Assembly: GCF_001570605.1 (NCBI RefSeq)
Contig: NZ_BBXG01000005.1
Span: 1-64,000, forward strand
Source of the DNA: Herbidospora cretacea
GTDB lineage: Bacteria > Actinomycetota > Actinomycetes > Streptosporangiales > Streptosporangiaceae
DNA: 64,000 nucleotides
Reading direction: 5' to 3'
In this document: positions 1-64,000 of the stretch, piece by piece
Layout of the letters: the number at the start of each line of letters is the position of its first letter
How positions within the stretch are numbered: position 1 is the stretch's first letter
Made by a program: the position numbers and the translations under genes
The notes under the pieces: model-generated
The model's database searches: none
What the model saw: the letters and a program-made list of their open reading frames with translations, nothing else
What the model was told of the DNA's origin: nothing

Positions 1-30
1 GCCCCGGCCCCCGCGCCCCGGCCCCGCGCC

Positions 31-911
<881 letters not shown>

Positions 912-915
<4 letters not shown>

Positions 916-1850
916 TCACGCTCTCGGTGATCGTCCCGGTACGCGACGGCGCGGCCTACATCGCCGACGCGCTCACGTCCCTGGTCCGCAACCGGCGTCC
1001 CGACTTCGAGGTCATCGTGGTCGACGACGGCTCGGCCGACGACACGGGCGCGATCACCGACGAGTTCCGCAAGGAGCTCCCCGGCCTGCACCTGATCCGC
1101 AACCAGGTGCCGGTCGGGCTGGCCGACGCGCGCAACGTCGGCCTGAAACTGGCCTCGGGGAAGTACGTGACGTTCCTCGACGCCGACGACTGGATCGGCC
1201 GGGGCTACCTGGCCGCCCTGGTCGGCGCCATCGACGGGCTCGGCTGCGACTTCGTGCGCGTCGACCACGTCCAGGTCAACGGACTGAAGAGGGAGACCCA
1301 CCGCGCGCCGGCCGGCCGGCGCGGGGTGGTCCTCGACCCGCGCGAGGCGATCCTGCCCGCCGGGGCCAAGACGATGGTCGACTACCCCTACGCGTGGGCC
1401 GGCGTCTACCGCCGCGAGACGCTGGGCGACCTGCTCACCTTCCCGAGCGGCCTGCACACCGCCGAGGACCGGCCGTGGATCTGGCGGCTGCACCAGCGGG
1501 CCCGCTCGTTCGCGGCGGTGTCGATCTCGGGCGTCTTCTACCGCCGGGGCGTGCCCCAGTCGCTCACCCAGATCGGCGACGAGCGCCAGCTCCACTTCTT
1601 CGACGCCTTCGACCTGATCTTCGAGGAGGTCGAGGAGCGGTTCCTGCCGAAGGCGGCGCGGACGTTCTGCGCCCTGCTGGCCCACCACCTGGCCACCGGT
1701 GAGCGGTTCACGCCCGAGATGCTGGCGAGGTTCGAGGCGCGCGGCGCCGACCGCGTCCGCCGCCTGCCCGAGCCGCTGGTGCGCGAGAGCGTGGAGGCCC
1801 TCGAACCGGAGCAGCGTGTCCACCTCACCCGCTTCCTGGAGGTCTCGTGA
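912..1850 (+). CDS. Family 2 glycosyltransferase
   Basis: A GT-A fold, inverting-type transferase of 312 residues. The N-terminus SVIVPVRDG, the VVDDGS nucleotide-sugar motif and the DXD-type LDADDW metal site (about residues 80-85) are intact. The donor and acceptor cannot be read from sequence. The GTG start overlaps the NeuB stop by 4 bases and the gene overlaps the polysialyltransferase-family gene by 4 bases. By context it builds or primes the glycan that receives the nonulosonate residue. No signal peptide or membrane segment is apparent, so it probably works at the inner face of the membrane. Confidence 0.85.
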
Positions 1851-3127
1851 CGCAGGTCTTCTACGCCTCACGGTTCTTCGGCGCGATGACGCTGGCGGCG
1901 GGCATCGACGCCGGTGTCTTCGGCCCGGCCTCCCGTGAGCGGGTCCTGATCGTCACCAACAACGACGCGATCCCGGAGATCGCCCTCCCGCTCGACCAGA
2001 CCCCCGGATACGACGCGCTGCGCGACCGCTTCTCCCGCGTCCACGTCTGGAACGACGTCATCGCGCCGCTCCACCCGGCCGACTGGAAGCCCCGGGCGAT
2101 CGAGACACCGCTGCTGTCGCGGATGTTCCACCGGTCGCTGGGCCTGCGCGACATCGACGAGCTGGTCCTGGAGTCGATCGTGGTGCCGCCCGCGCGGGTG
2201 ATCGCCGGGCTGTTCAAGGACTACCCCATCACCGTCTACTCCGACGGGCTGATGGCCCACAGCCCCACCCGCGACGTGCTCCCCCGCGAGATCGCCGGCC
2301 GCCTGGAGCGGCTGCTCCACCTCGACCTGGTGCCCGGCCTCGACCCGCTGCTGCTGACCGAACACGGGGTGCCGTCGCAGCCGCTGCCGCCGGGCCCGTT
2401 CGCCGACGTGGTCGGCCGGGTCGCGGTCGCCTGCGGCCCGCAGCCCGAGGGCGAGGCGATCATCCTGGGCCAGTACCTCGCGGCGCTGGGCATCCTCACC
2501 GCCGACGACGAGTTCCGCCTCCACGCCGACATGGTCAGGGCCGTGGTCGCGCGCGGCCACCGCACGATCGTCTTCAAGCCCCACCCGGCGAGCGGGCCCC
2601 GTCAGGGCCGCGAGCTGGCCGCCTACGCCGCCGGGCTGGGCGCGTCGCTGGTGACCGCGCCCGGCGACGTGCCGGCCGAGGTGCTGTTCGCCACCCGCCG
2701 GGCCGAACTGGTGGTGAGCTGCTTCTCCACCGGCCTGATGACGGCCCGCCGCTTCTTCGGCCTGCCGGTGGCCACGGTCGGCACCCAGCTGGTGCTGGAG
2801 CGCCTGGCCCCCTACGAGAACAGCAACCGCGTGCCCGTCACCGTCGTCGACGCGACGGTGCCCCGGCTGGAGCCCGACGGCTCGCTGACCGACCCGATCG
2901 TCTCCGACGTGAAGGGCCTGGTCGACGCGGTCGCCTACTGCATGCAGAGCGTCGCCCACCCGGAGCTGCGCGACGCCGCCGACGCCTACGTGAGGGCCCA
3001 CGGGCCGGTGCGCTACTTCAAGAAGAAGCGCCTGGAGGTGCTGGGCCTCATCGAGAAGCCCGCGCCGCCTCCCCCGCCGCCGCCCAAGACCGGGCTCGCC
3101 CGGCTGAAGCAGATCGTCAAAGGCTGA
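1847..3127 (+). CDS. Polysialyltransferase-family protein (alpha-2,8-polysialyltransferase-like)
   Basis: A 426-residue GT-B-like protein resembling the bacterial polysialyltransferase (GT52-related) family. It starts with the compact TQVFYASRFFGAMTLAAGID segment and later carries the donor-site signatures IVFKPHPAS (about 245-253) and SCFSTGLMT (about 284-292), typical of sialyl/polysialyl transferases. A poly-Pro stretch and a basic tail (GLARLKQIVKG) follow the catalytic region and may tether it to the membrane. It is co-translated with the NeuB and GT2 genes, which fits assembly of a nonulosonate polymer. Actinomycete walls are known to carry Kdn-type teichulosonic acids, so the substrate need not be Neu5Ac. 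Confidence 0.75.
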   Translation: MTQVFYASRFFGAMTLAAGIDAGVFGPASRERVLIVTNNDAIPEIALPLDQTPGYDALRDRFSRVHVWNDVIAPLHPADWKPRAIETPLLSRMFHRSLGLRDIDELVLESIVVPPARVIAGLFKDYPITVYSDGLMAHSPTRDVLPREIAGRLERLLHLDLVPGLDPLLLTEHGVPSQPLPPGPFADVVGRVAVACGPQPEGEAIILGQYLAALGILTADDEFRLHADMVRAVVARGHRTIVFKPHPASGPRQGRELAAYAAGLGASLVTAPGDVPAEVLFATRRAELVVSCFSTGLMTARRFFGLPVATVGTQLVLERLAPYENSNRVPVTVVDATVPRLEPDGSLTDPIVSDVKGLVDAVAYCMQSVAHPELRDAADAYVRAHGPVRYFKKKRLEVLGLIEKPAPPPPPPPKTGLARLKQIVKG

Positions 3128-3229
3128 ACCGGTTCCAGGTGATACCAAAGGGGTATTCCAGGCAAACTGTGACGTGAGGTTTCGGCAGTCTTTCGTCCCG
3201 TCGTGTCATCCACGGAAGGACGCGGGACG

Positions 3230-4546
3230 TTGTCCACCCCTCTCCAACAGATCATCGTCACCGGCCTGACCGCCGGCCTGCTGGCCACCGCCGCACCCCC
3301 AGGCGCCACGGCGGCGGCCCCGCTGAGGCTCGCGGGCGCCAAGTGGTTCGCCGGCGGCGGCGTGCCGATCTGCGGTTCCAGCACCGCCACGAGCTGCGCC
3401 GGCCAGAAGCACGTCGGCGGGGTCTCCTACAACTGGTGGCAGTGCGTCGAGCTGCCGCAGCGCTTCTACCTGAGGCGCGGCTGGCACAGCGGCATCTTCT
3501 CGGGCGTCGCCATCGCCTCCCAGATCTTCACCCGGGCCGCGGCGCTCGGCATGGAACGCCAGGCCAACGGCTCGATCACCTCGATCGTGCCGGGCGACAT
3601 GGTGGTGATGAACCGCAGCGGCGCGGCCGGGCACGTGGTCGTGGTCGAGCGGATCACCGTCAACAAGGACGGCACCCGCAACGTCGTGACGATCGGCCAG
3701 AACTCGCAGGTGGTGCGCAATCCGATGCGCTGGCACGGCGGGCGGCTCGACTCGTTCTGGGCCAGCTACAGCGTGGCGGGCGTCGTCCACGCGAAGAAGA
3801 ACATGGGCATCCTGTCGACGGGCGGCGGCCCGGCCGACTACCCGGCGCTGGTCAACGGCGGCGGCGGGCGGCCGTTCGGGACCGGCTTCCTGTCGGTGAC
3901 CTCGACGGGACAGGTCTTCGGCGGCCTGCCGGGCGCGGCCCCCGCCGTCTCGGGCCGGGTCACCGACGCCGCCGTGACACCTTCGGGCGCGGGCTACTGG
4001 CTCCTCTCGTCGTCGGGCCAGATCTTCCCGTACGGGGACGCCGCGCCCCCCGTCGCCCGCCCCGCGACCGCGACGGGTGAGCTGGTGGCGATCGACGCGG
4101 CCCCGAACGGCTACCTGGTGACGACGTCGACGGGCCAGGTCTACGGGCCCGGCGTGTGGATCACCGCCTCGCCCGAGGGCTACTCCGGCGACTTCGTCGA
4201 CATCGAGGTGACGACGGGCGGCTACTGGCTGCTGACCTCGGCCGGGCAGGTGCACCCGTTCGGCGCGGCGAAGTGGTACGGCAACGCGACGACCTTCGAC
4301 CGCGCGATCGTGGCCATGGCGGGGACCGCGTCCGGGAAGGGCTACGTGATGGTCGACGTGGCCGGGAAGGTGTTCGCCTTCGGCGACGCCGAGCACCTGG
4401 GCGACCTGCCCGAAGGCTCGGCCGAGGCGGCCGACATCGCCATGACGGCGACGGGCTACGTCGTCACGACCAAGACCGGGGTGCGGCACACGTTCGGGCC
4501 GGGCGCGGGCGTGACCAAGCCGGGGGCCTTCACCGGGACGTTCTGA
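3230..4546 (+). CDS. Secreted CHAP-domain amidase with C-terminal propeller-like repeats
   Basis: A likely peptidoglycan amidase/endopeptidase. I chose the TTG at 3230 because GGAAGGA (3214-3220) sits 9 bases upstream; a GTG at 3203 would add nine residues, including the only basic residue of the n-region, and cannot be excluded. A signal peptide ends near ATAAPPGATAAA. The CHAP domain spans roughly residues 45-185, with catalytic Cys in NWWQCVELPQ and His in AGHVVVVERI. About six repeats of the type GYWLLSSSGQIFPYGDA follow (about 205-435), a pattern found in surface proteins of several actinobacteria and probably a beta-propeller. 438 residues. Confidence 0.8.
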   Translation: MSTPLQQIIVTGLTAGLLATAAPPGATAAAPLRLAGAKWFAGGGVPICGSSTATSCAGQKHVGGVSYNWWQCVELPQRFYLRRGWHSGIFSGVAIASQIFTRAAALGMERQANGSITSIVPGDMVVMNRSGAAGHVVVVERITVNKDGTRNVVTIGQNSQVVRNPMRWHGGRLDSFWASYSVAGVVHAKKNMGILSTGGGPADYPALVNGGGGRPFGTGFLSVTSTGQVFGGLPGAAPAVSGRVTDAAVTPSGAGYWLLSSSGQIFPYGDAAPPVARPATATGELVAIDAAPNGYLVTTSTGQVYGPGVWITASPEGYSGDFVDIEVTTGGYWLLTSAGQVHPFGAAKWYGNATTFDRAIVAMAGTASGKGYVMVDVAGKVFAFGDAEHLGDLPEGSAEAADIAMTATGYVVTTKTGVRHTFGPGAGVTKPGAFTGTF

Positions 4547-4553
4547 GAGCGGC

Positions 4554-4591
4554 GGCGCACCGGCCTCCGAGGGGGAGATGGCCGGTGCGCC
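4554..4591 (+). terminator. Hairpin terminator after the CHAP gene
   Basis: A perfect 12-bp stem (GGCGCACCGGCC paired with GGCCGGTGCGCC) with a 14-base loop begins 8 bases after the CHAP stop codon. There is no long T-tract, as is common in high-GC actinomycetes. Confidence 0.7.
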
Positions 4592-4702
4592 ACACTTTGC
4601 GAACTCACCAAACCTCTGGGCGGTTTGCCACGTCTTACAGGTCAGCTAATCGGAGCCCGACGGGCTCCCTTCCTTGGAACGTGACAAACCACCGGAGAAA
4701 AC

Positions 4703-5587
4703 ATGATCACCTTACGTTCCGTCCTCACCGCAACCGCGCTGACCGTGGGGCTGCTGGCCCCTCTGGCGGCGACGCCCGCCGCGACGGCCGACACAGCGGC
4801 TGACACGGTGCCCCAGTTGGTCGCGGTCCGGGCCGACCGGCATCCCGGCGTCGACCGTCTCGTGTTCGAGTTCCGCAACGGGCTGCCGCCCACCCGGATC
4901 GCCGAATACGTGCCCAAGCTGATCGCCGACGGGTCGGGGCACACCGTGCCGGTCCCCGGGAGCGCCAAGCTCGCCCTGCGGTTCTTCGACGCCAGGGGCC
5001 ACGACGACCAGGGCAAGTCGACCTACGGCGCGGCCCGCCGGACGTACGCGCTGCCGGGTGTCATCCAGGTCGTCAACACGGGCGACTGGGAGGCGACCCT
5101 GTCGTTCGGGGTGGGGCTGGCCAAGAAGGTCCCCTTCCGGATGTACACGCTGACCAAGCCGAGCCGGGTCGTCGTCGACTTCACCGTGAATTACCGCACC
5201 GTCCCGGTGAAGGTCCACTTCCTCGACCTGCCGCGGGAGCCGAAGCTCAAGGCGGTGTCGCGTCCGGTCATCCCGCCGGGCACGGCCCATGGCGCGCTGC
5301 TGCGGCTGTTCGCCGGGCCGACCGAGGCGGAGCGGAAGGCGGGCCTGCGGTTCGTGAACTCCGGGGCGACCGGGTTCAGCAAGCTGACCGTCACCGGCAA
5401 GGTCGCCCGGGTCCACCTCACCGGGAACGTCCGCAGCGGCGGGTCGACCTTCACCGTCGCCGACCACATCCGGGCGACGCTCAAGGGCTTCCCCTCGATC
5501 AAGTGGGTGAAGATCTACGACGCGGCCGGGCGGACCGAGCGCCCGAACGGCAACAGCGACTCGATCCCCGAATCCCTGGAGCCGTGA
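4703..5587 (+). CDS. Secreted AMIN-like / GerMN-domain protein
   Basis: 294 residues with a clear Sec signal peptide (MITLRSVLTATALTVGLLAP, cleavage near ATADTA). Residues about 35-165 look like the AMIN-like domain of actinobacterial secreted proteins (RADRHPGVDRLVFEF, then RVVVDF). Residues about 185-280 look like a GerMN domain (ALLRLFAGPTEAERKAGLRF to IRATLKGFPSIKWVKIYDAAG). Both domain types are associated with cell-wall or spore-coat attachment; no catalytic residues are evident. The start is set by GGAGA 5 bases upstream. A small hairpin at 4652-4668 lies in the 5' leader. It is flanked by terminators and other exported proteins, so it is probably monocistronic. Confidence 0.75.
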   Translation: MITLRSVLTATALTVGLLAPLAATPAATADTAADTVPQLVAVRADRHPGVDRLVFEFRNGLPPTRIAEYVPKLIADGSGHTVPVPGSAKLALRFFDARGHDDQGKSTYGAARRTYALPGVIQVVNTGDWEATLSFGVGLAKKVPFRMYTLTKPSRVVVDFTVNYRTVPVKVHFLDLPREPKLKAVSRPVIPPGTAHGALLRLFAGPTEAERKAGLRFVNSGATGFSKLTVTGKVARVHLTGNVRSGGSTFTVADHIRATLKGFPSIKWVKIYDAAGRTERPNGNSDSIPESLEP

Positions 5588-5668
5588 GGATTTCTACGCA
5601 GACAGCCGACCGGCCACACGATTTCCTGATCCCTGTCAGCGACACGACACACAGACGGGGAATCTCAC

Positions 5669-6175
5669 ATGTCGCTCGTAAACCGTGTCCTCACCGCCCT
5701 CGCGCTCGTCGCAACGGGTCTGGTGCTGGTCACAAGCCCGGCGCAGGCGGCGTCGGACACGTCCGTGCACATCTCGGGCAGCACACTGTTCATCGTCGGC
5801 ACCGGTGACGGGGAGATCGTCAACGTCGGCTTCCAGTTCGGGAAGCTGACCGTCGACTCCACGTCGGGGATCGTGGCCGGCGCGGGGTGCAGCAAGGCTG
5901 GAACGGTGGCGGAGTGCTCCAGCGCCATCCAGTTCCTGGACGTCACCCTCCTGGGGGGCAATGACACGTTCTCCAACAACACCGGGTTCCAGTCGAGCGT
6001 GCTGGGGGGCTCGGGAATCGACGTCCTGAACGGGGGTTCGGGCCGCGACGGTCTCAACGGGGGTTCCGACGACGACACCCTGAAGGGCAACGGGGGCGTC
6101 GACACCGCCAACGGGGTCGGCGGCTTCGACAAGTGCACCGCCGAGACCGAGTCGGCCTGCGAGGCCGACGCCTAA
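5669..6175 (+). CDS. Small secreted calcium-binding (RTX-like) repeat protein
   Basis: 168 residues: a Sec signal peptide (cleavage after SPAQA, about residue 27), a short beta-rich middle, then about four RTX-type nonapeptide turns (GGSGIDVLN, GGSGRDGLN, GGSDDDTLK, GNGGVDTAN; residues about 110-150) of the GGxGxDxLx form that bind calcium in parallel beta rolls. Four Cys residues may form disulfides. It is far smaller than RTX toxins and has no enzymatic domain, so a structural or adhesive surface role is more likely. GGGGAA precedes the ATG. Its stop overlaps the stop of the convergent glycosyltransferase gene by 3 bases. Confidence 0.75.
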   Translation: MSLVNRVLTALALVATGLVLVTSPAQAASDTSVHISGSTLFIVGTGDGEIVNVGFQFGKLTVDSTSGIVAGAGCSKAGTVAECSSAIQFLDVTLLGGNDTFSNNTGFQSSVLGGSGIDVLNGGSGRDGLNGGSDDDTLKGNGGVDTANGVGGFDKCTAETESACEADA

Positions 6176-7218
6176 CCGATCTCCCGGTAGAAGGCGCGAT
6201 GCGCCAGAGCCGCCCGGCGCCACGTGTGCCGGGCGGCCAGCGCCCGTCCGGCCGCCGCCCGCTCGGGCGACGGCACGGTCACCGCCTCCCGCAGCGCCAC
6301 CGCGAGCGAGCCGGGCCCGGCGGCGAACAGGGCGGTGCCGGTGAAGATGTCGCGGAAGACCGCCAGGTCGCGGACGACCAGCGGGACGCCCGCCGCCAGC
6401 GCCTCCATCGCGGCCAGGCCGAAGCCCTCCTTCGTCGACGGGAAGGCGAACGCCGACGCGCCCGCGACCAGACCGGGCAGGTCGTCGTGGGGCACCGGGC
6501 CGAGCACGACCGGCTCGACGCCCAGGTCCCGGGCGCGCGCCTCCCATTCCGCCCGGTAGCCGCGGTAGTCGAACAGGGTCTCGCCGCCCGCGATGACCAG
6601 CGGATACTCCGGCAGCAGGGCATGCGCTTCGAGCAGGTCGAGGGAGCCCTTGCGGGGTTCGATGCCGCCGACCGTCAGGACGTAGGCGCCGAAGCGGTCG
6701 CGCCAGGCGGAGCCGTCGGCGGCCGCGAACCGGGCGGCGTCCACGCCGTTCGGGATGACCTCCGCCGTGATGCCCCACCCGTCGCGCAGCTCCCCGGCCA
6801 CCGCCGACGACACGCAGACGTGCGCGAGCGGCTCGACCAGGGCCCGTTCGTGGCAGGCGGCCAGTTCGGGCGTGGTGAAGTGGTCGAGGTGGTGGACCGT
6901 CCGGACGCACGGACCGGCCGCGTTGGCGGTGATGCAGTCCTGGGCGTGCACGACGTCGTAGCCCGACCGGTCGAAGGCCGCGCGGAGCAGGGCGATCGAC
7001 CGCAGGACCCGCTCCCCCACCGTCTCGCCGGGCACGTCGGGGCAGTCGACGACGTGGACGGGCACGCTCACGTCCCGGAAGAACCGCCGGTCGCCGCCGC
7101 GGCCCAGCGCCCACACCTCGGCCTCCTCGCCCAGTTCGGCGAGCGCCTCGGCCAGGGCGAGGGTGTGCACGACGCCGCCCCTCGGCTTCGTCGAGTAGGT
7201 CAGCAGGGCGATCCTCAT
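6172..7218 (-). CDS. MSMEG_0565-type family 4 glycosyltransferase (Nit1C-associated)
   Basis: A GT-B retaining glycosyltransferase of 348 residues. RIALLTYSTKPRGGVVHTLALAEAL opens the N-terminal Rossmann domain; PNGVDAARF, VGGIEPRKGS and the acidic donor site STKEGFGLAAMEALA (about 275-290) are GT4 hallmarks. The sequence and its place at the 3' end of the operon match the MSMEG_0565 family, which travels with Nit1C-type clusters. ATG overlaps the preceding stop (ATGA). Neither sugar donor nor acceptor is known. Its conservation beside the nitrilase/radical-SAM genes suggests that the pathway product, or an intermediate, is glycosylated. Confidence 0.85.
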   Translation of the reverse strand: MRIALLTYSTKPRGGVVHTLALAEALAELGEEAEVWALGRGGDRRFFRDVSVPVHVVDCPDVPGETVGERVLRSIALLRAAFDRSGYDVVHAQDCITANAAGPCVRTVHHLDHFTTPELAACHERALVEPLAHVCVSSAVAGELRDGWGITAEVIPNGVDAARFAAADGSAWRDRFGAYVLTVGGIEPRKGSLDLLEAHALLPEYPLVIAGGETLFDYRGYRAEWEARARDLGVEPVVLGPVPHDDLPGLVAGASAFAFPSTKEGFGLAAMEALAAGVPLVVRDLAVFRDIFTGTALFAAGPGSLAVALREAVTVPSPERAAAGRALAARHTWRRAALAHRAFYREIG

Positions 7219-8036
7219 GAGCGGTAGGTGTCGGGCCGGCGTTCCCCGATGTGCCGCAGCACCCGTCTGGCCTGCCCGATCTCGGCCGCGACGTCGACGG
7301 CGGCGACCGCGAGCCCGGCCTTGGACCACGTGCGGGCCAGGATGTCGCCGCCGGGGCCGACCACCTTGGCCTGGCCGAGGAACCGCATCCCGCCCATCGC
7401 GCCGGTCTGGTTCGACGAGGCCAGCACCACCTGGTTCTCGGCGGCGCGGGCGCAGTCGTACAGATCGAACAGGCGCGACTGGCGGTCCTGGGCCATCCGC
7501 GGGGCCCGGTTGGTGATGCTGGTGGGCCAGGCGGACAGGCAGGCGATGATCTCCGCGCCGTCGAGGGCCAGCGAGCGGGCCGACTCGGGGAAGGTCTTGT
7601 CGTAGTCGATCAGCATCCCGACCCGGCCGACCGGGGTGTCGAAGGCGTCGAACCGGTCGCCGGGCGCGTAGGCGGCGATCTCCCCGGCGGGCAGGTGCAC
7701 CTTGCGGTGGCGGCCGAGCACGCCGTCGCCGGTCACGCAGACGGCCGCGTTGTAGCGCAGGTCGCCGTCGGCCTCGCAGTAGCCGACGCAGACGACCATC
7801 TCGGCGGCCAGTCCGGCGACCCGCTTGATCAGCGGGTCGTCGGGGCCGAGGGCGGGCGGCAGCGCGCCGGGGTCGGGGTGGCGCAGGTCGGCGAGGTAGC
7901 CGCCCAGGGTCGCGTCGGGCAGCACGAGCAGGCCGGCCCCCTCCTGGCGCGCGTCGGCGATGAGCTTGGCCACGCGCTGGAGGTCGAATTCCAGGTCACG
8001 GCCGAAGTGCGCGGAGGCGGCGGCGATGCGGAGCAC
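7215..8036 (-). CDS. Nitrilase-superfamily pseudoenzyme (catalytic Glu and Cys both replaced by Asp)
   Basis: 273 residues with the complete carbon-nitrogen hydrolase fold and clear similarity along its length to the adjacent 8040-8864 protein, so the two look like a tandem duplication. The Glu-Lys-Cys triad is broken. The Glu position is Asp41 (LVLPDATLGG), Lys112 is kept (RHRKVH), and the nucleophile position is Asp144 (MLIDYDKTFPE) instead of Cys. Both substituted codons read GAC. A nucleophilic thiol is therefore absent and covalent hydrolysis is not expected. It may be a structural partner of the active paralogue (nitrilases form dimers and spirals), a binding protein, or an altered enzyme. 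GTG start, 3 bases after the upstream stop; its own stop overlaps the glycosyltransferase start. Confidence 0.85.
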   Translation of the reverse strand: MLRIAAASAHFGRDLEFDLQRVAKLIADARQEGAGLLVLPDATLGGYLADLRHPDPGALPPALGPDDPLIKRVAGLAAEMVVCVGYCEADGDLRYNAAVCVTGDGVLGRHRKVHLPAGEIAAYAPGDRFDAFDTPVGRVGMLIDYDKTFPESARSLALDGAEIIACLSAWPTSITNRAPRMAQDRQSRLFDLYDCARAAENQVVLASSNQTGAMGGMRFLGQAKVVGPGGDILARTWSKAGLAVAAVDVAAEIGQARRVLRHIGERRPDTYRS

Positions 8037-8039
8037 GGA

Positions 8040-8864
8040 TCAGAATCCTGCCGCATACGCCTCGGGACGGCGATCCCGCAGGTGCCCCATCGACCGGCGG
8101 GCGGTCGCCAGGGTCTCCTCCAGGTCGAGCGAGGCCGCCGCGAACCCGGCGGAGACGCCGGTGGCGGCCAGGATCTCGCCGCCCGGACCGACGACCTTGG
8201 CGCGGCCGACGAACCGCAGGTCGCCGAAGGCGCCCGACTGGTTGGCCGACACCCACACGACCTGGTTCTCCAGCGCCCGCGCCTGGTCGAACAGGTCGAA
8301 CCGCCGGGTCCAGCGGTCGTCGGCCAGGTCGGGCGCGGGGTCGGTGCGGCTGGCGGGCCAGGCCGACACGCAGACGACGATCTGCGCGCCGTCGAGGGCC
8401 AGCGACCGGGCCGACTCGGGGAACGCCTTGTCGTAGCAGATCATCATGCCCATCCGGCCGGCCGGGGTGTCGAAGGCGGTGAAGCCGTCGCCCGCCGCGT
8501 AGCTCTGGTTCTCCCGGAGCGGCTGGTGGACCTTGCGGTGGTGGCCGAGGATCCCGTCGCCGGTGACGCAGACGACCGAGTTGAACCGCAGGTCGCCGTC
8601 CGCCTCGCAGTATCCGGCGCAGATCACCAGCTCTCCGGCGAGGTCCGCCAGCCGCCTGAGCTCGGGGCCGTCGCGCCGCAGCGCCGGCGGGCCGGTGGCC
8701 TCCCCGTCGAGGTTCGCCAGGTATCCGCCCAGGCACGCCTCCGGGAGCGCCAGCACCGACACCCCTTCCGCGCGGGCCCTCGCGGCCAGGGACTCGATCG
8801 TGGCGAAGCACGCGTCGAGGTCCCGGCCGAACGGGGCGGCGACGGCCGCCAGCCGAATGGTCAT
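8040..8864 (-). CDS. Carbon-nitrogen hydrolase (nitrilase superfamily), intact triad
   Basis: 274 residues, with Glu42 (LALPEACLGG), Lys111 (HHRKVHQP) and Cys143 (MMICYDKAFPE), the full catalytic triad for hydrolysis of nitriles or amides. It belongs to the short (~275 residue) carbon-nitrogen hydrolases found with MSMEG_0565-type operons rather than the longer sll0784-type nitrilase. A strong GAGGAGG lies 4-5 bases upstream of the ATG. It sits between the GNAT/AIR-synthase fusion and its own inactive paralogue. In bacteria carrying Nit1C clusters the nitrilase has been linked to cyanide or nitrile nitrogen assimilation; the substrate here is not known. Confidence 0.9.
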   Translation of the reverse strand: MTIRLAAVAAPFGRDLDACFATIESLAARARAEGVSVLALPEACLGGYLANLDGEATGPPALRRDGPELRRLADLAGELVICAGYCEADGDLRFNSVVCVTGDGILGHHRKVHQPLRENQSYAAGDGFTAFDTPAGRMGMMICYDKAFPESARSLALDGAQIVVCVSAWPASRTDPAPDLADDRWTRRFDLFDQARALENQVVWVSANQSGAFGDLRFVGRAKVVGPGGEILAATGVSAGFAAASLDLEETLATARRSMGHLRDRRPEAYAAGF

Positions 8865-8873
8865 GCGTCCTCC

Positions 8874-10322
8874 TCAGGCCGTTCCGAGTCCGGTCACCGG
8901 CTGCGGCACGCCGTCGGTCTCCACCCCGTCGGGCCAGCGCAGCCGCACCCCGCCCTCATACCGGCCCCCGCTGACGAGTTCGCCGCACACGGCCCCCGTG
9001 GCGGGCCCGGCCGTCAGTTCGGGACCGCCGGCCGTGAGCACGGCGAAGCCGGGGAAGCAGGTCAGCCAGTCGCCCATGGTCGTCCCGGCGGGCCGGGGCA
9101 CCCTGGCGGGTTCGAGCACCGCGCCGCAGCCGCTCGCCTCGGCCAGCATGCCGAGGGTCCCGGCGATCCCGGCCATCGAGACGTCCTTGGCGGCGGCGGG
9201 CCGGGCCTGCCCGACCGCGCCGAGCATGGCGCGCAGTTCCTCGGTGGTCCGGGTGGAGGTGGAGTCCCACTGCCGCCCGGTGTAGCCGGTCCGCCACCGG
9301 CCGCCGAGGTCGGCGGTGAGCCTCACCGGCTGACCGGGACGCCCGCCCCCGCCCGGCACCGGCGCGGGCGCGCGTCCGAGCGCGGTGACGGCGAGCGCGG
9401 CGGGCACCCCGAGCTGGGTGTGCCCGCCGAGGACCGGCACGTCGTAGGCCATCGACGCGCGCCGCAGCCCGGTCAGCACCCGCGCCGCGAACGAGGCGTC
9501 CCGGGCCCCCAGCGCGTCGAGCAGCCCGACAGGGGTCGCGCCCATGGCGGCGAGGTCGTTGAGGTTGACCAGCACCGAACACCATCCGGCCCAGTCGGGG
9601 TCGCGTTCGACCATCGACGGCAGGATCGCGTCGCACGCCGCCACCAGGTCGCTGCCGGGGACCGGCGCGCCGTCGTCGCCGACCCAGCCGCGCCCGCCGG
9701 GCGACAGCCCGCGCAGCAGCGGCCCGAGGACCGCCTTCCCGGCCGCCGCCCGGGCGAGCCGCCCGATGGGCCACCGCATCGTCCGGTGGGGCCGCCCGGC
9801 CACCCGCGCCGGCCGGACCGCCCGCCACCCGAGCCGGGTGAACATCCCCACGGCCCGTTCCTGGACGTCCGCCTCGAACCGCAGCACCCCCGCGGCCTCC
9901 GCGTACGCGCACGCCGCCCGGACCAGCGCGGGCCCCACCCCGGGAGCGCCGCGCACCCCCGGGTCGACGACGAGCCGCGAGCCGCGCCACCACCCGATGT
10001 CCGGCCCGTCGCCCGCCGGGCCGAGCCGCACCCCGCCGATGACGACCCCGGCGGGGTTGCGCGCCACCAGCACGACGGTGCGCGGATCCTCGTCGCGGAA
10101 GTCCAGGTCGTCGTCCTCGAACAGGCCCTGCTCCTCGACGAAGACCCGCCGCCGCAGGAGGCGGTAGGCGTACAGGCAGCCGCGCTCGGAGGTCGCCTCG
10201 ATGACGAACCGGGGCGGCGTCCGCCCGCCCCCGAGCAGGGCGGGAACCTCAAGGGGACCCGGCGCGGCGAGCTCGGGCGAGCCGGTGACCAGCACGTCGC
10301 AGACCGAGGTCACGCCCCTCAC
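8874..10322 (-). CDS. MSMEG_0567-type fusion: GNAT acyltransferase + AIR-synthase-like domain
   Basis: 482 residues from the GTG at 10322, which overlaps the radical SAM stop by 4 bases; a GTG at 10313 with GAGGGG close upstream is the alternative. Residues about 30-180 form a GNAT N-acetyltransferase domain (RLLRRRVFVEEQGLF; SRLVVDPGVRGAPGVGPALVRAA is the acetyl-CoA loop). Residues about 190-480 resemble PurM/AIR synthase, a phosphate-binding ATP-grasp-like fold (VNLNDLAAMGATPVGLLDAL, GGHTQLGVPAALAVTALG, AAAKDVSMAGIAGTLGML). In cyanobacterial Nit1C clusters the corresponding sll0786- and sll0787-type activities are separate genes, so this is the fused actinobacterial form. The reaction is unknown; the domains imply acyl transfer and ATP-driven dehydration or cyclisation. 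Confidence 0.85.
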   Translation of the reverse strand: MRGVTSVCDVLVTGSPELAAPGPLEVPALLGGGRTPPRFVIEATSERGCLYAYRLLRRRVFVEEQGLFEDDDLDFRDEDPRTVVLVARNPAGVVIGGVRLGPAGDGPDIGWWRGSRLVVDPGVRGAPGVGPALVRAACAYAEAAGVLRFEADVQERAVGMFTRLGWRAVRPARVAGRPHRTMRWPIGRLARAAAGKAVLGPLLRGLSPGGRGWVGDDGAPVPGSDLVAACDAILPSMVERDPDWAGWCSVLVNLNDLAAMGATPVGLLDALGARDASFAARVLTGLRRASMAYDVPVLGGHTQLGVPAALAVTALGRAPAPVPGGGGRPGQPVRLTADLGGRWRTGYTGRQWDSTSTRTTEELRAMLGAVGQARPAAAKDVSMAGIAGTLGMLAEASGCGAVLEPARVPRPAGTTMGDWLTCFPGFAVLTAGGPELTAGPATGAVCGELVSGGRYEGGVRLRWPDGVETDGVPQPVTGLGTA

Positions 10323-11374
10323 CCGCCCGCCGTCGCCAGCGCGCTGCACGCGCCGCACGCCGCGCAGCCCGCGCCCTGGTCCGCGCCGCTCATCCCGGCG
10401 CCGCGCAGCATCGCGGCCACGCGTTCGGTCACGTCGCGGACCAGCTCCTTCGACGGCGCCGGTACGCCGTCACGCCGCGCCAGGGTCCCGGCGAGCGGCC
10501 GGTAGGGCACCACGAAGGGATAGACGCCGTGCTCGATCAGCCGGGACGCCCCGGCGACCAGTTCGTCCGGCGACTCCCCCAGCCCGATCAGCAGATACGT
10601 CGACACCCGGTTCCGCCCGAACACCCGGACCGCCTCGTCCCAGGCGGCCCAGTAGTCCGCCAGCGGGGTCCGGGCCTTGCCCGGCGTCCAGCGCCGCCGG
10701 ACCTCGTCGTCGAGCGACTCGACGTGGATGCCGACGGCGTGCGCCCCGGCCCGCCTGAGCTCCGAGATCCAGGCCAGGTCGCCGGGCGGCTCGCACTGCA
10801 CCTGGATCGGCAGGCCGGGCACCGCGGCCAGCACCGCCCGCACCGACCGCGCCAGCACCTTCGCGCCCCGGTCGGCGCCGGAGGTGGTGCCGGTCGTCAT
10901 GACCATCTGCCGGACCCCGTCGAGCCGGACCGCCGCCGCGGCGACCTCGGCGAGCTGGGCCGGGGTCTTGGCCGCCACGGTCGCGCCGCTCGCCAGGGAC
11001 TCCTCCACGGCGCAGAACCGGCAGCGCTCCTCCTCGGCGTAGCGCACGCAGGTCTGCACCACGGTCGTGGCCAGCACGTCGGCCCCGTGGAGCTTGGCGA
11101 TCTTCTCGTACGGCACCCCGTCGGCCGTCGTCAGGTCGTAGAACCGGGGCCGGCGGACCGGCCTGACGGCCACGCCCATGTCGGTGCCGCCCAGGTAGAG
11201 CCGTCCGTCGCGGACGACGTAGGGGCTCGTCGGGTCGAGCGGCAGGGCGGCGTTGCGCCCGTCGACGAGGAGGTGGCCGTCGTCGGAGGGGCCGGCGCCG
11301 CCGGTCCGCCGCACGGGCGCGTCGAGCCGCACCCCCCGGATGGCGACGTCGACGCGGGTCGAGACGTGGTCCAT
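10319..11374 (-). CDS. MSMEG_0568-type radical SAM protein
   Basis: 351 residues. The radical SAM cluster motif is atypical: Cys109, Cys118 and Cys121 are spaced CX8CX2C (CVRYAEEERCRFC) rather than CX3CX2C. The ETSA-like SAM-binding region follows (QMVMTTGTTSG), then a TIM-barrel pattern (IQVQCEPPGDLAWI, GIHVESLDDEV, YLLIGLGES). The C-terminus carries a second Cys cluster, Cys337-X2-Cys340-X2-Cys343, a plausible auxiliary iron-sulfur site. This matches the radical SAM family of Nit1C clusters. It overlaps neighbours at both ends (1 base upstream, 4 bases downstream), so it is tightly co-translated with the MSMEG_0572-type and GNAT/AIR proteins. Its substrate is unknown. Confidence 0.88.
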   Translation of the reverse strand: MDHVSTRVDVAIRGVRLDAPVRRTGGAGPSDDGHLLVDGRNAALPLDPTSPYVVRDGRLYLGGTDMGVAVRPVRRPRFYDLTTADGVPYEKIAKLHGADVLATTVVQTCVRYAEEERCRFCAVEESLASGATVAAKTPAQLAEVAAAAVRLDGVRQMVMTTGTTSGADRGAKVLARSVRAVLAAVPGLPIQVQCEPPGDLAWISELRRAGAHAVGIHVESLDDEVRRRWTPGKARTPLADYWAAWDEAVRVFGRNRVSTYLLIGLGESPDELVAGASRLIEHGVYPFVVPYRPLAGTLARRDGVPAPSKELVRDVTERVAAMLRGAGMSGADQGAGCAACGACSALATAGG

Positions 11375-11886
11375 CAGAACATGTACGTCGAGTTGATGAT
11401 GGCGCCCTTGCGGGAGTAGTGGATCAGCGCGTCCTGCACGTCGAGCGGGTGGGTCGGGATCACGCCCTCGATGAGGTCCTCCTCGCGCGCGCCGTGCAGT
11501 GACAGCCCGAACCGGCAGCAGAAGACCTTGCCGCCCTCGGCGATGAACGTCTTCAGCGAGTTGTTGATGTTGTGCTCGCCGGGGAACGCCGAGTTGCCCG
11601 TCGTCGGGAACCCCCGGGTGGCCAGGCAGTTCAACGACCCCGGCCCGTAGAAGTAGATGGCCGATTCGAAGCCCTTCCGCAGCGCGCGGGTCGCCTGGAG
11701 GATGGCCACGAAGCTGACCGACGACTCGTGGGCGATGCCGTGGACGAGCGTGAAGTACGACTCGCCCTCCTCGGCCTTGTAGTCGGGGAAGACCTTCGTC
11801 TCGCCGTAGAGGCTCGATCCGTCGGGCAGCGACGGGTGGGGGATCTCGGTGAGGCTGGCCTGCTCGAGCTCGGTCAGTTCGGTCAT
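11374..11886 (-). CDS. MSMEG_0572/Sll0783-type nitrogen-starvation response protein
   Basis: 170 residues, recognised by NINNSLKTFIAEGG, KVFCCRFGLSLHGAREEDLIEG and PTHPLDVQDALIHYSRKGAI, the conserved core of the Sll0783/MSMEG_0572 family. The fold appears related to DsrE/F-like small proteins, with an internal CC pair in KVFCCRFG; whether these Cys are functional is not known. Cyanobacterial Sll0783 is induced by nitrogen starvation. The ATG at 11886 has GGGAG about 8 bases upstream; the stop shares one base with the radical SAM start (TGATG). The family's presence is the best single marker that this operon is of the Nit1C type. Confidence 0.85.
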   Translation of the reverse strand: MTELTELEQASLTEIPHPSLPDGSSLYGETKVFPDYKAEEGESYFTLVHGIAHESSVSFVAILQATRALRKGFESAIYFYGPGSLNCLATRGFPTTGNSAFPGEHNINNSLKTFIAEGGKVFCCRFGLSLHGAREEDLIEGVIPTHPLDVQDALIHYSRKGAIINSTYMF

Positions 11887-11897
11887 GGACGTGCTCC

Positions 11898-12713
11898 CTA
11901 TCCGTACAGTCTCTCGAAGGTGTCGTGGAAGACCAGGCGGGCCAGCTCGCCGTCCCCTACGGCGGCGCTGAGCCGGGCGTGCTCCCCGGGGTGGTCGCCC
12001 CAGGGTTCGTCGCTGGCGAACAGCAGCCGGTCGTGGCCGACGCCACGCCGGTCGATCTCCCGGGCCAGCCAGCGGGGGGCGAACCCGATGGCCCAGGAGA
12101 GGTCGGTGTAGACGCGCTTGCCGGCCGCGATCCAGTCGAAGAACCGCCCCCCGGCGAGCTTGATGTGGCCGGACGCGCCGCCGCCGAAGTGGACGAGGTG
12201 GAGGGCGACGGCGTCGCCGTACCGCTCGACCAGGTGGCCGATCTCGTCGACGTCGGAGGCCGCGCCGGGCGAGGTGTGGACGTGCACGACGAGGTTCAGG
12301 TCCCGGGCCACGGCGAAGATGCGGTCGAGCAGCGAGCGGCAGGCGGGGTCGGCCGGGCGTCCGCCGAGCAGGAAGCTCAGCTTCAGCGCCCGCACCCCGG
12401 TCTCCCCGGCGAGGGCGAGCGCGGCCAGCGTGCGCGCCTCGTCGGCGGGCAGCGGCGAGACCCACAGCCCGGCCCTGATCCGGTCGTCCCGGGCGGCGGC
12501 CTCGACGCAGAGCTCGTTGAAGGAGAAGGCGACGGCCGGGTCGGGCACGCCGTAGTTGGGGATCACCAGCGCCCGCTCGGTGCCCTCGCGGTCGAGGTCG
12601 CGCAGCAGCTCGCCGATGGTGGCGCGGGCGCCGACGTCCGGCCGGACCGGCGGGCCGCCGTAGAAGGGATAGGCCGGGAGCACGCCTAAGTGGCGGTGGG
12701 CGTCGCGGATCAT
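11898..12713 (-). CDS. Amidohydrolase-family TIM-barrel protein in the Nit1C-type operon
   Basis: 271 residues of the amidohydrolase_2 (metal-dependent hydrolase/decarboxylase) type. Metal-site candidates are the N-terminal DAHRH, VHVHTS (about 128), HLVHFGG (about 157) and the late Asp in FASDEPWGDHPGE. It begins with an ATG that overlaps the stop of the flavoprotein gene (ATGA) and ends 11 bases before the MSMEG_0572-type gene. Amidohydrolases occur in only some MSMEG-type clusters, so it may be an accessory step such as hydrolysis or decarboxylation of the pathway intermediate. No signal peptide; cytoplasmic. Confidence 0.8.
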   Translation of the reverse strand: MIRDAHRHLGVLPAYPFYGGPPVRPDVGARATIGELLRDLDREGTERALVIPNYGVPDPAVAFSFNELCVEAAARDDRIRAGLWVSPLPADEARTLAALALAGETGVRALKLSFLLGGRPADPACRSLLDRIFAVARDLNLVVHVHTSPGAASDVDEIGHLVERYGDAVALHLVHFGGGASGHIKLAGGRFFDWIAAGKRVYTDLSWAIGFAPRWLAREIDRRGVGHDRLLFASDEPWGDHPGEHARLSAAVGDGELARLVFHDTFERLYG

Positions 12714-13990
12714 CACGTCCCCAGCAGTTCGGGGTGGACGTAGTAGCCGGAGTCCTTCGAGGCCTGCCCGGCGAGGTGGGCGGAGACGTGCCCGGCGAGG
12801 TGCTCGGCGTCCCGGCCGACCCCGGAGAAGCGGCCGGAGCCCCAGGTGTGCTGCCAGGGCAGCCCGAGGAAGTAGAGACCGGGCCAGCGCGTCACCCCCC
12901 GGGTGTGGGCGGGGTAGCCGGTGCCGTCGAACACGGGGACCCTGATCCAGGAGTGGTCGCGCCGGAAGCCCGTGCACCAGACGACCGAGGCGATCTCCTC
13001 GGCACGCACCCGCGAAGGCCCCGGCGGGGGCCGCCAGACCGGGACGTACCGCTCCTCGGCCGGGGCCGGGATCCCGTTCGAGGCGATGTAGGCGTCGATG
13101 GAGTCCTTGACGCCCTCGGACACCGCGTCGGCGTGGTCGAGGTTGGCCGCCAGATCGTCGGCGAACTCCAGCAGGCCCCCGGTGATCCCGGTGAGCCTGC
13201 CGTGCAGGCGCATCCCGTCGCGGGCGAAGGCCCGCAGGTCGATGTCGCGCCCGCCGTCGCGGCCGGTCACGTAGTGGTTGGCGCGGGACCGCACGGCGTC
13301 GGGGTCGTCGAACTCGGTGATCGGCCGGTCGTAGTAGCCCATCAGGTCGAGCCACTCGACCACGTCCCGCCCCCGGTACCGCCGCGCCACCCGGGGGGCC
13401 GAGCCGACCGCCAGGTGGACGGTCCGCCCGGCCAGGAACAGGTCCTCGGCGATCTGGCAGCCCGACTGCCCGCTCCCCACCACCAGCACCGGTCCCTCGG
13501 GCAGGCCGGCCGGGCTTCGGTAGGCGTCGGAGTGGAGGGACGGCACACCGAGCCGCTCGGCCACCCGGGGCAGGACCGGCGTCTGGTAGGGCCCGGTCGC
13601 CACCACGACCTGCCCGGCGGTCAGCACGCCCCGGTCGGTCGTGACCGCGAAGCCGCCCTCCAGCGCGGTCAGCCGGGACGCGGTGACGTGCTCGGCGACC
13701 GGCGGCGCGAACGAGGCGGCGTACCCCTCCAGGTAGGAGACGATCTCGGCCCGCACCATGAAGCCGTCGGGCTCGCCGCCCTGGTAGGGGTATCCGGGCA
13801 GGTCACACTGCCAGTTGGGGGTGACCAGGCAGAAGGAGTCCCAGCGCCGGGAGCGCCACGACTCGCCGACGCGGCCGCGCTCCAGCACGACGTGGCCGAT
13901 GCCCAGCCGGGTCAGGCAGTGGCTCATCGACAACCCGGCCTGGCCACCGCCGATCACGACCACGGGGTGGGCGGTACCGTCGACTCTCAT
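12713..13990 (-). CDS. MSMEG_0569-type flavin-dependent oxidoreductase (monooxygenase-like)
   Basis: 425 residues, first gene of the eight-gene operon. FAD Rossmann motif VIGGGQAGLS (about 12-21), a WDSFCLVTPNWQ segment typical of the family, an NADPH Rossmann motif VVGSGQSGCQIAEDL (about 168-182) and a C-terminal GLPWQHTWGSGRFSGVG give the layout of class B flavin monooxygenases (FMO/BVMO-like), although the exact FMO fingerprint is not obvious. This is the MSMEG_0569 family of Nit1C-type clusters and probably oxidises or N-hydroxylates the pathway substrate. About 90 bases separate its ATG from the next gene upstream, where the operon promoter should lie. Confidence 0.87.
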   Translation of the reverse strand: MRVDGTAHPVVVIGGGQAGLSMSHCLTRLGIGHVVLERGRVGESWRSRRWDSFCLVTPNWQCDLPGYPYQGGEPDGFMVRAEIVSYLEGYAASFAPPVAEHVTASRLTALEGGFAVTTDRGVLTAGQVVVATGPYQTPVLPRVAERLGVPSLHSDAYRSPAGLPEGPVLVVGSGQSGCQIAEDLFLAGRTVHLAVGSAPRVARRYRGRDVVEWLDLMGYYDRPITEFDDPDAVRSRANHYVTGRDGGRDIDLRAFARDGMRLHGRLTGITGGLLEFADDLAANLDHADAVSEGVKDSIDAYIASNGIPAPAEERYVPVWRPPPGPSRVRAEEIASVVWCTGFRRDHSWIRVPVFDGTGYPAHTRGVTRWPGLYFLGLPWQHTWGSGRFSGVGRDAEHLAGHVSAHLAGQASKDSGYYVHPELLGT

Positions 13991-14080
13991 GCCCTCAGTG
14001 CAAGAGGGGGCCGTTGCCGATCGATGTCATCCGGAACAAATCCCCGTCAACGGATGCTCACGCCCCGTGACGGGGGCCCG

Positions 14081-15280
14081 TTACTTGAGCAGCTTCTTGA
14101 GCTTCTTCTTGGCGCGGTAGCCGTAGCGGAGCACCTTGGGCGGCACCTCGATGCGCAGCCGGGCACGGCGCCGGGCCCCGGCGTGCTGCGGGCCGTCGAG
14201 CAGCGACGACGTCGGCGCCAGCGTGCCCGCGCGGGCGGCCAGGACGAGCTCCGTCGTCCGGGAGGCCCAGTCGTTGCGGGCCGCCTCGTGGAAGTAGTTG
14301 GCCGCGCACCACTCGGGCGTCGGGGCGCGGAAGTCGGCCCTGGCCAGGTCGTCGAGGGTGCCCAGCGAGCCGGACCCCTCGAACACCAGGTTGATCATCT
14401 CGGCGCTGACCCCGAAGTCCGACAGCACCAGCAGCGGCACGCCCTGGGCGATGGCCTCCAGCGCCGCCGTCGAGCTGACCGTGACGAAACCCTGGGCGCG
14501 GGCCAGGTGCTCGTGCATCGGCCCGGCCTCGAACGACAGCGCGCCGGCCGGGACCCGGCCCTCAGCGGCCATGGTGTTCCAGAGCCGCTCGTAGTGGTGC
14601 TTCTCGTTGTGGGTCTGGCGTTCGTCGTCGCGGGCCCGCAGCTTGACGACCACCCGCAGGTCGGGCCGGGCCTGGGCGAGCGCCTTCAGCGCCAGCAGCA
14701 CGCTCTCGCGGTCGTCGCGCCTCATCGGCACCTTCGCCTGGGTGGCGAACACGACGCGGTCGCGGGTCTCCCCGGCCGAGGGGTGGCCGGTCAGGTCGAG
14801 GTAGGGCAGCCGGGCCAGCGCGATCTGGCCGCCGCCGCCGAGCCGCGCGGCGATCTCGCCGAACTCCTGGACCTCACGGCCGCTGTGCAGGATGAACAGG
14901 TCGCAGCCGCTGCGGTAGATCCAGGCCTTCTCGGTCGCCGGGACCGAGATGCCGGGCAGGCCGGTCACGAAGACGGGCCGCGGCCGCAGCCCGGAGAGGA
15001 CCTCGCTGACCAGGGCGTCGACGACCGGTCCGGTGCAGGAGACCAGGATCACGTCGGGCCGGAACCGCTCGGCGGCCTTGCGCAGCGCCCGCGCGCCCAG
15101 CGTCGGCACGTCCTGGAACCGGGTCCCGCTCACGGCGGCGGCGATCTGCGACTCCGAGGGGGCGATCGGGGTGCGCACCACGGCGAGCTCGATCTGCCAG
15201 TCGGCCGGCGCCCCTCCCGCGAGCCCCGCGGCCCATTTCAGGTAGGAGTCGGAATCGGCCACGGCGAAAACGCGGATCAA
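14081..15280 (-). CDS. Putative glycan glycosyltransferase (DUF6716-like), partner of the GT52-like gene
   Basis: 399 residues, starting at a TTG that overlaps the upstream stop by 4 bases (TTGA). It opens with RVFAVADSDSYLKWAAGLAG and contains a helix-loop VTGLPGISVP, a Walker-like VFATQAKVPMRR and a donor-site-like stretch GFVTVSSTAALEAIAQGVPLLVLSDFG (about 275-300) recalling CMP-sialic-acid or CDP-glycerol transferases. The C-terminus is very basic (AKKKLKKLLK), much like the tail of the polysialyltransferase-family protein at 1.8-3.1 kb. I associate it with a family named DUF6716, often near NeuB genes, but that name is from memory. Probably acts in nonulosonate glycan assembly. Confidence 0.65.
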   Translation of the reverse strand: MIRVFAVADSDSYLKWAAGLAGGAPADWQIELAVVRTPIAPSESQIAAAVSGTRFQDVPTLGARALRKAAERFRPDVILVSCTGPVVDALVSEVLSGLRPRPVFVTGLPGISVPATEKAWIYRSGCDLFILHSGREVQEFGEIAARLGGGGQIALARLPYLDLTGHPSAGETRDRVVFATQAKVPMRRDDRESVLLALKALAQARPDLRVVVKLRARDDERQTHNEKHHYERLWNTMAAEGRVPAGALSFEAGPMHEHLARAQGFVTVSSTAALEAIAQGVPLLVLSDFGVSAEMINLVFEGSGSLGTLDDLARADFRAPTPEWCAANYFHEAARNDWASRTTELVLAARAGTLAPTSSLLDGPQHAGARRRARLRIEVPPKVLRYGYRAKKKLKKLLK

Positions 15281-16269
15281 GGAGCGACTCTTTCGTGTGC
15301 GAACAGCTGGAGGTGGGAGCGGAGCGACGGGCCCGCTGAGGCGGTCCACCATTCGTCCGGCACGTCGACCGTCTCCACCGAGACGCCGCGCGCCCGCAGC
15401 AGGATACGGAGAGAAGTGACCGCCGTCGACGGGAGACTGAGCACCCGCTGGCCCGGCCGCAGGTCGCGCAGGGTCATCTCGGCGGGGGCGCCGCTCTCGT
15501 AGACCGTGACGCCCTCGATGCGGCGGACCCGGTCGAGGTCCTTGGGGTCCTCGCGGCGGTGGGGGTAGTAGGCGACCGGCTCGTCGAGCCCGGTCAGCCA
15601 CTTCACGTAGGCCTCGCGGTGGATCAGCCCGTTGCGCACCAGGGAGGTGCCCAGCACGACCGTCTTCTCGGCCGGCGGGCGCCTGCCGGGCTGGCTGCGC
15701 AGCCACGGGAAGTCGTGTCTCACCACGTCGGCGCCGAGCGCGCGGACGGCGTCGGCGACCTCGTCGGGCACCGGCAGCGCGGTGAAGACGGTCAGGCGCC
15801 CCCGGCGGGCCAGCCGGCGCAGGCGCACCCCCGCCACGGCCCCCATGGCGGTGCGGGCGGCGCCGGGCACGACGCGGGCGCGCAGCAGCGGGCGGCGCTC
15901 GGCGAGCAGTTCGAGCAGCCGGATCGTGGCCAGGCCGTCGTCGACGAGCACCAGCCGCCGGACCGGCGAGGTCAGCAGGCTGAGCTGGACGCGCCCGGAG
16001 AAGGCGTCGCCGACGGCCCAGGAGCGGCCGGGCTTGGGCATCTTCGCGGTCGGCTCGGCGAAGGACAGGCCGGAGGGCAGGTCGAGCCGGGATATCTCCT
16101 TGCGGGTGAGGCGGAGGGCGGGCAGACCTGATCGCGGCACGACGGTGGCGTCGTCGCCGAGCAGCCCAGCGTGCTGCGCCTCTATGACGCAGAGCAGCTG
16201 CAGCGGGGACTCGACCCACGCGACGGACGAACCGCCATTACTCGCAGAACTCTCCATGGACCCGTTCAC
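15277..16269 (-). CDS. GT52-like sialyltransferase-family protein
   Basis: 330 residues. The N-terminal VAWVESPLQLLCVIEAQ is the signature opening of GT52/polysialyltransferase-like proteins, and LVLVDDGLATIRLLELLAER (about 100-120) fits the conserved acidic DDG loop. KTVVLGTSLVRNGLIHREAY and YYPHRREDPKDLDRV complete the GT-B pattern. The GTG at 16269 has no good RBS; an ATG at 16257 gives MESSASNGGSS and is equally possible. It is translationally coupled to the downstream transferase. With the first operon of the window it suggests two separate glycan transferase loci around one NeuB. The 16270-16474 gap upstream holds the divergent sulfatase promoter region. Confidence 0.7.
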   Translation of the reverse strand: MNGSMESSASNGGSSVAWVESPLQLLCVIEAQHAGLLGDDATVVPRSGLPALRLTRKEISRLDLPSGLSFAEPTAKMPKPGRSWAVGDAFSGRVQLSLLTSPVRRLVLVDDGLATIRLLELLAERRPLLRARVVPGAARTAMGAVAGVRLRRLARRGRLTVFTALPVPDEVADAVRALGADVVRHDFPWLRSQPGRRPPAEKTVVLGTSLVRNGLIHREAYVKWLTGLDEPVAYYPHRREDPKDLDRVRRIEGVTVYESGAPAEMTLRDLRPGQRVLSLPSTAVTSLRILLRARGVSVETVDVPDEWWTASAGPSLRSHLQLFAHERVAP

Positions 16270-16474
16270 GACGGGCTCACGGTAGCCGCCGATCGCAACA
16301 GGACAGGGAACGACGGGTGAACAGCCGAATACGCGAACCCCCGGATCTCATGTGAATCACTGTCCCGGAGGCCTTGGCACGGTGCAACCGGTTGGGAGAA
16401 TCCACTACGTTTCGTGCACGGTCCGCTGCTAAATGTACGTTTTCGCAGGTGTAACACCGGCAATGATCTGCCCC

Positions 16475-17959
16475 ATGCTGAAGAGGAGTCTCGCCTGCGG
16501 TCTCGCCATGGCCTTCCTGGCGGCGCCGCTGACCATCACGCCCGCCGCTGTCGCGAAGGCCCCTCCGAACGTGGTTTTCATCCTCGCCGACGACCTGGAC
16601 ACGGCCGACCTCCACCGGTTCCCCAACATCGCGAAGCTGGCGGCGAGCGGGACCACGTTCTCCCACTTCTACGTGACGAACCCGTGGTGCTGCCCGTCGC
16701 GGTCGTCCATCCTGCGCTCGCAGTACATCCACAGCCACGGCGTCACCAGCAACCGCGCGCCCTCCGGTGGGTTCCCGAGGTTCAAGCCGCTGGAGGACAG
16801 CACGCTCGCCACCTGGATGAAGGGCGCGGGCTACCGGACCGCCCTGTTCGGCAAGTACCTGAACCAGTATCCGGGCGCGGGCGTGCCGCGGACCTACATC
16901 CCGCCGGGCTGGGACGAGTGGGCGGTCCCGGTCACCAACCTCTACCGCGAGTACGGCTACGCCCTCAACGACGACGGCATCATCGTCGAGCGCGGCGAGC
17001 AGCCCGAGGACTACCTGACCGACGTGCTCGCCAACAAGGCCGCCTCGTTCGTGAGCCACCGCGAGCCGTTCTTCCTGTACCTGTCCCCCACCGCGCCGCA
17101 CCGCCCGGCCAACCACGCGCCGCGCCACGCGGACGACTTCGAGGGGGTGCGGGCGCCCCGGACGCCGTCGTTCAACCAGAAGGACGTGTCGGCCGAGCCG
17201 CTGTGGGTGCAGGAGCGCACCCGCATGTCCCGGCGGGTGATCCGCAACATCGACCAGATGTACCGCGACCGGCTGCGCTCCACGGCGGGCCTCGACGACC
17301 TGGTGGGCACGGTCGTCTCGGCGCTGGAGCGGGCGGGCAAGCTCGACGACACCTACATCTTCTTCGGCTCCGACAACGGCTTCCATCTGGGCCAGCACCG
17401 GCTGCGGTCGGGGAAGACGACGCCCTACGAGGAGGACGTCCGGGTCCCGATGATCGTGCGCGGGCCGGGCGTGCAGGCCGGGCGGGTCGACACCTCGCTC
17501 GGGTCGACGGTCGACCTCGGCCCGACGTTCGCCGAGCTCGCGGGGGCGAAGGTGCCCGGTTTCGTCGAGGGCCGGTCGCTGGTGCCGCTGCTACGCGGCC
17601 AGCGGGTGCCCTGGCGCGACGCGGTGCTCGTGGAGTTCGACCAGCCCGACTACGCGCCCGGCTGCCCGCCCACCTACCGGGCGCTGCGCACCGAGACTCA
17701 CACCTACGTCGAGTACGCGACCGGCGAGCGCCAGCTCTACGACATGGTGGCCGACCCGTTCCAGCTGACCAACCTGGCCGCCACCGCCGACCCCGCGCTG
17801 CTGGCCGGGCTGTCGGGCCGGCTGGCCGCGCTGCACGCGTGCTCCGGCGCCGGCTGCCGGGTCGCCGATACCATTTTGGGTGAACGGTCAGATTTCCCTC
17901 CCTCAGGAGTGCAATGGATCGGACCCCGGCCCGCGAACGCGCCGCATGTGATCGGCTGA
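16475..17959 (+). CDS. Exported sulfatase (arylsulfatase family)
   Basis: 494 residues from the ATG at 16475, chosen because it yields a good signal peptide (MLKRSLACGLAMAFLAAP, cleavage near AAVAKA); ATGs at 16433 and 16463 are possible but no start has a strong RBS. The CCPSR motif at Cys72-Arg76 is the CXPSR formylglycine site of type I sulfatases. Metal ligands fit FILADDLD (about 36-42) and FFGSDNGFHLG. SPTAPHRPA and GKYLNQYPG are also typical. It should hydrolyse sulfate esters outside the membrane. Its 3' end overlaps the MarR gene by 46 bases in another frame, so the two are probably co-transcribed. Confidence 0.85.
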   Translation: MLKRSLACGLAMAFLAAPLTITPAAVAKAPPNVVFILADDLDTADLHRFPNIAKLAASGTTFSHFYVTNPWCCPSRSSILRSQYIHSHGVTSNRAPSGGFPRFKPLEDSTLATWMKGAGYRTALFGKYLNQYPGAGVPRTYIPPGWDEWAVPVTNLYREYGYALNDDGIIVERGEQPEDYLTDVLANKAASFVSHREPFFLYLSPTAPHRPANHAPRHADDFEGVRAPRTPSFNQKDVSAEPLWVQERTRMSRRVIRNIDQMYRDRLRSTAGLDDLVGTVVSALERAGKLDDTYIFFGSDNGFHLGQHRLRSGKTTPYEEDVRVPMIVRGPGVQAGRVDTSLGSTVDLGPTFAELAGAKVPGFVEGRSLVPLLRGQRVPWRDAVLVEFDQPDYAPGCPPTYRALRTETHTYVEYATGERQLYDMVADPFQLTNLAATADPALLAGLSGRLAALHACSGAGCRVADTILGERSDFPPSGVQWIGPRPANAPHVIG

Positions 17960-18375
17960 GCCCCGGCTTCGGCCATCTCATCCGGGTCGCGGCGGCCCTC
18001 GACCAGCTGATCGACAAGGCGCTGCAGGAGGAGATCGGGATCACCCACGTGATGTTCGAGGTCCTGATGCGGCTCTACCGCGACCACGACGGCTGCACCG
18101 CGATCAACTCCCTCGACCTGACCCTGACCAGTGGCGGGATGACCCGGCTGCTCGACCGCATGGAGCGGGCCGGGCTGGTCACCCGGGGCCGCCACCCGGG
18201 CGACCGGCGGATGACCCTGATCCGGCCGACCGAGGAGGCCTCGGAGATCTTCCTGCGGGCGGTCGAGGTGCACACGCGGGTGGTCGACCGCCACTTCGAC
18301 GCCCCGCTGTCGGCGACCGAGCGGGCCGTCGTCCGGCGGGCGCTGGGCCGGCTTGAGGAAGTCTTGACCGAATAA
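17914..18375 (+). CDS. MarR-family transcriptional regulator
   Basis: 153 residues. The start at 17914 is fixed by AGGAG 5 bases upstream, inside the 3' end of the sulfatase gene. The winged helix-turn-helix lies at about residues 50-115 (INSLDLTLTSGGMTRLLDRMERAGLVTRGRHPGDRRMTLI, recognition helix plus wing with the conserved DRR). Dimerisation helices flank it. Ligand unknown. It lies 49 bases upstream of a nitroreductase gene on the same strand, a common arrangement in which MarR proteins control an adjacent oxidoreductase. Confidence 0.85.
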   Translation: MDRTPARERAACDRLSPGFGHLIRVAAALDQLIDKALQEEIGITHVMFEVLMRLYRDHDGCTAINSLDLTLTSGGMTRLLDRMERAGLVTRGRHPGDRRMTLIRPTEEASEIFLRAVEVHTRVVDRHFDAPLSATERAVVRRALGRLEEVLTE

Positions 18376-18424
18376 ATTTGGTTGCTCGGGAAGATATTGC
18401 GAGCGAAGAAGGTTGTGGGCCCAC

Positions 18425-19030
18425 ATGAGTGCCATTTCCACCGAGCGCGTCCTCGACGCCACGGCCCAGGACCTTCTCTTCCGCGAGGCGCGGACGGCGA
18501 ACACCTTCACCGACGAGCCCGTCTCCGACGAGACCGCACACGCGATCTACGACCTGATCAAGTGGGGCCCGACCGCGATGAACAACCAGCCGCTCCGCAT
18601 CGTGTACGTCCGCTCCCCCGAGGCGCGGGCCCGGCTGGTCGAGCACATGAGCCCGGGCAACAAGGCCAAGACGTCGACCGCCCCGCTCGTGGCCATCCTC
18701 GCCGTGGACATCGACTTCCACGAGAACCTGCCGAAGACGTTCCCGCACTTCCCCGGGGCCAAGGACGCCTTCGCCGACCGGAACGACCGGGTCGCGTCGG
18801 CGCGGCTGAACGGCGGCCTGCAGGTGGGCTACTTCATCGTCGGCGTGCGCGCCCACGGCCTGGCGGCCGGCCCGATGGCCGGGTTCGACAAGGACGCCCT
18901 GGAGAAGGAGTTCTTCCCCGGCGGCAACCACGAGGTGCTCGCCGTGGTGAACATCGGCAAGCCCGGCCCGGACGCCTGGTACGCCCGCAACCCCCGCCTG
19001 GACCTCCACGAAGCCGTGACGACCGTCTGA
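18425..19030 (+). CDS. RutE/HadB-like nitroreductase (malonic semialdehyde reductase type)
   Basis: 201 residues of the flavin-dependent nitroreductase fold. LLFREARTANTFTDEPVSDE, WGPTAMNNQPLRIVYVRS and AARLNGGLQVGYFI-type segments match the malonic semialdehyde reductase (RutE) subfamily rather than NfsB. FMN contacts are expected at ARTANTF and the GPTAMNNQP loop. It probably reduces 3-oxopropanoate or a related aldehyde with NAD(P)H; nitroaromatic reduction is the alternative. The ATG at 18425 is preceded by AAGAAGG at a rather long spacing; an in-frame TTG at 18413 is possible. A strong terminator follows 11 bases after the stop. Confidence 0.82.
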   Translation: MSAISTERVLDATAQDLLFREARTANTFTDEPVSDETAHAIYDLIKWGPTAMNNQPLRIVYVRSPEARARLVEHMSPGNKAKTSTAPLVAILAVDIDFHENLPKTFPHFPGAKDAFADRNDRVASARLNGGLQVGYFIVGVRAHGLAAGPMAGFDKDALEKEFFPGGNHEVLAVVNIGKPGPDAWYARNPRLDLHEAVTTV

Positions 19031-19041
19031 TCCGCGCCCAC

Positions 19042-19075
19042 AAGTGGCCCATCTCCGTTGTGAGATGGGCCACTT
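19042..19075 (+). terminator. Strong hairpin terminator after the nitroreductase gene
   Basis: A perfect 14-bp stem (AAGTGGCCCATCTC with GAGATGGGCCACTT), 6-base loop, followed by TTGTTCT. It insulates the cellobiose locus from upstream transcription. Confidence 0.85.
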
Positions 19076-19089
19076 TGTTCTGTATGGAC

Positions 19090-19103
19090 TGGGAGCGCTC
19101 CCA
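19090..19103. promoter_or_regulatory. CebR operator (box 1)
   Basis: Perfect 14-bp palindrome TGGGAGCGCTCCCA, the known consensus for the LacI-family cellobiose repressor CebR of Streptomyces. It lies 208 bases upstream of the cebE start and 130 bases from box 2. Confidence 0.92.
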
Positions 19104-19219
19104 ACTGCGGATATGCGCTTTTTGTGCCTTTTAATCCCATTCGATGTCGCTAACCGTTACAGGAGTAACAGTTAGGTTTCGGCATATTGACGGGTGCGTT
19201 GCCCATAGTGGACTCTTCG

Positions 19220-19233
19220 TGGGAGCGCTCCCA
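19220..19233. promoter_or_regulatory. CebR operator (box 2)
   Basis: Second perfect TGGGAGCGCTCCCA, ending 77 bases before the cebE start codon. Two boxes 130 bp apart could allow repressor looping across the promoter; the GTTAGGTTTCGGCATATTGACG stretch between them is a likely promoter area, but I cannot assign -35/-10 boxes with confidence. Confidence 0.92.
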
Positions 19234-19310
19234 ACCTGCTGAGCAGTCGGGGGTCGGCCGGGAGCCCACCTTCAGTCACAGATTCGGGAACCACCTGAGA
19301 GGGGTCCGGA

Positions 19311-20651
19311 ATGATGAACAACACGCGCCGCGGTGTGCTCGCGGCCGTGGCCGCAGGGGCGCTGGCCTTCACGGCCGCCGCCTGCGGCGGCGACGAGGCA
19401 CCCGCAGCGGCACCAAGCGCGGGCGGCTCCGCGGCCCCTGCCGAGAAGATCGAGATCACGCTGAACACCTTCGGCGGCGGCGAGAACTTCGCCTACGACG
19501 ACGCGGTGGCCCAGTGGAACGCCGCGAACCCGAACGTCCAGGTCAAGTACGTCAACCTGACGGACCGGTTCGAGGACACCTATCTGCCGCAGGTCCTGCA
19601 GTGGCTTGAGGCCGGCAGCGGCGCCGGCGACATCATCGCGATGGACGAGGGCGCCATGGGTCTCATGGCCGCCCGCCCGCAGTACTTCGCCGACCTCGGC
19701 CAGTACGGCCTCGACAGCCGTAAGGCCGACTACCCCGCGTTCAAGTACGACGTGGGCGTCAACACCGAGGGCAAGCTGTTCGCCCTCGGCACCGACATCG
19801 GCGGCATGGCCATGTGCTACCGCACCGACCTGTTCGAGAAGGCCGGCCTGCCGACCAACCGCGACGAGGTCTCCAAGCTCTGGCCGACGTGGAACGACTA
19901 CCTCGAGGTCGGCAAGAAGTTCAAGGCCAAGGTCCCGGACGCGGGCTTCGTCGACGGCGCCAACACCGTGTACAACTCGGTGCTCGCCCAGGAGGCCGGC
20001 AAGAACGGCGGCCTCTACTACTTCGACAAGAACCAGGGCCTCGTGGTCGACAAGAACCCGGGCGTCAAGGCCGCGTTCGACTACGTCCAGTCCCTCAGCA
20101 CCGCGGGCCTGACCGCCAAGCTCCGCTCCTGGAGCGAGGAGTGGAACACCGCGATGCAGAAGGGTGGCTTCGCCACCATGGGCTGCCCCTCGTGGATGCT
20201 CGGCGTGATCTCCGGCACCTCCGGCGACTCCAACGCCAAGAAGTGGGACGTCGCGGCGGTGCCCGGCGGCTCCGGCAACTGGGGCGGCTCCTGGCTGATG
20301 GTCCCCTCGCAGAGCAAGCACCCGAAGGAGGCCGCCGACGTCCTCAACTTCCTGACCGGGAAGGACGGACAGGTCGCGGCGTTCAAGGAAGGCGGCAACT
20401 TCCCGAGCGCCATCCCGGCGCAGCAGGACCCGACCGTCGCGGACGCGAAGAACGCCTACTTCAACGACGCCCCGAGCGGCCCGATCTTCGCCGCCTCGGT
20501 CGCGAAGCTGGCCCCGGTGTTCTTCGGTGAGAAGCACGCGCAGGTCAAGGCGGCCGTCGAGGAGGTCCTCGTGGGCGCCGACCAGGGCTCGGTCAAGTGG
20601 GACGAGGCCTGGACCCGCTTCGTGGAGGAGGGCGTGAAGGCCGCGGGCTGA
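19311..20651 (+). CDS. cebE: CebE, cello-oligosaccharide-binding lipoprotein of an ABC transporter
   Basis: 446 residues of the family 1 extracellular solute-binding type. MMNNTRRGVLAAVAAGALAF leads to a lipobox-like TAAACGGDE, so the mature protein should be lipid-anchored outside the membrane. Sugar-binding-protein features include VAQWNAANPNVQVKYVN, GDIIAMDEGAMGL and the GLPTNRDEVSKLWPTWNDYLEVGKKF hinge segment. GAGAGGGG precedes the ATG pair. It is first in the cebEFG-bglC operon under two CebR boxes and by homology and context binds cellobiose/cellotriose. The ATPase (MsiK in Streptomyces) is not encoded here, as is usual for this operon. Two tandem hairpins follow. Confidence 0.9.
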   Translation: MMNNTRRGVLAAVAAGALAFTAAACGGDEAPAAAPSAGGSAAPAEKIEITLNTFGGGENFAYDDAVAQWNAANPNVQVKYVNLTDRFEDTYLPQVLQWLEAGSGAGDIIAMDEGAMGLMAARPQYFADLGQYGLDSRKADYPAFKYDVGVNTEGKLFALGTDIGGMAMCYRTDLFEKAGLPTNRDEVSKLWPTWNDYLEVGKKFKAKVPDAGFVDGANTVYNSVLAQEAGKNGGLYYFDKNQGLVVDKNPGVKAAFDYVQSLSTAGLTAKLRSWSEEWNTAMQKGGFATMGCPSWMLGVISGTSGDSNAKKWDVAAVPGGSGNWGGSWLMVPSQSKHPKEAADVLNFLTGKDGQVAAFKEGGNFPSAIPAQQDPTVADAKNAYFNDAPSGPIFAASVAKLAPVFFGEKHAQVKAAVEEVLVGADQGSVKWDEAWTRFVEEGVKAAG

Positions 20652-20668
20652 TCCCCCCGGCCGCGCCT

Positions 20669-20698
20669 GACCGGCCCCTTCTCACCGAGGGGCCGGTC
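20669..20698 (+). terminator. Intra-operon hairpin 1 between cebE and cebF
   Basis: Perfect 11-bp stem GACCGGCCCCT/AGGGGCCGGTC with an 8-base loop, 17 bases after the cebE stop. Likely a partial terminator or a 3'-end stabiliser that raises cebE mRNA relative to the permease genes. Confidence 0.65.
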
Positions 20699-20705
20699 CT
20701 TACTT

Positions 20706-20730
20706 GAGCGGCCGGGACCCCCGGCCGCTC
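20706..20730 (+). terminator. Intra-operon hairpin 2 between cebE and cebF
   Basis: Perfect 11-bp stem GAGCGGCCGGG/CCCGGCCGCTC with a 3-base loop, starting 7 bases after hairpin 1 and ending 19 bases before the cebF ATG. Confidence 0.6.
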
Positions 20731-20749
20731 CTTCCACGAAAGGTTGACG

Positions 20750-21724
20750 ATGAGCCTCAGCGTCGACGCGGGCGCCCGGACCCGCACGGTGCCGCCCGGG
20801 CCGCGGCGGCACGCGCGCCCGCCGGGCGGCCGGCGACTGCTCTCCTGGCTGGACCTGCGGGCCGCCCCCTATTTCTTTGTCTCGCCCTATTTCATCCTGT
20901 TCGCGATCTTCGGTATCTTCCCGCTGATCTTCACCGCCTGGGTCTCGCTGCACGACTGGCAGCTCGCCGGCGACAAGACGTTCATCGGGTTCGAGAACTA
21001 CTCCGAACTGCTCGTGGACGACAAGTTCTGGAACGCGGTGCTCAACACCGTCGGCATCTTCGTGATCGCGACGGTTCCCCAGCTGCTGCTGGCGCTGCTG
21101 CTGGCCAACGCACTGAACAAGAAACTCCGCGGCCGGCTGGTGCTGCGGCTGAGCGTGCTCGCGCCGCTCATCACCTCGGTCGTGGCCGTCGCGGTCGTCT
21201 TCACCCAGCTGTACGGCCGTGACTACGGCCTGGTCAACTGGGTCCTGGGCGGCTTCGGGGTCGACCCGATCCACTGGCAGAACGAGAAGTGGTCGTCGTG
21301 GATCGCCATCGCCACGATGATCGACTGGCGGTGGACCGGCTACAACGCGATCATCTACCTGGCCGCGATGCAGACCATCCCCAAGGACCTCTACGAGGCC
21401 GCCGCGATCGACGGCGCCTCGCCGCGCCGCCAGTTCTGGGGCATCACGGTCCCGCTGCTCAAGCCCACGATCATCTTCACCGTCATCGTCTCGACGATCG
21501 GCGGCTTCACCCTGTTCGCCGAACCGGTGATGTTCGGCGCCGGCCTGATGACCGGCGGCACGACGGGCCAGTTCCAGACGGTGGCCATGTTCATCGTCAA
21601 GGAGGGCTTCCGGGACTTCCAGTACGGCTACGCCGCGGCCGCGGCCTGGATCCTGTTCCTGCTCATCATGATCACCGCCCTGATCAACTTCGCCATCGTC
21701 CGCGGCATCGGGAGATCACGATGA
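20750..21724 (+). CDS. cebF: CebF, cellobiose ABC transporter permease
   Basis: 324 residues, six predicted membrane segments after a basic N-terminus (first one PYFFVSPYFILFAIFGIFPLIF). The cytoplasmic EAA loop EAAAIDGASPRRQFWGITVP (about 220-240) contacts the ATPase. The ATG at 20750 has GAAAGG 6 bases upstream; a TTG six bases earlier is possible. The stop overlaps the cebG ATG (ATGA). With CebG it forms the membrane channel that imports cellobiose delivered by CebE. Confidence 0.92.
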   Translation: MSLSVDAGARTRTVPPGPRRHARPPGGRRLLSWLDLRAAPYFFVSPYFILFAIFGIFPLIFTAWVSLHDWQLAGDKTFIGFENYSELLVDDKFWNAVLNTVGIFVIATVPQLLLALLLANALNKKLRGRLVLRLSVLAPLITSVVAVAVVFTQLYGRDYGLVNWVLGGFGVDPIHWQNEKWSSWIAIATMIDWRWTGYNAIIYLAAMQTIPKDLYEAAAIDGASPRRQFWGITVPLLKPTIIFTVIVSTIGGFTLFAEPVMFGAGLMTGGTTGQFQTVAMFIVKEGFRDFQYGYAAAAAWILFLLIMITALINFAIVRGIGRSR

Positions 21725-22620
21725 CGACGCTCACCCACCGCGCCCCGAAGAGCCCGCCGCGGCGGCGGTCGCGGGCCGGCGCCGACGGGCTCGACCCGTT
21801 CCGCGCCACCACGATGACCAAGGCGATGCTGGGCCTGGCGATCTTCCTGTCGATCTTCCCGATCTACTGGATGATCGTCATCGCGACCCGCACCAACGAG
21901 GACGCGCACAGCATGCCGCCGCCGCTGCTCCCGGCCGGCAACCTGGGCGAGAACATCCAGGCCGTGTTCGCGGCCGAGAACGCCCACTTCATGACGGGCA
22001 TCATCAACTCGATCATCATCGCCACCACGGTGACGGTCGGCATCGTGATCATCTCGACCCTGGCCGGGTTCGCGTTCGCCTCGCTCACCTTCCGGGGCCG
22101 GAACCTGCTGCTGCTGTCGGTCGTGCTGACCATGATGGTGCCGCTGCAGCAGATGGGCATCGTGCCGCTCTACCAGATGATGGTCACGCTGGGCTGGACG
22201 AACACCCTGAAAGCGGTCATCCTGCCGTTCCTGGTGAACGGCTTCGGGGTGTTCCTCATGACGCAGTACACGCGGCAGGCCGTACCGAGGGAACTGGTCG
22301 AGGCCGCGCGGGTCGACGGGGCGAGCACCCTGCGGATCTGGTGGAACGTCGCGGTGCCGGCGGTCCGTCCGGGCATGGCGGTGCTGGCGATCCAGACATT
22401 CATGCTGATCTGGAACGAGTTCCTCTGGCCTCTCATCGTGCTCACGCCGGACAATCCGACTGTGCAAGTCGCGCTGCGGGCCCTCAACGACCGATATTCC
22501 ACGAACTACGTGCTCATCTTCGCGGGCACCACCATCTCGATCATTCCGCTTCTGCTGGTATTCGTCTTTTTCGGCCGTCAGATCATCGGCGGACTCATGG
22601 AAGGTGCGGTCAAGGAGTGA
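21721..22620 (+). CDS. cebG: CebG, cellobiose ABC transporter permease
   Basis: 299 residues, MalG-type, six membrane segments (first one MTKAMLGLAIFLSIFPIYWM). The EAA motif is EAARVDGASTLRIWWNVAVP (about 200-219). It starts within the cebF stop and overlaps bglC by 4 bases (GTGA), so the permeases and the cytoplasmic glucosidase are co-translated. Completes the heterodimeric permease. Confidence 0.92.
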   Translation: MTTLTHRAPKSPPRRRSRAGADGLDPFRATTMTKAMLGLAIFLSIFPIYWMIVIATRTNEDAHSMPPPLLPAGNLGENIQAVFAAENAHFMTGIINSIIIATTVTVGIVIISTLAGFAFASLTFRGRNLLLLSVVLTMMVPLQQMGIVPLYQMMVTLGWTNTLKAVILPFLVNGFGVFLMTQYTRQAVPRELVEAARVDGASTLRIWWNVAVPAVRPGMAVLAIQTFMLIWNEFLWPLIVLTPDNPTVQVALRALNDRYSTNYVLIFAGTTISIIPLLLVFVFFGRQIIGGLMEGAVKE

Positions 22621-24053
22621 CCCAGAACACAGAGACCCAGATCGACACCCCCGGTCTGGTGTTCCCCACCGGCTTCGTCTGGGGCAGCGCGACATCGGCC
22701 TACCAGATCGAGGGCGCCCTCTCGGCCGACGGCCGGGGCCGCTCCATCTGGGACACCTTCGCCGCGCAACCCGGCCGGGTCGTCGGCGGCGACGACGCGT
22801 CGGTGGCGATCGACCACTACAACCGCTACCGCGACGACGTGCGGCTGATGGCCGACCTGGGGCTGACCGCCTACCGGTTCTCGCTCTCCTGGACGCGGAT
22901 CCAGCCCGACGGCAAGGGCGAGGTCAACGCCAAGGGGCTCGACTTCTACAAGCGCCTGGTCGACGAGCTGCTCTCCTACGGCATCACGCCGTGGGTGACG
23001 CTCTATCACTGGGATCTGCCGCAGGCCCTCGAGGACGAGGGCGGATGGCCCTCACGTGATCTGTCGAAGCGCTTCGCGGACTTCGCCGCTATCGCCCACG
23101 GCGCCCTGGGCGACCAGGTGTCCAACTGGGCCACGGTCAACGAGCCGTGGTGCGCGGCCTTCCTGGGCTACTCCTCGGGCGAGCACGCCCCCGGCCGCCG
23201 CAACCCGGCGGAGTCGATCAAGGCCGCCCACCACCTGAACCTGGCCCACGGCCTGGCCGTCCAGGCGATGCGGGCCCAGCGCACCGACACGCGGATCGGC
23301 GGCTGCGTCAACCTGTACGCGATCAGCCCCCAGAGCGACAGCGAGGCCGACCTCGACGCCGCCCGCCGCATCGACGGCATGCAGAACCGTTTCTTCCTCG
23401 ACGCCCTCATGCGCGGCGCCTACCCGCAGGACGTCCTCGACGACCTGACGCCGCTGATCGCGCCCGAGGAGTACATCAAGGACGGCGACATGGAGCTGAT
23501 CGCGGCTCCGCTCGACATGCTGCTGATCAACTACTACAGCCGCTTCACCGTCACCGGCGCCGAGGGCGGCCCCAAGTCCGCCTCGGCGGCCCCGACGGAC
23601 TCGGGCTCGGCGTGGCCGGGCAACGAGCACGTGGGCTTCGTCAACGGCGGCCGCCCGGTCACCGGGATGGGCTGGGAGGTCGACGGCACGGGCCTGTTCG
23701 AGGTGCTGACCCGGCTGCGTGACGAGTACCCCGCCGTCCCTCTGTACATTTCAGAGAACGGCGCGGCCTACGACGACGTGCTCACCGAGGACGGCACCGT
23801 CCACGACGCCGAACGTCAGGCCTACATCGACACCCACCTGAGGGTCTGTCACCAGGCCATCGAGGCGGGCGTGCCGCTGGAGGGCTACTTCGCCTGGTCG
23901 CTCATGGACAATTTCGAGTGGGCGTGGGGCTACGGCAAAAGATTCGGCCTCGTTTACGTGGACTATCCAACCCAGGCGCGCATCCTGAAAGATAGCGCTC
24001 TCTGGTATGCCGAGACCATTCGGCACGGGGGCCTCCGAGGTCCGGCACAATAG
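22617..24053 (+). CDS. bglC: BglC, cytoplasmic GH1 beta-glucosidase
   Basis: 478 residues, full-length (beta/alpha)8 GH1 enzyme. The acid/base Glu is in ATVNEPW and the nucleophile Glu is in YISENGAAYDD; the aglycone/glycone motifs FVWGSATSAYQIEGA, YRFSLSWTRIQP, YHWDLPQAL and WSLMDNFEWAWGYGKRFGLVYVDY are intact. No signal peptide, so it hydrolyses cellobiose to glucose inside the cell after CebEFG import. In thaxtomin-producing Streptomyces the equivalent enzyme also tunes the intracellular CebR ligand level. The GTG start overlaps the cebG stop. Confidence 0.93.
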   Translation: MTQNTETQIDTPGLVFPTGFVWGSATSAYQIEGALSADGRGRSIWDTFAAQPGRVVGGDDASVAIDHYNRYRDDVRLMADLGLTAYRFSLSWTRIQPDGKGEVNAKGLDFYKRLVDELLSYGITPWVTLYHWDLPQALEDEGGWPSRDLSKRFADFAAIAHGALGDQVSNWATVNEPWCAAFLGYSSGEHAPGRRNPAESIKAAHHLNLAHGLAVQAMRAQRTDTRIGGCVNLYAISPQSDSEADLDAARRIDGMQNRFFLDALMRGAYPQDVLDDLTPLIAPEEYIKDGDMELIAAPLDMLLINYYSRFTVTGAEGGPKSASAAPTDSGSAWPGNEHVGFVNGGRPVTGMGWEVDGTGLFEVLTRLRDEYPAVPLYISENGAAYDDVLTEDGTVHDAERQAYIDTHLRVCHQAIEAGVPLEGYFAWSLMDNFEWAWGYGKRFGLVYVDYPTQARILKDSALWYAETIRHGGLRGPAQ

Positions 24054-24080
24054 CTCCAACGTGGTGAGGGGGCAGGACTG

Positions 24081-25100
24081 ATGAACGGGGACCGCCGCAC
24101 GGTCGCGCGGCCGACGCTCGAGGCCGTCGCCGCGCGGGCCGGAGTCGGGCGAGGAACGGTTTCACGGGTCATCAACGGCTCGCCGAAGGTGAGCGAGAAG
24201 GCCCGCGACGCCGTCCTGCTCGCCATCGACGAACTCGGCTACGTGCCCAACCGGGCGGCGCGCACTCTCGTCACCAACCGGACCGACACCATCGCCCTGG
24301 TGGTGTCGGAGTCCGAGCAGCGCGTGTTCGACGAGCCTTACTTCGCCGGCCTGATCAGGGGGATCGGGTCGGCGCTGGCCGAGACGGGCCTCCAGCTCAT
24401 CCTGAGCATGGCCCAGAACCGGAACGAACACGACCGCCTGGAGCACTATCTGACAGGGCAACACGTCGACGGCGTCCTGCTGACCTCGGTCCACGGCGCC
24501 GACCCTCTGCCCGGACGGCTGGAGGAACTGGGCGTCCCGACCGTTCTCGGTGGCCGGCCGGTGGGGCTCAACCCCTACAGCTATGTCGACATGGACAACC
24601 GGGCAGGGGCCCGGCAGGCGATCAAATACCTGCTCGGCAAGGGCCGCAGGCGCATCGCGACCATCGCCGGCCCCCAGGACATGGGCGTGGGCGTCGACCG
24701 TCTCGCGGGCTACCGCGACGCCCTGCTCGCCACGGGCCTGACCGAGCGGGTCGCCTACGGCGACTTCTCCGAGGAGAGCGGCTCGACGGCGATGCGCGAA
24801 CTCCTCGACCGCCACCCCGACATGGACGCCGTCTTCGCGGCCTCCGACCCGATGGCGGTGGGCGCGCTGCGGGTGCTCCGGGAGCGCGGCTGCTCGATCC
24901 CGCAGGACGTGGCGCTCATCGGCTTCGAGGACTCGAAGGTGGCCCTCCACACGGAGCCGCCGCTGACCAGCGTCCACCAGCCGACCGAGGCGATGGGCCG
25001 TCAGATGGTCCAGCTCCTGGTCTCCCGGATCAACGGGGAACCTCTGGAGCAGCCGGTCGTCATCCTCGACACCCACCTGGTGATCAGGGCGTCGACCTGA
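24081..25100 (+). CDS. cebR: CebR, LacI-family cellobiose-responsive repressor
   Basis: 339 residues. N-terminal helix-turn-helix and hinge (LEAVAARAGVGRGTVSRVINGSPKVSEKA, then ELGYVPNRAARTLVT), followed by a periplasmic-binding-protein-like effector domain (about 65-339). It lies 27 bases after bglC with GGGGGCAGGA before the ATG. Four exact copies of the CebR operator are present in the window, none immediately before cebR itself, so it is probably expressed by read-through from the ceb operon and is subject to that autoregulation. Cellobiose or cellotriose is the expected inducer. Confidence 0.92.
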   Translation: MNGDRRTVARPTLEAVAARAGVGRGTVSRVINGSPKVSEKARDAVLLAIDELGYVPNRAARTLVTNRTDTIALVVSESEQRVFDEPYFAGLIRGIGSALAETGLQLILSMAQNRNEHDRLEHYLTGQHVDGVLLTSVHGADPLPGRLEELGVPTVLGGRPVGLNPYSYVDMDNRAGARQAIKYLLGKGRRRIATIAGPQDMGVGVDRLAGYRDALLATGLTERVAYGDFSEESGSTAMRELLDRHPDMDAVFAASDPMAVGALRVLRERGCSIPQDVALIGFEDSKVALHTEPPLTSVHQPTEAMGRQMVQLLVSRINGEPLEQPVVILDTHLVIRAST

Positions 25101-25150
25101 CGCTCGACCCCCGGCGCGGCGCGTCACCTGCGATCTGAGCGTTTCCCGCC

Positions 25151-25555
25151 TCAGTCCGTGGCGCCCCGGTCGTAGGTCTCTCTGGCCGCGTCGACCTGAT
25201 CGATGTGCTGCCCGGCCCACCGGGTCACGGCGTGGAGGACGGGCAGCAGGCTCTCCCCCAGCGGGGTGAGGGCGTAGTCCACCCTGACCGGGACCGACGG
25301 CGTCACCGATCGCGACACGAAACCGTCTCTTTCCAGGTCTCTCAGCGTCTGGGTCAGCATCTTCTGGCTCGCCCCGGCGAGCGCCCGCGCCAGATCGCTG
25401 TGCCGCCTGCGGCCCTTCTCCAGTTCCACGAGAACCAGGCCGACCCACTTGTCCCCGAGCCGGTCGAGCACCCGGTTGGTAGGGCAGAGCTCGACCGCCT
25501 CCCGGTGGGCGTCCCGGGCCTCCTCCCGGCGCTGCGCGCTCGTCCGCGTCGGCAT
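25151..25555 (-). CDS. HxlR-family transcriptional regulator
   Basis: 134 residues, winged helix-turn-helix. CPTNRVLDRLGDKWVGLVLVELEKGRRRHSDLARAL is the HxlR hallmark, including a conserved N-terminal Cys that in some relatives senses aldehydes or thiol oxidants; KMLTQTLRDLERDGFVSRSV is the recognition helix and wing. The ATG at 25555 has GAAGGGA at good spacing. It is divergent from the NADP-oxidoreductase gene 109 bases away, the usual arrangement for HxlR regulators and their target. Confidence 0.87.
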   Translation of the reverse strand: MPTRTSAQRREEARDAHREAVELCPTNRVLDRLGDKWVGLVLVELEKGRRRHSDLARALAGASQKMLTQTLRDLERDGFVSRSVTPSVPVRVDYALTPLGESLLPVLHAVTRWAGQHIDQVDAARETYDRGATD

Positions 25556-25664
25556 GGGGGTCCCTTCACGTGCCCAGGGCACCTTGAGGTGCGTTCTTCC
25601 CGCTGGGGACGGTCGTCCCTAGCGTCGGAGTCGACGGTTCCACCTTCGCACGGGAGTGACGCAC

Positions 25665-26297
25665 ATGACGACCTTGGGCATTCTCGGCGCCGGCGACGTG
25701 GCCCGCGCCCTGGCCGGCGGCTGGATCGCGGCGGGGCACACCGTGGTCATCGGTTCACGTCGGCCGGAACGCGGCGACTGGCCTGAGGAGGTCCGCGTCG
25801 CGGGTCTCGCCGAGGCGGCCGAAGCGGGCGAGGTGGTCGTGAACGCCACGCCGGGCCGCGACTCCGTCGGGATCCTCGCCCCGCTGCGCCGTCACCTGGC
25901 GGGAAAGGTGCTGATCGACGTGGCCAACGCGGTCGAGCTGGGCCCCGACGGTTTCGCGACCGCGCTGGTCCACCCCGCCACCAGCCTCGCGGAGACGATC
26001 CAGGCGGCCCTGCCGGAGACCCGGGTGGTCAAGACGCTGAACACGATGGGCCCGGCCTCGGTCATGGCCGACCCGGCGCGGCTGTCCACGAACCCGGCGG
26101 TCTTCGTGTCGGGCGACGACGCCGCGGCGAAGGCGACGGTCACGGAGCTGCTCTCCGACCTGGGCTGGCGCCCGGAATGGGTGCTCGATCTCGGTGACCT
26201 CACCACGGCCCGGGTGCCGGAGGCGTTCGTGCTGATGGTGCGGCCGCTGTTCGGCGCCCTCGGCCCGGTGCCCTTCGGCCTGGCCGTCGCCCGCTGA
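25665..26297 (+). CDS. NADP oxidoreductase, coenzyme F420-dependent-like Rossmann protein
   Basis: 210 residues. TLGILGAGDVARALAGGW is the NAD(P)-binding GxGxxA motif, followed by GSRRPERG (a basic NADPH-type pocket), a VVNATPGRDSVGIL strand-loop and VKTLNTMGPASVMADPAR. This is the short F420H2:NADP+ oxidoreductase-like/ProC-like family often found divergent from HxlR or next to it. The ATG at 25665 has GGGAG 8 bases upstream; a GTG at 25656 is the alternative. Substrate unknown. Confidence 0.8.
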   Translation: MTTLGILGAGDVARALAGGWIAAGHTVVIGSRRPERGDWPEEVRVAGLAEAAEAGEVVVNATPGRDSVGILAPLRRHLAGKVLIDVANAVELGPDGFATALVHPATSLAETIQAALPETRVVKTLNTMGPASVMADPARLSTNPAVFVSGDDAAAKATVTELLSDLGWRPEWVLDLGDLTTARVPEAFVLMVRPLFGALGPVPFGLAVAR

Positions 26298-26327
26298 CGG
26301 GTGGGATCCCTGCGTCCGGGTGCAGGC

Positions 26328-26367
26328 GGGACCGGGGTCTCTCCTCGCAGAGGAGATCCCCGGTCCC
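26328..26367. terminator. Bidirectional hairpin between convergent genes
   Basis: A long nearly perfect inverted repeat (GGGACCGGGG..TCTCCTC / GAGGAGA..CCCCGGTCCC, 3-base loop, one small bulge) between the NADP-oxidoreductase stop and the TauD-like stop; it can serve both strands and marks the left edge of the NRPS cluster. Confidence 0.75.
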
Positions 26368-26377
26368 CGAGAACGGC

Positions 26378-27280
26378 TCAGCTCATCGCCACCAGCACGC
26401 GGCGTGACCCGGTGAAGGGCCGCCGGCCGTGGCCCACCAGGACGTTGTCGATCAGCAGCACGTCGCCGGTCCGCCAGTCGACGTCGACCGCGTGCTCCAG
26501 CCCCCGGTCCCGTGCCTGGATCACGTGCTCGGCCGGGATCGGGGTGCCGTCGGCGTACTGGACCGACTGCGGGAGGTCCTCCGGCGGCATGATCTCCGCC
26601 AGCATCAGGGCCGTCTCGTCGCCGAGGGAGGCCGGGTGCCACTGGTCCGACTGGTTGAACCAGACCTCCGCGCCCGTCACCGGGTGGCGGGTGGTCGACG
26701 GGCGGATCTGCGTCACGCGCAGGCCGCCGTCGTTCCGCCACGTCCACTCCGCCGAGGAGGCGTCGAGGAAGGCCTCGACCGCCTTCTTGTCGGAGGTCTC
26801 GAAGGTCTCCTGCCAGCTCTTGCCGAGGCCCATGCCCCCGTGGAGGTTCTGGGTGTAGCGGACGCCCTTGGCGAACGCCTCGCGCACGCCGGGGTCGAGG
26901 GACTCCAGCCAGGTCACCCCGTCGACCACCGGGGTCGCGCCGCCCGTCTCGGCGGCCTTCGCGCAGAAGAACATCAGGCGCGAGGGCCAGGAGGCGGCGT
27001 AGGACAGCTCGTTGTGCATGGAGATCGTGTACTCGGCCGGGTACTCGGTCGAGGTGTAGACGTTCTGGCCGACCTTGGTGCGCGGGGAGTTCCCGTGGAC
27101 GTAGGCCAGGCGGTTGGGCAGGAGCAGGTCCATCGGGGCGTCCAGGTCCGGCTCGGTCACGCCGAAGCCGCGGAACACCAGGGCCTTCTTCTCGATCAGC
27201 AGGTCGTCGATCGGGTTGTCGCGGAGGAAGTCGGCCAGAGGCCGCCCGTCGCTGTGTATCTCGTGTGGTTGCCAGGTCAT
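26378..27280 (-). CDS. TauD/SyrP-like Fe(II)/2-oxoglutarate dioxygenase
   Basis: 300 residues. The iron facial triad fits His89-X-Glu91 (SMHNELSY) and distal His284 (VGHGRRPF), with an Arg shortly after (SRRVLVAMS) for 2-oxoglutarate. The HXE form and the HNELSY context are those of TauD-type enzymes found in NRPS clusters, such as SyrP, which beta-hydroxylates carrier-bound aspartate. The gene is translationally coupled (ATGA) to the GT1 gene and divergent from the NRPS. I infer that it hydroxylates the amino acid on the NRPS carrier domain, or the released product; a stand-alone catabolic role is less likely. AAAGGGG precedes the ATG. Confidence 0.83.
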   Translation of the reverse strand: MTWQPHEIHSDGRPLADFLRDNPIDDLLIEKKALVFRGFGVTEPDLDAPMDLLLPNRLAYVHGNSPRTKVGQNVYTSTEYPAEYTISMHNELSYAASWPSRLMFFCAKAAETGGATPVVDGVTWLESLDPGVREAFAKGVRYTQNLHGGMGLGKSWQETFETSDKKAVEAFLDASSAEWTWRNDGGLRVTQIRPSTTRHPVTGAEVWFNQSDQWHPASLGDETALMLAEIMPPEDLPQSVQYADGTPIPAEHVIQARDRGLEHAVDVDWRTGDVLLIDNVLVGHGRRPFTGSRRVLVAMS

Positions 27281-28497
27281 CGGGATCCCCTTTTGAGGTG
27301 ACGGCGGAGCGCTTCGCGCTGGGATTCCGTGAGGACCGGGCGACTCGGACGCGGAGGGCCGAGAAGCGAGGCAACGAGGGCCGCCGTTCTCGTGATGCCC
27401 GCCGACGGGTCGAGGTCCTCCGGAGCTGCGGGCTGCTCCCCCGATGTGAGCAGCTCACGCAGGTGTTCCCCCGCCTCGGGCCATTTCCCGGGCGGAAGCC
27501 ATTTCGCCAGGCCCAGTTTGGCCAGCCGGGCGGCGTTGTCGGGGCGGTCGGCGCCGTCCGCGAGCACGAGTTGCGGAGTTCCGGCCATCAGCGCGCGGGT
27601 GAGGGTGCCGATGCCGCCGTGGTGCACCACCGCCCTGACTTTCGGCACGACCTGGTCGAACGGCAGCCGATCGAACCAGCGCACCCCTTCGGGAAGCGGG
27701 TCGGGCAGCAATTCGGGATAGGGCGTCACCACTACCGCCGGTAATCCGCCGACCGCTTTCAGCGCGGACGGGTAGAAGGCCTCGTTGAGCATGCGCCCGG
27801 TGCCGCCGGAGATGAGAATCGGGCGGTCGGCCACGACCTCTGGAGAGAACGCTCCCCGGGAGGCGGCGTCGGGCACCGCGAATCCGGCGAGTTCGAATCG
27901 CGCCGGCGATTTCGCGCCGGCCTGGTCGAACCAGCGGGGCCAGAGGCCGATGTCCATCGTGGCGCCGGCGAACCAGCCATACCAGTCGGATATGGGCGGC
28001 AGCCCGAGGTCGTCGCGGACGGACTGGAAGCCCTCGGCGAGTTCGGTCGCGTACATGTGGGCGGCCAAGCGGGCGCCCATCACCTGGATGGGCGACACCG
28101 CGACCCAGGCGACCGGGCAGCCGAGGAGCTCGGCGGCGAACCTGACCGACAGGGCCGAGGTGTGCCGGCCGACGAGGACCGTGCGGCCCGGGTCGTGGCG
28201 CTCGGCGATGGCCTTGACCTCGAAGGCGAGCTGTTCGAACAGGCCGTTGCGCTCGTAGAAGGCGAGCCAGCCCAGGCCTCCCCTGGTGTCCATCAGCTGG
28301 GCGGTGTCGGCCTGGTGGCGGGCGTACTGCTCGGCGGTGTCGATGGCGGTGAAGTCGAGGCCGGCGGCCGCCGCCCGGTAGGGGGCGTGGGTGATCAGGG
28401 TCACCTCGTGGCCGCCCCGGCGGAGTTCGGAGCCGAGCCGGACGAAGGGCATCACGTCGCCGTCGGTGCCGTGCGTGACGGCGATTATCCTCGGCAC
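27277..28497 (-). CDS. GT1 (MGT-type) UDP-glycosyltransferase of the NRPS cluster
   Basis: 406 residues from the GTG at 28497, which gives the usual family start PRIIAVTHGTDGDVMPFVRLG; an in-frame ATG at 28566 would add 23 residues without an RBS. GT-B fold with the C-terminal donor motif VHHGGIGTLTRALMAGTPQLVLADGADRPDNAARL (PSPG-like, about 300-335). Relatives glycosylate macrolides, glycopeptides and other small molecules, including self-resistance enzymes such as OleI/OleD. Together with the GH1 enzyme at the other end of the cluster it could form a glycosylation/deglycosylation pair. It is the first gene of the minus-strand GT1-TauD transcript. Confidence 0.83.
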   Translation of the reverse strand: MPRIIAVTHGTDGDVMPFVRLGSELRRGGHEVTLITHAPYRAAAAGLDFTAIDTAEQYARHQADTAQLMDTRGGLGWLAFYERNGLFEQLAFEVKAIAERHDPGRTVLVGRHTSALSVRFAAELLGCPVAWVAVSPIQVMGARLAAHMYATELAEGFQSVRDDLGLPPISDWYGWFAGATMDIGLWPRWFDQAGAKSPARFELAGFAVPDAASRGAFSPEVVADRPILISGGTGRMLNEAFYPSALKAVGGLPAVVVTPYPELLPDPLPEGVRWFDRLPFDQVVPKVRAVVHHGGIGTLTRALMAGTPQLVLADGADRPDNAARLAKLGLAKWLPPGKWPEAGEHLRELLTSGEQPAAPEDLDPSAGITRTAALVASLLGPPRPSRPVLTESQREALRRHLKRGSR

Positions 28498-28918
28498 GCC
28501 ACCCGCCCCGCGCCCGGGATTTCGGCTGACAGTGAGTTGCGCATGAAAGTTTCTGTTCCCTTGCATCGGTGGCGGCCGGTGGGTGATACTCCGACTGAGA
28601 AAGCGCTCTCTCTTTCCCGGATGCCCGTCCGGAATGAGACCAAAGAAGCAGTAGCGACATGTTCCTGTCAACGGTGATCCCGCATAATGGAACGTCCGCT
28701 TCCCGCGATCGGGGAATGTGGGGCAGGCTCAGGGTCGTGACTTTTTTTAAGTTCTATACTATCCTACTTCCGGATGCCTGACCTGCAGAAGGAGTCGGTG
28801 AAGGAGGGGCGTCAGCTTACTCATCGGTAATTCGCAGGTAAGACGACATTTCAGAGTGGGACGCGCCGCGCACTTGCGCACGGCGAATGGATTCGTTTAA
28901 TCTCTTCTGGGAGTGCGG

Positions 28919-28932
28919 TGGGAGCGCTCCCA
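28919..28932. promoter_or_regulatory. CebR operator upstream of the NRPS (box 3)
   Basis: Perfect TGGGAGCGCTCCCA, identical in all 14 bases to the boxes before cebE. It ends 112 bases before the NRPS start codon and is over 400 bases from the GT1 start, so it should chiefly control the NRPS operon. Confidence 0.88.
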
Positions 28933-28950
28933 TGACGGTTAATTGGGTTC

Positions 28951-28975
28951 CGCAAGTTTCCGCAACTCAGCGCAA
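28951..28975. repeat. Three CGCAA direct repeats at 10-base spacing
   Basis: CGCAA begins at 28951, 28961 and 28971, one helical turn apart, between the CebR box and the NRPS start. In-phase short repeats of this kind can be activator sites, but no activator gene is present in the cluster. Confidence 0.5.
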
Positions 28976-29044
28976 CATTAGGTGGACGCTTATCGCGCCG
29001 GCCTTTTTCGGGTTGCCTTGGACCGTTCAAAGAAAGGCCACTCC

Positions 29045-32000
29045 GTGGCAGTGACGTCCACATCGACACCCGGGTCCGCGCCTCGTAGCTCCCTCGGCGG
29101 GCTCTCACCCTCGCGCCAGGCCGCGCTCGCGCGCCTGCTCACCGCGCGCCCGAAGTCCCCGATCCCGGCGGTCCCCCGCGACCAGGGCCCTCACGCCTGC
29201 TCCTTCGAGCAGCGCCAGATGTGGCTCGGCGCGCAGCTCGGCGGCGCCGCCCCGGCGCCCAACGCGACGCTGGGACTGAGGCTCGACGGGCCCCTCGACG
29301 TGCCCGCGCTGACCGCCGCGCTCGACGCGCTGGTCGTGCGGCACGAGAGCCTGCGCACCGTCTACACCGGTGAGGAGCCGCTCCAGGTCGTGCTCGACCC
29401 GTTCCCCATGCCGCTGGAATACCACGGCGGCCCGGACCTCGCCGGCGAGGTCACCGCCCGGGCGGTGACCCGGCGGTTCGACCTGGAGGCCGGGCCGGTC
29501 GTGGCGGCGACGCTGATCCGGCTGGCCGAGGACTCGCACGCGCTGCTCGTCGTGTGCCACCACATCGCCGCCGACGGCTGGTCGATGGGCATCCTCGCCG
29601 ACGAGCTGGCGGCGCTGTACAAGGACGCGCTCGGCGTCCCGGCCGCACTGGCCGAGATCCCCGTGCAGTACGCCGACTACGCCGCCTGGTCACGCGCCGA
29701 GCTCACCCCGGAGACGCTGGAGAGCCGCGCCGCCTACTGGCGCGGCACGCTCGGCGGCGCCGACCCCGTCGACCTGCCGATGCGGCGCGAACGGCCGGTG
29801 CCCGACGGGCGGCGCACCCACACGAACTGGAGCCTGCTGGCCCCCGGCACCCTCGCCGGGCTGCAGGCCGCCGGCGGGCCGGGGACCACGCCGTTCACCG
29901 CCCTGCTGGCGGTGTTCTCGATGCTGCTGGCCCGCTACACCGGCACCGACGGGGTCACCCTGGCGACCACCAACGGCGGACGCCGCCGCCGCGAGCTCGA
30001 AGGCGTCGTCGGGTGCTTCGTCAACGCGGTGCCGATCCACGGCGACCTGTCCGGCGACCCGGCGTTCCCCGAGGTCGCGGCGCGGATCCGCAAGGCGGTC
30101 GGCGGCGCGCTGAGCAACCAGCTGCCGCTGTCGGTCCTGGCCGACGCCGTGGACCTGAAGCTGCCGGTCAGCTTCTCCCTGCGCGGCTTCCGCGACCAGC
30201 GGGGCGACTGGCCCGGCCTGACCGCCTCGATCTGGGACCACGAGGTCGACCACCAGGGCTACGAGCTCTCGCTGCTGGTCCACCTCGACGGCGAGGTCAC
30301 CGGCCTCGACTTCACCTACCGCCGCGACCTGCTCGACGACGACGACGTCGAGCGGATGGTCCGCCACTACCACCACCTCGCCGCCCAGATCGTGGCGAAC
30401 CCGGCGGCCACGCTGGCCGAGCTCGACCTCGTGACCCCGGAGGAGCGGGCCACGATCATCGGCACGTGGAACGACTCGGCGCGGTCCTATCCCGAGAGAG
30501 CGCTCCCTTCGTTGCTGGCCGAGCACCGCGACTCGACCGCGACCGCCGTTCTCTTCAGGGACCGGCCCACCTCCTACGCCGATCTGCACGCCCGCGCCCA
30601 CCAGATCGCCCGCCGCCTCGTCGAGGAGGGCGTCACCCCGGAGAGCACGGTCGGGGTGCTGCTGGACCGCTCGCCCGACCTGATCGCCTCGCTGCTCGGC
30701 GTGTGGCTGGCCGGGGCGGCGTACGTCCCGATGGACCCGGCGTTCCCGCCGCAGCGGCTCGCCGACATGCTGGAGACGGCGGGCACGTCGCTGGTGCTCA
30801 CCGAGCGGAAGTACGTCTCCCGGTTCGACGGCCCCACGGTCGTCGAGGTCGCCTCGATCGACGGCGACGCCACCCCCGTGGACGTCCCGCTCGACGTCGA
30901 CCGCCTGGCCTACCTGATCTTCACCTCGGGCTCGACCGGCAAGCCGAAGGGCGTCCAGGTCACCCACCGGGGCCTGGTCAACCACGTCTGGTGGGCCGTG
31001 GAGGAGCTCGCCGCGCGCGGGACCGGCGGCGCGCCGCTGCTCGGCTCGGTCGCGTTCGACCTGGTCGTGCCGAACCTGTGGGCGCCCCTGGTGACCGGGC
31101 AGACCGTGACGGTCCTGGACCAGGACTTCGACATGGGCGAGCTCGGCGCCCTCCTCGGCGACCGACGCTTCAGCTTCATCAAGCTCACCCCCGGCCATCT
31201 GGAGGTCCTGGGCCACCAGCTCGACGACGCCCAGGCCGCCCAGTTGGCCGAGGTGATCGTCGTGGCCGGCGAAGCCCTGCCGGGGTCGCTGGCCGACCGC
31301 TGGCTGGAGATCCTCGGCCCCGGACGGCTGATCAACGAGTACGGCCCCACCGAGGCCACCGTCGGCACGTGCGTCTACCCGGTCACCCACCGGCAGCACC
31401 ACGAGGTCGTCCCCATCGGGGCGCCGCTGCCCAACATGCGCATGTTCGTTCTCGACCAGCACCGCCGCCTGCTTCCCGCGGGCGTCCCCGGCGAACTGTA
31501 CGTCGGCGGCGTCGGCGTCACCCGCGGCTACGTGAACCGACCGGACCTGACCGCCGAACGGTTCGTGGAGTTCGAGGGTGAGCGCGTCTACAAGACGGGC
31601 GACCGGGTCCTGTGGCTGCCCGACGGCAACGTCGCGTTCCTCGGCCGGTTCGACGACCAGGTGAAGATCCGCGGCTACCGCATCGAGCTCGACGAGGTCA
31701 GGGCCGCGCTCCTCGACCATCCGGGCGTGCGGGACGCGGTGGCGGCGGTGCACGAGGAACGACTCGTGGCCTACTACGTGCCGGCCGGGAACCCCGTCCG
31801 CGACCTGGCCGAGCACTGCGCGCTCCGGCTGCCCGAGTACATGGTCCCGGTGGTCTTCACCGAGCTCGACCGGATGCCGCTCAACGCGAACGGGAAGGTC
31901 GACCGCAAGGCGCTCCCCGCGCCGGCCGCCTCCGCGACCTCGGCCGTGGAGCCCCGTACCGAGACCGAGCGAAGGATCGCCGAGGTCTGGAAAGAGGTCC

Positions 32001-34348
32001 TGAACCTCGACGCGGTCGGCGTCGAAGACGACTTCATGGCGCTGGGCGGCCACTCGCTGCTGCTCATCCGCATGATCGCCAAGCTCCGCCAGACGATGCC
32101 CGACAAGCCGATCAGCGTCGTCGACGCGCTGGCCAACCGGACCGTGGCCGCCCTCGCGGCCCTGGTCGACGGGCCCGCCGAGGACTCCGGCGGCCTGCTG
32201 GTGAGGCTGACGCCGCCGATCCCCGCCCCCACGACGACCCTCGTCTGCGTCCCCTACGGCGGCGGCAGCGCGGTCGTCTACCAGGCGCTCGCCGAGGCCT
32301 TACCGAAGGGCGTCGCGCTCCAGGCCGTCGCCCTCCCCGGTCACGAACTCGGCGTCGACGAGGAGGTCCTCCCCTTCGACGAGGCCGCCGAGAAGATCTG
32401 CGAAGAGATCCTGGCCAAGGTCAAGGGCCCTCTGGTCCTGTACGGCCACTGCGTCGGCAGCGCCCTCACGACCGAGATCGCCCGCCGCGTCGAGGCGGCC
32501 GGCCGCGAGATCGACGCCGTCTACATCGCCGGCAGCTTCCCGTTCGCCGTCCCGACCAAGGGACTGAGCGGCCTGCTGAACAAGCACTACTTCAACAACC
32601 GCAGGCTGCGGAACAACAACTCCGAGGCCAACTGGCTGCGCGCCATCGGCGCCGACCTCGACGGCCTCGGCACCGACGAGGTCGAGCGCATCGTCACCAC
32701 CATGCGCTCCGACGCCAAGGCGGGCGAGGCCTACTTCACCCGGCTCATCGACGAGGGCGCGACCCCGCTGAAGGCCCCGCTGATCTCGATCGTCGGCAGC
32801 CGCGACCCGATCACCGACTTCTACGAGGAGCGCTACCGCGACTGGCACGTCACCGCCAGGACGACGGCCCTCGTGGTGATCGACGAGGCGGGCCACTACT
32901 TCCTGCGCTACCGGGCCGAGGAGCTGGCCCGGATCATCACCACCGTCCACACCGACCTCGACGGCCCCCACGGGGAGACGACCTGGCGCAAGGAGGCGGT
33001 CTCCCGGGAGAAGCCCGCCGCGGAGGCCACGCTCGGCCGGTTCCTGCGGGTGGCCACCGGCCAGACCGTGTCGATGGTCGGCACGGCGATGACCGAGTTC
33101 GCGGTGCCGATCTGGGCCTACCTGAAGACCGGCTCGCTCCTCCAGTTCAGCCTGTTCGCGATCATCGCGCTGGTCCCCGGCCTGGTGCTGTCGCCGCTGG
33201 TCGGCGCGCTGGTCGACCGCAGCGACCGGCGCCGGGCGATGCTCATCGGCGACGGCGCGTGCCTGGGCCTCCAGGCGCTCATGCTCGGGCTCCTGCTCAC
33301 CGACACCCTCCCGATGCCCGCGCTGTACGGCATCCTCGTCCTGCTCAGCGTCGCCCTCACCGTGCAGCGCCTGGCCTGGGCGTCGGCCGTGCCGCAACTG
33401 GCCCCCAAGCACTACCTCGGCCACGCCGGCGGCGTCCTGCAACTGGGCAACGCCATCGGCCGCCTGATGGTCCCGCTGTTCGCGGTCGGGGTGCTGGCCG
33501 CGATCGGGCTGAACGGGATCCTGATCGCCAACGTCGTCTGCTACCTGTTCGCCGTCACCGTCACGCTGCTCACGCCGTTCCCGAAGGCGATGGCCTGGAC
33601 GCGGCGCGAGTCGGTCGGCGCGGAGATCCGCAACGGCTTCACCTACCTGTGGCGGCGGCCGGGCCTGCGGGCGATGGCGATCACCATGTTCGCCGTCAAC
33701 TTCTTCCTGTTCACCGCGTTCACCATGATCTCGCCGCTGGTGCTCTCGATGGGCGACCTCGGCGACACCGGCACGGTGGCCCTGGTCGCGGCGGCCGGCG
33801 CCGTCACGGGCGGGTTCGTGATCTCGATCTGGGGCGGCCCGCGCCGCCGCCGGATGTTCGGGATGCTCGCGGCCGTGGGGGTCGTGGCGCTCTTCGCCTT
33901 CTCGATGGGGCTGCGCCCGTGGCTGCCGCTGGTGGCGGTGGGCGCGGCCGGGATGGCGCTGTTCATGACGATCAGCGACGGCATCTGGATCACGATCATC
34001 CACTCGAAGGTGCCCCAGCGGTACCACGCCCGGGTGATCGCCATCAACCAGATGCTGGCCATGTCGACCCAGCCGATCGGCCTGGCCGTGCAGGCCTGGC
34101 TGGCCGGGCTGGTGTTCGTCCCGCTGCTGCGCGAGGACGGCGCGCTGGCCTCCACGGTCGGCGCCGTGATCGGGGTCGGCGAGGGACGCGGCATCGGCCT
34201 GCTCTACCTGATCTGCGGCCTGGCCATGGCCGTCACGATCGTGCTCGCCCTCCGGCACCGGGCGCTCCGGAACTTCGACCGGGACACCCCCGACGCGGAA
34301 CCCGACGATCTCGTCGGCCTCGCTGAACTGAAGGGAACCTCCGCATGA
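29045..34348 (+). CDS. Single-module NRPS fused to an MFS exporter (C-A-PCP-TE-MFS), Cys-type thioesterase
   Basis: 1767 residues from the GTG at 29045 (AGAAAGG 7 bases upstream). Condensation domain about 45-470 with His172-His173 and Asp177 (CHHIAADGWS). Adenylation domain about 475-955 with FTSGSTGKPKG (about 622), NEYGPTEAT (about 764) and NGKVDRK; my hand-read ten-residue code is D-L-P-K-V-A-E-V-G-K, closest to Asn/Asp-activating domains. PCP with Ser1004 (LGGHSLL). Thioesterase about 1045-1285 in which the nucleophile is Cys1136 (YGHCVGS, codon TGC) with SRDP and AGHYFLR supplying Asp and His. About 1320-1745 is an MFS transporter with about 10-12 membrane segments (LVDRSDRRRAM loop). 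The protein should make, release and export a product at the membrane. Expression is probably CebR-controlled. Confidence 0.9.
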   Translation: MAVTSTSTPGSAPRSSLGGLSPSRQAALARLLTARPKSPIPAVPRDQGPHACSFEQRQMWLGAQLGGAAPAPNATLGLRLDGPLDVPALTAALDALVVRHESLRTVYTGEEPLQVVLDPFPMPLEYHGGPDLAGEVTARAVTRRFDLEAGPVVAATLIRLAEDSHALLVVCHHIAADGWSMGILADELAALYKDALGVPAALAEIPVQYADYAAWSRAELTPETLESRAAYWRGTLGGADPVDLPMRRERPVPDGRRTHTNWSLLAPGTLAGLQAAGGPGTTPFTALLAVFSMLLARYTGTDGVTLATTNGGRRRRELEGVVGCFVNAVPIHGDLSGDPAFPEVAARIRKAVGGALSNQLPLSVLADAVDLKLPVSFSLRGFRDQRGDWPGLTASIWDHEVDHQGYELSLLVHLDGEVTGLDFTYRRDLLDDDDVERMVRHYHHLAAQIVANPAATLAELDLVTPEERATIIGTWNDSARSYPERALPSLLAEHRDSTATAVLFRDRPTSYADLHARAHQIARRLVEEGVTPESTVGVLLDRSPDLIASLLGVWLAGAAYVPMDPAFPPQRLADMLETAGTSLVLTERKYVSRFDGPTVVEVASIDGDATPVDVPLDVDRLAYLIFTSGSTGKPKGVQVTHRGLVNHVWWAVEELAARGTGGAPLLGSVAFDLVVPNLWAPLVTGQTVTVLDQDFDMGELGALLGDRRFSFIKLTPGHLEVLGHQLDDAQAAQLAEVIVVAGEALPGSLADRWLEILGPGRLINEYGPTEATVGTCVYPVTHRQHHEVVPIGAPLPNMRMFVLDQHRRLLPAGVPGELYVGGVGVTRGYVNRPDLTAERFVEFEGERVYKTGDRVLWLPDGNVAFLGRFDDQVKIRGYRIELDEVRAALLDHPGVRDAVAAVHEERLVAYYVPAGNPVRDLAEHCALRLPEYMVPVVFTELDRMPLNANGKVDRKALPAPAASATSAVEPRTETERRIAEVWKEVLNLDAVGVEDDFMALGGHSLLLIRMIAKLRQTMPDKPISVVDALANRTVAALAALVDGPAEDSGGLLVRLTPPIPAPTTTLVCVPYGGGSAVVYQALAEALPKGVALQAVALPGHELGVDEEVLPFDEAAEKICEEILAKVKGPLVLYGHCVGSALTTEIARRVEAAGREIDAVYIAGSFPFAVPTKGLSGLLNKHYFNNRRLRNNNSEANWLRAIGADLDGLGTDEVERIVTTMRSDAKAGEAYFTRLIDEGATPLKAPLISIVGSRDPITDFYEERYRDWHVTARTTALVVIDEAGHYFLRYRAEELARIITTVHTDLDGPHGETTWRKEAVSREKPAAEATLGRFLRVATGQTVSMVGTAMTEFAVPIWAYLKTGSLLQFSLFAIIALVPGLVLSPLVGALVDRSDRRRAMLIGDGACLGLQALMLGLLLTDTLPMPALYGILVLLSVALTVQRLAWASAVPQLAPKHYLGHAGGVLQLGNAIGRLMVPLFAVGVLAAIGLNGILIANVVCYLFAVTVTLLTPFPKAMAWTRRESVGAEIRNGFTYLWRRPGLRAMAITMFAVNFFLFTAFTMISPLVLSMGDLGDTGTVALVAAAGAVTGGFVISIWGGPRRRRMFGMLAAVGVVALFAFSMGLRPWLPLVAVGAAGMALFMTISDGIWITIIHSKVPQRYHARVIAINQMLAMSTQPIGLAVQAWLAGLVFVPLLREDGALASTVGAVIGVGEGRGIGLLYLICGLAMAVTIVLALRHRALRNFDRDTPDAEPDDLVGLAELKGTSA

Positions 34349-34665
34349 CCCCCACCGAATCCGCCGTCGCCGAGATCTGGACCGAGCTGCTCGGCCAGGC
34401 TCCGCCGTCGATCGACGACGACTTCTTCGAACTCGGCGGCCAGTCGCTGACGATGGTCCAGTTCCTGGCCCGGGTCGAGGAGCAGTTCGGCGTCGAGTTA
34501 CCCATCGACGTGCTGTTCGCCAGCGGTTTCACCGTCGCGGAGGCCTCGAAGGCGATCGACCAGGGCCGGATCGCGGCCGTCGACGACGACGAGCTGGCCG
34601 CGCTGCTGAAGCAGCTCGACGGCATGTCGGACGACGAGATCAACGAGCTGCTGTCGGACGCATGA
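34345..34665 (+). CDS. Free-standing peptidyl/acyl carrier protein
   Basis: 106 residues, with one carrier domain whose phosphopantetheine Ser is Ser34 (FFELGGQSLTMVQF). After helix 4 an acidic tail follows (DDDELAALLKQLDGMSDDEINELL), similar to the C-terminal extensions found at the ends of assembly-line modules, perhaps for docking. It overlaps the NRPS stop by 4 bases (ATGA), so it is made with it. No separate adenylation domain is encoded in the cluster. I infer that this carrier holds the acyl or aminoacyl donor for the NRPS condensation domain, possibly loaded by the E2-like acyltransferase downstream. Confidence 0.87.
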   Translation: MTPTESAVAEIWTELLGQAPPSIDDDFFELGGQSLTMVQFLARVEEQFGVELPIDVLFASGFTVAEASKAIDQGRIAAVDDDELAALLKQLDGMSDDEINELLSDA

Positions 34666-35882
34666 GAATCCTGCTCGCCCAGAACATGTTCCACCTGCCC
34701 AGCCACGGCGGGGCGAACAAGTCCAACCGCATCATGATGGAGCAGCTCGCGGCCCGCGGCCACGAGTGCCACGTGGTGGCCCCGATGAGCGGCGCGCTGC
34801 GCGACACCTCGGCCGACGACCACGTGACGTACCTCAAGGGGCTGGGCGCCGAGGTCGTCTCGGCCACCCCCGACGTCCTGGAATACGTGTACAACGGGGT
34901 GCGGGCACACGTGGTCACGCGGGCCTCCCTGCTGGCCCGGGAGATCGGCGAGGTGGCCGCCTCGGTCACCCCCGACTGGACGCTGGTGCCCTCCGACGAC
35001 CCCGGGCTGATCGTGCTCGGCGCGGCGCTGAAGGCCACCCCCGAGCGGGTCGTCTACCTGGCCCACACCCTCCAGCAGCTGCCGTTCGGTCCGGGCGCGT
35101 TCTACCCGAGCGCGGCCGGGACGCGGATGGTGCGGCGGGCGGCCTCGGTCGTGGCGGTGAGCCAGGCCGCGGGGACGTACCTGAAGACGTGGGGCGAGAT
35201 CTCGTCCACGCTCATCTACCCCCACATCTACGGCGATCCGCCGGAGCTCCCCGCCGGGGACCTGGTCGCGATGATCAACCCGTGCGGCTACAAGGGGCTG
35301 AGCGTCCTGCTCGGGCTCGCCGACGCGCGGCCGGAGGTCCGGTTCCTGGCCGTCCCCACCTGGGGAACCACGCCCGACGACCTCGGCGAGCTGCGGAGAC
35401 GGCCCAACATCGAGATCGGGCAGCCCTCCGACGACATCGACGACATCCTGTCGCGGGCCAAGGTCCTGCTCATGCCGTCGCTCTGGGACGAGACCTTCGG
35501 GTACGCCTGCGTCGAGGCCATGGCCCGGGGCGTCCCGGTGATCGCCAGCGCCGTCGGCGGCCTGTCGGAGGCCAAGCTCGGCGTGCCCTACTCGGTCCCG
35601 GTGCGGAGCATCGAGCGGTACGAGTCGGTCGGCCAGGCCAGGCCCGTCCCGGTCGTCCCGCCGCAGGACCTCGGCCCCTGGCTGAACGCGCTCGACCCGG
35701 TGATCGGAGACGACGACCTGCGCCGCCACCTGGCCCGCCGGTCGCGCAAGGCCGCGCTCGGCTTCATCGCCTCGCTCGACGACGGCGCCCTGGAGACCCA
35801 CCTCACCACCCTGCGCCCCAACCGCCGCCTCGCCGCCCTGGCGGCGCTGGCCGCGGCCCGCGCGAAGGAGTCACAGTCATGA
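34662..35882 (+). CDS. Family 4 glycosyltransferase of the NRPS cluster
   Basis: 406 residues. N-terminal acceptor domain RILLAQNMFHLPSHGGANKSNRIMMEQLAARGHE, then VAVSQAAGTYL, INPCGYKGLSVLLGLADARPEVRF and the donor-binding acidic loop MPSLWDETFGYACVEAMARGVPVIAS (about 268-294). A retaining GT-B enzyme for a nucleotide sugar. It overlaps both neighbours by 4 bases, so it is an integral part of the operon. With the GT1 gene it makes the product likely to be a glycoside. No signal peptide. Confidence 0.85.
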   Translation: MRILLAQNMFHLPSHGGANKSNRIMMEQLAARGHECHVVAPMSGALRDTSADDHVTYLKGLGAEVVSATPDVLEYVYNGVRAHVVTRASLLAREIGEVAASVTPDWTLVPSDDPGLIVLGAALKATPERVVYLAHTLQQLPFGPGAFYPSAAGTRMVRRAASVVAVSQAAGTYLKTWGEISSTLIYPHIYGDPPELPAGDLVAMINPCGYKGLSVLLGLADARPEVRFLAVPTWGTTPDDLGELRRRPNIEIGQPSDDIDDILSRAKVLLMPSLWDETFGYACVEAMARGVPVIASAVGGLSEAKLGVPYSVPVRSIERYESVGQARPVPVVPPQDLGPWLNALDPVIGDDDLRRHLARRSRKAALGFIASLDDGALETHLTTLRPNRRLAALAALAAARAKESQS

Positions 35883-36790
35883 TCGGAGCGGTGCGGGAGC
35901 GCACCCTGACGCCGGTGTCCGAGGCCGACCTGTCGCGGATGCTGCGGATCCGGCACTTCGAGAAGGCGCTGCTGCGCCTGTTCGAACAGGGCCGCCTGAA
36001 CGGCACCACCCACACCTGCCTGGGCCAGGAGCACGTCCCGGTCGCGGTCAGCGCCCTGCTCCGGCCGGAGGACCACGTCTTCAGCAACCACCGGGGGCAC
36101 GGCCACTTCCTGGCCCGCTACGACGAGCCGCACGCCCTGCTGGCCGAGATCACCGGCCGCGAGGGCGCGCTCTGCAACGGGGTCGGCGGCAGCCAGCACA
36201 TCTACCACGAGCGGTTCCTGTCGACGGGCGTCCAGGGCGAGTCGCTGCCGGTGGCGGTCGGGGTCGCGCTGCGGCACAAGCGGACCGGCGACGGGATCGC
36301 CTGCGCGTACATCGGCGACGGCACCTGGGGCGAGGGCTCGGTGTACGAGGCCCTGAACATGGCCCAGGTCTGGGGCGCGCCGCTCCTGGTCGTGGTCGAG
36401 CACAACCGGATCGCCCAGTCGACCCCGACGGCCGCGCAGATGGCGGGCTCGATCGCGGGCCGCTGCGCCGGGTTCGGGGTGGCCCACCACCGGGTGGAGT
36501 CGGTCGACGTCAACGTGGTGCGGGCCGAGCTGTCCGGGCTGCTGGAGACGGTGCGGCGGGACAAGCGCCCGGCCGTGTTCGAGGTCTCGGTCCACCGGGC
36601 CGGCCCGCACAGCAAGGGCGACGACACCCGGACCGCCGCCGAGCTGGCCGAGGCCGCCGCCGGGGACTGGTACGCGCACTACGCGCGGGACTTCCCCGCG
36701 CAGGTCGCGGCGCTGGAGGAGATCGAGCGGGCGTTCATCGACGCCGCCGTCGAGAACGTGCTGGCCCGTCCCCTGTCGGAGTGGTCATGA
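35879..36790 (+). CDS. Thiamine-diphosphate dehydrogenase E1 component, alpha subunit
   Basis: 303 residues. RMLRIRHFEKALLRLFEQGRLNGTTHTCLGQE opens the subunit; the ThDP/Mg motif is YIGDGTWGEGSVYEALNMAQVWGAPLLVVVEHN (GDG to NN-type, about 143-175, here ending in HN). SNHRGHGHFLA and GVGGSQH are the conserved His and ThDP loops. Such E1 proteins decarboxylate a 2-oxo acid and pass the acyl group to a lipoyl domain. ATG overlaps the GT4 stop. Its placement in an NRPS operon, away from central metabolism, implies a dedicated acyl supply; acyloin formation is the other option. Confidence 0.88.
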   Translation: MIGAVRERTLTPVSEADLSRMLRIRHFEKALLRLFEQGRLNGTTHTCLGQEHVPVAVSALLRPEDHVFSNHRGHGHFLARYDEPHALLAEITGREGALCNGVGGSQHIYHERFLSTGVQGESLPVAVGVALRHKRTGDGIACAYIGDGTWGEGSVYEALNMAQVWGAPLLVVVEHNRIAQSTPTAAQMAGSIAGRCAGFGVAHHRVESVDVNVVRAELSGLLETVRRDKRPAVFEVSVHRAGPHSKGDDTRTAAELAEAAAGDWYAHYARDFPAQVAALEEIERAFIDAAVENVLARPLSEWS

Positions 36791-37770
36791 GAGTCGCCGA
36801 GCACCTGAACCGGTCCCTGCACGCCCTGCTGGAGAAGGACCCCTCGGTCCACGTGCTGGGCGAGGACATCTCCGATCCGTACGGCGGCGCGTTCAAGATC
36901 ACCAAAGGCCTGTCCGACCGGTTCGGCCCGCGCGTGATGTCCACGCCGCTGTCCGAGGGGGGCATCGTCGGCGTCGGCGCCGGGCTGGCCCTGGCGGGCG
37001 ACCGGGCCGTCGTGGAGATCATGTTCGGCGACTTCGCCACGCTGGCCTTCGACCAGCTCGTGAACTTCGCCGCCAAGTCGACCACCATGTACGGCCGCCC
37101 GGTGGACGTGCCGCTCGTCGTCCGCCTCCCCACCGGCGGCCGGCGCGGCTACGGCCCCACCCACAGCCAGAGCCTCCAGAAGCACTTCATCGGCGTCCCG
37201 GGCCTGTCGGTGTACGAGATGAGCCCCTTCCACGACGCCGAGGCCCTGTTCACCGAGATCTTCGGCAGCGGGCGCCCGGCCGTCTTCTTCGAGGACAAGG
37301 TCCTCTACACCAAGCCGATGCTCAGCGGCGGCGACGGCCTGCACACCTTCGAGGTGCGCGACGGCTGGGCGGTCATCCGCGCCGAACAGAACACCGAGGA
37401 CGTCCTGGTGGCCCCGGGCGGCCTGACCGACCGGGCCCTGACCGCCCTGCGCGACCTGCTGGTCGAGGACGAGATCGCCTGCACGCTGCTGGTCCCCGCC
37501 CGCCTCCACCCGCTCGACGTGACCCCGGTCGCCGACGTCCTGCACGCCGCCCGGCGGGTGCACGTCGCGGAGGACGGCACGGCCGGCGGCACGTGGGGCG
37601 CGGAGGTGGCCCGGCTGCTGCACGAGCGGCTGTGGGGCCGGCTCACCGCGCCGATCACGCACATCTCCGCGCCCGACTCGATCATCCCGACGGCCGCCCA
37701 CCTCGAGGCCCGCTGCACCGTCCAGGCCGCCGACATTCGCGCACACATTCAGAGGGCGATCAGCAGGTGA
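36787..37770 (+). CDS. Thiamine-diphosphate dehydrogenase E1 component, beta subunit
   Basis: 327 residues from the ATG at 36787, which overlaps the E1-alpha stop. Hallmarks: VLGEDISDPYGGAFKITKGL, RVMSTPLSEGGIVGVGAGLALAG (with the Glu that activates ThDP), EIMFGDFATLAFDQLVNFAAK and PTGGRRGYGPTHSQSLQKHFIGVPGL. The C-terminal transketolase-type domain contains the usual RRVHVAEDGTAGGTWGAEV segment. Forms an alpha2beta2 E1 with the previous gene product. No lipoamide dehydrogenase (E3) gene lies in the operon, so oxidation, if needed, would rely on a housekeeping E3. Confidence 0.88.
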   Translation: MRVAEHLNRSLHALLEKDPSVHVLGEDISDPYGGAFKITKGLSDRFGPRVMSTPLSEGGIVGVGAGLALAGDRAVVEIMFGDFATLAFDQLVNFAAKSTTMYGRPVDVPLVVRLPTGGRRGYGPTHSQSLQKHFIGVPGLSVYEMSPFHDAEALFTEIFGSGRPAVFFEDKVLYTKPMLSGGDGLHTFEVRDGWAVIRAEQNTEDVLVAPGGLTDRALTALRDLLVEDEIACTLLVPARLHPLDVTPVADVLHAARRVHVAEDGTAGGTWGAEVARLLHERLWGRLTAPITHISAPDSIIPTAAHLEARCTVQAADIRAHIQRAISR

Positions 37771-38852
37771 CCGAATTCCGCATTCCGAAACTGAACAACA
37801 ACGACGACAGCTACATTCTCGTCGAATGGCTCGCGGCCGACGGTCAGGAAGTGCGGCAGGGCGAACCCCTGGTGGTCATCGAGACCTCGAAGACGGCCGA
37901 GGAACTCGAAAGTCCGGCCGACGGGACACTGGTCATCCGGGTCCATTCCGGTGACTGCGCGCCGGGCGAACTCATCGCCGCCATCGGCGCCGCGGTGGAC
38001 GTCGTGGAGCCGGTCGTGCCGGAGGTCCCCCCGCTGGAGTCCGGCGAGATCGACGTCGTCATCACCCGCCCGGCCCAGGTGCTCATCGAGCGGCACGGCA
38101 TCACGCTGGAGCGGGTCCGCGCGCTGGGCAAGAAGGTGGTCCGCGCCGAGGACGTGGCGGCGCTGTCCGACTCCCGGGAGATCGTCCGGCTGCCGAAGGC
38201 GCAGCGCCAGGCGGCCGACGTGGTCGTGCTGTCGCACCAGACCATCCCCGCGGCCTTCACCGTGGTCAAGGCCAACGTGACCGACATGGCCAAGCTCACC
38301 CGCGACCTGTCCAAGCACGCCCGGACGCTGATCGGCCTGTCGGAGCTGCTGGTCAAGGCGGTGGCCGACCAGCGCGCCGAGTTCCCGCACCTGTTCTCCA
38401 CGTGGCTGGGCGACGGCCGGATCCGGCTCGCCGGGGGCTCGCACGTCGGCGTCACCATCGACGTCGGCAAGGGCCTGTTCGTGCCGGTCGTCCGCGACGC
38501 GGACGCACGTCCGCTCGACGCGGTGGCCCGCGAGCTCATGGACTACCGGATGACCGCGCTGCGCGGCAGCTTCCGCGAGCGCGACCTGGAGGGCGCCAAC
38601 ATCGCCGTCACCCTCCACACCGAGGCGGGCGTGGAGCTCGCCGTCCCGATCATCCATCCCGGCCACGTGGCGGCGCTCTCGCTCGCCTCGACCCTCCAGG
38701 AGGTCCAACCGGCCGATGAAGGTTTCACGGTCCGCCAGACGGTCCGCATCGGCCTCGCCTTCGACCACCGTGTCGTGAACGGCCGGGACGCCGCGCTCTT
38801 CCTCGGAGCGGTGAAACGGTTGCTGGAAGAACCGCGCAGATGGTTGGAATAA
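37767..38852 (+). CDS. E2-like lipoyl-dependent dihydrolipoamide acyltransferase
   Basis: 361 residues from the GTG at 37767, overlapping the E1-beta stop (GTGA). One lipoyl domain (about 1-80) with Lys42 in VVIETSKTAEE. A short peripheral-subunit-binding-like segment (VLIERHGITLERVRALGKKVVRAEDV, about 105-130). The catalytic acyltransferase domain (about 150-361) ends with the active-site FDHRVVNGRDAALFL, with Asn in place of the common Asp as in some PDH E2 proteins. It should accept the acyl group made by the E1 subunits and move it to CoA, or, as I infer from context, to a carrier-protein pantetheine. Related E2-like acyltransferases load ACP-bound precursors in tetronate pathways. Confidence 0.87.
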   Translation: MTEFRIPKLNNNDDSYILVEWLAADGQEVRQGEPLVVIETSKTAEELESPADGTLVIRVHSGDCAPGELIAAIGAAVDVVEPVVPEVPPLESGEIDVVITRPAQVLIERHGITLERVRALGKKVVRAEDVAALSDSREIVRLPKAQRQAADVVVLSHQTIPAAFTVVKANVTDMAKLTRDLSKHARTLIGLSELLVKAVADQRAEFPHLFSTWLGDGRIRLAGGSHVGVTIDVGKGLFVPVVRDADARPLDAVARELMDYRMTALRGSFRERDLEGANIAVTLHTEAGVELAVPIIHPGHVAALSLASTLQEVQPADEGFTVRQTVRIGLAFDHRVVNGRDAALFLGAVKRLLEEPRRWLE

Positions 38853-38926
38853 CGCGTCGTGGTGTATTTGTGCTGATGTCACTCAGCGCCGCCGGCGCCT
38901 GCGCCGCAGACCGACCGAGGAGAACC

Positions 38927-40225
38927 ATGACGCCCGTACGCTTCCCGCGCGACTTCGTCTGGGGGGCGGCGACCTCCGCCTTCCAGGTCGAGGGGGCCAC
39001 CAAGGAAGACGGCAGGGGGGTGTCGGTGTGGGACACCTTCGCCGCCACCCCCGGCAAGGTCCACGGCGGGGACACCGGCGACCCGGGCGCCGACCAGTAC
39101 CACCGCTACGAGCAGGACATCCGGCTCATGCGCGACCTCGGCCTGGAGAGCTACCGCTTCTCCGTCGCCTGGCCGCGCATCCAGCCCACCGGCACCGGCC
39201 GCCCGAACCTGAAGGGCCTGGACTTCTACAAGCGCCTGGTCGACGGCCTGGTCGGCGCCGGGATCCGCCCGATGGTGACCCTCTTCCACTGGGACCTGCC
39301 GCAGGCCCTGCAGGACGAGGGCGGCTGGGAGAACCGCGACACGGCCCACCGTTTCGCCGAGTACGCCGAGATCATGTTCGACGCCCTGCACGTCCGCGAC
39401 TGGCTCACCATCAACGAGCCGAAGACCGTCGTCGACTGCGGCTACCGCACCGGCATCCACGCCCCCGGCGTCAGCGACGACGACCGCGCCCTGGTGGCCT
39501 GCCACCACCTGCTGCTGGCCCACGGCCTGGCCGCGCGGGTGCTGCACGACTCCCACCCCGGCCGCCGGATCGGCCCCGCGCTGAACCTCCACCCGACCTA
39601 CCCGGCCGACGACTCGCCCGAGGCCAAGGAGGCCGCCCGCCTCCAGGACGCCCGCGAGAACCGCCTCTACCTGGAGCCCGTCTTCAACGGGACCTACCCG
39701 GAGGAGGCCATGACCCGCCATGACATGATCATGGACGGAGACATGGACGTCATCAGCGAGAAGGTCGACGTGCTCGGCGTGCAGTACTACACCCCGCTTT
39801 TCATGGACGCCGACCAGCGGCGCGTCGTCCGCCACCCGGTCAGGGTGGCGAACTGGCTGGAGGACTACCCCGACGGCCTGCACGACATCCTGATGCGCGT
39901 CACCCGCGACCACCCGGGCGTGCCGATCGTCATCACCGAGAACGGCCTGGCGACCGACGACTCGGTGGCCGAGGACGGCGGCGTCCACGACGACGACCGC
40001 GTGAGTTATCTACGCGGCCACATCGGCGCCATGCACCGCGCGATGAAAGCGGGTGCGAAGGTCGAGGGATATCACGTGTGGTCGCTCCTCGACAATTTCG
40101 AATGGGCCGAAGGCTATTCCCAGCGTTTCGGCGTCGTGCACGTCGACTACGAAACGCAGAAGCGAACTCCGAAGGACAGCGCGCTGTGGTACCGGGACCT
40201 TATCGAAACCGGCGAACTGCGTTGA
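38927..40225 (+). CDS. GH1 beta-glucosidase at the end of the NRPS operon
   Basis: 432 residues from the ATG at 38927, chosen for GAGGAG 4 bases upstream and the normal GH1 opening VRFPRDFVWGAATSAFQVEGA. Acid/base Glu in LTINEPK and nucleophile Glu in VITENGLATDD are present, as are FHWDLPQAL and WSLLDNFEWAEGYSQRFGVVHVDY. An in-frame ATG at 38840, overlapping the E2 stop, would add 29 residues with a twin-Arg/hydrophobic, export-like stretch, but its first codons use A/T third positions foreign to this genome, so I doubt it. Only 74 bases follow the E2 gene. It probably removes a glucosyl group from the cluster product or processes a beta-glucoside inducer. Confidence 0.85.
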   Translation: MTPVRFPRDFVWGAATSAFQVEGATKEDGRGVSVWDTFAATPGKVHGGDTGDPGADQYHRYEQDIRLMRDLGLESYRFSVAWPRIQPTGTGRPNLKGLDFYKRLVDGLVGAGIRPMVTLFHWDLPQALQDEGGWENRDTAHRFAEYAEIMFDALHVRDWLTINEPKTVVDCGYRTGIHAPGVSDDDRALVACHHLLLAHGLAARVLHDSHPGRRIGPALNLHPTYPADDSPEAKEAARLQDARENRLYLEPVFNGTYPEEAMTRHDMIMDGDMDVISEKVDVLGVQYYTPLFMDADQRRVVRHPVRVANWLEDYPDGLHDILMRVTRDHPGVPIVITENGLATDDSVAEDGGVHDDDRVSYLRGHIGAMHRAMKAGAKVEGYHVWSLLDNFEWAEGYSQRFGVVHVDYETQKRTPKDSALWYRDLIETGELR

Positions 40226-40271
40226 CCTGGCATTTGTTCGTTGACTCATCCACCCATAGAACACTAGGTTG

Positions 40272-40285
40272 TGGGAGCGCTCCCA
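40272..40285. promoter_or_regulatory. CebR operator upstream of the aldose epimerase operon (box 4)
   Basis: Perfect TGGGAGCGCTCCCA, the fourth identical copy in the window, ending 84 bases before the epimerase GTG and 46 bases after the GH1 stop. Confidence 0.9.
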
Positions 40286-40369
40286 CTCGGGCGGCCAGGA
40301 GGCTGCCGAGCTGGGCCTGTGACATGGCGCATACCCTTGACCCTGTATCTCGGAGAAAGGACACCCCCC

Positions 40370-41248
40370 GTGCCCCAGTACACCCTCCTCGGCGGAGGTT
40401 ACCGCGCGGAGCTCACCGAACTCGGCGGGGCCGTGTCGGCCCTGACGCACGGAGGACGTGACCTGATCCCGAGCCGTCCCGTCGACGGGCCGATCGAGTT
40501 CTACAACGGCACGGTGCTGGCCCCCTGGCCCAACCGGGTCGTCGGGGCGCGTTACGTGTTCGCCGACGAGTGCTTCGAGCTGCCCGTCAACGAGCCCGAC
40601 CGGGGCCACGCCCTCCACGGCTTCGTGTCCGACGCCCATTGGTCGTGCGTGGAGTTCACCGCGATCGAGGACCACCGGTCGTCGGCCGTGATGACCTACA
40701 CGCTGGAGCCGCACCAGGGCTACCCCTACCGGCTGGCGCTGACCACCACCTACGTCCTCGACGAGTCGGGCCTGAAGACGACGCTGAAGGCCGAGAACAT
40801 CGGCGACGCCCCGGCCCCCTACGGCTGCGGCCCCCACCCGTGGCTGCTGGCCGGTCCCGACGTGACCGAATACACCCTGTCGCTCCCGGCCGGGAAGGTC
40901 TTCCTGACCGACGAGCTGCTCGCCCCCACCGACCTGGTCCCGGTCGACGGCACCGAGTTCGACTTCCGCGTCCCCCACCCCCTCGGCACGGTGTCCATCG
41001 ACCACGCCTACACCGGCCTGACCGAGGGCCGTGTCGTGGTCTCCGGTCCGGGCGGCGGCGTGGCCGTGACGTGGGACCACGAGGCCCTCCCGTGGGTGCA
41101 GGTCTGCAACGGCGTCGGCCTGGGCTACCAGGGCGTGGCGGTCGAGCCGATGACCTGCCCGCCCGACGCCTTCAACAGCGGCACCGACCTGATCGTCCTC
41201 AAGCCCGGCGACACGCACGAGGCGAGCTGGACCCTCTCGGCGGCCTGA
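40370..41248 (+). CDS. Aldose 1-epimerase (galactose mutarotase family)
   Basis: 292 residues. Start at the GTG 40370, with GGAGAAAGGA 8 bases upstream. Mutarotase hallmarks: TVLAPWPNRVVGARYVFADE, HALHGFVSDAHW with the catalytic His, CGPHPWLL with the second His, and VCNGVGLGYQGVAVEPMTCPPDAFN with the base Glu. It interconverts alpha- and beta-anomers of glucose or galactose, which is useful because BglC releases beta-glucose while glucokinase prefers the equilibrated sugar. The CebR box upstream ties it to cellobiose use. It is followed after 3 bases by a kinase gene. Confidence 0.88.
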   Translation: MPQYTLLGGGYRAELTELGGAVSALTHGGRDLIPSRPVDGPIEFYNGTVLAPWPNRVVGARYVFADECFELPVNEPDRGHALHGFVSDAHWSCVEFTAIEDHRSSAVMTYTLEPHQGYPYRLALTTTYVLDESGLKTTLKAENIGDAPAPYGCGPHPWLLAGPDVTEYTLSLPAGKVFLTDELLAPTDLVPVDGTEFDFRVPHPLGTVSIDHAYTGLTEGRVVVSGPGGGVAVTWDHEALPWVQVCNGVGLGYQGVAVEPMTCPPDAFNSGTDLIVLKPGDTHEASWTLSAA

Positions 41249-41251
41249 CCC

Positions 41252-42235
41252 ATGGACAGCAGAACGAAGCGGTCGCTGACGGCCGCCGAACTCGACGCGC
41301 TCGTGATCGGCGCCGTGGGAGCCGGCGTCGTCTCGGCCGAGGAACTGCCCGACGGCTTCGCCAACGCCGTGTGGCGGGTGGCCCTCGACGACGAGTCGCA
41401 GGTGGTGGTCAAGGTCGGGCCTCCCCCGGACCTCCCGCTGCTCACCTACGAGCGGGATCTCCTCCGGACCGAGGCCATGGTCTACCACCTGGCCCAGGGC
41501 ACCGGCCTCCCGCTGGCCGACCTCCTGCACGCCGGCTTCGACGACCCCCAGATCGGCGGCGACTGGCTCATCCTGTCGACGCTGCGGGGAACACCGTGGA
41601 ACCGGGCGGCGCCCGACCCCGCGCGGGACCAGGCGCTCCGCCGCGAGGTGGGCTCCCACCTGGCGACCCTCCACCGGATCCCCGGTTCGGGCGTCTTCGG
41701 CTACCCCTACGCGGGGCTGACCGGGGCGACCTGGCGCGAGGCGTTCCTCAAGATGGTCGGGGCGGTCCTCGACGACGCGGTCAAGTGGGAGACGCGGCTG
41801 CCCGCCACCATCCTCGACCTGGTCGGCGCCTTCCATCGCAACGCGGCGGCCCTCGACGACGTGCACACGCCGGCGCTGGTCCACTTCGACGTCTGGCCGG
41901 GGAACGTGTTCCTGAACCCCGACGGGACGATCGAGGCGCTGATCGACCACGAGCGCGCCTTCTGGGGCGACCCGCTCGCCGACTTCGTCACCCCGACGAT
42001 CTTCGGCGACCTCAGCGGCGACGACCCCATGCTGGCGGGCTACCAGGAGTCCGGCGGCCGGGCGGGCTTCACCCCGACCTCGCGGATCCGCTTCGCCATG
42101 TACCAGGCCTACCTCTACCTGATCCTGCTGGTGGAGGACGGGCCGAGGCAGTATCCCGAGGCCGACTACGCCCGCATCCGCAACGGCGCGACCGACGGCC
42201 TGCTGCGGGCGCTCGGCGTCCTCACGCACGGTTGA
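41252..42235 (+). CDS. Aminoglycoside-phosphotransferase-fold kinase
   Basis: 327 residues of the APH/choline-kinase-like fold. Catalytic loop LVHFDVWPGNVFL (HxDxxxxN) and the Mg-binding LIDHERAFWGDPLADF; the N-lobe has VVVKVG with the ATP-contacting Lys. The family includes fructosamine and macrolide kinases. It begins 3 bases after the epimerase stop, so it is in the CebR-box operon and a sugar or sugar derivative is the most plausible acceptor; antibiotic phosphorylation linked to the neighbouring cluster is a second possibility. A strong terminator follows 6 bases after the stop. Confidence 0.78.
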   Translation: MDSRTKRSLTAAELDALVIGAVGAGVVSAEELPDGFANAVWRVALDDESQVVVKVGPPPDLPLLTYERDLLRTEAMVYHLAQGTGLPLADLLHAGFDDPQIGGDWLILSTLRGTPWNRAAPDPARDQALRREVGSHLATLHRIPGSGVFGYPYAGLTGATWREAFLKMVGAVLDDAVKWETRLPATILDLVGAFHRNAAALDDVHTPALVHFDVWPGNVFLNPDGTIEALIDHERAFWGDPLADFVTPTIFGDLSGDDPMLAGYQESGGRAGFTPTSRIRFAMYQAYLYLILLVEDGPRQYPEADYARIRNGATDGLLRALGVLTHG

Positions 42236-42241
42236 GCCCGG

Positions 42242-42265
42242 GGGGCGGCGCGCACGCGCCGCCCC
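42242..42265. terminator. Bidirectional GC-rich hairpin
   Basis: Perfect 11-bp stem GGGGCGGCGCG/CGCGCCGCCCC with a 2-base centre, between the convergent kinase and rskA stops. Confidence 0.75.
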
Positions 42266-42272
42266 TTCGGCG

Positions 42273-42995
42273 TCAGGCCGTGACCTTCGCGAGCATGATC
42301 GGGTCGGTGGTCGGCTGCTGCGAGCCTCCGGCCGGTTCCACCGTCACGCCGACGTGGTCGGTCCCCTCGGGCAGGCCCACGGTCGCCGTCCGGACGCCGC
42401 CGCCGTCCATCGTGCCGGCCGACCTGACCCGCTCGCCGCCGATGACCCACATCTGGTAGGTCTTCGACGGGTCGAGCGCGGGCAGGTCGGAGGTGAACAT
42501 GACCTTCCCGTACGCCGCGGACGCCACCACCGTCGCGGTCCCGCCGCCGACCATCTTGACCTTGCGGACCACCGCGTCGGGGGCCGCCAGCAGGCTCTGC
42601 GTCTCCTGGATCGAGGCGTCCCTGGCCCGGATCTCGTTGACCGCGACGACCCCGGCCGACACCGCCGCCACGGCGGCGACGGCGGCCAGCGCCAGCGCCC
42701 ACCGGCCCCTCCCGCGCCGCAGCGGCACGACGACCTCGGGCTCCGCCGGTTCCCCGGCCACGACCGGCGGTTCCTGCCGGACCTCGGCGATCTGGGCCAT
42801 GACCCGCGCCTTCAGCGCTCTGGGAGGCGCCTCGGCGACCGCGACCCCGAGCCGGGCGGCGGTCTCCCGCAGGCCCCTGACCTCGATCGCGCAGGTCTCA
42901 CAGCGGGACAGGTGGCCCTCGAACTCGCCCAGCTCGCGCAGCGGCAGGGCGTTCAGGGCGTAGGCCCCGGACAGGGTGTGGATCTCCTCGTTCAC
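42273..42995 (-). CDS. rskA: RskA-type anti-sigma-K factor
   Basis: 240 residues. N-terminal zinc anti-sigma motif His28-X3-Cys32-X2-Cys35 (FEGHLSRCETC), one membrane helix (WALALAAVAAVAAVSAGVVAV, about 118-138) and an extracytoplasmic RskA domain (YQMWVIGGERVRSAGTM, VGVTVEPAGGSQQPT). It holds SigK at the membrane; release needs regulated intramembrane proteolysis in known systems. The GTG overlaps the sigK stop by 4 bases, with GGAGAG upstream. Confidence 0.9.
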   Translation of the reverse strand: MNEEIHTLSGAYALNALPLRELGEFEGHLSRCETCAIEVRGLRETAARLGVAVAEAPPRALKARVMAQIAEVRQEPPVVAGEPAEPEVVVPLRRGRGRWALALAAVAAVAAVSAGVVAVNEIRARDASIQETQSLLAAPDAVVRKVKMVGGGTATVVASAAYGKVMFTSDLPALDPSKTYQMWVIGGERVRSAGTMDGGGVRTATVGLPEGTDHVGVTVEPAGGSQQPTTDPIMLAKVTA

Positions 42996-43582
42996 CTCTC
43001 CACCCCCATGCAGTCCCGCAGTCGTACCAGCCCGTCGCGCATCCGCGTCTTGACGGTCCCCAACGGGACCTTCAAGAGGCCGGCCACCTCCGGATAGGAG
43101 TAGCCGCCGTAGTAGGCCATCGTCACGGCCTGCCGCTGGAGCTCGGTCAGGCCGTCGAGGCAGCGGCGCACCCGCTCGCCCTCCAGCCGGGTGGTCACGG
43201 TCTCGGCCACGTGGTCGTAGGCGACGTCGGCGCCCATCTGGGCGACCCGGTTCTCCCGGTCGGACGACGCCTGCGCCGACCTCACCCGGTCGACCGCGCG
43301 CCGGTGGGCCACGGTCATCACCCAGGACATCGCGCCGCCGCGCGCGGGGTCGAAGCGGGCGGCCGTCCGCCACACCTCCACCATCACCTCCTGGGCGACC
43401 TCCTCGGCCTGGGCGCGGTCACGGACGACCCGCCGGATCAGCCCGAACACGGAGGCGATCAATTTATCGTACAGACGCTCGAAAGCCGTCTCGTCGCCTC
43501 GGGCGACCAGCACCAGCAGCTCGTCGAGCTCGGGGCCGCGGCCCGTGACGCTTATCGGCACGACATCGTTCACGAACCCCAT
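42992..43582 (-). CDS. sigK: ECF sigma factor SigK
   Basis: 196 residues from the ATG at 43582; a GTG nine bases on is the alternative. Region 2 (FERLYDKLIASVFGLIRRVVRDRAQAEEVAQEVMVEVWRTAARFD) and region 4 (LDGLTELQRQAVTMAYYGGYSYPEVAGLLKVPLGTVKTRMRDGLVRLRD) are intact. Paired with RskA as in mycobacteria and other actinobacteria. It is divergent from an FAD-oxidoreductase gene 43 bases away, which may be one of its targets. Confidence 0.9.
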   Translation of the reverse strand: MGFVNDVVPISVTGRGPELDELLVLVARGDETAFERLYDKLIASVFGLIRRVVRDRAQAEEVAQEVMVEVWRTAARFDPARGGAMSWVMTVAHRRAVDRVRSAQASSDRENRVAQMGADVAYDHVAETVTTRLEGERVRRCLDGLTELQRQAVTMAYYGGYSYPEVAGLLKVPLGTVKTRMRDGLVRLRDCMGVER

Positions 43583-43625
43583 TCGCCGCCGCCTGCCCCG
43601 TGGATTGCCCGGGTAGGAAGGAATC

Positions 43626-44855
43626 ATGGAAACCATCATGGAAACCACCGTGGTGATCGCGGGCGGCGGGCCCGCGGGGGCGATGCTCGGGCTGCTGCTG
43701 GCGCGGGCGGGGATCGACTTGGTGCTGCTGGAGAAGCACGCCGACTTCTTCCGGGACTTCCGGGGCGACACGATCCACCCCTCGACGATCCAGGTCCTCG
43801 ACGAACTGGACCTGCTCGACGACTTCAACGCCATCCCCCATCGCGAGTTCGCCTCCTTCGGCCTCTACACGGGCGAGGAGGTCGTCCCGCTGGCCGACTT
43901 CCGGGGGCTGCCCGGCAGGTTCCGGCGGCTGGCGATGGTGCCCCAGTGGGACTTCCTGAAGCTGATCACCGACGCGGCCGGGAAACACCCGAACTTCCGG
44001 ATGATGATGGAGACCAGGGCCGTCGGCGTGATCCGCGAGGGCGACGCCGTGCGCGGGGTGCGGGCCGAGTCGGACGGGAGGGTCACGGAGATCCGGGCCG
44101 CCCTCACCGTCGCGGCCGACGGGCGGCAGAGCGATCTCCGCGCCGCCGTCGGGCTGAAGCCGGTCGACATCGGCGCGCCGATGGACGTGCTGTGGTTCCG
44201 GCTGCCCCGGCACGACGGGCACCCCGACGACGTCTTCCTGCGGCCGGGCCGGGGGACCGCGCTGGTGTCGATCAACCGGGGCGACTACTGGCAGATGGCC
44301 TACCTGATCCCCAAGGGCGGCTACGACGGCCTCCGGGCGCGCGGGATCGACGCCTTCCGGACCGGCATCACCGGCCTGCTCCCCTATCTCGACCCCTCCG
44401 GGCTCACCTTCGACGACGTCCGGCTCCTCACCGTGATCGTCGACCGGCTGCCGAAGTGGCACCTGCCGGGGCTGCTGGTCATCGGCGACGCCGCCCACGC
44501 CATGTCGCCGATCGGCGGGGTCGGGATCAACCTGGCGATCCAGGACGCCATCGCGGCGGCCAACCTGGTCACCGGGCCGCTCCAGCGGGCGCAGGCCAAC
44601 CGGCGACCGGTGCTGGACCCCGTGCCGGGTTCTCTCCTGGCGAAACTGCGCCGCCGCCGCTGGTATCCGACGGCCGCCACCCAGGCCGTCCAGGTGCAGA
44701 TCCAGAACCGGATCATCGCCCGCGTCCTCGCGGGCGACGCGGACGCGGGCGCCATCCTCGCCGCCGCGCGGAGGATCCCGCCGCCCGTGCGCCATCTCAT
44801 GGGCCGCGCCATCGGGCTGGGTTTCCTGCCCGAGCACGTACGCTCATCTCACTGA
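43626..44855 (+). CDS. FAD-dependent monooxygenase (PheA/UbiH-type group A)
   Basis: 409 residues. VVIAGGGPAGAMLGLLLARAG is the FAD GxGxxG motif, VAADGRQSDLRAAVG the DG motif, and LLVIGDAAHAMSPIGGVGINLAIQDA the GD motif of group A flavoprotein hydroxylases. GRFRRLAMVPQWDFLKLI is typical of this actinobacterial subgroup. No membrane segment. AGGAAGGA lies only 3 bases before the ATG at 43626; the second ATG at 43638 is possible. Substrate unknown; divergent to sigK. Confidence 0.83.
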   Translation: METIMETTVVIAGGGPAGAMLGLLLARAGIDLVLLEKHADFFRDFRGDTIHPSTIQVLDELDLLDDFNAIPHREFASFGLYTGEEVVPLADFRGLPGRFRRLAMVPQWDFLKLITDAAGKHPNFRMMMETRAVGVIREGDAVRGVRAESDGRVTEIRAALTVAADGRQSDLRAAVGLKPVDIGAPMDVLWFRLPRHDGHPDDVFLRPGRGTALVSINRGDYWQMAYLIPKGGYDGLRARGIDAFRTGITGLLPYLDPSGLTFDDVRLLTVIVDRLPKWHLPGLLVIGDAAHAMSPIGGVGINLAIQDAIAAANLVTGPLQRAQANRRPVLDPVPGSLLAKLRRRRWYPTAATQAVQVQIQNRIIARVLAGDADAGAILAAARRIPPPVRHLMGRAIGLGFLPEHVRSSH

Positions 44856-44906
44856 ATGGACATGGCAGGCCGGTTTTCGGGACAAGGAACGATAACCTCT
44901 AATGTC

Positions 44907-46241
44907 GTGAGCGCTCTCAACCTCGACACCTGGCGTGACCTGCCCGCCGCCCAGCAGCCCGAGTGGCCTGACCGCGGCGCGCTCGACGATGTCGTCACCG
45001 AGTTGCGCGGGTTGCCGCCGCTGGTCTTCGCCGGAGAGTGCGACCGGCTGAAAGACGAGCTGGCGGCCGTCGCGCGCGGCGAGGCGTTCGTCCTGCAGGG
45101 CGGTGACTGCGCCGAGACGTTCGCCGGCGCCACCGCCGACAACGTCCGCAACAAGATCAAGACGCTGCTCCAGATGGCGATCGTGCTGACCTACGCCGGC
45201 CGCGTGCCGGTGGTCAAGATCGGCCGGCTGGCCGGCCAGTTCGCCAAGCCGCGGTCGAAGAACACCGAGACCCGCGACGGCGTGGAGCTGCCCGCCTACC
45301 GGGGCGACATGGTCAACGGGTTCGAGTTCACCGAGGCGTCGCGGGTGCCCGACCCGGGCCGCCTGCTGCGGGCCTACCACTCCTCGGCCGTGACGCTGAA
45401 CCTGGGCCGCGCCTTCACCAAGGGCGGCTACGCCGACCTGCGCCAGGTCCACGCCTGGAACCAGGACTTCGTGGCCGGTTCGCCGGCCGGTCAGCGCTAC
45501 GAGCGGCTGGCCCGGGAGATCGACCAGGCGCTGGCGTTCATGACCGCCTGCGGCGCGGAGCCCGCGGAGTTCCACACGGTCGAGTTCTACTCCTCCCACG
45601 AGGCGCTGATCCTCGACTACGACCACGCGATGACCCGCATCGACAGCCGCACGGGCCTGCCCTACGACGTGTCGGCCCACATGGTCTGGATCGGCGAGCG
45701 CACCCGCCAGCTCGACCACGCCCACGTCGAGTTCTTCAGCAAGATCCGCAACCCGATCGGGGTCAAGCTGGGCCCGACCACCACCGCCGACGAGGCGCTG
45801 ACGCTGGTCGAGAAGCTCAACCCGTCCAACGAGCCGGGCCGGCTGACCTTCATCAGCCGCATGGGCGCGGGCAAGGTCCGCGACGCCCTGCCGCCGCTGG
45901 TGGAGAAGGTGACCGCGAGCGGCGCCGTGGTGACCTGGATCTGCGACCCGATGCACGGCAACACGTTCGAGGCGAGCGGCGGCTTCAAGACCCGGCGGCT
46001 CGACGACGTCCTCGACGAGGTGACCGGCTTCTTCGAGGTCCACCGCGCGCTGGGCACCCACCCGGGCGGCATCCACATCGAGTTCACCGGCGACGACGTG
46101 ACCGAGTGTGTCGGCGGCGGCCACCAGATCCTCGAAGAGGACCTGGCGCTGCGCTACGAGACGGCGTGCGACCCGCGCCTGAACCGGTCGCAGTCGCTCG
46201 ACCTGGCCTTCCGCGTGGCCGAGCTCTACCGGGGCGACTGA
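44907..46241 (+). CDS. Class II (plant-type) DAHP synthase
   Basis: 444 residues from the GTG at 44907 (SALNLDTWRDLPAAQQPEWPD). An ATG at 44856 would add 17 codons with A/T-rich third positions, so I reject it, though no start has a convincing RBS. Condenses PEP and erythrose 4-phosphate in the first step of the shikimate pathway. Family signatures VLQGGDCAETFAGATADNVRNKI, KIGRLAGQFAKPRS, SSHEALILDYDHAM, PIGVKLGPTT, CDPMHGNTFEA and GIHIEFTGDDVTEC are complete, including Cys, His and Glu metal ligands. A clean terminator follows. Confidence 0.93.
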   Translation: MSALNLDTWRDLPAAQQPEWPDRGALDDVVTELRGLPPLVFAGECDRLKDELAAVARGEAFVLQGGDCAETFAGATADNVRNKIKTLLQMAIVLTYAGRVPVVKIGRLAGQFAKPRSKNTETRDGVELPAYRGDMVNGFEFTEASRVPDPGRLLRAYHSSAVTLNLGRAFTKGGYADLRQVHAWNQDFVAGSPAGQRYERLAREIDQALAFMTACGAEPAEFHTVEFYSSHEALILDYDHAMTRIDSRTGLPYDVSAHMVWIGERTRQLDHAHVEFFSKIRNPIGVKLGPTTTADEALTLVEKLNPSNEPGRLTFISRMGAGKVRDALPPLVEKVTASGAVVTWICDPMHGNTFEASGGFKTRRLDDVLDEVTGFFEVHRALGTHPGGIHIEFTGDDVTECVGGGHQILEEDLALRYETACDPRLNRSQSLDLAFRVAELYRGD

Positions 46242-46254
46242 CCCCGGGAACGCG

Positions 46255-46280
46255 AAAGGCCCCCGGTTCGGGGGCCTTTT
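46255..46280. terminator. Rho-independent terminator, bidirectional
   Basis: 10-bp stem AAAGGCCCCC/GGGGGCCTTT with a 5-base loop and T-run on the plus strand and A-run on the other, serving both DAHP synthase and the convergent thioredoxin gene. Confidence 0.88.
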
Positions 46281-46293
46281 CCGTCCGGCCGGG

Positions 46294-46659
46294 CTAGTTC
46301 TTCTTCATCTCCGCGCTGATCTCGGCCCGGATCGCGTCCATGTCGAGGGCGCGCACCTGGGTGATCAGGTCGTCGAGCGCGGGGGCCGGGAGGGCGCCGG
46401 GCTGGGCGAAGACCACGATGCCGTCACGGATGGCCATGATGGTCGGGATCGCCGTGATGTCGAAGCCCTGGGCCAGCGCGGGCTGGGCCTCAGTGTCGAT
46501 CTTGCCGAACTTGATGTCCTCGTGCTTGCCCGAGGCCTTCTCGAAGATCGGGCCGAACGACTTGCAGGGGCCGCACCACTCCGCCCAGAAGTCGAGCAAC
46601 ACGATGCCGTCGTCGGCGATCTCGTTGAAGTTGCTCTCGGTTACCTCGATGGTCGCCAC
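46294..46659 (-). CDS. Thioredoxin
   Basis: 121 residues. Canonical redox site WCGPC (Cys29, Cys32) in LLDFWAEWCGPCKSFGPIF, cis-Pro in ITAIPTIMAI. A slightly extended C-terminal helix (DMDAIRAEISAEMKKN) follows the fold. GTG start with AAAGGAG 7 bases upstream. General cytoplasmic disulfide reductase. It is divergent from a Cys-rich micro-ORF 142 bases away, so the two share a control region. Confidence 0.93.
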   Translation of the reverse strand: MATIEVTESNFNEIADDGIVLLDFWAEWCGPCKSFGPIFEKASGKHEDIKFGKIDTEAQPALAQGFDITAIPTIMAIRDGIVVFAQPGALPAPALDDLITQVRALDMDAIRAEISAEMKKN

Positions 46660-46801
46660 TCGCGACTCCTTTCCTCATGGGGATGCAACCCGTCCGGGCC
46701 GCCCCGCATTCCAAGCCCTATCACGCCGGTCAGGTTGCCCGGCCGACGCCGGGGGTACGTCCCGCGTCCCACCCCTGCCCCGAAGAAGCGAGGAGACCAC
46801 C

Positions 46802-46891
46802 ATGATCCCCGGTTGTGGCTCGTGCAACTGCACCGACGAGATCCTCAGCACGCTGCGCCCTCCGCGCATCACCCAGCTCGGCGACGAATGA
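46802..46891 (+). CDS. Cys-rich micro-protein, 29 residues
   Basis: A small open frame too short for routine gene calling. It begins MIPGCGSCNCTDEILS and ends TQLGDE. Three Cys in a CGSCNC block (Cys5, Cys8, Cys10) could bind a metal or form a redox centre. Support: GAGGAG 6 bases before the ATG, a strong hairpin terminator starting 1 base after the stop, and a free 140-base upstream region. I do not recognise a family. Alternatives are a RiPP-like precursor without neighbouring enzymes or a small regulatory peptide. Confidence 0.6.
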   Translation: MIPGCGSCNCTDEILSTLRPPRITQLGDE

Positions 46892-46892
46892 G

Positions 46893-46928
46893 ATGCGGCC
46901 CCGGGAGTCCTTCCCGGGGCCGTCGCAT
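46893..46928 (+). terminator. Terminator of the 29-residue ORF
   Basis: 10-bp perfect stem GGCCCCGGGA/TCCCGGGGCC, 5-base loop, extended by ATGC/GCAT with a 3-base bulge and followed by TTT. Confidence 0.75.
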
Positions 46929-47022
46929 TTCCGGGTGTGGCACCGTGGCCACATTTGCCAGGACACCGCGAAACCGCCGGAAAGAAATCGCGTCGATTCC
47001 CTTTCGCGGGTAAGTCTTTGAC

Positions 47023-48231
47023 ATGAGGCAACTCCTTTCCTGGAGCACCTGCGCCACGAGCGCCGACTGCGTAGGGGTGTCGCGGCAGCCGCACAACCGC
47101 TGCCTGACCCACATGGAAGCCGATGAACTCGACGCCCATCTCGCCACGCTGAGGCCGGGGCAGTGCCTCGACCTGCGCGGCACGACCCTGCCCCCCGGGC
47201 TGCTCGACCAGATCCTGGCCGCGATGGAGAACGTCGTGGGCCGGGCCCGTTTCGACCGGGCCACGTTCTCCTCCCCCGCCCGCTTCGGCGACGTCACCTT
47301 CCATGGCGACGCGTCGTTCGACGACGCGCGATTCGAGGCGCTCGCGTCATTCTTCGGCACCCGATTCAGGGGAAATGTCTCATTTCAGGGCGTGCGTTTC
47401 AGCCGGGAGATTTCTCTGTACGGCTCCCGCGTCCGCGGCCACCTCTCGATGGACGAGGCCAGCGTCTCCAGTGACGCCCTTTTCGGCGAGGCCTGTTTCG
47501 GCTCCGCGTCGTTCCGGGGGGCCGAGTTCCACGGGTTCAGCTCCTTCGACCAGGCCAGGTTCCAGGGCGACGCGACGTTCCGGGGGGCCCGGTTCTCCCG
47601 GCCGGTGTCGTTCCTGAAGACCGCGTTCGAGGGCGCGGCAGGGTTCCAGTCGGTCAGGTTCGGGGCGAAGGCGTTCCTGGCCCCCGCCGTGGTCGGGCGC
47701 GCCCTGGCGCTGAACCAGGCCAGGGCCACCGGCCCGGTGGAGCTCCACGTGTCGGGCTGCCCGGTCGACCTGTCCGAGGCTCGGGTGCTCGGCCGCCTGA
47801 CCGTGCGGGCGGGCGACGCCGACCTCGATCTCACCGGCCTGACCAGCCGGGGCCGGTCGAAGGTCAGCCGCAGGGGCGGCCCGGTCAGGGTCCTGTCGAT
47901 GACCGGCCTCGACGCCGACGAGCTGACCGTCGAGGGCGCCGACCTGACCCGCTGCCACCTGCCCGGTGTGGTCGGCGCCGAGCGGCTGCGGCTGCGCGAC
48001 TGCGTGTTCGCGGCCAGTCCGGGGGGCCGGCGGCAGCTGCGGTTCAGCTGGCCGCCGTTCCGGCGGACGTTCCTCAGCCGGCTGACCTGGGTGGCGCTGC
48101 TGGGGCTGGTGGCGGTGGCGGCGGTGCTGTGGTCGTCCACGCCGCAGCAGCAGAACCGGCACCCCCGCCCCGCCGTCACGCAGGGCGGGACCTGGGCCCA
48201 TTCGTCCGGGACCGATCAGGGATCGCCCTGA
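47023..48231 (+). CDS. Pentapeptide-repeat protein with C-terminal membrane anchor
   Basis: 402 residues. The N-terminal Cys-rich segment (WSTCATSADCVGVSRQPHNRCLTHM) is a feature I associate with an actinobacterial pentapeptide-repeat family. From about residue 70 to 235 runs a quadrilateral beta-helix of A(D/N/S)F-type units (ARFDRATFSSPARFGDVTF and similar, with Phe every fifth residue). A membrane helix (LTWVALLGLVAVAAVLW, about 351-367) follows the basic RRTFLSRL. No enzymatic motif; the repeats may mediate protein binding. The RBS is weak. The 3' end lies 40 bases before the permease-prefix gene. Confidence 0.8.
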   Translation: MRQLLSWSTCATSADCVGVSRQPHNRCLTHMEADELDAHLATLRPGQCLDLRGTTLPPGLLDQILAAMENVVGRARFDRATFSSPARFGDVTFHGDASFDDARFEALASFFGTRFRGNVSFQGVRFSREISLYGSRVRGHLSMDEASVSSDALFGEACFGSASFRGAEFHGFSSFDQARFQGDATFRGARFSRPVSFLKTAFEGAAGFQSVRFGAKAFLAPAVVGRALALNQARATGPVELHVSGCPVDLSEARVLGRLTVRAGDADLDLTGLTSRGRSKVSRRGGPVRVLSMTGLDADELTVEGADLTRCHLPGVVGAERLRLRDCVFAASPGGRRQLRFSWPPFRRTFLSRLTWVALLGLVAVAAVLWSSTPQQQNRHPRPAVTQGGTWAHSSGTDQGSP

Positions 48232-48271
48232 TGTGAGGCCCCCGGGTCCCCGCATAGCCTGTCGGACGACC

Positions 48272-48943
48272 ATGGACACCGCATTCGACACGGCCGCCGT
48301 CGACGACTACGTCGCCCGGCTGGCCAAGACGCTCCGGGGGCCCCGGCAGGCCAAGCGCGACCTCCTCGCCGAGGCCCGCGACGGCCTGTTCGACGCGGCC
48401 GAGGCCTACGCCGCCGACGGCCTGTCTCCCGGCGAGGCCCAGGCCAGGGCGGTCGCCGACTTCGGCCCGGTCGCCGAGGTGGCGCCGGAGTTCCAGGAGG
48501 AGCTGACCGCCGCCCAGGTCCGCCACACGGCCCTGCTGCTCTTCCTGGGCACCCCCGTGCTCGCGCTCATGTGGACGTTCCTGTGGCAGGTCTTCCCGGC
48601 GGGGCCCTCCTACGCGATGCGGCCGGCCTGGTTCGACGTGGTGGCCAAGACGGTCGACGTCCTGCAGCTGCTCACCGGCCTGGCCGGGGGCCTGGCGCTC
48701 TGGCGGCTGCGGCGGACCCGGCGGGCGCGGCGGATGGCGCGGCTGCTCGGGTTCCTGGTGTGGTGGCAGCTGCCGATGATGGCGGTGCTCTGCACGGCCC
48801 TGACGAACACGGCCAACGTGCTGACCGCGTTCGCCGACTACCCGCCGGGGATGGTGGCGACCTGGCTCAGCCTGACGTTCTGGGGCTGGAAGCTGTGGAG
48901 CGCGGCGCGCTGCCTGACGACGACGGGGACGCCTCAGGTCTGA
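48272..48943 (+). CDS. Permease-prefix-domain membrane protein
   Basis: 223 residues. The N-terminal helical domain (VDDYVARLAKTLRGPRQAKRDLLAEARDGLFDAAEAYAADGLSPGEAQARAVADFGPV) is the permease prefix domain 1 seen in proteins encoded with PadR regulators. About four membrane segments follow (about 90-215). Function unknown. Its stop overlaps the stop of the convergent PadR gene by 10 bases, an unusual orientation, since such pairs are normally in one operon. Confidence 0.78.
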   Translation: MDTAFDTAAVDDYVARLAKTLRGPRQAKRDLLAEARDGLFDAAEAYAADGLSPGEAQARAVADFGPVAEVAPEFQEELTAAQVRHTALLLFLGTPVLALMWTFLWQVFPAGPSYAMRPAWFDVVAKTVDVLQLLTGLAGGLALWRLRRTRRARRMARLLGFLVWWQLPMMAVLCTALTNTANVLTAFADYPPGMVATWLSLTFWGWKLWSAARCLTTTGTPQV

Positions 48944-49257
48944 GGGTCGAGCACCTTGCCGATCACGCGCGTGAAGCTGGTCCAGGCGGTGCGCTCCCCC
49001 GCGAGCTCGGCCCGGCCCGCGTCGGTCAGCCGGTAGGTCCTTCTCTTGCGGCCCCCGACGGTGGCCCACTCGCTGGCGAGGAAACCGGCCCGCTCCAAGC
49101 GGCGCAACGCTGGGTAAACAGTCCCTGTCGGAACGTCAAGAGCGCCGCCCGAACGCTCGCGCAAGGCTTCGATGATCGCGTAGCCGTGGAGGGGCTCGTG
49201 CTCCACCACGGACAGCAGGAGGGCGTCCATATGCCCACGGAGCGCGTCGGGGTTCAC
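48934..49257 (-). CDS. PadR-family transcriptional regulator
   Basis: 107 residues, GTG start. Winged helix: MDALLLSVVEHEPLHGYAIIEALRERSGGALDVPTGTVYPALRRLERAGFLASEW, then GGRKRRTYRLTDAG and a short dimerisation helix. PadR proteins bind ATGT-n-ACAT dyads; several such elements lie in the 80 bases between this gene and cydA. It therefore probably represses the divergent cyd operon and itself. Confidence 0.88.
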   Translation of the reverse strand: MNPDALRGHMDALLLSVVEHEPLHGYAIIEALRERSGGALDVPTGTVYPALRRLERAGFLASEWATVGGRKRRTYRLTDAGRAELAGERTAWTSFTRVIGKVLDPQT

Positions 49258-49281
49258 GTGTTCACCTTAACCGGGTGTGGC

Positions 49282-49326
49282 ATGTAGCCAGTCTACATGT
49301 AGGCTCTCTATATGTAGCCAGACATA
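49282..49326. promoter_or_regulatory. Tandem PadR-type operator dyads before cydA
   Basis: Dyad 1 ATGTAGCCAGTCTACAT (49282-49298) and dyad 2 TATGTAGCCAGACATA (49311-49326), plus CTACATGTAG across 49293-49302. The 10-base element ATGTAGCCAG is directly repeated 30 bases apart. Dyad 2 abuts the cydA RBS (AAGGAG 49327-49332). Confidence 0.7.
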
Positions 49327-49337
49327 AGGAGCCTTCC

Positions 49338-50504
49338 ATGGACGTCCTCGACCTGGCCCGGTTGCAGTTCGCGGTGACGGGGAGCCTGCATTTCCTGTTC
49401 GTCGTGCTCACACTGGGCCTGGCCCCCCTTGTGGCGATCATGCACACCCGATTCGCCCGCACCGGCAGCACCCTCGACGAGCGCCTGACGCGCTTCTGGG
49501 GGCAGATCTACGTGACCAACTACGCGCTCGGCATCGTCACCGGCATCGTGATGGAGTTCCAGTTCGGGCTGAGCTGGAGCGGCCTGACCCACTACGCCGG
49601 AGACGTCTTCGGCGCGCCGCTGGCGCTGGAGACGCTGATCGCGTTCTTCCTCGAGTCCACGTTCCTCGGCCTGTGGATCTTCGGCTGGCACCGCCTGCCC
49701 AAGTGGCTCCACGTCGCGACGATCTGGATGGTCACGCTCACCGCCTACGCGTCCGCCTTCTGGATCATGGTGGCGAACTCGTTCCTCCAGCACCCCGCCG
49801 GTGCGGTCGGCGACGGGAACGTGCTGCGCCTCGACGACTTCGGCGCGCTGCTGACCAACCCGTCGCTGTCGATGGCGCTGCCCCACGTGCTGTCGGCCGG
49901 GCTGACCGTGGGCGGGTTCGTGGTGATGAGCGTGAGCGCCTACCACCTGTTCCGCAAGACCCCCGACCAGGCGCTCTTCAGCCGCTCGATGCGGATGGGC
50001 ATCTGGACCGCGTTCGTCGGCACGATGGCGGTGGTCGGTTTCGGGTTCGCCCAGTTCGGCCCGGTGTCCGGCGTCCAGCCCGACAAGTTCACCGACAAGC
50101 CGCTGGCGGGTGCGGCGCTCGGCTTCATGATCATGATCGGGCACCTGCTCCAGCTCGCCGCGCTCCTCCTGGTCATCGTGGTGAAGTGGGCGCCGCGCTG
50201 GCGGGCGCTGCACCCGCTGATCATCGCGCTCACGCCGCTGCCCTTCCTCGCCGCCGTCCTCGGCTGGATCGCCCGGGAGGCGGGCCGCCAGCCGTGGATG
50301 ATCTGGGACCGCCTGAAGGTCGCCGACGCCATCACCCCCGGGCTGACCAGCGGCCAGATCACCCTCTCCTTCGTCGGGTTCGTGGGGGTGCTGTCGCTGC
50401 TGGCGGTCGCCGACTACCTGCTGATCGTGCGGATCGTCCGGCGGGGGCCCCACGAGATCGCGCTGGGAGAACGTCCGGCGCCCGAACCCGTCCTGACGTA
50501 CTAG
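49338..50504 (+). CDS. cydA: Short cytochrome bd oxidase subunit I (CydA-like), Q-loop nearly absent
   Basis: 388 residues from the ATG at 49338 (AAGGAG 6 bases upstream). Typical CydA is ~450-520. Expected heme ligands are visible: the N-terminal His in GSLHFLFVVL, the TM5 His in ALPHVLSAGL, the Met in GFMIMIGHL and the EAGRQPW motif. Between TM5 and the Met-bearing helix the periplasmic Q-loop is reduced to about 20 residues (FGPVSGVQPDKFTDKPL) instead of 60-130, so the normal quinol-binding region is mostly missing. It may be a divergent clade with another donor or a compact quinol site. First gene of a cydABDC operon. Confidence 0.82.
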   Translation: MDVLDLARLQFAVTGSLHFLFVVLTLGLAPLVAIMHTRFARTGSTLDERLTRFWGQIYVTNYALGIVTGIVMEFQFGLSWSGLTHYAGDVFGAPLALETLIAFFLESTFLGLWIFGWHRLPKWLHVATIWMVTLTAYASAFWIMVANSFLQHPAGAVGDGNVLRLDDFGALLTNPSLSMALPHVLSAGLTVGGFVVMSVSAYHLFRKTPDQALFSRSMRMGIWTAFVGTMAVVGFGFAQFGPVSGVQPDKFTDKPLAGAALGFMIMIGHLLQLAALLLVIVVKWAPRWRALHPLIIALTPLPFLAAVLGWIAREAGRQPWMIWDRLKVADAITPGLTSGQITLSFVGFVGVLSLLAVADYLLIVRIVRRGPHEIALGERPAPEPVLTY

Positions 50505-50513
50505 GAGCGCCCG

Positions 50514-51206
50514 ATGGACATCCTCTGGTTCGCCGTCCTGTCGCTGCTGCTGGCCGGCTACTTCGCCCTGGAGGGCTTCGACCTCGGTGTCGGCCTGCTG
50601 CTGCCGGTCACCCCCGACCGGGAGCGGGCGATCGGCGCCATCGGCCCGTTCGTGCTGGCCAACGAGGTGTGGCTGATCGCCTTCGCCGGGGTGCTGTTCG
50701 GCGCGTTCCCGGCGCTGGAGACCGTCCTGAGCGCCAACTACGCCGCCGTGGTGCTGCTGCTGGTCTCGTGGGTGCTCCGCGACGCGGGCCTGTGGTTCCG
50801 CCGCCGCCTCGCCGTCCCCGCCCTCTGGGAGTACGCGATCGCGCTCGGCTCCCTCGGCGTCTGCCTGGCCTGGGGTCTCATCCTGGCCGGCCTGGCCCAC
50901 TTCCCCGCCGTCGTCGGTCTCCTGTACGGCCTGCTCATCGCCGCCCTGTTCGTGATCCACGGCCGCAGGTTCCTCGCCTGGCGGCTGACCGGAGGGGGAT
51001 CGCTGCTGGTCACGGGGGCGCTGGCGGCCGTACCCGCGCTGGTGCCGCTGGTCGGCATGGCGGCGGAGGTGGTCGGCAACGCGGCCCCGTCCGAGAACCT
51101 GACCATGCTGACGTTTATGGTGTTGCCGTTCGTCCCGGTCATGGCCGGGGCGCAGATCTGGGTGTGGCGGGCCTTCGCGAAGGGCCCCCTCATCACCTAC
51201 TTCTGA
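50514..51206 (+). CDS. cydB: Short cytochrome bd oxidase subunit II (CydB-like)
   Basis: 230 residues, about seven membrane segments, where typical CydB has eight or more in ~335 residues. The N-terminal LAGYFALEGFDLGVGLLLPV with the GFDLG motif, and NEVWLIAFAGVLFGAFP, are clear CydB features. It is 9 bases after cydA. The shortened length matches the short CydA, suggesting a co-evolved compact oxidase rather than a truncated gene: no frameshift is visible and the reading frame is clean. Confidence 0.82.
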   Translation: MDILWFAVLSLLLAGYFALEGFDLGVGLLLPVTPDRERAIGAIGPFVLANEVWLIAFAGVLFGAFPALETVLSANYAAVVLLLVSWVLRDAGLWFRRRLAVPALWEYAIALGSLGVCLAWGLILAGLAHFPAVVGLLYGLLIAALFVIHGRRFLAWRLTGGGSLLVTGALAAVPALVPLVGMAAEVVGNAAPSENLTMLTFMVLPFVPVMAGAQIWVWRAFAKGPLITYF

Positions 51207-51219
51207 CCGGGGGGCTGGG

Positions 51220-52821
51220 GTGCACAGGGATCTGGTCCGGCTGCTGCCGCGCCGCCACCTGGCGGTGTGCCTGGGCGCGGCGGTGGTGGCCGGGCTGCTG
51301 GTCCTGGTGCAGGCCGAACTGCTGGCCGGGGTGCTGTCGGGGCGGTTCGCCGTCGGGGTGCTGGGCTGGCTGGCCGTGGTGATCGCGGCCCGGGGCGCGC
51401 TCGGCTGGATCCAGGGCGTGGCGGCCGGGGCCACCGCGAGCGGGGTGAAATCGGAGCTGCGCCACCGGCTCCTGCGCCGCTTCCAGGGCATGAGCCCCGC
51501 CGAGACCCGCTCGGGCGAGCTCGTCACCCTGACCGGGCGCGGCCTCGACGCGCTCGACCCCTACCTGACCGGCTACCTGCCCTCGATCGCGGTCGCCGCG
51601 GTGGTCCCGGTGGCGGTGATCGTCCGGCTGTTCGCAGCCGACCTGACGACCGCGCTGATCGTCCTGGTGACGGTGCCGCTGATCCCGATCTTCGGGGCGC
51701 TGGTCGGCATGACGACCAAGGCGGTGACCGAGAGGCAGTGGGCCGCGCTGGCCCGGCTGGGCGGCCACTTCCTCGACGTGGTGCGCGGCCTGCCGACCCT
51801 GCGGGCGTTCGGCCGGGCCCGCTACCAGGCGACCGTGATCCACGACGTGGCCGGCCAGCACCGGTCGGCCACGATGCGGACCCTGCGGGTGGCGTTCCTG
51901 TCGTCCCTGGTCCTGGAGCTGATCGCGTCGCTGTCCCTGGCGCTGGTCGCGGTCCCGGTGGGCCTGCGGCTGCTGTCGGGCTCGCTCGACCTGACGACGG
52001 CGCTGCTCGTGCTGCTGCTGGCCCCCGAGGCCTACCTGCCCCTGCGCGCGATGGGCACCCGGTTCCACGCCGCGATGGAGGGCGTCACCGCCGCCGACCA
52101 GGCGTTCGCGCTGCTGGAGGGCGCCGAGCCCGCCGTCTCCCGGCCGGGGGTGGTGACCGAGCGCGTCCCGGAGATCCGCCTCGAAGGCGTGACGGTGCGC
52201 TATCCGGGCCGCGACGACCCGGCGCTGATCGACGTGTCGCTCACCATCGGCCCGGGGGAACGGGTGGCGCTGGTCGGCGAGAGCGGCGCGGGGAAGAGCA
52301 CGCTGCTCCACGTCCTGCTGGGCTTCGTCACCCCGTCGGAGGGCCGGGTCCTGGTGGGCGGCGTCGACCTGGCCACGCTCGACCTGGAGCGGTGGCGCCG
52401 CCGACTGGCCTTCGTGCCGCAGCGTCCCCACCTGTTCGCCACCTCGGTCGCGGGCAACATCTCGCTCGACGGCGCGGCCTCCCCCGAGGAGATCCGGGCG
52501 GCGGCGGTCGCCGCCCAGGCAGACGTCTTCGTCACCGATCTGCCCGAGGGCTACGACACCGTCATCGGCGAACGCGGCGCCGACCTGTCGGCCGGACAGC
52601 GCCAGCGCCTGGCCCTGGCCCGCGCCTTCTGCCGCCCCGAGGCGGGGCTGCTGCTCCTCGACGAACCCACGGCCCGCCTCGACGGCCGCAGCGAGGCGGC
52701 GGTCATCTCCGCCACCCGCCACCTGGCCGAAGGCCGCACGGCGGTGATCGTCGCCCACCGCCCGGCGATGATCGCCCTGGCCGACCGCGTGATCCGGGTG
52801 GACGACGGGGTGATCAAGTGA
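51220..52821 (+). CDS. cydD: CydD-like thiol reductant ABC exporter subunit
   Basis: 533 residues: an ABC transmembrane domain (about 1-310; five to six helices) and an ATPase with Walker A GESGAGKST, signature LSAGQRQRLALARA and Walker B LLLLDEPTARLD. CydDC exports glutathione/cysteine or equivalent thiols and is needed for cytochrome bd assembly; recent work also links it to heme. GTG start 13 bases after cydB; the stop overlaps cydC by 4 bases. Confidence 0.9.
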   Translation: MHRDLVRLLPRRHLAVCLGAAVVAGLLVLVQAELLAGVLSGRFAVGVLGWLAVVIAARGALGWIQGVAAGATASGVKSELRHRLLRRFQGMSPAETRSGELVTLTGRGLDALDPYLTGYLPSIAVAAVVPVAVIVRLFAADLTTALIVLVTVPLIPIFGALVGMTTKAVTERQWAALARLGGHFLDVVRGLPTLRAFGRARYQATVIHDVAGQHRSATMRTLRVAFLSSLVLELIASLSLALVAVPVGLRLLSGSLDLTTALLVLLLAPEAYLPLRAMGTRFHAAMEGVTAADQAFALLEGAEPAVSRPGVVTERVPEIRLEGVTVRYPGRDDPALIDVSLTIGPGERVALVGESGAGKSTLLHVLLGFVTPSEGRVLVGGVDLATLDLERWRRRLAFVPQRPHLFATSVAGNISLDGAASPEEIRAAAVAAQADVFVTDLPEGYDTVIGERGADLSAGQRQRLALARAFCRPEAGLLLLDEPTARLDGRSEAAVISATRHLAEGRTAVIVAHRPAMIALADRVIRVDDGVIK

Positions 52822-54497
52822 CCGGTGTGGTGTGGAACCGGCGGCTGCTGGTGGCCGCGCTGGCCGGGTCGGCCGCCGACCTGGCGGGGCTCGCGCTCAT
52901 CGCCTCGGCCGCCTGGCTGATCACGCGGGCCGCGCAGCAGCCCGAACTGGCGGCCCTGTCCGTCGCGATCGTGGCGGTCCGGGCGTTCGCGACCTCGCGT
53001 GGGGTCTTCCGCTACGCCGAACGGCTGTCCGGCCACGACGTCGCGCTGCGCGCCCAGGCGGCGACCCGGGAGCGCCTGTACGACGCGCTCATCCCGGCCG
53101 GGCCGCTCCCCCACCGGGGCGCCGATCTGCTCAGCCGGATGGTCGACGACACCGACGCCGTCCAGGACCTGCTGGTGCGGTGCCTGCTGCCGGCCGTCGC
53201 GGCCCTGGTCACGGGGGTGACGGCCGTGGTCGTGGCGGCCTTCCTGCTGCCCCTGGCCGCGGTCGTGCTGGCGGGCGGGCTGGCCGTGGCGGGGGTGCTG
53301 CTCCCGGCGGCGACGGCGGCGCTGGCCCGGCGGTGGACCGCCCGGCTGGCGCCCGCGCGGGCCGACCTGGCCGCCCGCACCGCCGACCTCGTGCACGGGT
53401 CGGCCGACCTCGCGGCCTACGGGGCGACCGGGCGGGCGCTCGGCGCCGCCGCGGCGGCCGACGACCGGCTGGCCGGGCTGGAGCGCGGGCAGGCCCGGGT
53501 CAACGCGACCGCGCTGGCCGCCGGGGTGCTGGTGCAGGGGCTCACCGTGGTGATCGTGGTGGCGGTGGCCAAGGCGCTCGACGCGGGCTCGATCGCGACC
53601 GCCGTGCTCGCGCTGGTGTCATTGGTGTCGTTCGAGCCGGTGCTGCCGCTGGCGGCGGCCGGGGAACGGCTGACCGGGGTGCTCGCGGCGGTGCGGCGGC
53701 TGCGGGAGATCGAGGCCACTCCCCCGGCGGTGCCCGCGCTCGCCGAGCCGCTGCCCCGGCCGGAGGGACCGCTGACGGTGGTCGTCGAGGACCTCGTCGT
53801 CCGCCACGGCGACCGGCCCGCGCTGGGCGGGGTCAGCCTGACCCTGACGCCGGGCAGGCGGGTCGCCGTCGTGGGTCCGAGCGGGGCGGGCAAGAGCACG
53901 CTGCTCTCGGCCCTGATGCGGACCGTCGACATCGTGTCGGGAACGATCACCGTCAACGGCGTCGACCTGCGCCGGATCTCGGCCGACGACGCCCGCGCGA
54001 TGATGACCGGCCTCACCCAGGACCCCTACGTCTTCCAGACGACCTTCCGCGACAACCTCCGCCTCGCGGGCCCGCACGCCGGGGAGGAGGACCTCGAACG
54101 CGCGGTCCGGGAGGCCAGGCTCGACGCGTTCGCCGACCGTGCGGGCTGGGACGTCCAGCTGGGCGAGGACGGACGCACCCTGTCGGGCGGCCAGATCCAG
54201 CGCCTTGCCCTGGCCCGCGCCCTCCTCTACGACCCACCGGTCCTGCTGCTCGACGAACCGGCCGAGGCGCTCGACGAGACCACCGCCGACGCCCTGACGG
54301 GCGACCTGCTCGACGCCACCCGAGGGCGCACCACGCTCCTGGTGACCCACCGGCTGCGCGGGCTGGAGGAGGTCGACGAGATCGTCGTCCTGGAAGACGG
54401 GCTGGTCGTCCAGCGCGGCACCCACGCCGAGCTGCTGGCGGAGGGCGGCTACTACCGCGAGCTCTGGGACGCCGAGAACATGATCAGAGACACCTGA
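52818..54497 (+). CDS. cydC: CydC-like thiol reductant ABC exporter subunit
   Basis: 559 residues from the GTG at 52818. Transmembrane domain about 1-310 with ASAAWLITRAAQQPELAALSVAIVAVRAFATSRGVFRYAERL, the characteristic CydC opening. ATPase with Walker A GPSGAGKST, Q-loop TQDPYVFQTTFRDNL, signature LSGGQIQRLALARAL and Walker B LLLDEPAEALD. Forms the heterodimeric exporter with CydD. A strong terminator closes the operon. Confidence 0.92.
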   Translation: MTGVVWNRRLLVAALAGSAADLAGLALIASAAWLITRAAQQPELAALSVAIVAVRAFATSRGVFRYAERLSGHDVALRAQAATRERLYDALIPAGPLPHRGADLLSRMVDDTDAVQDLLVRCLLPAVAALVTGVTAVVVAAFLLPLAAVVLAGGLAVAGVLLPAATAALARRWTARLAPARADLAARTADLVHGSADLAAYGATGRALGAAAAADDRLAGLERGQARVNATALAAGVLVQGLTVVIVVAVAKALDAGSIATAVLALVSLVSFEPVLPLAAAGERLTGVLAAVRRLREIEATPPAVPALAEPLPRPEGPLTVVVEDLVVRHGDRPALGGVSLTLTPGRRVAVVGPSGAGKSTLLSALMRTVDIVSGTITVNGVDLRRISADDARAMMTGLTQDPYVFQTTFRDNLRLAGPHAGEEDLERAVREARLDAFADRAGWDVQLGEDGRTLSGGQIQRLALARALLYDPPVLLLDEPAEALDETTADALTGDLLDATRGRTTLLVTHRLRGLEEVDEIVVLEDGLVVQRGTHAELLAEGGYYRELWDAENMIRDT

Positions 54498-54537
54498 TCA
54501 CGCGGGCCCCCGGCACGTCTCCGCACACACGGAAAGA

Positions 54538-54573
54538 CCGGCGGCGCCCCCCTGTGCTGGGGGGCGCCGCCGG
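54538..54573. terminator. Terminator after cydC (shared with convergent htrA-like gene)
   Basis: Perfect 15-bp stem CCGGCGGCGCCCCCC/GGGGGGCGCCGCCGG with a 6-base loop. Confidence 0.85.
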
Positions 54574-54610
54574 ACTCCCTGTGTCCCTTACCCGAGAGAT
54601 CTCTCCCGTG

Positions 54611-56017
54611 TCAGTTCGTCGTCTTCTCCTCCAGAGTGATCGTCGCCGTACCCGCCTGACCGTTCCGGACGTAGCTCACGGTCACCTTGTCGCCGGGGGC
54701 CTGGCCCCGGATGATCCCGACGACGGTCTCGCCCGCGTCGATCGGGGTGCTGTCGACCTTGGTGATGATGTCGCCCTGCTGGAGGCCCGCCTTGGCGGCG
54801 GGGCCGTTCGGCTCGACCGTCGACACCAGGGCGCCGGGGGTGTCGCCGGTGGCGTCGGCGACGCCGACGCCGAGGTAGGCGTGGACCGCCTTGCCGGTCT
54901 TGATGAGCTGGTCGGCGACGTTCCTGGCGGTGTTGATCGGGATGGCGAAGCCCACGCCGATGTTGCCGTTGCCGCCGCCCGAGGTGGCGATCGCCGTGTT
55001 GATGCCGATGACCTGGCCGGACGCATTGACCAGGGCGCCGCCCGAGTTGCCGGGGTTGATCGCCGCGTCGGTCTGGACCATGCCGCCGATGGTGGTGGTC
55101 GGCTCGGCCTGCTGCTCCTGCTGCCCGCCGAAACCGCCGTCGCCCCAGCCCGGGGGCAGTTCCCGCGGGCCGCCGCCACCGCCGCCGCCCGAGGTGACGG
55201 TGCGGTCGAGGGCCGACACGATGCCCGAGGTCACGGAGCCTTCGAGGCCGAGCGGGCTGCCGATCGCCAGGACCGACTCGCCCACCTGGAGGGCGTCGCT
55301 GTCGCCCAGTGAGGCGGCGGTCAGGCCGGTGACGCCGGTGGCGCGGATGACCGCGATGTCGGTTGTGGGGTCGGTGCCGACCAGGGTCGCCTGGGCGGTG
55401 CGGCCGTCGCTGAACTTGACCTGCATCTGGGCGTTGGCACCGGCGCCGGCGACCACGTGGTTGTTGGTGAGGATCAGCCCGTCGGCCGAGAGGATCACGC
55501 CCGAGCCCTCGCCCTGGCCCTGGCCCGAGGAGACGGTGATCATGACCACCGACGGCTGCACGGCCTTGGCGACCGCCGCGATCGTGCCGGCCATCGGGGG
55601 CGCCTTCACCGGGGCGCCGTTGTTGGCGATCGGGCTGACCGCCACCGGCGTCGCGTCGTCGTCCAGCGCGTTGGTGACGAGGGCCCCCGCGACCCCACCG
55701 CCCAATGCCACGGCCGCCAGTGCGAGCACCGAGACGCCCCTCTTCCAGGCGCGGCCGTCGGACCGCTGGTGGCGGGGCGGCTCCGGCGGGACGGGCGGGA
55801 GGCCGTAGACGGCGGTGTTCCCGATCGGGTTCGCCCCGACGTGGCCCTGGATGGGGCCCGGCTCCTGCGGTGGCGGGGGCGGCGCGAACTGTGGGGTGGG
55901 CTGGTCGGCCCGGTAGTCGCCGTGCTGCGGGGCCCGTCGGCCGAACTGGCTCCAGCCCCGTGCGTCCAGGACCTCGGTGGTCCCCTGTTCGTTCTCCCGC
56001 CGCTCGTCAGCGCTCAT
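54611..56017 (-). CDS. Membrane-anchored HtrA/DegP-type serine protease with PDZ domain
   Basis: 468 residues from the ATG at 56017, which has AAGGGG at 9 bases; an ATG at 56026 touches the same RBS and is less likely. A Pro-rich cytoplasmic N-terminus, one membrane helix (GVSVLALAAVALGGGVAGALV, about 94-114), a trypsin-like domain with His in LTNNHVVAG, Asp in TTDIAVIRA and Ser in INPGNSGGAL, a Gly-rich insertion (SGGGGGGGPRELPPGW), then a PDZ domain (YLGVGVADATGDTPGALVSTVEPNGPAAKAGLQQGDIIT). Envelope protein quality control; PDZ binds misfolded C-termini. Confidence 0.92.
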   Translation of the reverse strand: MSADERRENEQGTTEVLDARGWSQFGRRAPQHGDYRADQPTPQFAPPPPPQEPGPIQGHVGANPIGNTAVYGLPPVPPEPPRHQRSDGRAWKRGVSVLALAAVALGGGVAGALVTNALDDDATPVAVSPIANNGAPVKAPPMAGTIAAVAKAVQPSVVMITVSSGQGQGEGSGVILSADGLILTNNHVVAGAGANAQMQVKFSDGRTAQATLVGTDPTTDIAVIRATGVTGLTAASLGDSDALQVGESVLAIGSPLGLEGSVTSGIVSALDRTVTSGGGGGGGPRELPPGWGDGGFGGQQEQQAEPTTTIGGMVQTDAAINPGNSGGALVNASGQVIGINTAIATSGGGNGNIGVGFAIPINTARNVADQLIKTGKAVHAYLGVGVADATGDTPGALVSTVEPNGPAAKAGLQQGDIITKVDSTPIDAGETVVGIIRGQAPGDKVTVSYVRNGQAGTATITLEEKTTN

Positions 56018-56137
56018 CTCTGCCATCCCCTTACCGGATTCCCGGCTTCCTTGGGCCGGTGGTTCTAAGATGGCAAACCCTCGATAAGGCCCGCTTAAGC
56101 GATCAGGGGTCTGACCTGGCGAAACCGAACGGCTTCC

Positions 56138-57664
56138 TTATCTGTGCTGCTCCGGCCAGTATTCGTCGCGCAAAATTCGTTTGTACAACTTTCCGGTGGG
56201 GTGCCGGGGCAGCTCCGTCCGGAAGTCCACCGACCTCGGGCACTTGTAGTGGGCCAGGTTCTCGCGGCAGTGGGCGATCAGCTCGGCCTCCAGCTCAGGA
56301 CCGGCCGACGCGGGGTCGGCGGGCTCGACGACCGCCTTCACCTGCTCGCCCATCTCCTCGTCGGGCACCCCGAAGACGGCCACGTCGGCGACCTTCGGAT
56401 GGATCGCCAGCAGGTTCTCCGCCTCCTGCGGGTAGATGTTCACCCCGCCGGAGATGATCATGTAGGAGCTGCGGTCGGTCAGGTAGAGGAAGCCCTCCTC
56501 GTCGAGGTGGCCGATGTCGCCGAGCGTCGACCAGCCCCGGCCCTTCGGGTCGTACGCGGCGGCGGTCTTCTCCGGGTCTCCGTGGTAGACGAACCGGGGC
56601 CCGTCGGAGATGTAGACGACGCCGGTCTCCCCCGGGGCCAGTTCCTCGCCCTCGGAGTCGAGGATGTGGAGTTTGCCGAGCAGGGGCCGTCCCACGGTGC
56701 CCTTGTGGGCGAGCCAGTCGTGCGGGCCGGCGTACACGAAGCCGTTGCCCTCGGTGCCCGCGTAGTACTCGTGGATGATGGGCCCCCACCAGGCCATCAT
56801 CCGCTCCTTGACCGGGATCGGGCAGGGCGCGGCGGCGTGGATGGCGTAGGCCAGCGTGGACAGGTCGAAGCGGGCGCGGGTCTCGGCCGGGAGCTTCAGG
56901 AACTTGATGAAGTGGGTCGGCACCCACTGGGAGTGGGTGACGCCGTACTTCTCGACGGCGGCCAGGGCCTGTTCGGGGTCGAAGCGGTCCATCACGACGA
57001 CGGTCGCGCCGAAGCGCTGGAAGGTGAGCGAGTAGCGCAGCGGGGCGGCGTGGTAGAGCGGCGCCGGCGACAGGTAGACGCTGTCGGCCGTGGGCGCGAA
57101 CAGGAAGCCGATCAGCTTCATCAGGGGGCCGGGCTCGTCGAGCGGCCGGGCCACCCAGTCGGGCTTGACGCCCTTCGGCCGCCCGGTGGTGCCCGAGGAG
57201 TAGAGCATGTCGATGCCCTGCACCTCGTCGGCCACGGGCGTGGCGGGCATGGGGGCGACCGCGTCCTCGTACGGGAGGAAGCCGGGCACCGTCCCGTCGA
57301 GCATGAGCCTGACCGGGGGGCCGGTCACCGCGGCGGCGGCCTCGGCGCACGCCGCCGAGCTGATGAACGCCTTGGCCTCGCAGTTCTCCACGATGTACGT
57401 CAGCTCGCCCGCCCGCAGCCGGGAGCTGATCGCCGTGTAGAACAGCCCGGAGCGCTGGGCCGCCCACGCGATCACCAGGAACATCGGGTGGTTCTCGAGC
57501 ATGAACGCGATGTGGTCGCCGGGCCGCAGCCCGGCCTCGCGCAGCAGGTGGGCGAGGCGGTTGGACTCCTCGTCGAGTTCCCGGTAGGTGACCACCCGGC
57601 CGGAGCCGGCCATGATCACGGCGGGTTTGTCAGGGCTCACAGCGGCGACGGCACCCGGATACAT
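56138..57664 (-). CDS. FadD-type acyl-CoA synthetase
   Basis: 508 residues of the ANL superfamily. AMP-binding P-loop LYSSGTTGRPKGV (about 153-165), EYYAGTEGNG (A5 motif), STLGDIGHLDEEGFLYLTDRSSYMIISGGVNIYPQEAENLL (A7-A8 hinge) and the catalytic Lys in RHPTGKLYKRIL. Activates a carboxylate, probably a fatty or aromatic acid, as the CoA thioester. Monocistronic by its surroundings; no carrier domain. Confidence 0.9.
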   Translation of the reverse strand: MYPGAVAAVSPDKPAVIMAGSGRVVTYRELDEESNRLAHLLREAGLRPGDHIAFMLENHPMFLVIAWAAQRSGLFYTAISSRLRAGELTYIVENCEAKAFISSAACAEAAAAVTGPPVRLMLDGTVPGFLPYEDAVAPMPATPVADEVQGIDMLYSSGTTGRPKGVKPDWVARPLDEPGPLMKLIGFLFAPTADSVYLSPAPLYHAAPLRYSLTFQRFGATVVVMDRFDPEQALAAVEKYGVTHSQWVPTHFIKFLKLPAETRARFDLSTLAYAIHAAAPCPIPVKERMMAWWGPIIHEYYAGTEGNGFVYAGPHDWLAHKGTVGRPLLGKLHILDSEGEELAPGETGVVYISDGPRFVYHGDPEKTAAAYDPKGRGWSTLGDIGHLDEEGFLYLTDRSSYMIISGGVNIYPQEAENLLAIHPKVADVAVFGVPDEEMGEQVKAVVEPADPASAGPELEAELIAHCRENLAHYKCPRSVDFRTELPRHPTGKLYKRILRDEYWPEQHR

Positions 57665-57704
57665 GACCGAACGGTACTCGGTGATCGTCGGCGTGCAAAG
57701 GGAA

Positions 57705-57733
57705 ACGGCCCGCGCCGGGGTGGCGCGGGCCGT
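57705..57733 (-). terminator. Terminator after the Lys/Trp-rich secreted protein gene
   Basis: Perfect 12-bp stem ACGGCCCGCGCC/GGCGCGGGCCGT with a 5-base loop; on the minus strand it follows the 57776 stop and is followed by TTTCCCTTT. Confidence 0.75.
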
Positions 57734-57775
57734 TCAGTAGACCGCTCAGCCTACCGATTGGGGGGTTTCAGCAGC

Positions 57776-58345
57776 TCAGACAGCCGCGTAGACCGGGGAC
57801 CAGGGGCCGAAGAAGCCCTTGGGGCCGAAGTGGTTGCCACGGGAGACCTGGACGTCGATGGTGTTCACGTCGCTCTCGGTGAACCCGATCCAGTCGCCGC
57901 CCTTGTGGCAGTTCTTGAACTTCTCGAAGGACGTGTGACCGTCGAGGTGCTCGATCTTGAAGACGGCCCAGGCGCACTTGTACTTGTGGTCGCCCCACGG
58001 CTTGTGGTTGGTGAGCTCACCCTTGACCGTGATCTTGGTGTAGGACTCCCACTTCCAGGACCACTTCTTGTCCCACTTCCAGCCGACGATCTTGCACTTC
58101 TTCTCGCCGTGCTTCCACCAGCACTTCTTGATGGGCTTCTTGAACTTCTCCCAGTACCAGACCTTCTTCTTCTCGTGGTCGAGGACGTACTTGCCCTCGG
58201 CCTCGGCCTTGTGGTCGGCGGAGAAGTAGGGACCCCAGTGTCCGACGAACGGGGACGCACTGGCGGTCGCCGGCGCGACGACGGCGCCGGTGATGAGCGC
58301 GGCGGCGACGCCACCGGTCACCAGGAGCTTCTTGATGAATCGCAT
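57776..58345 (-). CDS. Lys/Trp-rich secreted protein of unknown function
   Basis: 189 residues. Signal peptide MRFIKKLLVTGGVAAALITG (cleavage near ATASA, about residue 30). The mature ~159 residues hold about 28 Lys and 14 Trp, with dense blocks such as KKKVWYWEKFKKPIKKCWW and GWKWDKKWSWKWESY. Four Cys suggest two disulfides. The Lys codons are almost all AAG, so the bias is not an A/T-rich insertion. I do not recognise a family. A beta-strand Trp/Lys alternation would suit binding to an anionic polymer or membrane; antimicrobial or wall-binding roles are guesses. Monocistronic, with its own terminator. Confidence 0.8.
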   Translation of the reverse strand: MRFIKKLLVTGGVAAALITGAVVAPATASASPFVGHWGPYFSADHKAEAEGKYVLDHEKKKVWYWEKFKKPIKKCWWKHGEKKCKIVGWKWDKKWSWKWESYTKITVKGELTNHKPWGDHKYKCAWAVFKIEHLDGHTSFEKFKNCHKGGDWIGFTESDVNTIDVQVSRGNHFGPKGFFGPWSPVYAAV

Positions 58346-58447
58346 TTCCGGATTCCTCTCGGGACGAGGATTTTGACAAGGAAAGGAATAATCCGTCCCG
58401 ATAGCGGGTGAGTAGCGACTGACTTGAAGCTCACTAGAAACCGCAGG

Positions 58448-59077
58448 TCACACCCCGGCGATCAGGCTCAGCGCGCGTTCCCGCAGCTCAGGAGAGGCGG
58501 TCGAGGCCGAGCCGGAAGTGAAGGGCGGGGCGGGGTCGTACTCGATCGCGAGCTGCACCGCCCTGGCGGTCTCCTCGTCGCGCAGGAGGGCCAGCAGCAC
58601 GAGCGCCATGTCCAGGCCCGCCGACACCCCGGCGGCGGTGACCACCTTCCCCCGGGTGACGACGCGCTCGGCGACCGGGACGACGCCGAGGTCGGCCAGC
58701 CGGTCGCGGAACCCCCAGTGGGTGGTGGCCGGGAGGCCCTCCAGCAGCCCGGCCGCCGCGAGCAGGAACGCGCCGCTGCACACCGAGGTGGTGAACCTGG
58801 TCGTCGCGTGGGCGGCCCTGATCCAGCCGACGAGGCGGGCGTCGCCCATCGCCGGGACCGTGCCGGGGCCGCCCGGGACGACGATCACGTCGGGGTCGGG
58901 CAGGTCGTCGTAGGTCGCGGTGGCGGTGATCGACAGGCTGCCCTGGTCGTCGGCGACCGGCCCGGTGTCCCCGGCGACGAAGGTGACCTCGCAGCCGGGC
59001 GCGAACGCCAGCACGGTGTAGGGCCCGACCGCGTCGAGCGCGGTGAAGCCGGGGTAGAGGGGGACGGCGATGCGCAT
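58448..59077 (-). CDS. DJ-1/PfpI-family protein, isonitrile-hydratase-like
   Basis: 209 residues. The nucleophile elbow TTSVCSGAFLLAAAGLL places the catalytic Cys at 100; VPGGPGTVPAM and ATTHWGFRDRLADLGV match the isonitrile hydratase (InhA) subgroup, as does the end YDPAPPFTSGSASTASPEL. InhA hydrates isonitriles to N-formamides. The ATG follows directly on the stop of the GlxA-type regulator, with AAGGAG 6 bases upstream, so the two form an operon and the regulator probably controls it. Confidence 0.83.
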   Translation of the reverse strand: MRIAVPLYPGFTALDAVGPYTVLAFAPGCEVTFVAGDTGPVADDQGSLSITATATYDDLPDPDVIVVPGGPGTVPAMGDARLVGWIRAAHATTRFTTSVCSGAFLLAAAGLLEGLPATTHWGFRDRLADLGVVPVAERVVTRGKVVTAAGVSAGLDMALVLLALLRDEETARAVQLAIEYDPAPPFTSGSASTASPELRERALSLIAGV

Positions 59078-60034
59078 CTAGTGCTCCTTGATCCGGAAGC
59101 GGCGACGGTAGTCGCCGGGGGAAACGCGCAGGTGGCGGCGGAACACCCGGTAGAGGCTCTCGGGCAGGCCGAGGCCGGTGCGCCGGGCGACGACGTCGAG
59201 CGGTTCGTCGGTGGTCTCCAGCAGCCGCCGGGCCGCGCCGGTGCGGGCGAGCTCGACGTAGCGGCCGGGGGGCATGCCGGTCTGGTCGGTGAAGACGCGG
59301 GAGAAGTGGCGTTCGCTCAGGTTCATCCGGCGGGCCAGGGCCGGCACGCTGAGGTCCTCGCCGGGGTGTTCGTCGATCCAGGCCTGCAGCTCCTTCAGCG
59401 GCTCGGTCTTCGGCACGGCCTGGATCGGCGCCGAGAACTGCGACTGCCCGCCGGGGCGGTGCAGGTAGACGACCAGGCCCCGGGCGATGTGCCGGGCGAC
59501 GTCGTGGCCGTGGTCGTCGGCGACCATCGCCAGGGCCAGGTCGATGCCGGCGGTGACGCCCGCCGAGGTCCAGACGTCGCCGCTCCTGACGTAGATCGCG
59601 TCGGGGTCGGTCGTGACGGCCGGGTATCTCCGGCTCAGGTCGTCGGCGGCGAGCCAGTGGGTGGTCGCCCGCCCGCCGTCGAGCAGCCCGGCCTCGGCGA
59701 GCACGAAGGCGCCCGTGCAGACCGATCCGGTGCGGGCCGCTCCGGCCGCCAGCCGCCGGACCCCCTCGACCAGGACGGGGTCGCGCAGGTGGTCGTCGAT
59801 GGTGCGCCCGCCCGCGACCAGCAGCGTGTGGATCGGCCCCCCGATCTGGTCGATCGGGGTCTCCACCTGCGTGACCAGCCCGTTGGAGGAGCGGACCGGC
59901 CCGGCGACGGCTGAGGTCACCTCGATCGTGTACGCCGCCTCCCGGCAGACCAGCCGCGCCGTGGCGAACACGTCGGCCGGACCGGCCAGGTCGAGGTGCT
60001 GGAACCCCTCGGTGATGACGATGACGACCCGCAT
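59078..60034 (-). CDS. GlxA-type AraC regulator with DJ-1/PfpI sensor domain
   Basis: 318 residues from the ATG at 60034. Residues about 1-190 are a DJ-1/PfpI-like domain (GGRTIDDHLRDP, TGSVCTGAFVLAEAGLLDGGRATTHW) that still has the Cys. The C-terminal AraC domain (about 215-315) has two helix-turn-helices (LSVPALARRMNLSERHFSRVFTDQTGMPPGRYVELAR, then PLDVVARRTGLGLPESLYRVFRRHLRVSPGDYRRRF). Coupled to the InhA-like gene. Confidence 0.88.
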   Translation of the reverse strand: MRVVIVITEGFQHLDLAGPADVFATARLVCREAAYTIEVTSAVAGPVRSSNGLVTQVETPIDQIGGPIHTLLVAGGRTIDDHLRDPVLVEGVRRLAAGAARTGSVCTGAFVLAEAGLLDGGRATTHWLAADDLSRRYPAVTTDPDAIYVRSGDVWTSAGVTAGIDLALAMVADDHGHDVARHIARGLVVYLHRPGGQSQFSAPIQAVPKTEPLKELQAWIDEHPGEDLSVPALARRMNLSERHFSRVFTDQTGMPPGRYVELARTGAARRLLETTDEPLDVVARRTGLGLPESLYRVFRRHLRVSPGDYRRRFRIKEH

Positions 60035-60100
60035 GCCCCCATCCTGGGAGCCGCCGCGCGCTGGCCGCAACGACACGGACCTTGCAGATCAGGACATGAC

Positions 60101-60133
60101 GAAGGGGACTCCCCTGTCCCGGGAGCCCCCTTC
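60101..60133 (-). terminator. Terminator after lon
   Basis: Stem GAAGGGG-CTCCC / GGGAG-CCCCTTC with one A/C mismatch and a 7-base loop, 14 bases beyond the lon stop on the minus strand. Confidence 0.65.
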
Positions 60134-60146
60134 GGGTCCTGCGGCG

Positions 60147-62519
60147 TTACGCTGCGGCCGACTGCCCCACCGTCGCCGGAGTAAGCGCGATCTCCAGAAC
60201 CTCACGCACATCGCTGACGGCGTGGACCTCCAGATCGGCCAGCACCTCGGCCGGGACGTCGTCGAGATCCGGCTCGTTGCGGGCCGGGATCAGGACGGTC
60301 GTGATGCCCGCCCGGTGGGCGGCCAGCAGCTTCTGCTTGACGCCGCCGATCGGGAGGACCCGGCCGGTCAGCGACACCTCACCGGTCATCGCCACGTCGT
60401 TCCTGACCGGCCGCCCGCTGAGCAGCGAGGCCAGCGCGGTCGTCATGGTGACGCCGGCCGAGGGGCCGTCCTTCGGCACCGCGCCCGCCGGGACGTGGAT
60501 GTGGACCTGGCGGTCCTTCAGCGACCCGACCGGCAGCTCCAGCTCCGCGCCGCGCGAGCGCAGGTAGGAGAGCGCGATCTGGGCCGACTCCTTCATCACG
60601 TCGCCGAGCTGACCCGTCAGGGTCACCCCGGTCTGGCCGGTCTCCGGGTCGGCCAGCGACGCCTCGACGTAGAGGACGTCGCCGCCCGCGCCGGTCACCG
60701 CGAGGCCGGTCGAGACGCCGGGCACCGAGGTGCGCTGGCGCGACTCGGGCAGCGACGACTCGGGCACGTGCCTGGGGCGGCCGAGGTAGCCGACCAGGTC
60801 GTCGACGGTGACGGTCAGCGGCAGGGTCTTGTCGCCCAGCGAGACCGCCGCGGCGACCTTGCGGAGCACCCGCGCGACCGCCCGCTCCAGCGAGCGCACG
60901 CCCGCCTCGCGGGTGTACTCGCCCGCCACGCGGCGCAGCGCCTCGTCGTCGATCGTGACCTCGTCGCCGGTCAGCCCGGCCTTCTCCAGCTGCCGGGGCA
61001 GCAGGTGGTCGCGGGCGATGACGACCTTCTCGTCCTCGGTGTAGCCGTCGAGCGTCACGATGTCCATGCGGTCGAGCAGCGGGCCGGGGATCTGCTCCAG
61101 GGCGTTGGCGGTGGCCAGGAACAGCACGTCGGACAGGTCGAGCTCGACCTCCAGGTAGTGGTCGCGGAACGTGTGGTTCTGCGCCGGGTCGAGCACCTCC
61201 AGCAGGGCGGCGGTGGGGTCGCCCCGGTAGTCGGCGCCGACCTTGTCGACCTCGTCGAGCAGGACGACCGGGTTCATCGACCCGGCCTCGCGGATCGCCC
61301 GGACGATGCGGCCGGGCAGCGCGCCGACGTAGGTGCGGCGGTGGCCGCGGATCTCCGCCTCGTCGCGGACGCCGCCGAGGGCGACCCGGACGAACTTGCG
61401 GCCCATGGCCCGCGCGACCGACTCGCCGAGCGAGGTCTTGCCGACTCCGGGAGGCCCGGCCAGCGCGAGCACCGCGCCGGACCGCCGGCCGCCGACGACG
61501 CCGAGCCCCTGGTCGGCGCGGCGCTTGCGGACCGCCAGGTATTCGATGATGCGGTCCTTCACGTCGTCGAGGCCGGTGTGGTCGGCGTCGAGGATCGCGC
61601 GGGCGCCCGCGATGTCGTAGGCGTCTTCGGTGCGGTCGTTCCACGGCAGGTCGAGCACGGTGTCGAGCCAGGTGCGGATCCAGCCGGTCTCGGGCGACTG
61701 GTCGGAGGTGCGCTCCAGCTTGTCGACCTCCTTGAGGGCCGCCTCACGCACCTTCCCGGGCAGGTCGGCCGCCTCGACCCGGGCCCGGTAGTCCTCTTCC
61801 TCGGTCTCGGGGTCGCCGTTCAGCTCGGCCAGTTCCTTGCGGACCGCCGCGAGCTGCTGGCGGAGCAGGAACTCGCGCTGCTGCTTCTCCATGCCCTCCT
61901 GGACGTCCTTGCGGATCGTCTCGGCCACGTCGACCTCGGCCAGGTGGTCGCGGGCCCAGCCCACGAGTTTCTCCAGCCGCTCGCCGGCGTCGGCGGTCTC
62001 CAGGAGCAGCAGCTTCTGGGCCGTCGACAGCCAGGGCGCGTAGCCGGAGCTGTCGGCCAGGACCGAGGCGTCGTCGATGCCGTTGACCTGGTCGACGACC
62101 TGCCAGGCGCCGCGCTTCTGCAGGATCGTGGTGGTGAGCGCCTTGTACTCCTTCATCAGGGAGCTCACCTTGGCGTCGGGCTCGTCGGTGCTCTTGGGCA
62201 CGATGGTGGCCTCAACCCACAGGGCCGCGCCGGGACCGGTCGTGCCGGTGCCCACGCGGGCGCGCGACACGCCCCTCACCACGGCGGCGGGCTCGCCTCC
62301 GGGCAGCCTTCCGACCTGCTCGACGACGGCGCTGACGCCGACCGCCCCGTAGTGCCCGTCGATGCGGGGAACCAGGAGGACGTGGGGCTTCTTGGCCCCG
62401 GTGGCCTGGGCGGCCTCGATGGCCGCGCGCACCTCAGAGTCGGACAGATCGAGGGGGACGACCATGCCGGGCAGGACGACCTCGTCGTCCAGCGGCAGGA
62501 CGGGAAGGATCTCAGTCAT
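60147..62519 (-). CDS. lon: ATP-dependent Lon protease
   Basis: 790 residues, full length. N-terminal substrate domain from [23 protein letters not shown], coiled-coil region about 190-260, AAA+ module with Walker [13 protein letters not shown] (about 355) and Walker [12 protein letters not shown], and the protease domain with the Ser of [10 protein letters not shown] and Lys of [14 protein letters not shown] forming the Ser-Lys dyad. Degrades damaged and regulatory proteins. GAGGAG 4 bases upstream of the ATG. A HAIR-like element just upstream indicates HspR control. Confidence 0.95.
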
Positions 62520-62533
62520 GCGTACTCCTCAGC

Positions 62534-62554
62534 CTTGAGTTATATGCGCTCAAC
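62534..62554. promoter_or_regulatory. HAIR-like element (HspR operator) before lon
   Basis: CTTGAGT-N7-GCTCAAC; the HAIR consensus is CTTGAGT-N7-ACTCAAG, so 12 of 14 fixed positions match with the exact 7-base spacer. It lies 15 bases from the lon start. Streptomyces lon is known to be under HspR. Confidence 0.75.
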
Positions 62555-62711
62555 TAAGGCGAGTCCCATGGTGTTCCCAAGATTGCGTGAGTTCGCTGAG
62601 AGCGATCGTAATCGTGTAATCAGGTTTAACGACACACTGTCATCAACCTGTTGACGATCGCGGCGAAGGTTTGTGACACTTCGTCATGAACGACACGCTG
62701 AGGAGCCTGCG

Positions 62712-63353
62712 ATGGGTTTTGCCGAGGTCCTGCGGACCGCGACCTGGACCGACCACGAGTCCGCGGAGGACGACAGCTACCTGAAGAACCTGATGGCGGG
62801 CAGGCTTAGTCCCGAGGCCTACGGCGAGATGGTCGCCCAGCACTACTTCGCCTACGTGGCCCTCGACGGCGCGTCCAGGCGCCTGGCCGGCGACCCGGTC
62901 GCCGGGGCGTTCGTCTTCCCCGAGCTCTACCGCGAAGAGGCGCTCGTCCGCGACCTCCGGACGATCTACGGCGACGACTGGGCCGGCCGCATCGCCCCCA
63001 GCAAGCCGACCCAGACCCTCGTCGCCCGGATCAACCAGGCCTCCGACTGGCCGGGCGGATATGTGGCCCACCATTACACTCGGTACCTCGGCGACCTGTC
63101 CGGCGGCCAGTTCATCCGGATGGAGCTGCAGAAGATCTACGGCTACGGCAAGGGGGGCGGGGTGGACTTCTACCACTTCGACATCGGCAGCCTCCCCCGC
63201 TTCAAGGACGAGTACCGCCGCCGTCTCGACGTCCTCGGCGAGACCCTCGACGAGGCCGGCCGCCAGCGGATGATCCGCGAGACCCGCCTGGCCTACCAGC
63301 TCAACACCGAGGTCCTCGGCGACCTGGGCCGGGTGGCCGCGGTGGCGGCCTGA
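62712..63353 (+). CDS. Biliverdin-producing heme oxygenase
   Basis: 213 residues from the ATG at 62712 (GAGGAG upstream). Proximal heme His at 15 (TATWTDHESAEDDSYLK), distal-helix YLGDLSGGQFIRMEL, and SDWPGGYVAHHYTRYL. Splits heme into biliverdin, iron and CO for iron salvage or heme detoxification. The downstream TetR gene begins 1 base after the stop, so they are co-transcribed. Divergent from lon across 192 bases. Confidence 0.92.
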   Translation: MGFAEVLRTATWTDHESAEDDSYLKNLMAGRLSPEAYGEMVAQHYFAYVALDGASRRLAGDPVAGAFVFPELYREEALVRDLRTIYGDDWAGRIAPSKPTQTLVARINQASDWPGGYVAHHYTRYLGDLSGGQFIRMELQKIYGYGKGGGVDFYHFDIGSLPRFKDEYRRRLDVLGETLDEAGRQRMIRETRLAYQLNTEVLGDLGRVAAVAA

Positions 63354-63354
63354 C

Positions 63355-63954
63355 GTGCCCCGGATCTCGGCCGCCACGATCGGCGAGCACCGCGCGCGGA
63401 CCCAGGAGAAGATCCTGGAGGCGATCGCGCGCCTGGCCCGCCGGCAGGGCATCGACGCGATCTCGATGACCGAGCTCGCGGCCGAGGCGGGCATCACCCG
63501 CACCGTCCTCTACAACTACTTCCCCGACAAGACGGCCCTGCTGCTGGCCTTCACCGAACGGGTCACCCACTACTTCGTCGAGAGCTACGCCCGCGACCTC
63601 CCCGCCGACGCCTCGCCGTCGGTCCGGCTGCGCGCCTTCATCCGCCTCCAGCTCACCGGCCTGGTCGCCCACCCCCACCCGGGAGCCGCCGACCTCTCCG
63701 CCACCCTGGGCCCCGACGCCTACCAGCGCCTGGCCGCCCACGTCGCCCCCATGCAGGCGATCCTGCGGGAGATCATCCAGACCGGCGTCGACTCGGGCGA
63801 GTTCCAGACCCCCGACGTGGAGGCCGCGGCACGGGCGGTGCTGTCGGTCCTGGGCTCGGAACGCATCCCCCTGACCGAGGGCGCCCGCACCCTGGAGGAG
63901 GCCGAGGAGTTCGTCTCGGCCTTCTGCCTGCGCGCCCTCGGGCGCGGAGATTAG
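63355..63954 (+). CDS. TetR-family regulator
   Basis: 199 residues, GTG start. HTH at about 17-62 (EKILEAIARLARRQGIDAISMTELAAEAGITRTVLYNYFPDKTALLLAF). The ligand domain continues to the end (AARAVLSVLGSERIPL). Coupled to the heme oxygenase gene, it may regulate that operon in response to heme or an unrelated ligand. Confidence 0.9.
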   Translation: MPRISAATIGEHRARTQEKILEAIARLARRQGIDAISMTELAAEAGITRTVLYNYFPDKTALLLAFTERVTHYFVESYARDLPADASPSVRLRAFIRLQLTGLVAHPHPGAADLSATLGPDAYQRLAAHVAPMQAILREIIQTGVDSGEFQTPDVEAAARAVLSVLGSERIPLTEGARTLEEAEEFVSAFCLRALGRGD

Positions 63955-63955
63955 A

Positions 63956-63991
63956 CGCGGAAAATTCGGTGGAACCGCCGCATTCTCCGCG
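63956..63991. terminator. Imperfect inverted repeat after the TetR gene
   Basis: CGCGGAAAATTCGGTGG pairs with CCGCCGCATTCTCCGCG with three mismatches around a 2-base centre; a plausible terminator close to the window end. Confidence 0.45.
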
Positions 63992-64000
63992 ACTAGCGTC

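Follow-up and report, generated by a model that had tools for sequence, protein, structure and literature searches.

Predicted CebR control of cellobiose uptake, NRPS and mutarotase operons in Herbidospora

The CebR/CelR regulon of cellulolytic actinobacteria, as outlined in excerpts of PMC4898821 and PMC3377646, is characterized by a 14-bp palindrome, a cebR gene beside cebEFG-bglC and boxes before cellulase genes. The consensus TGGGAGCGCTCCCA, located upstream of cellulose-induced Streptomyces genes, is taken from the excerpted text of PMC4898821 and is used throughout; the excerpt of PMC10714786 gives TGGGACGCGTCCCA as the CebR palindrome with the best score, at odds with this form. NRPS genes under a cellobiose repressor are known from the thaxtomin cluster of Streptomyces scabiei, whose CebR sites, according to the excerpt of PMC12527672, are imperfect (CGGGAGCGCTCCCA and GGGGAGCGCTCCCA) and are located within txtB or at -786/-900 relative to the starts; this agrees with the precedent named by the first-pass annotation. 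No CebR-controlled NRPS besides thaxtomin appears among the matches listed from the open-licence CebR/CelR literature, as far as its excerpts go. A response to cellobiose is not the same as control by CebR, because some S. scabiei clusters respond without a CebR site or without the need for cebR (excerpts of PMC8914351 and PMC8552735).

The Herbidospora locus described here shares the palindrome and the cebR-cebEFG-bglC arrangement, but, unlike the known regulon, its predicted regulon includes two NRPS loci. With respect to thaxtomin it is a variant, since CebR control of an NRPS is already known there; here, however, the box is perfect, precedes the start codon by 126 bp and is kept over four genera. 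The make-up of the txtA/txtB synthetases probably also differs from that of this NRPS. For lack of a known trigger, many biosynthetic clusters stay silent. For this cluster family the DNA names a likely trigger (cello-oligosaccharides) and a likely repressor, so that the product could be sought by growing soil actinomycetes that are not known as pathogens on cellobiose and by deleting their cebR. CebR control of NRPS genes, known from Streptomyces that cause plant disease, would thereby also occur in common cellulose degraders, and this has a bearing on the question of whether the thaxtomin circuit is peculiar to pathogens or one case of a wider pattern.

CebR boxes of the window and of the genome

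The window, which is the whole 64,000-nt stretch of DNA that was analysed, contains TGGGAGCGCTCCCA exactly at 19090, 19220, 28919 and 40272, and no further site at up to two mismatches, confirming the four identical boxes first noticed and strengthening the remark that no other perfect copy occurs; a scan at up to three mismatches adds four 3-mismatch places. All four boxes are intergenic and 5' of a plus-strand gene, as had been described, these genes being cebE (called start 19311), the NRPS gene (GTG 29045) and the aldose 1-epimerase gene (GTG 40370). As cebE has two of the boxes (19090 and 19220) in front of it, the number of promoters concerned is three, not four. The NRPS box lies in a divergent intergenic region. 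The ceb operon and its boxes are:

19090..19103, plus strand: CebR box 1, exact match, upstream of cebE
19220..19233, plus strand: CebR box 2, exact match, upstream of cebE, 130 bp after box 1
19311..20651, plus strand: cebE-like sugar-binding protein (SBP_bac_8, SBP_bac_1)
20750..21724, plus strand: cebF-like permease (BPD_transp_1)
21721..22620, plus strand: cebG-like permease (BPD_transp_1)
22617..24053, plus strand: bglC-like GH1 beta-glucosidase (Glyco_hydro_1; motifs TVNEP, SENG)
24081..25100, plus strand: cebR, LacI-family repressor (LacI and Peripla_BP_3 domains, as expected from its earlier assignment)

A box pair 130 bp apart is likewise present in the Acrocarpospora genome G130 (C94:40615 and 40745). 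The closest PDB match of CebR is 5ysz (E 1.1e-125), with an identical recognition helix, GVGRGTVSRVING, which among the LacI proteins inspected is confined to CebR orthologs. A cebR ortholog with this CelR-type HTH occurs together with the boxes in the genome of the window and in the five genomes of the Acrocarpospora and Microbispora genera that were searched, where the orthologs are 91-94% identical and have the same helix.

The fourth box is followed by a short operon:

40272..40285, plus strand: CebR box 4, exact match, upstream of galM
40370..41248, plus strand: aldose 1-epimerase (mutarotase; Aldose_epim E 4.8e-42)
41252..42235, plus strand: APH/fructosamine-kinase-like kinase (APH, Fructosamin_kin)

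The exact box upstream of a "sugar-epimerase operon" is thus present as annotated, and it is also exact at the galM loci of the other Herbidospora (6/6) and of Acrocarpospora (4/4). A biosynthetic role of this operon was rejected on its Pfam domains; encoding a mutarotase and an APH-family kinase, it is probably catabolic.

In the whole genome there are 16 exact sites of TGGGAGCGCTCCCA, and none of the reversed control sequence. By our own count, 10 are beside cellulose or sugar genes, 2 are at NRPS genes and 4 are elsewhere (2 at a LacI-like/kinase locus; 2, L021 and L022, with no evident cellulose link); the tally of 10 includes AXE1, 433 bp from its box, and a family-5 binding protein taken in for its LacI neighbour. 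Proteins of the latter family are often for peptides. Further boxes precede genes for GH6, GH9, GH48 and CBM2 proteins, an acetyl xylan esterase and a transporter, in agreement with a CebR/CelR regulon. The distance from box to called start is 66-98 bp at eight other regulon sites, AXE1, the second NRPS (112 bp) and a HATPase gene (18 bp) being outliers.

It is very likely, judged from the DNA, that the four boxes are operators through which the CebR encoded at 24081 would control the ceb, NRPS and galM promoters in response to cello-oligosaccharides. The published consensus, the cellulase-side genomic sites and the exact NRPS box in all ortholog genomes (see below) support both the CebR assignment and the link to the NRPS made in the first-pass annotation. 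That the boxes serve a different LacI-family repressor is improbable. At E<=1e-30 the genome does give 26 CebR-like matches, one of them CebR itself, and of the remaining 25 helices 6 were inspected, several of which are no more than one or two residues away from that of CebR (e.g. VSRGTVSRV, VSRATVSRV), so these paralogs may cross-bind. LacI-like genes also stand beside exact boxes at C18:138856-139866 and C2:337999-338940, and these pairings recur in L215 and L216 (C18) and in L217 (C2). The helices of these box-adjacent proteins, VSPATASRV and VSKGAVSYA, are however clearly unlike GVGRGTVSRV, another LacI locus (L212) has its own related palindrome, TGAGAGCGCTCTCA, and it is cebR that sits in a boxed ceb operon and retains the 5ysz helix.

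The NRPS locus and the conservation of its box

The exact box is indeed positioned directly before a biosynthetic NRPS operon, whose genes are predicted to be co-transcribed:

26378..27280, minus strand: TauD-type Fe/2OG dioxygenase (TauD E 1.1e-33), divergent arm
27277..28497, minus strand: GT28/macrolide-type glycosyltransferase (EryCIII-like_C, Glyco_transf_28; MGT subfamily match below cut-off), divergent arm
28919..28932, plus strand: CebR box 3, exact match; box start 126 bp from the NRPS start codon
29045..34348, plus strand: NRPS (Pfam: condensation, adenylation, carrier, cysteine thioesterase, fused MFS exporter)
34345..34665, plus strand: stand-alone carrier protein (PP-binding)
34662..35882, plus strand: GT4-type glycosyltransferase (Glycos_transf_1, Glyco_transf_4)
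35879..36790, plus strand: ThDP-binding E1 alpha subunit (E1_dh; PDH_E1_alph_y below cut-off)
36781..37770, plus strand: E1 beta/transketolase pyrimidine-binding subunit (Transket_pyr, Transketolase_C)
37767..38852, plus strand: E2-like lipoyl/acyltransferase (Biotin_lipoyl, 2-oxoacid_dh), with HxxxNG where HxxxDG is expected
38927..40225, plus strand: GH1 beta-glucosidase, last gene of the operon (TIGR03356 BGL 569.6 bits, cut-off 478.5), with TINEP and ITENG motifs and, by eye, no signal peptide at its N-terminus

Conservation of the box at 28919 across orthologous clusters, proposed earlier as a check, was examined: the box is exact in 27/27 genomes found with an ortholog of the NRPS (7 Herbidospora, 4 Acrocarpospora, 14 Microbispora and 2 Planobispora). 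Of the 63 loci found with peptide patterns, the box check covered L119-L169 (51 loci); the other 12, L170-L181, are remote or partial matches. At up to one mismatch the box is found at 0/28 more distant NRPS loci, 3 of which are without upstream sequence, and at up to two mismatches at 0/2 loci of further distant relatives. In two Microbispora genomes cebR is unlinked to the NRPS gene (C1:7.00 Mb versus 1.32 Mb, and 7.21 versus 0.40 Mb).

Since box 3 is in an intergenic region shared with the minus-strand arm in all four genera, it could mainly control the glycosyltransferase and dioxygenase genes rather than the NRPS gene. The distances make this an unlikely reading: in 24/24 loci tested, an in-frame NRPS start codon that has a ribosome-binding-like site lies 121-161 bp away from the box (L121 and L122 have a second start candidate outside this range), compared with 421 bp in the window for the glycosyltransferase start as called. 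The TauD dioxygenase is present in 21/23 named ortholog loci and is not found at 2/4 Acrocarpospora loci, so that the hydroxylation step is perhaps not essential.

The box could also be kept for the GH1 beta-glucosidase, which closes the operon in Herbidospora and Acrocarpospora and is followed by the box before galM, the NRPS gene being an unselected passenger. This is very unlikely, because the box stays before the NRPS gene in 14/14 Microbispora and 2/2 Planobispora loci, at which GH1, GT4, E1 and E2 were not found (tblastn E<=1e-15, 20-22 kb read). A chance palindrome, or conservation through plain sequence relatedness, can practically be dismissed: among 100 shuffles of the window, searched at up to two mismatches, 1 reaches four sites (mean 0.74), and 60-nt flanks are 88-94% identical within Herbidospora, so that conservation in this genus proves little, but the box is exact over four genera despite near-random flanks (box-anchored identity between Herbidospora and Microbispora 0.26 upstream and 0.20 downstream), and 27 genomes of three genera contain 411 exact sites (11 to 19 per genome) versus 1 for the control.

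In a mechanical promoter scan a -10-like hexamer is located 17 nt before the box in 5/7 Herbidospora and 4/4 Acrocarpospora, and this placement is not found in Microbispora or Planobispora; the idea of a fixed promoter-operator geometry over all genera was therefore dropped. By eye, a TTGCG-type element is seen 5' of the box in Herbidospora, Acrocarpospora and Microbispora.

If CebR acts as proposed, it would occupy the boxes when cello-oligosaccharides are lacking and block three promoters: that of cebEFG-bglC(-cebR), for uptake and hydrolysis, that of the NRPS operon together with the divergent glycosyltransferase/dioxygenase arm, and that of the galM-kinase operon. On digestion of cellulose, cellobiose or cellotriose would enter via CebEFG and release CebR, upon which uptake, hydrolysis, mutarotation of the freed glucose and formation of an exported small NRPS product would begin together. 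Production of the compound is in this way very probably tied to cellulose digestion.

Starter cassette, thioesterase and predicted product

The adenylation code of the NRPS is DLPKVAEVGK. A carrier, E1 alpha, E1 beta and lipoyl E2 are encoded with it in one operon in Herbidospora and Acrocarpospora only. The same four components make up the SclQ1-4/Qnc glycolyl-carrier cassettes of scleric acid and quinocarcin; the comparison is by make-up, with 106, 303, 329 and 361 residues here and, according to the excerpt of PMC6335953, 76 (carrier), 305 (ThDP subunit), 338 (pyrimidine-binding subunit) and 386 (lipoyl/acyltransferase) in SclQ1-4. Unlike in SclQ1-4, a GT4 gene is placed between carrier and E1 alpha. 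In Microbispora and Planobispora this presumably glycolyl-type (E1/E2) cassette is replaced by one of the FkbH type, known for glyceryl-carrier enzymes: an FkbH homolog is found by tblastn at 13/13 named loci of these genera and at 0/11 Herbidospora and Acrocarpospora loci, the window included, and in one protein (L100) the FkbH domain scores 264.4 bits (curated cut-off 146.65) next to a carrier domain. A branched-chain acyl starter, made by a BKDH-like E1/E2, was the first idea and was ranked lower after the SclQ1-4 make-up and the FkbH replacement were considered. The matches of the E1/E2 proteins to NCBIfam PDH models are below cut-off.

The closest PDB match of the thioesterase is the obafluorin synthetase ObiF1 (6n8e, E 1.9e-32), in which Cys1146, Gly1173, Asp1254, His1284 and Arg1190 are matched in the alignment by identical residues of the present enzyme. 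The Cys-Asp-His triad has its Asp in the ObiF/SulM position, with Gly replacing the usual Asp, and the C, G, D and H are invariant in an alignment of 8 orthologs; the Arg1190 position is not invariant. The mere presence of a cysteine thioesterase in L119-L169 is no evidence of conservation, because the search patterns included LYGHCVGS. Unlike in ObiF1, the thioesterase is fused to an MFS domain, and the Pfam scan finds no MbtH domain in the NRPS. A strained-ring thioesterase of the ObiF1 type would call for a beta-hydroxy (or beta-amino) group at the terminal residue, which the TauD-type dioxygenase of 21/23 named ortholog loci may or may not supply.

The product is probably a glycosylated short hydroxyacyl amide (glycolyl-type here) of an Asn/Asp-like amino acid, probably released by the obafluorin-type cysteine thioesterase, with the fused MFS domain as its exporter. 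More tentatively, and with considerable doubt, it may be suggested that in several cellulose-degrading Streptosporangiaceae genera CebR switches on, along with the cellulases, a hydroxyacyl-amino-acid product that is glycosylated and contains a reactive four-membered ring of the beta-lactone type. As its glycolyl or glyceryl starter would be drawn from sugar metabolism, one sugar would then be signal, fuel and building block, and the compound a 'public-goods defence' metabolite dedicated to cellulose digestion.

The second NRPS family, encoded elsewhere in the genome, has the exact box in 7/7 Herbidospora and at 4/4 loci of the Acrocarpospora genus, the latter count not being independent because these loci were chosen for a box about 3 kb from the match. 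For its relatives in other genomes, three candidates were scored per genome; in a fifth genome, G130, relatives at C94:4948 and C116:141066 have no box near them among its 19 sites. The other three NRPS-thioesterase-MFS paralogs of the Herbidospora genome (C1, C8 and C6) have no box at up to one mismatch in 20 kb, and the C1 paralog has one 2-mismatch place within this distance. GHCGxG-like motifs are present in the four own-genome paralogs and in two others, found by overall similarity.

The CebR box and the genes beside it

The palindrome TGGGAGCGCTCCCA occurs exactly at 19090, 19220, 28919 and 40272, and the pattern scan of the 64-kb window finds no further site with up to two mismatches, which bears out the first-pass annotation, where four perfect copies and no other had been claimed. 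At the same tolerance, shuffled versions of the window have a mean of 0.74 sites, and four or more sites are seen in 1 of 100 shuffles. Across the genome of Herbidospora cretacea (8.28 Mb in 36 contigs) there are 16 exact boxes versus no match of the reversed control sequence, and 27 genomes of Herbidospora and two related genera have 411 (11–19 per genome) versus one control match. According to PMC4898821, the CebR site upstream of cellulose-induced Streptomyces genes is this same box; the top-scoring site given in PMC10714786 is TGGGACGCGTCCCA, which disagrees with that form. Perfect and one-mismatch actinobacterial CelR sites are surveyed in PMC3377646.

Genes beside the 16 exact boxes of the H. 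cretacea genome (a simple composition-based caller supplied the gene starts, and operon limits are inferred from gene spacing)
Window: two boxes before cebEFG-bglC-cebR
Window: one box, 126 bp (box start to start codon) before the NRPS operon
Window: one box, 98 bp before genes for an aldose 1-epimerase and an APH-type kinase
Elsewhere: acetyl xylan esterase, 433 bp distant
Elsewhere: family-5 solute-binding transporter with its own LacI gene
Elsewhere: GH6-CBM2, GH9, GH48-CBM2 and GH9-CBM proteins
Elsewhere: CBM2 protein
Contig C18 (locus L023), 8255 and 10897: two boxes at a LacI-like/kinase locus
Elsewhere: second NRPS locus
Locus L021, 4579-4592: upstream of a small HATPase-domain gene, 18 nt from its called start; the neighbouring genes include no recognised cellulose gene
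Locus L022, 8198-8211: near a methyltransferase gene and a TetR gene, close to the contig end

Ten of the 16 boxes are at cellulose or sugar genes (the family-5 transporter being placed in this class on account of its LacI neighbour), two are at NRPS genes and two at the LacI-like/kinase locus; for the remaining two, at L021 and L022, no evident cellulose link is found. The "sugar-epimerase operon" of the first-pass annotation does have a box before its epimerase gene, which encodes an aldose 1-epimerase, and it is probably catabolic rather than biosynthetic. This enzyme suits catabolism, because beta-glucosidases set free beta-glucose, which mutarotase converts into the alpha form.

Conservation of the NRPS box

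Orthologs of the first NRPS, taken as proteins with about 60% identity or above across the thioesterase–MFS half, were looked for in seven Herbidospora genomes and in 297 family genomes sampled from a larger group. They are found in seven Herbidospora, four Acrocarpospora, 14 Microbispora and two Planobispora genomes, all of these genera being Streptosporangiaceae. Conservation of the 28919 box across orthologous clusters, proposed at first pass as a check, is complete: the exact box is upstream of the NRPS in 27 of 27 genomes (the window, 6/6 other Herbidospora, 4/4 Acrocarpospora, 14/14 Microbispora and 2/2 Planobispora), among them all 23 of the ortholog loci that have names. When Herbidospora and Microbispora are compared without gaps and anchored on the box, the identity is 26% in the 60 nt upstream and 20% in the 60 nt downstream, and 100% in the box; the flanks are near random around an identical box. 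Two genomes of the Microbispora genus have cebR megabases from the NRPS, and there the box is therefore not hitchhiking with the ceb locus.

A box within one mismatch is absent from the whole fetched stretch of 28 distant NRPS-thioesterase-MFS loci (L139–L166, three of which, L144, L145 and L156, have almost no upstream sequence), and no site within two mismatches turns up in the further relatives L113 and L114. The same gene order, NRPS-carrier-GT4-E1-E1-E2, is seen without the box in Micromonospora sp. NBRC 107566, and the family search finds no close ortholog in some members of the four genera (G033, G225). Proteins of the NRPS-cysteine-thioesterase-MFS type are widespread: 89 of the 297 family genomes match at E ≤ 1e-150, each Herbidospora genome has five or six matches, and similar NRPS-thioesterase-MFS proteins are seen in Herpetosiphon (L140–L143) and in Chloroflexota MAGs (L144, L145).

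Repressor, promoter geometry and known CebR control

The LacI-family repressor encoded at 24081-25100 has as its best PDB match 5ysz (E 1.1e-125), with identical recognition helix and hinge; we take this entry, listed in the PDB as LacI family only, to be Thermobifida CelR. In five genomes from the Acrocarpospora and Microbispora genera, the CebR orthologs are 91–94% identical and have the helix GVGRGTVSRVING in common with the window protein. The other CebR-like proteins inspected, which include 6 of the 25 further matches in the H. cretacea genome, have different helices, some by just one or two residues. The LacI-like gene of L023, which adjoins the exact boxes there, is about 45% identical to CebR, has the helix VSPATASRV and an altered hinge, and lies near a protein kinase gene; in Acrocarpospora (L215) and Microbispora (L216) the same gene again has a box beside it, and it may form a second tier of the CebR network.

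CebR bound to the box, over the promoter or just downstream of it, is predicted to block transcription, and cello-oligosaccharides would free the box of CebR. In the promoter scan, a -10-like hexamer ends 17 nt before the box in 5/7 Herbidospora and 4/4 Acrocarpospora; in the remaining genera the scan is inconsistent. Box pairs 117-134 bp apart recur across loci. The cebE pair of the window consists of two exact boxes spaced by 130 bp; the first-NRPS pair of all four Acrocarpospora loci (L095–L098, near 4200 and 4350) is spaced by 124-134 bp, with two mismatches in the outer box, and the window NRPS has one unpaired box. One might speculate that DNA loops between paired boxes. The HxlR regulator gene at 25151-25555 is the only additional regulator gene found between cebR and the NRPS, and this HxlR gene is not seen in the Acrocarpospora locus L095. 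It lies in the stretch 25151-26297 together with an F420/NADP-oxidoreductase-like gene, which is found in only one of the six other named Herbidospora loci (L168).

CebR regulation of NRPS genes is already known in principle. The curated list in PMC12527672 links CebR to the thaxtomin cluster only, and this cluster has two imperfect, unusually placed sites, whereas the window NRPS box is perfect, promoter-proximal and kept in four genera. No CebR-controlled NRPS genes beyond thaxtomin are found among the matches listed from the open-licence literature. What appears to be new here is a perfect, predicted CebR site, kept in four genera, ahead of an NRPS family that has an obafluorin-type thioesterase and seems unstudied.

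Predicted chemistry and the second NRPS locus

Single condensation, adenylation and carrier domains, a thioesterase and a fused MFS transporter make up the NRPS (29045-34348). Alignment gives the ten-residue adenylation code DLPKVAEVGK, which all 14 tested orthologs share and the tested paralogs do not; read at the usual residue positions, and with the final K assumed, it resembles Asn/Asp codes. The top structural match of the thioesterase is ObiF1 (E 1.9e-32), the beta-lactone-forming obafluorin synthetase, and the third PDB entry listed, 8w2c, is named in a paper on the SulM monobactam thioesterase. ObiF1 Cys1146, Gly1173, Asp1254, His1284 and Arg1190 (whose roles are described in PMC6668435) pair with identical residues in the window thioesterase; among eight orthologs the Cys, Gly, Asp and His positions are invariant and the Arg position varies.

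The E2-like protein (37767-38852) has FDHRVVNG at the place of the canonical HxxxDG motif, a change that may have to do with transfer to a carrier protein instead of to CoA. In make-up, the carrier protein, two E1 subunits and lipoyl-type E2 match the SclQ1-4 set of scleric acid, for which loading of a ketose-phosphate-derived glycolyl unit onto the carrier is proposed (PMC6335953). The E1/E2 cassette is not found in the Microbispora and Planobispora loci, where an FkbH-carrier protein stands in its place (one member scoring 264.4 bits, cut-off 146.65); its homologs are present in all 13 named loci of these genera and in none of the 11 of Herbidospora and Acrocarpospora. FkbH enzymes load glyceryl units. 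As the two starter cassettes alternate, the box, adenylation code and thioesterase stay constant while the hydroxyacyl starter cassette is swapped. A TauD dioxygenase (74-94% identical) is present in 21 and a GT28-type glycosyltransferase in all of the 23 named ortholog loci. Any product structure read from these domains would be a guess.

Contig C3 encodes a second C-A-T-thioesterase-MFS protein, about 49% identical to the first NRPS in the thioesterase–MFS half, followed by a carrier protein, a glycosyltransferase, a C-A-T protein and a GH3 beta-glucosidase. The exact box is upstream of it in H. cretacea and in 6/6 other Herbidospora, being common there to a divergent F5/8-domain protein gene. 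Four genomes of the Acrocarpospora genus have a relative (55-56% identical) with the exact box just upstream and a one-mismatch box 117-126 bp before it (L219–L222), a count that is not independent because these loci were selected for a box about 3 kb from the match; the F5/8-domain gene is not found in these four loci, and no such boxed case is seen in G130 of the same genus. No box within one mismatch is found at three other paralogs encoded by H. cretacea.

Another palindrome, GGAGAGCGCTCTCC, has four copies on contig C3 (joined C3r 7642, 7764, 17957 and 21548) around the second NRPS, the GH3 gene of that locus and an F5/8-DUF1996 gene, and four copies apiece in the two other Herbidospora checked (L063, L066); a further LacI-family repressor may use it as an operator at this locus. 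A box-free paralogous NRPS locus on contig C6 (joined C6r 12882-18759) has a condensation-carrier protein and its own E1 alpha/E1 beta/E2 set, which is 60, 61 and 43% identical, respectively, to that of the window.
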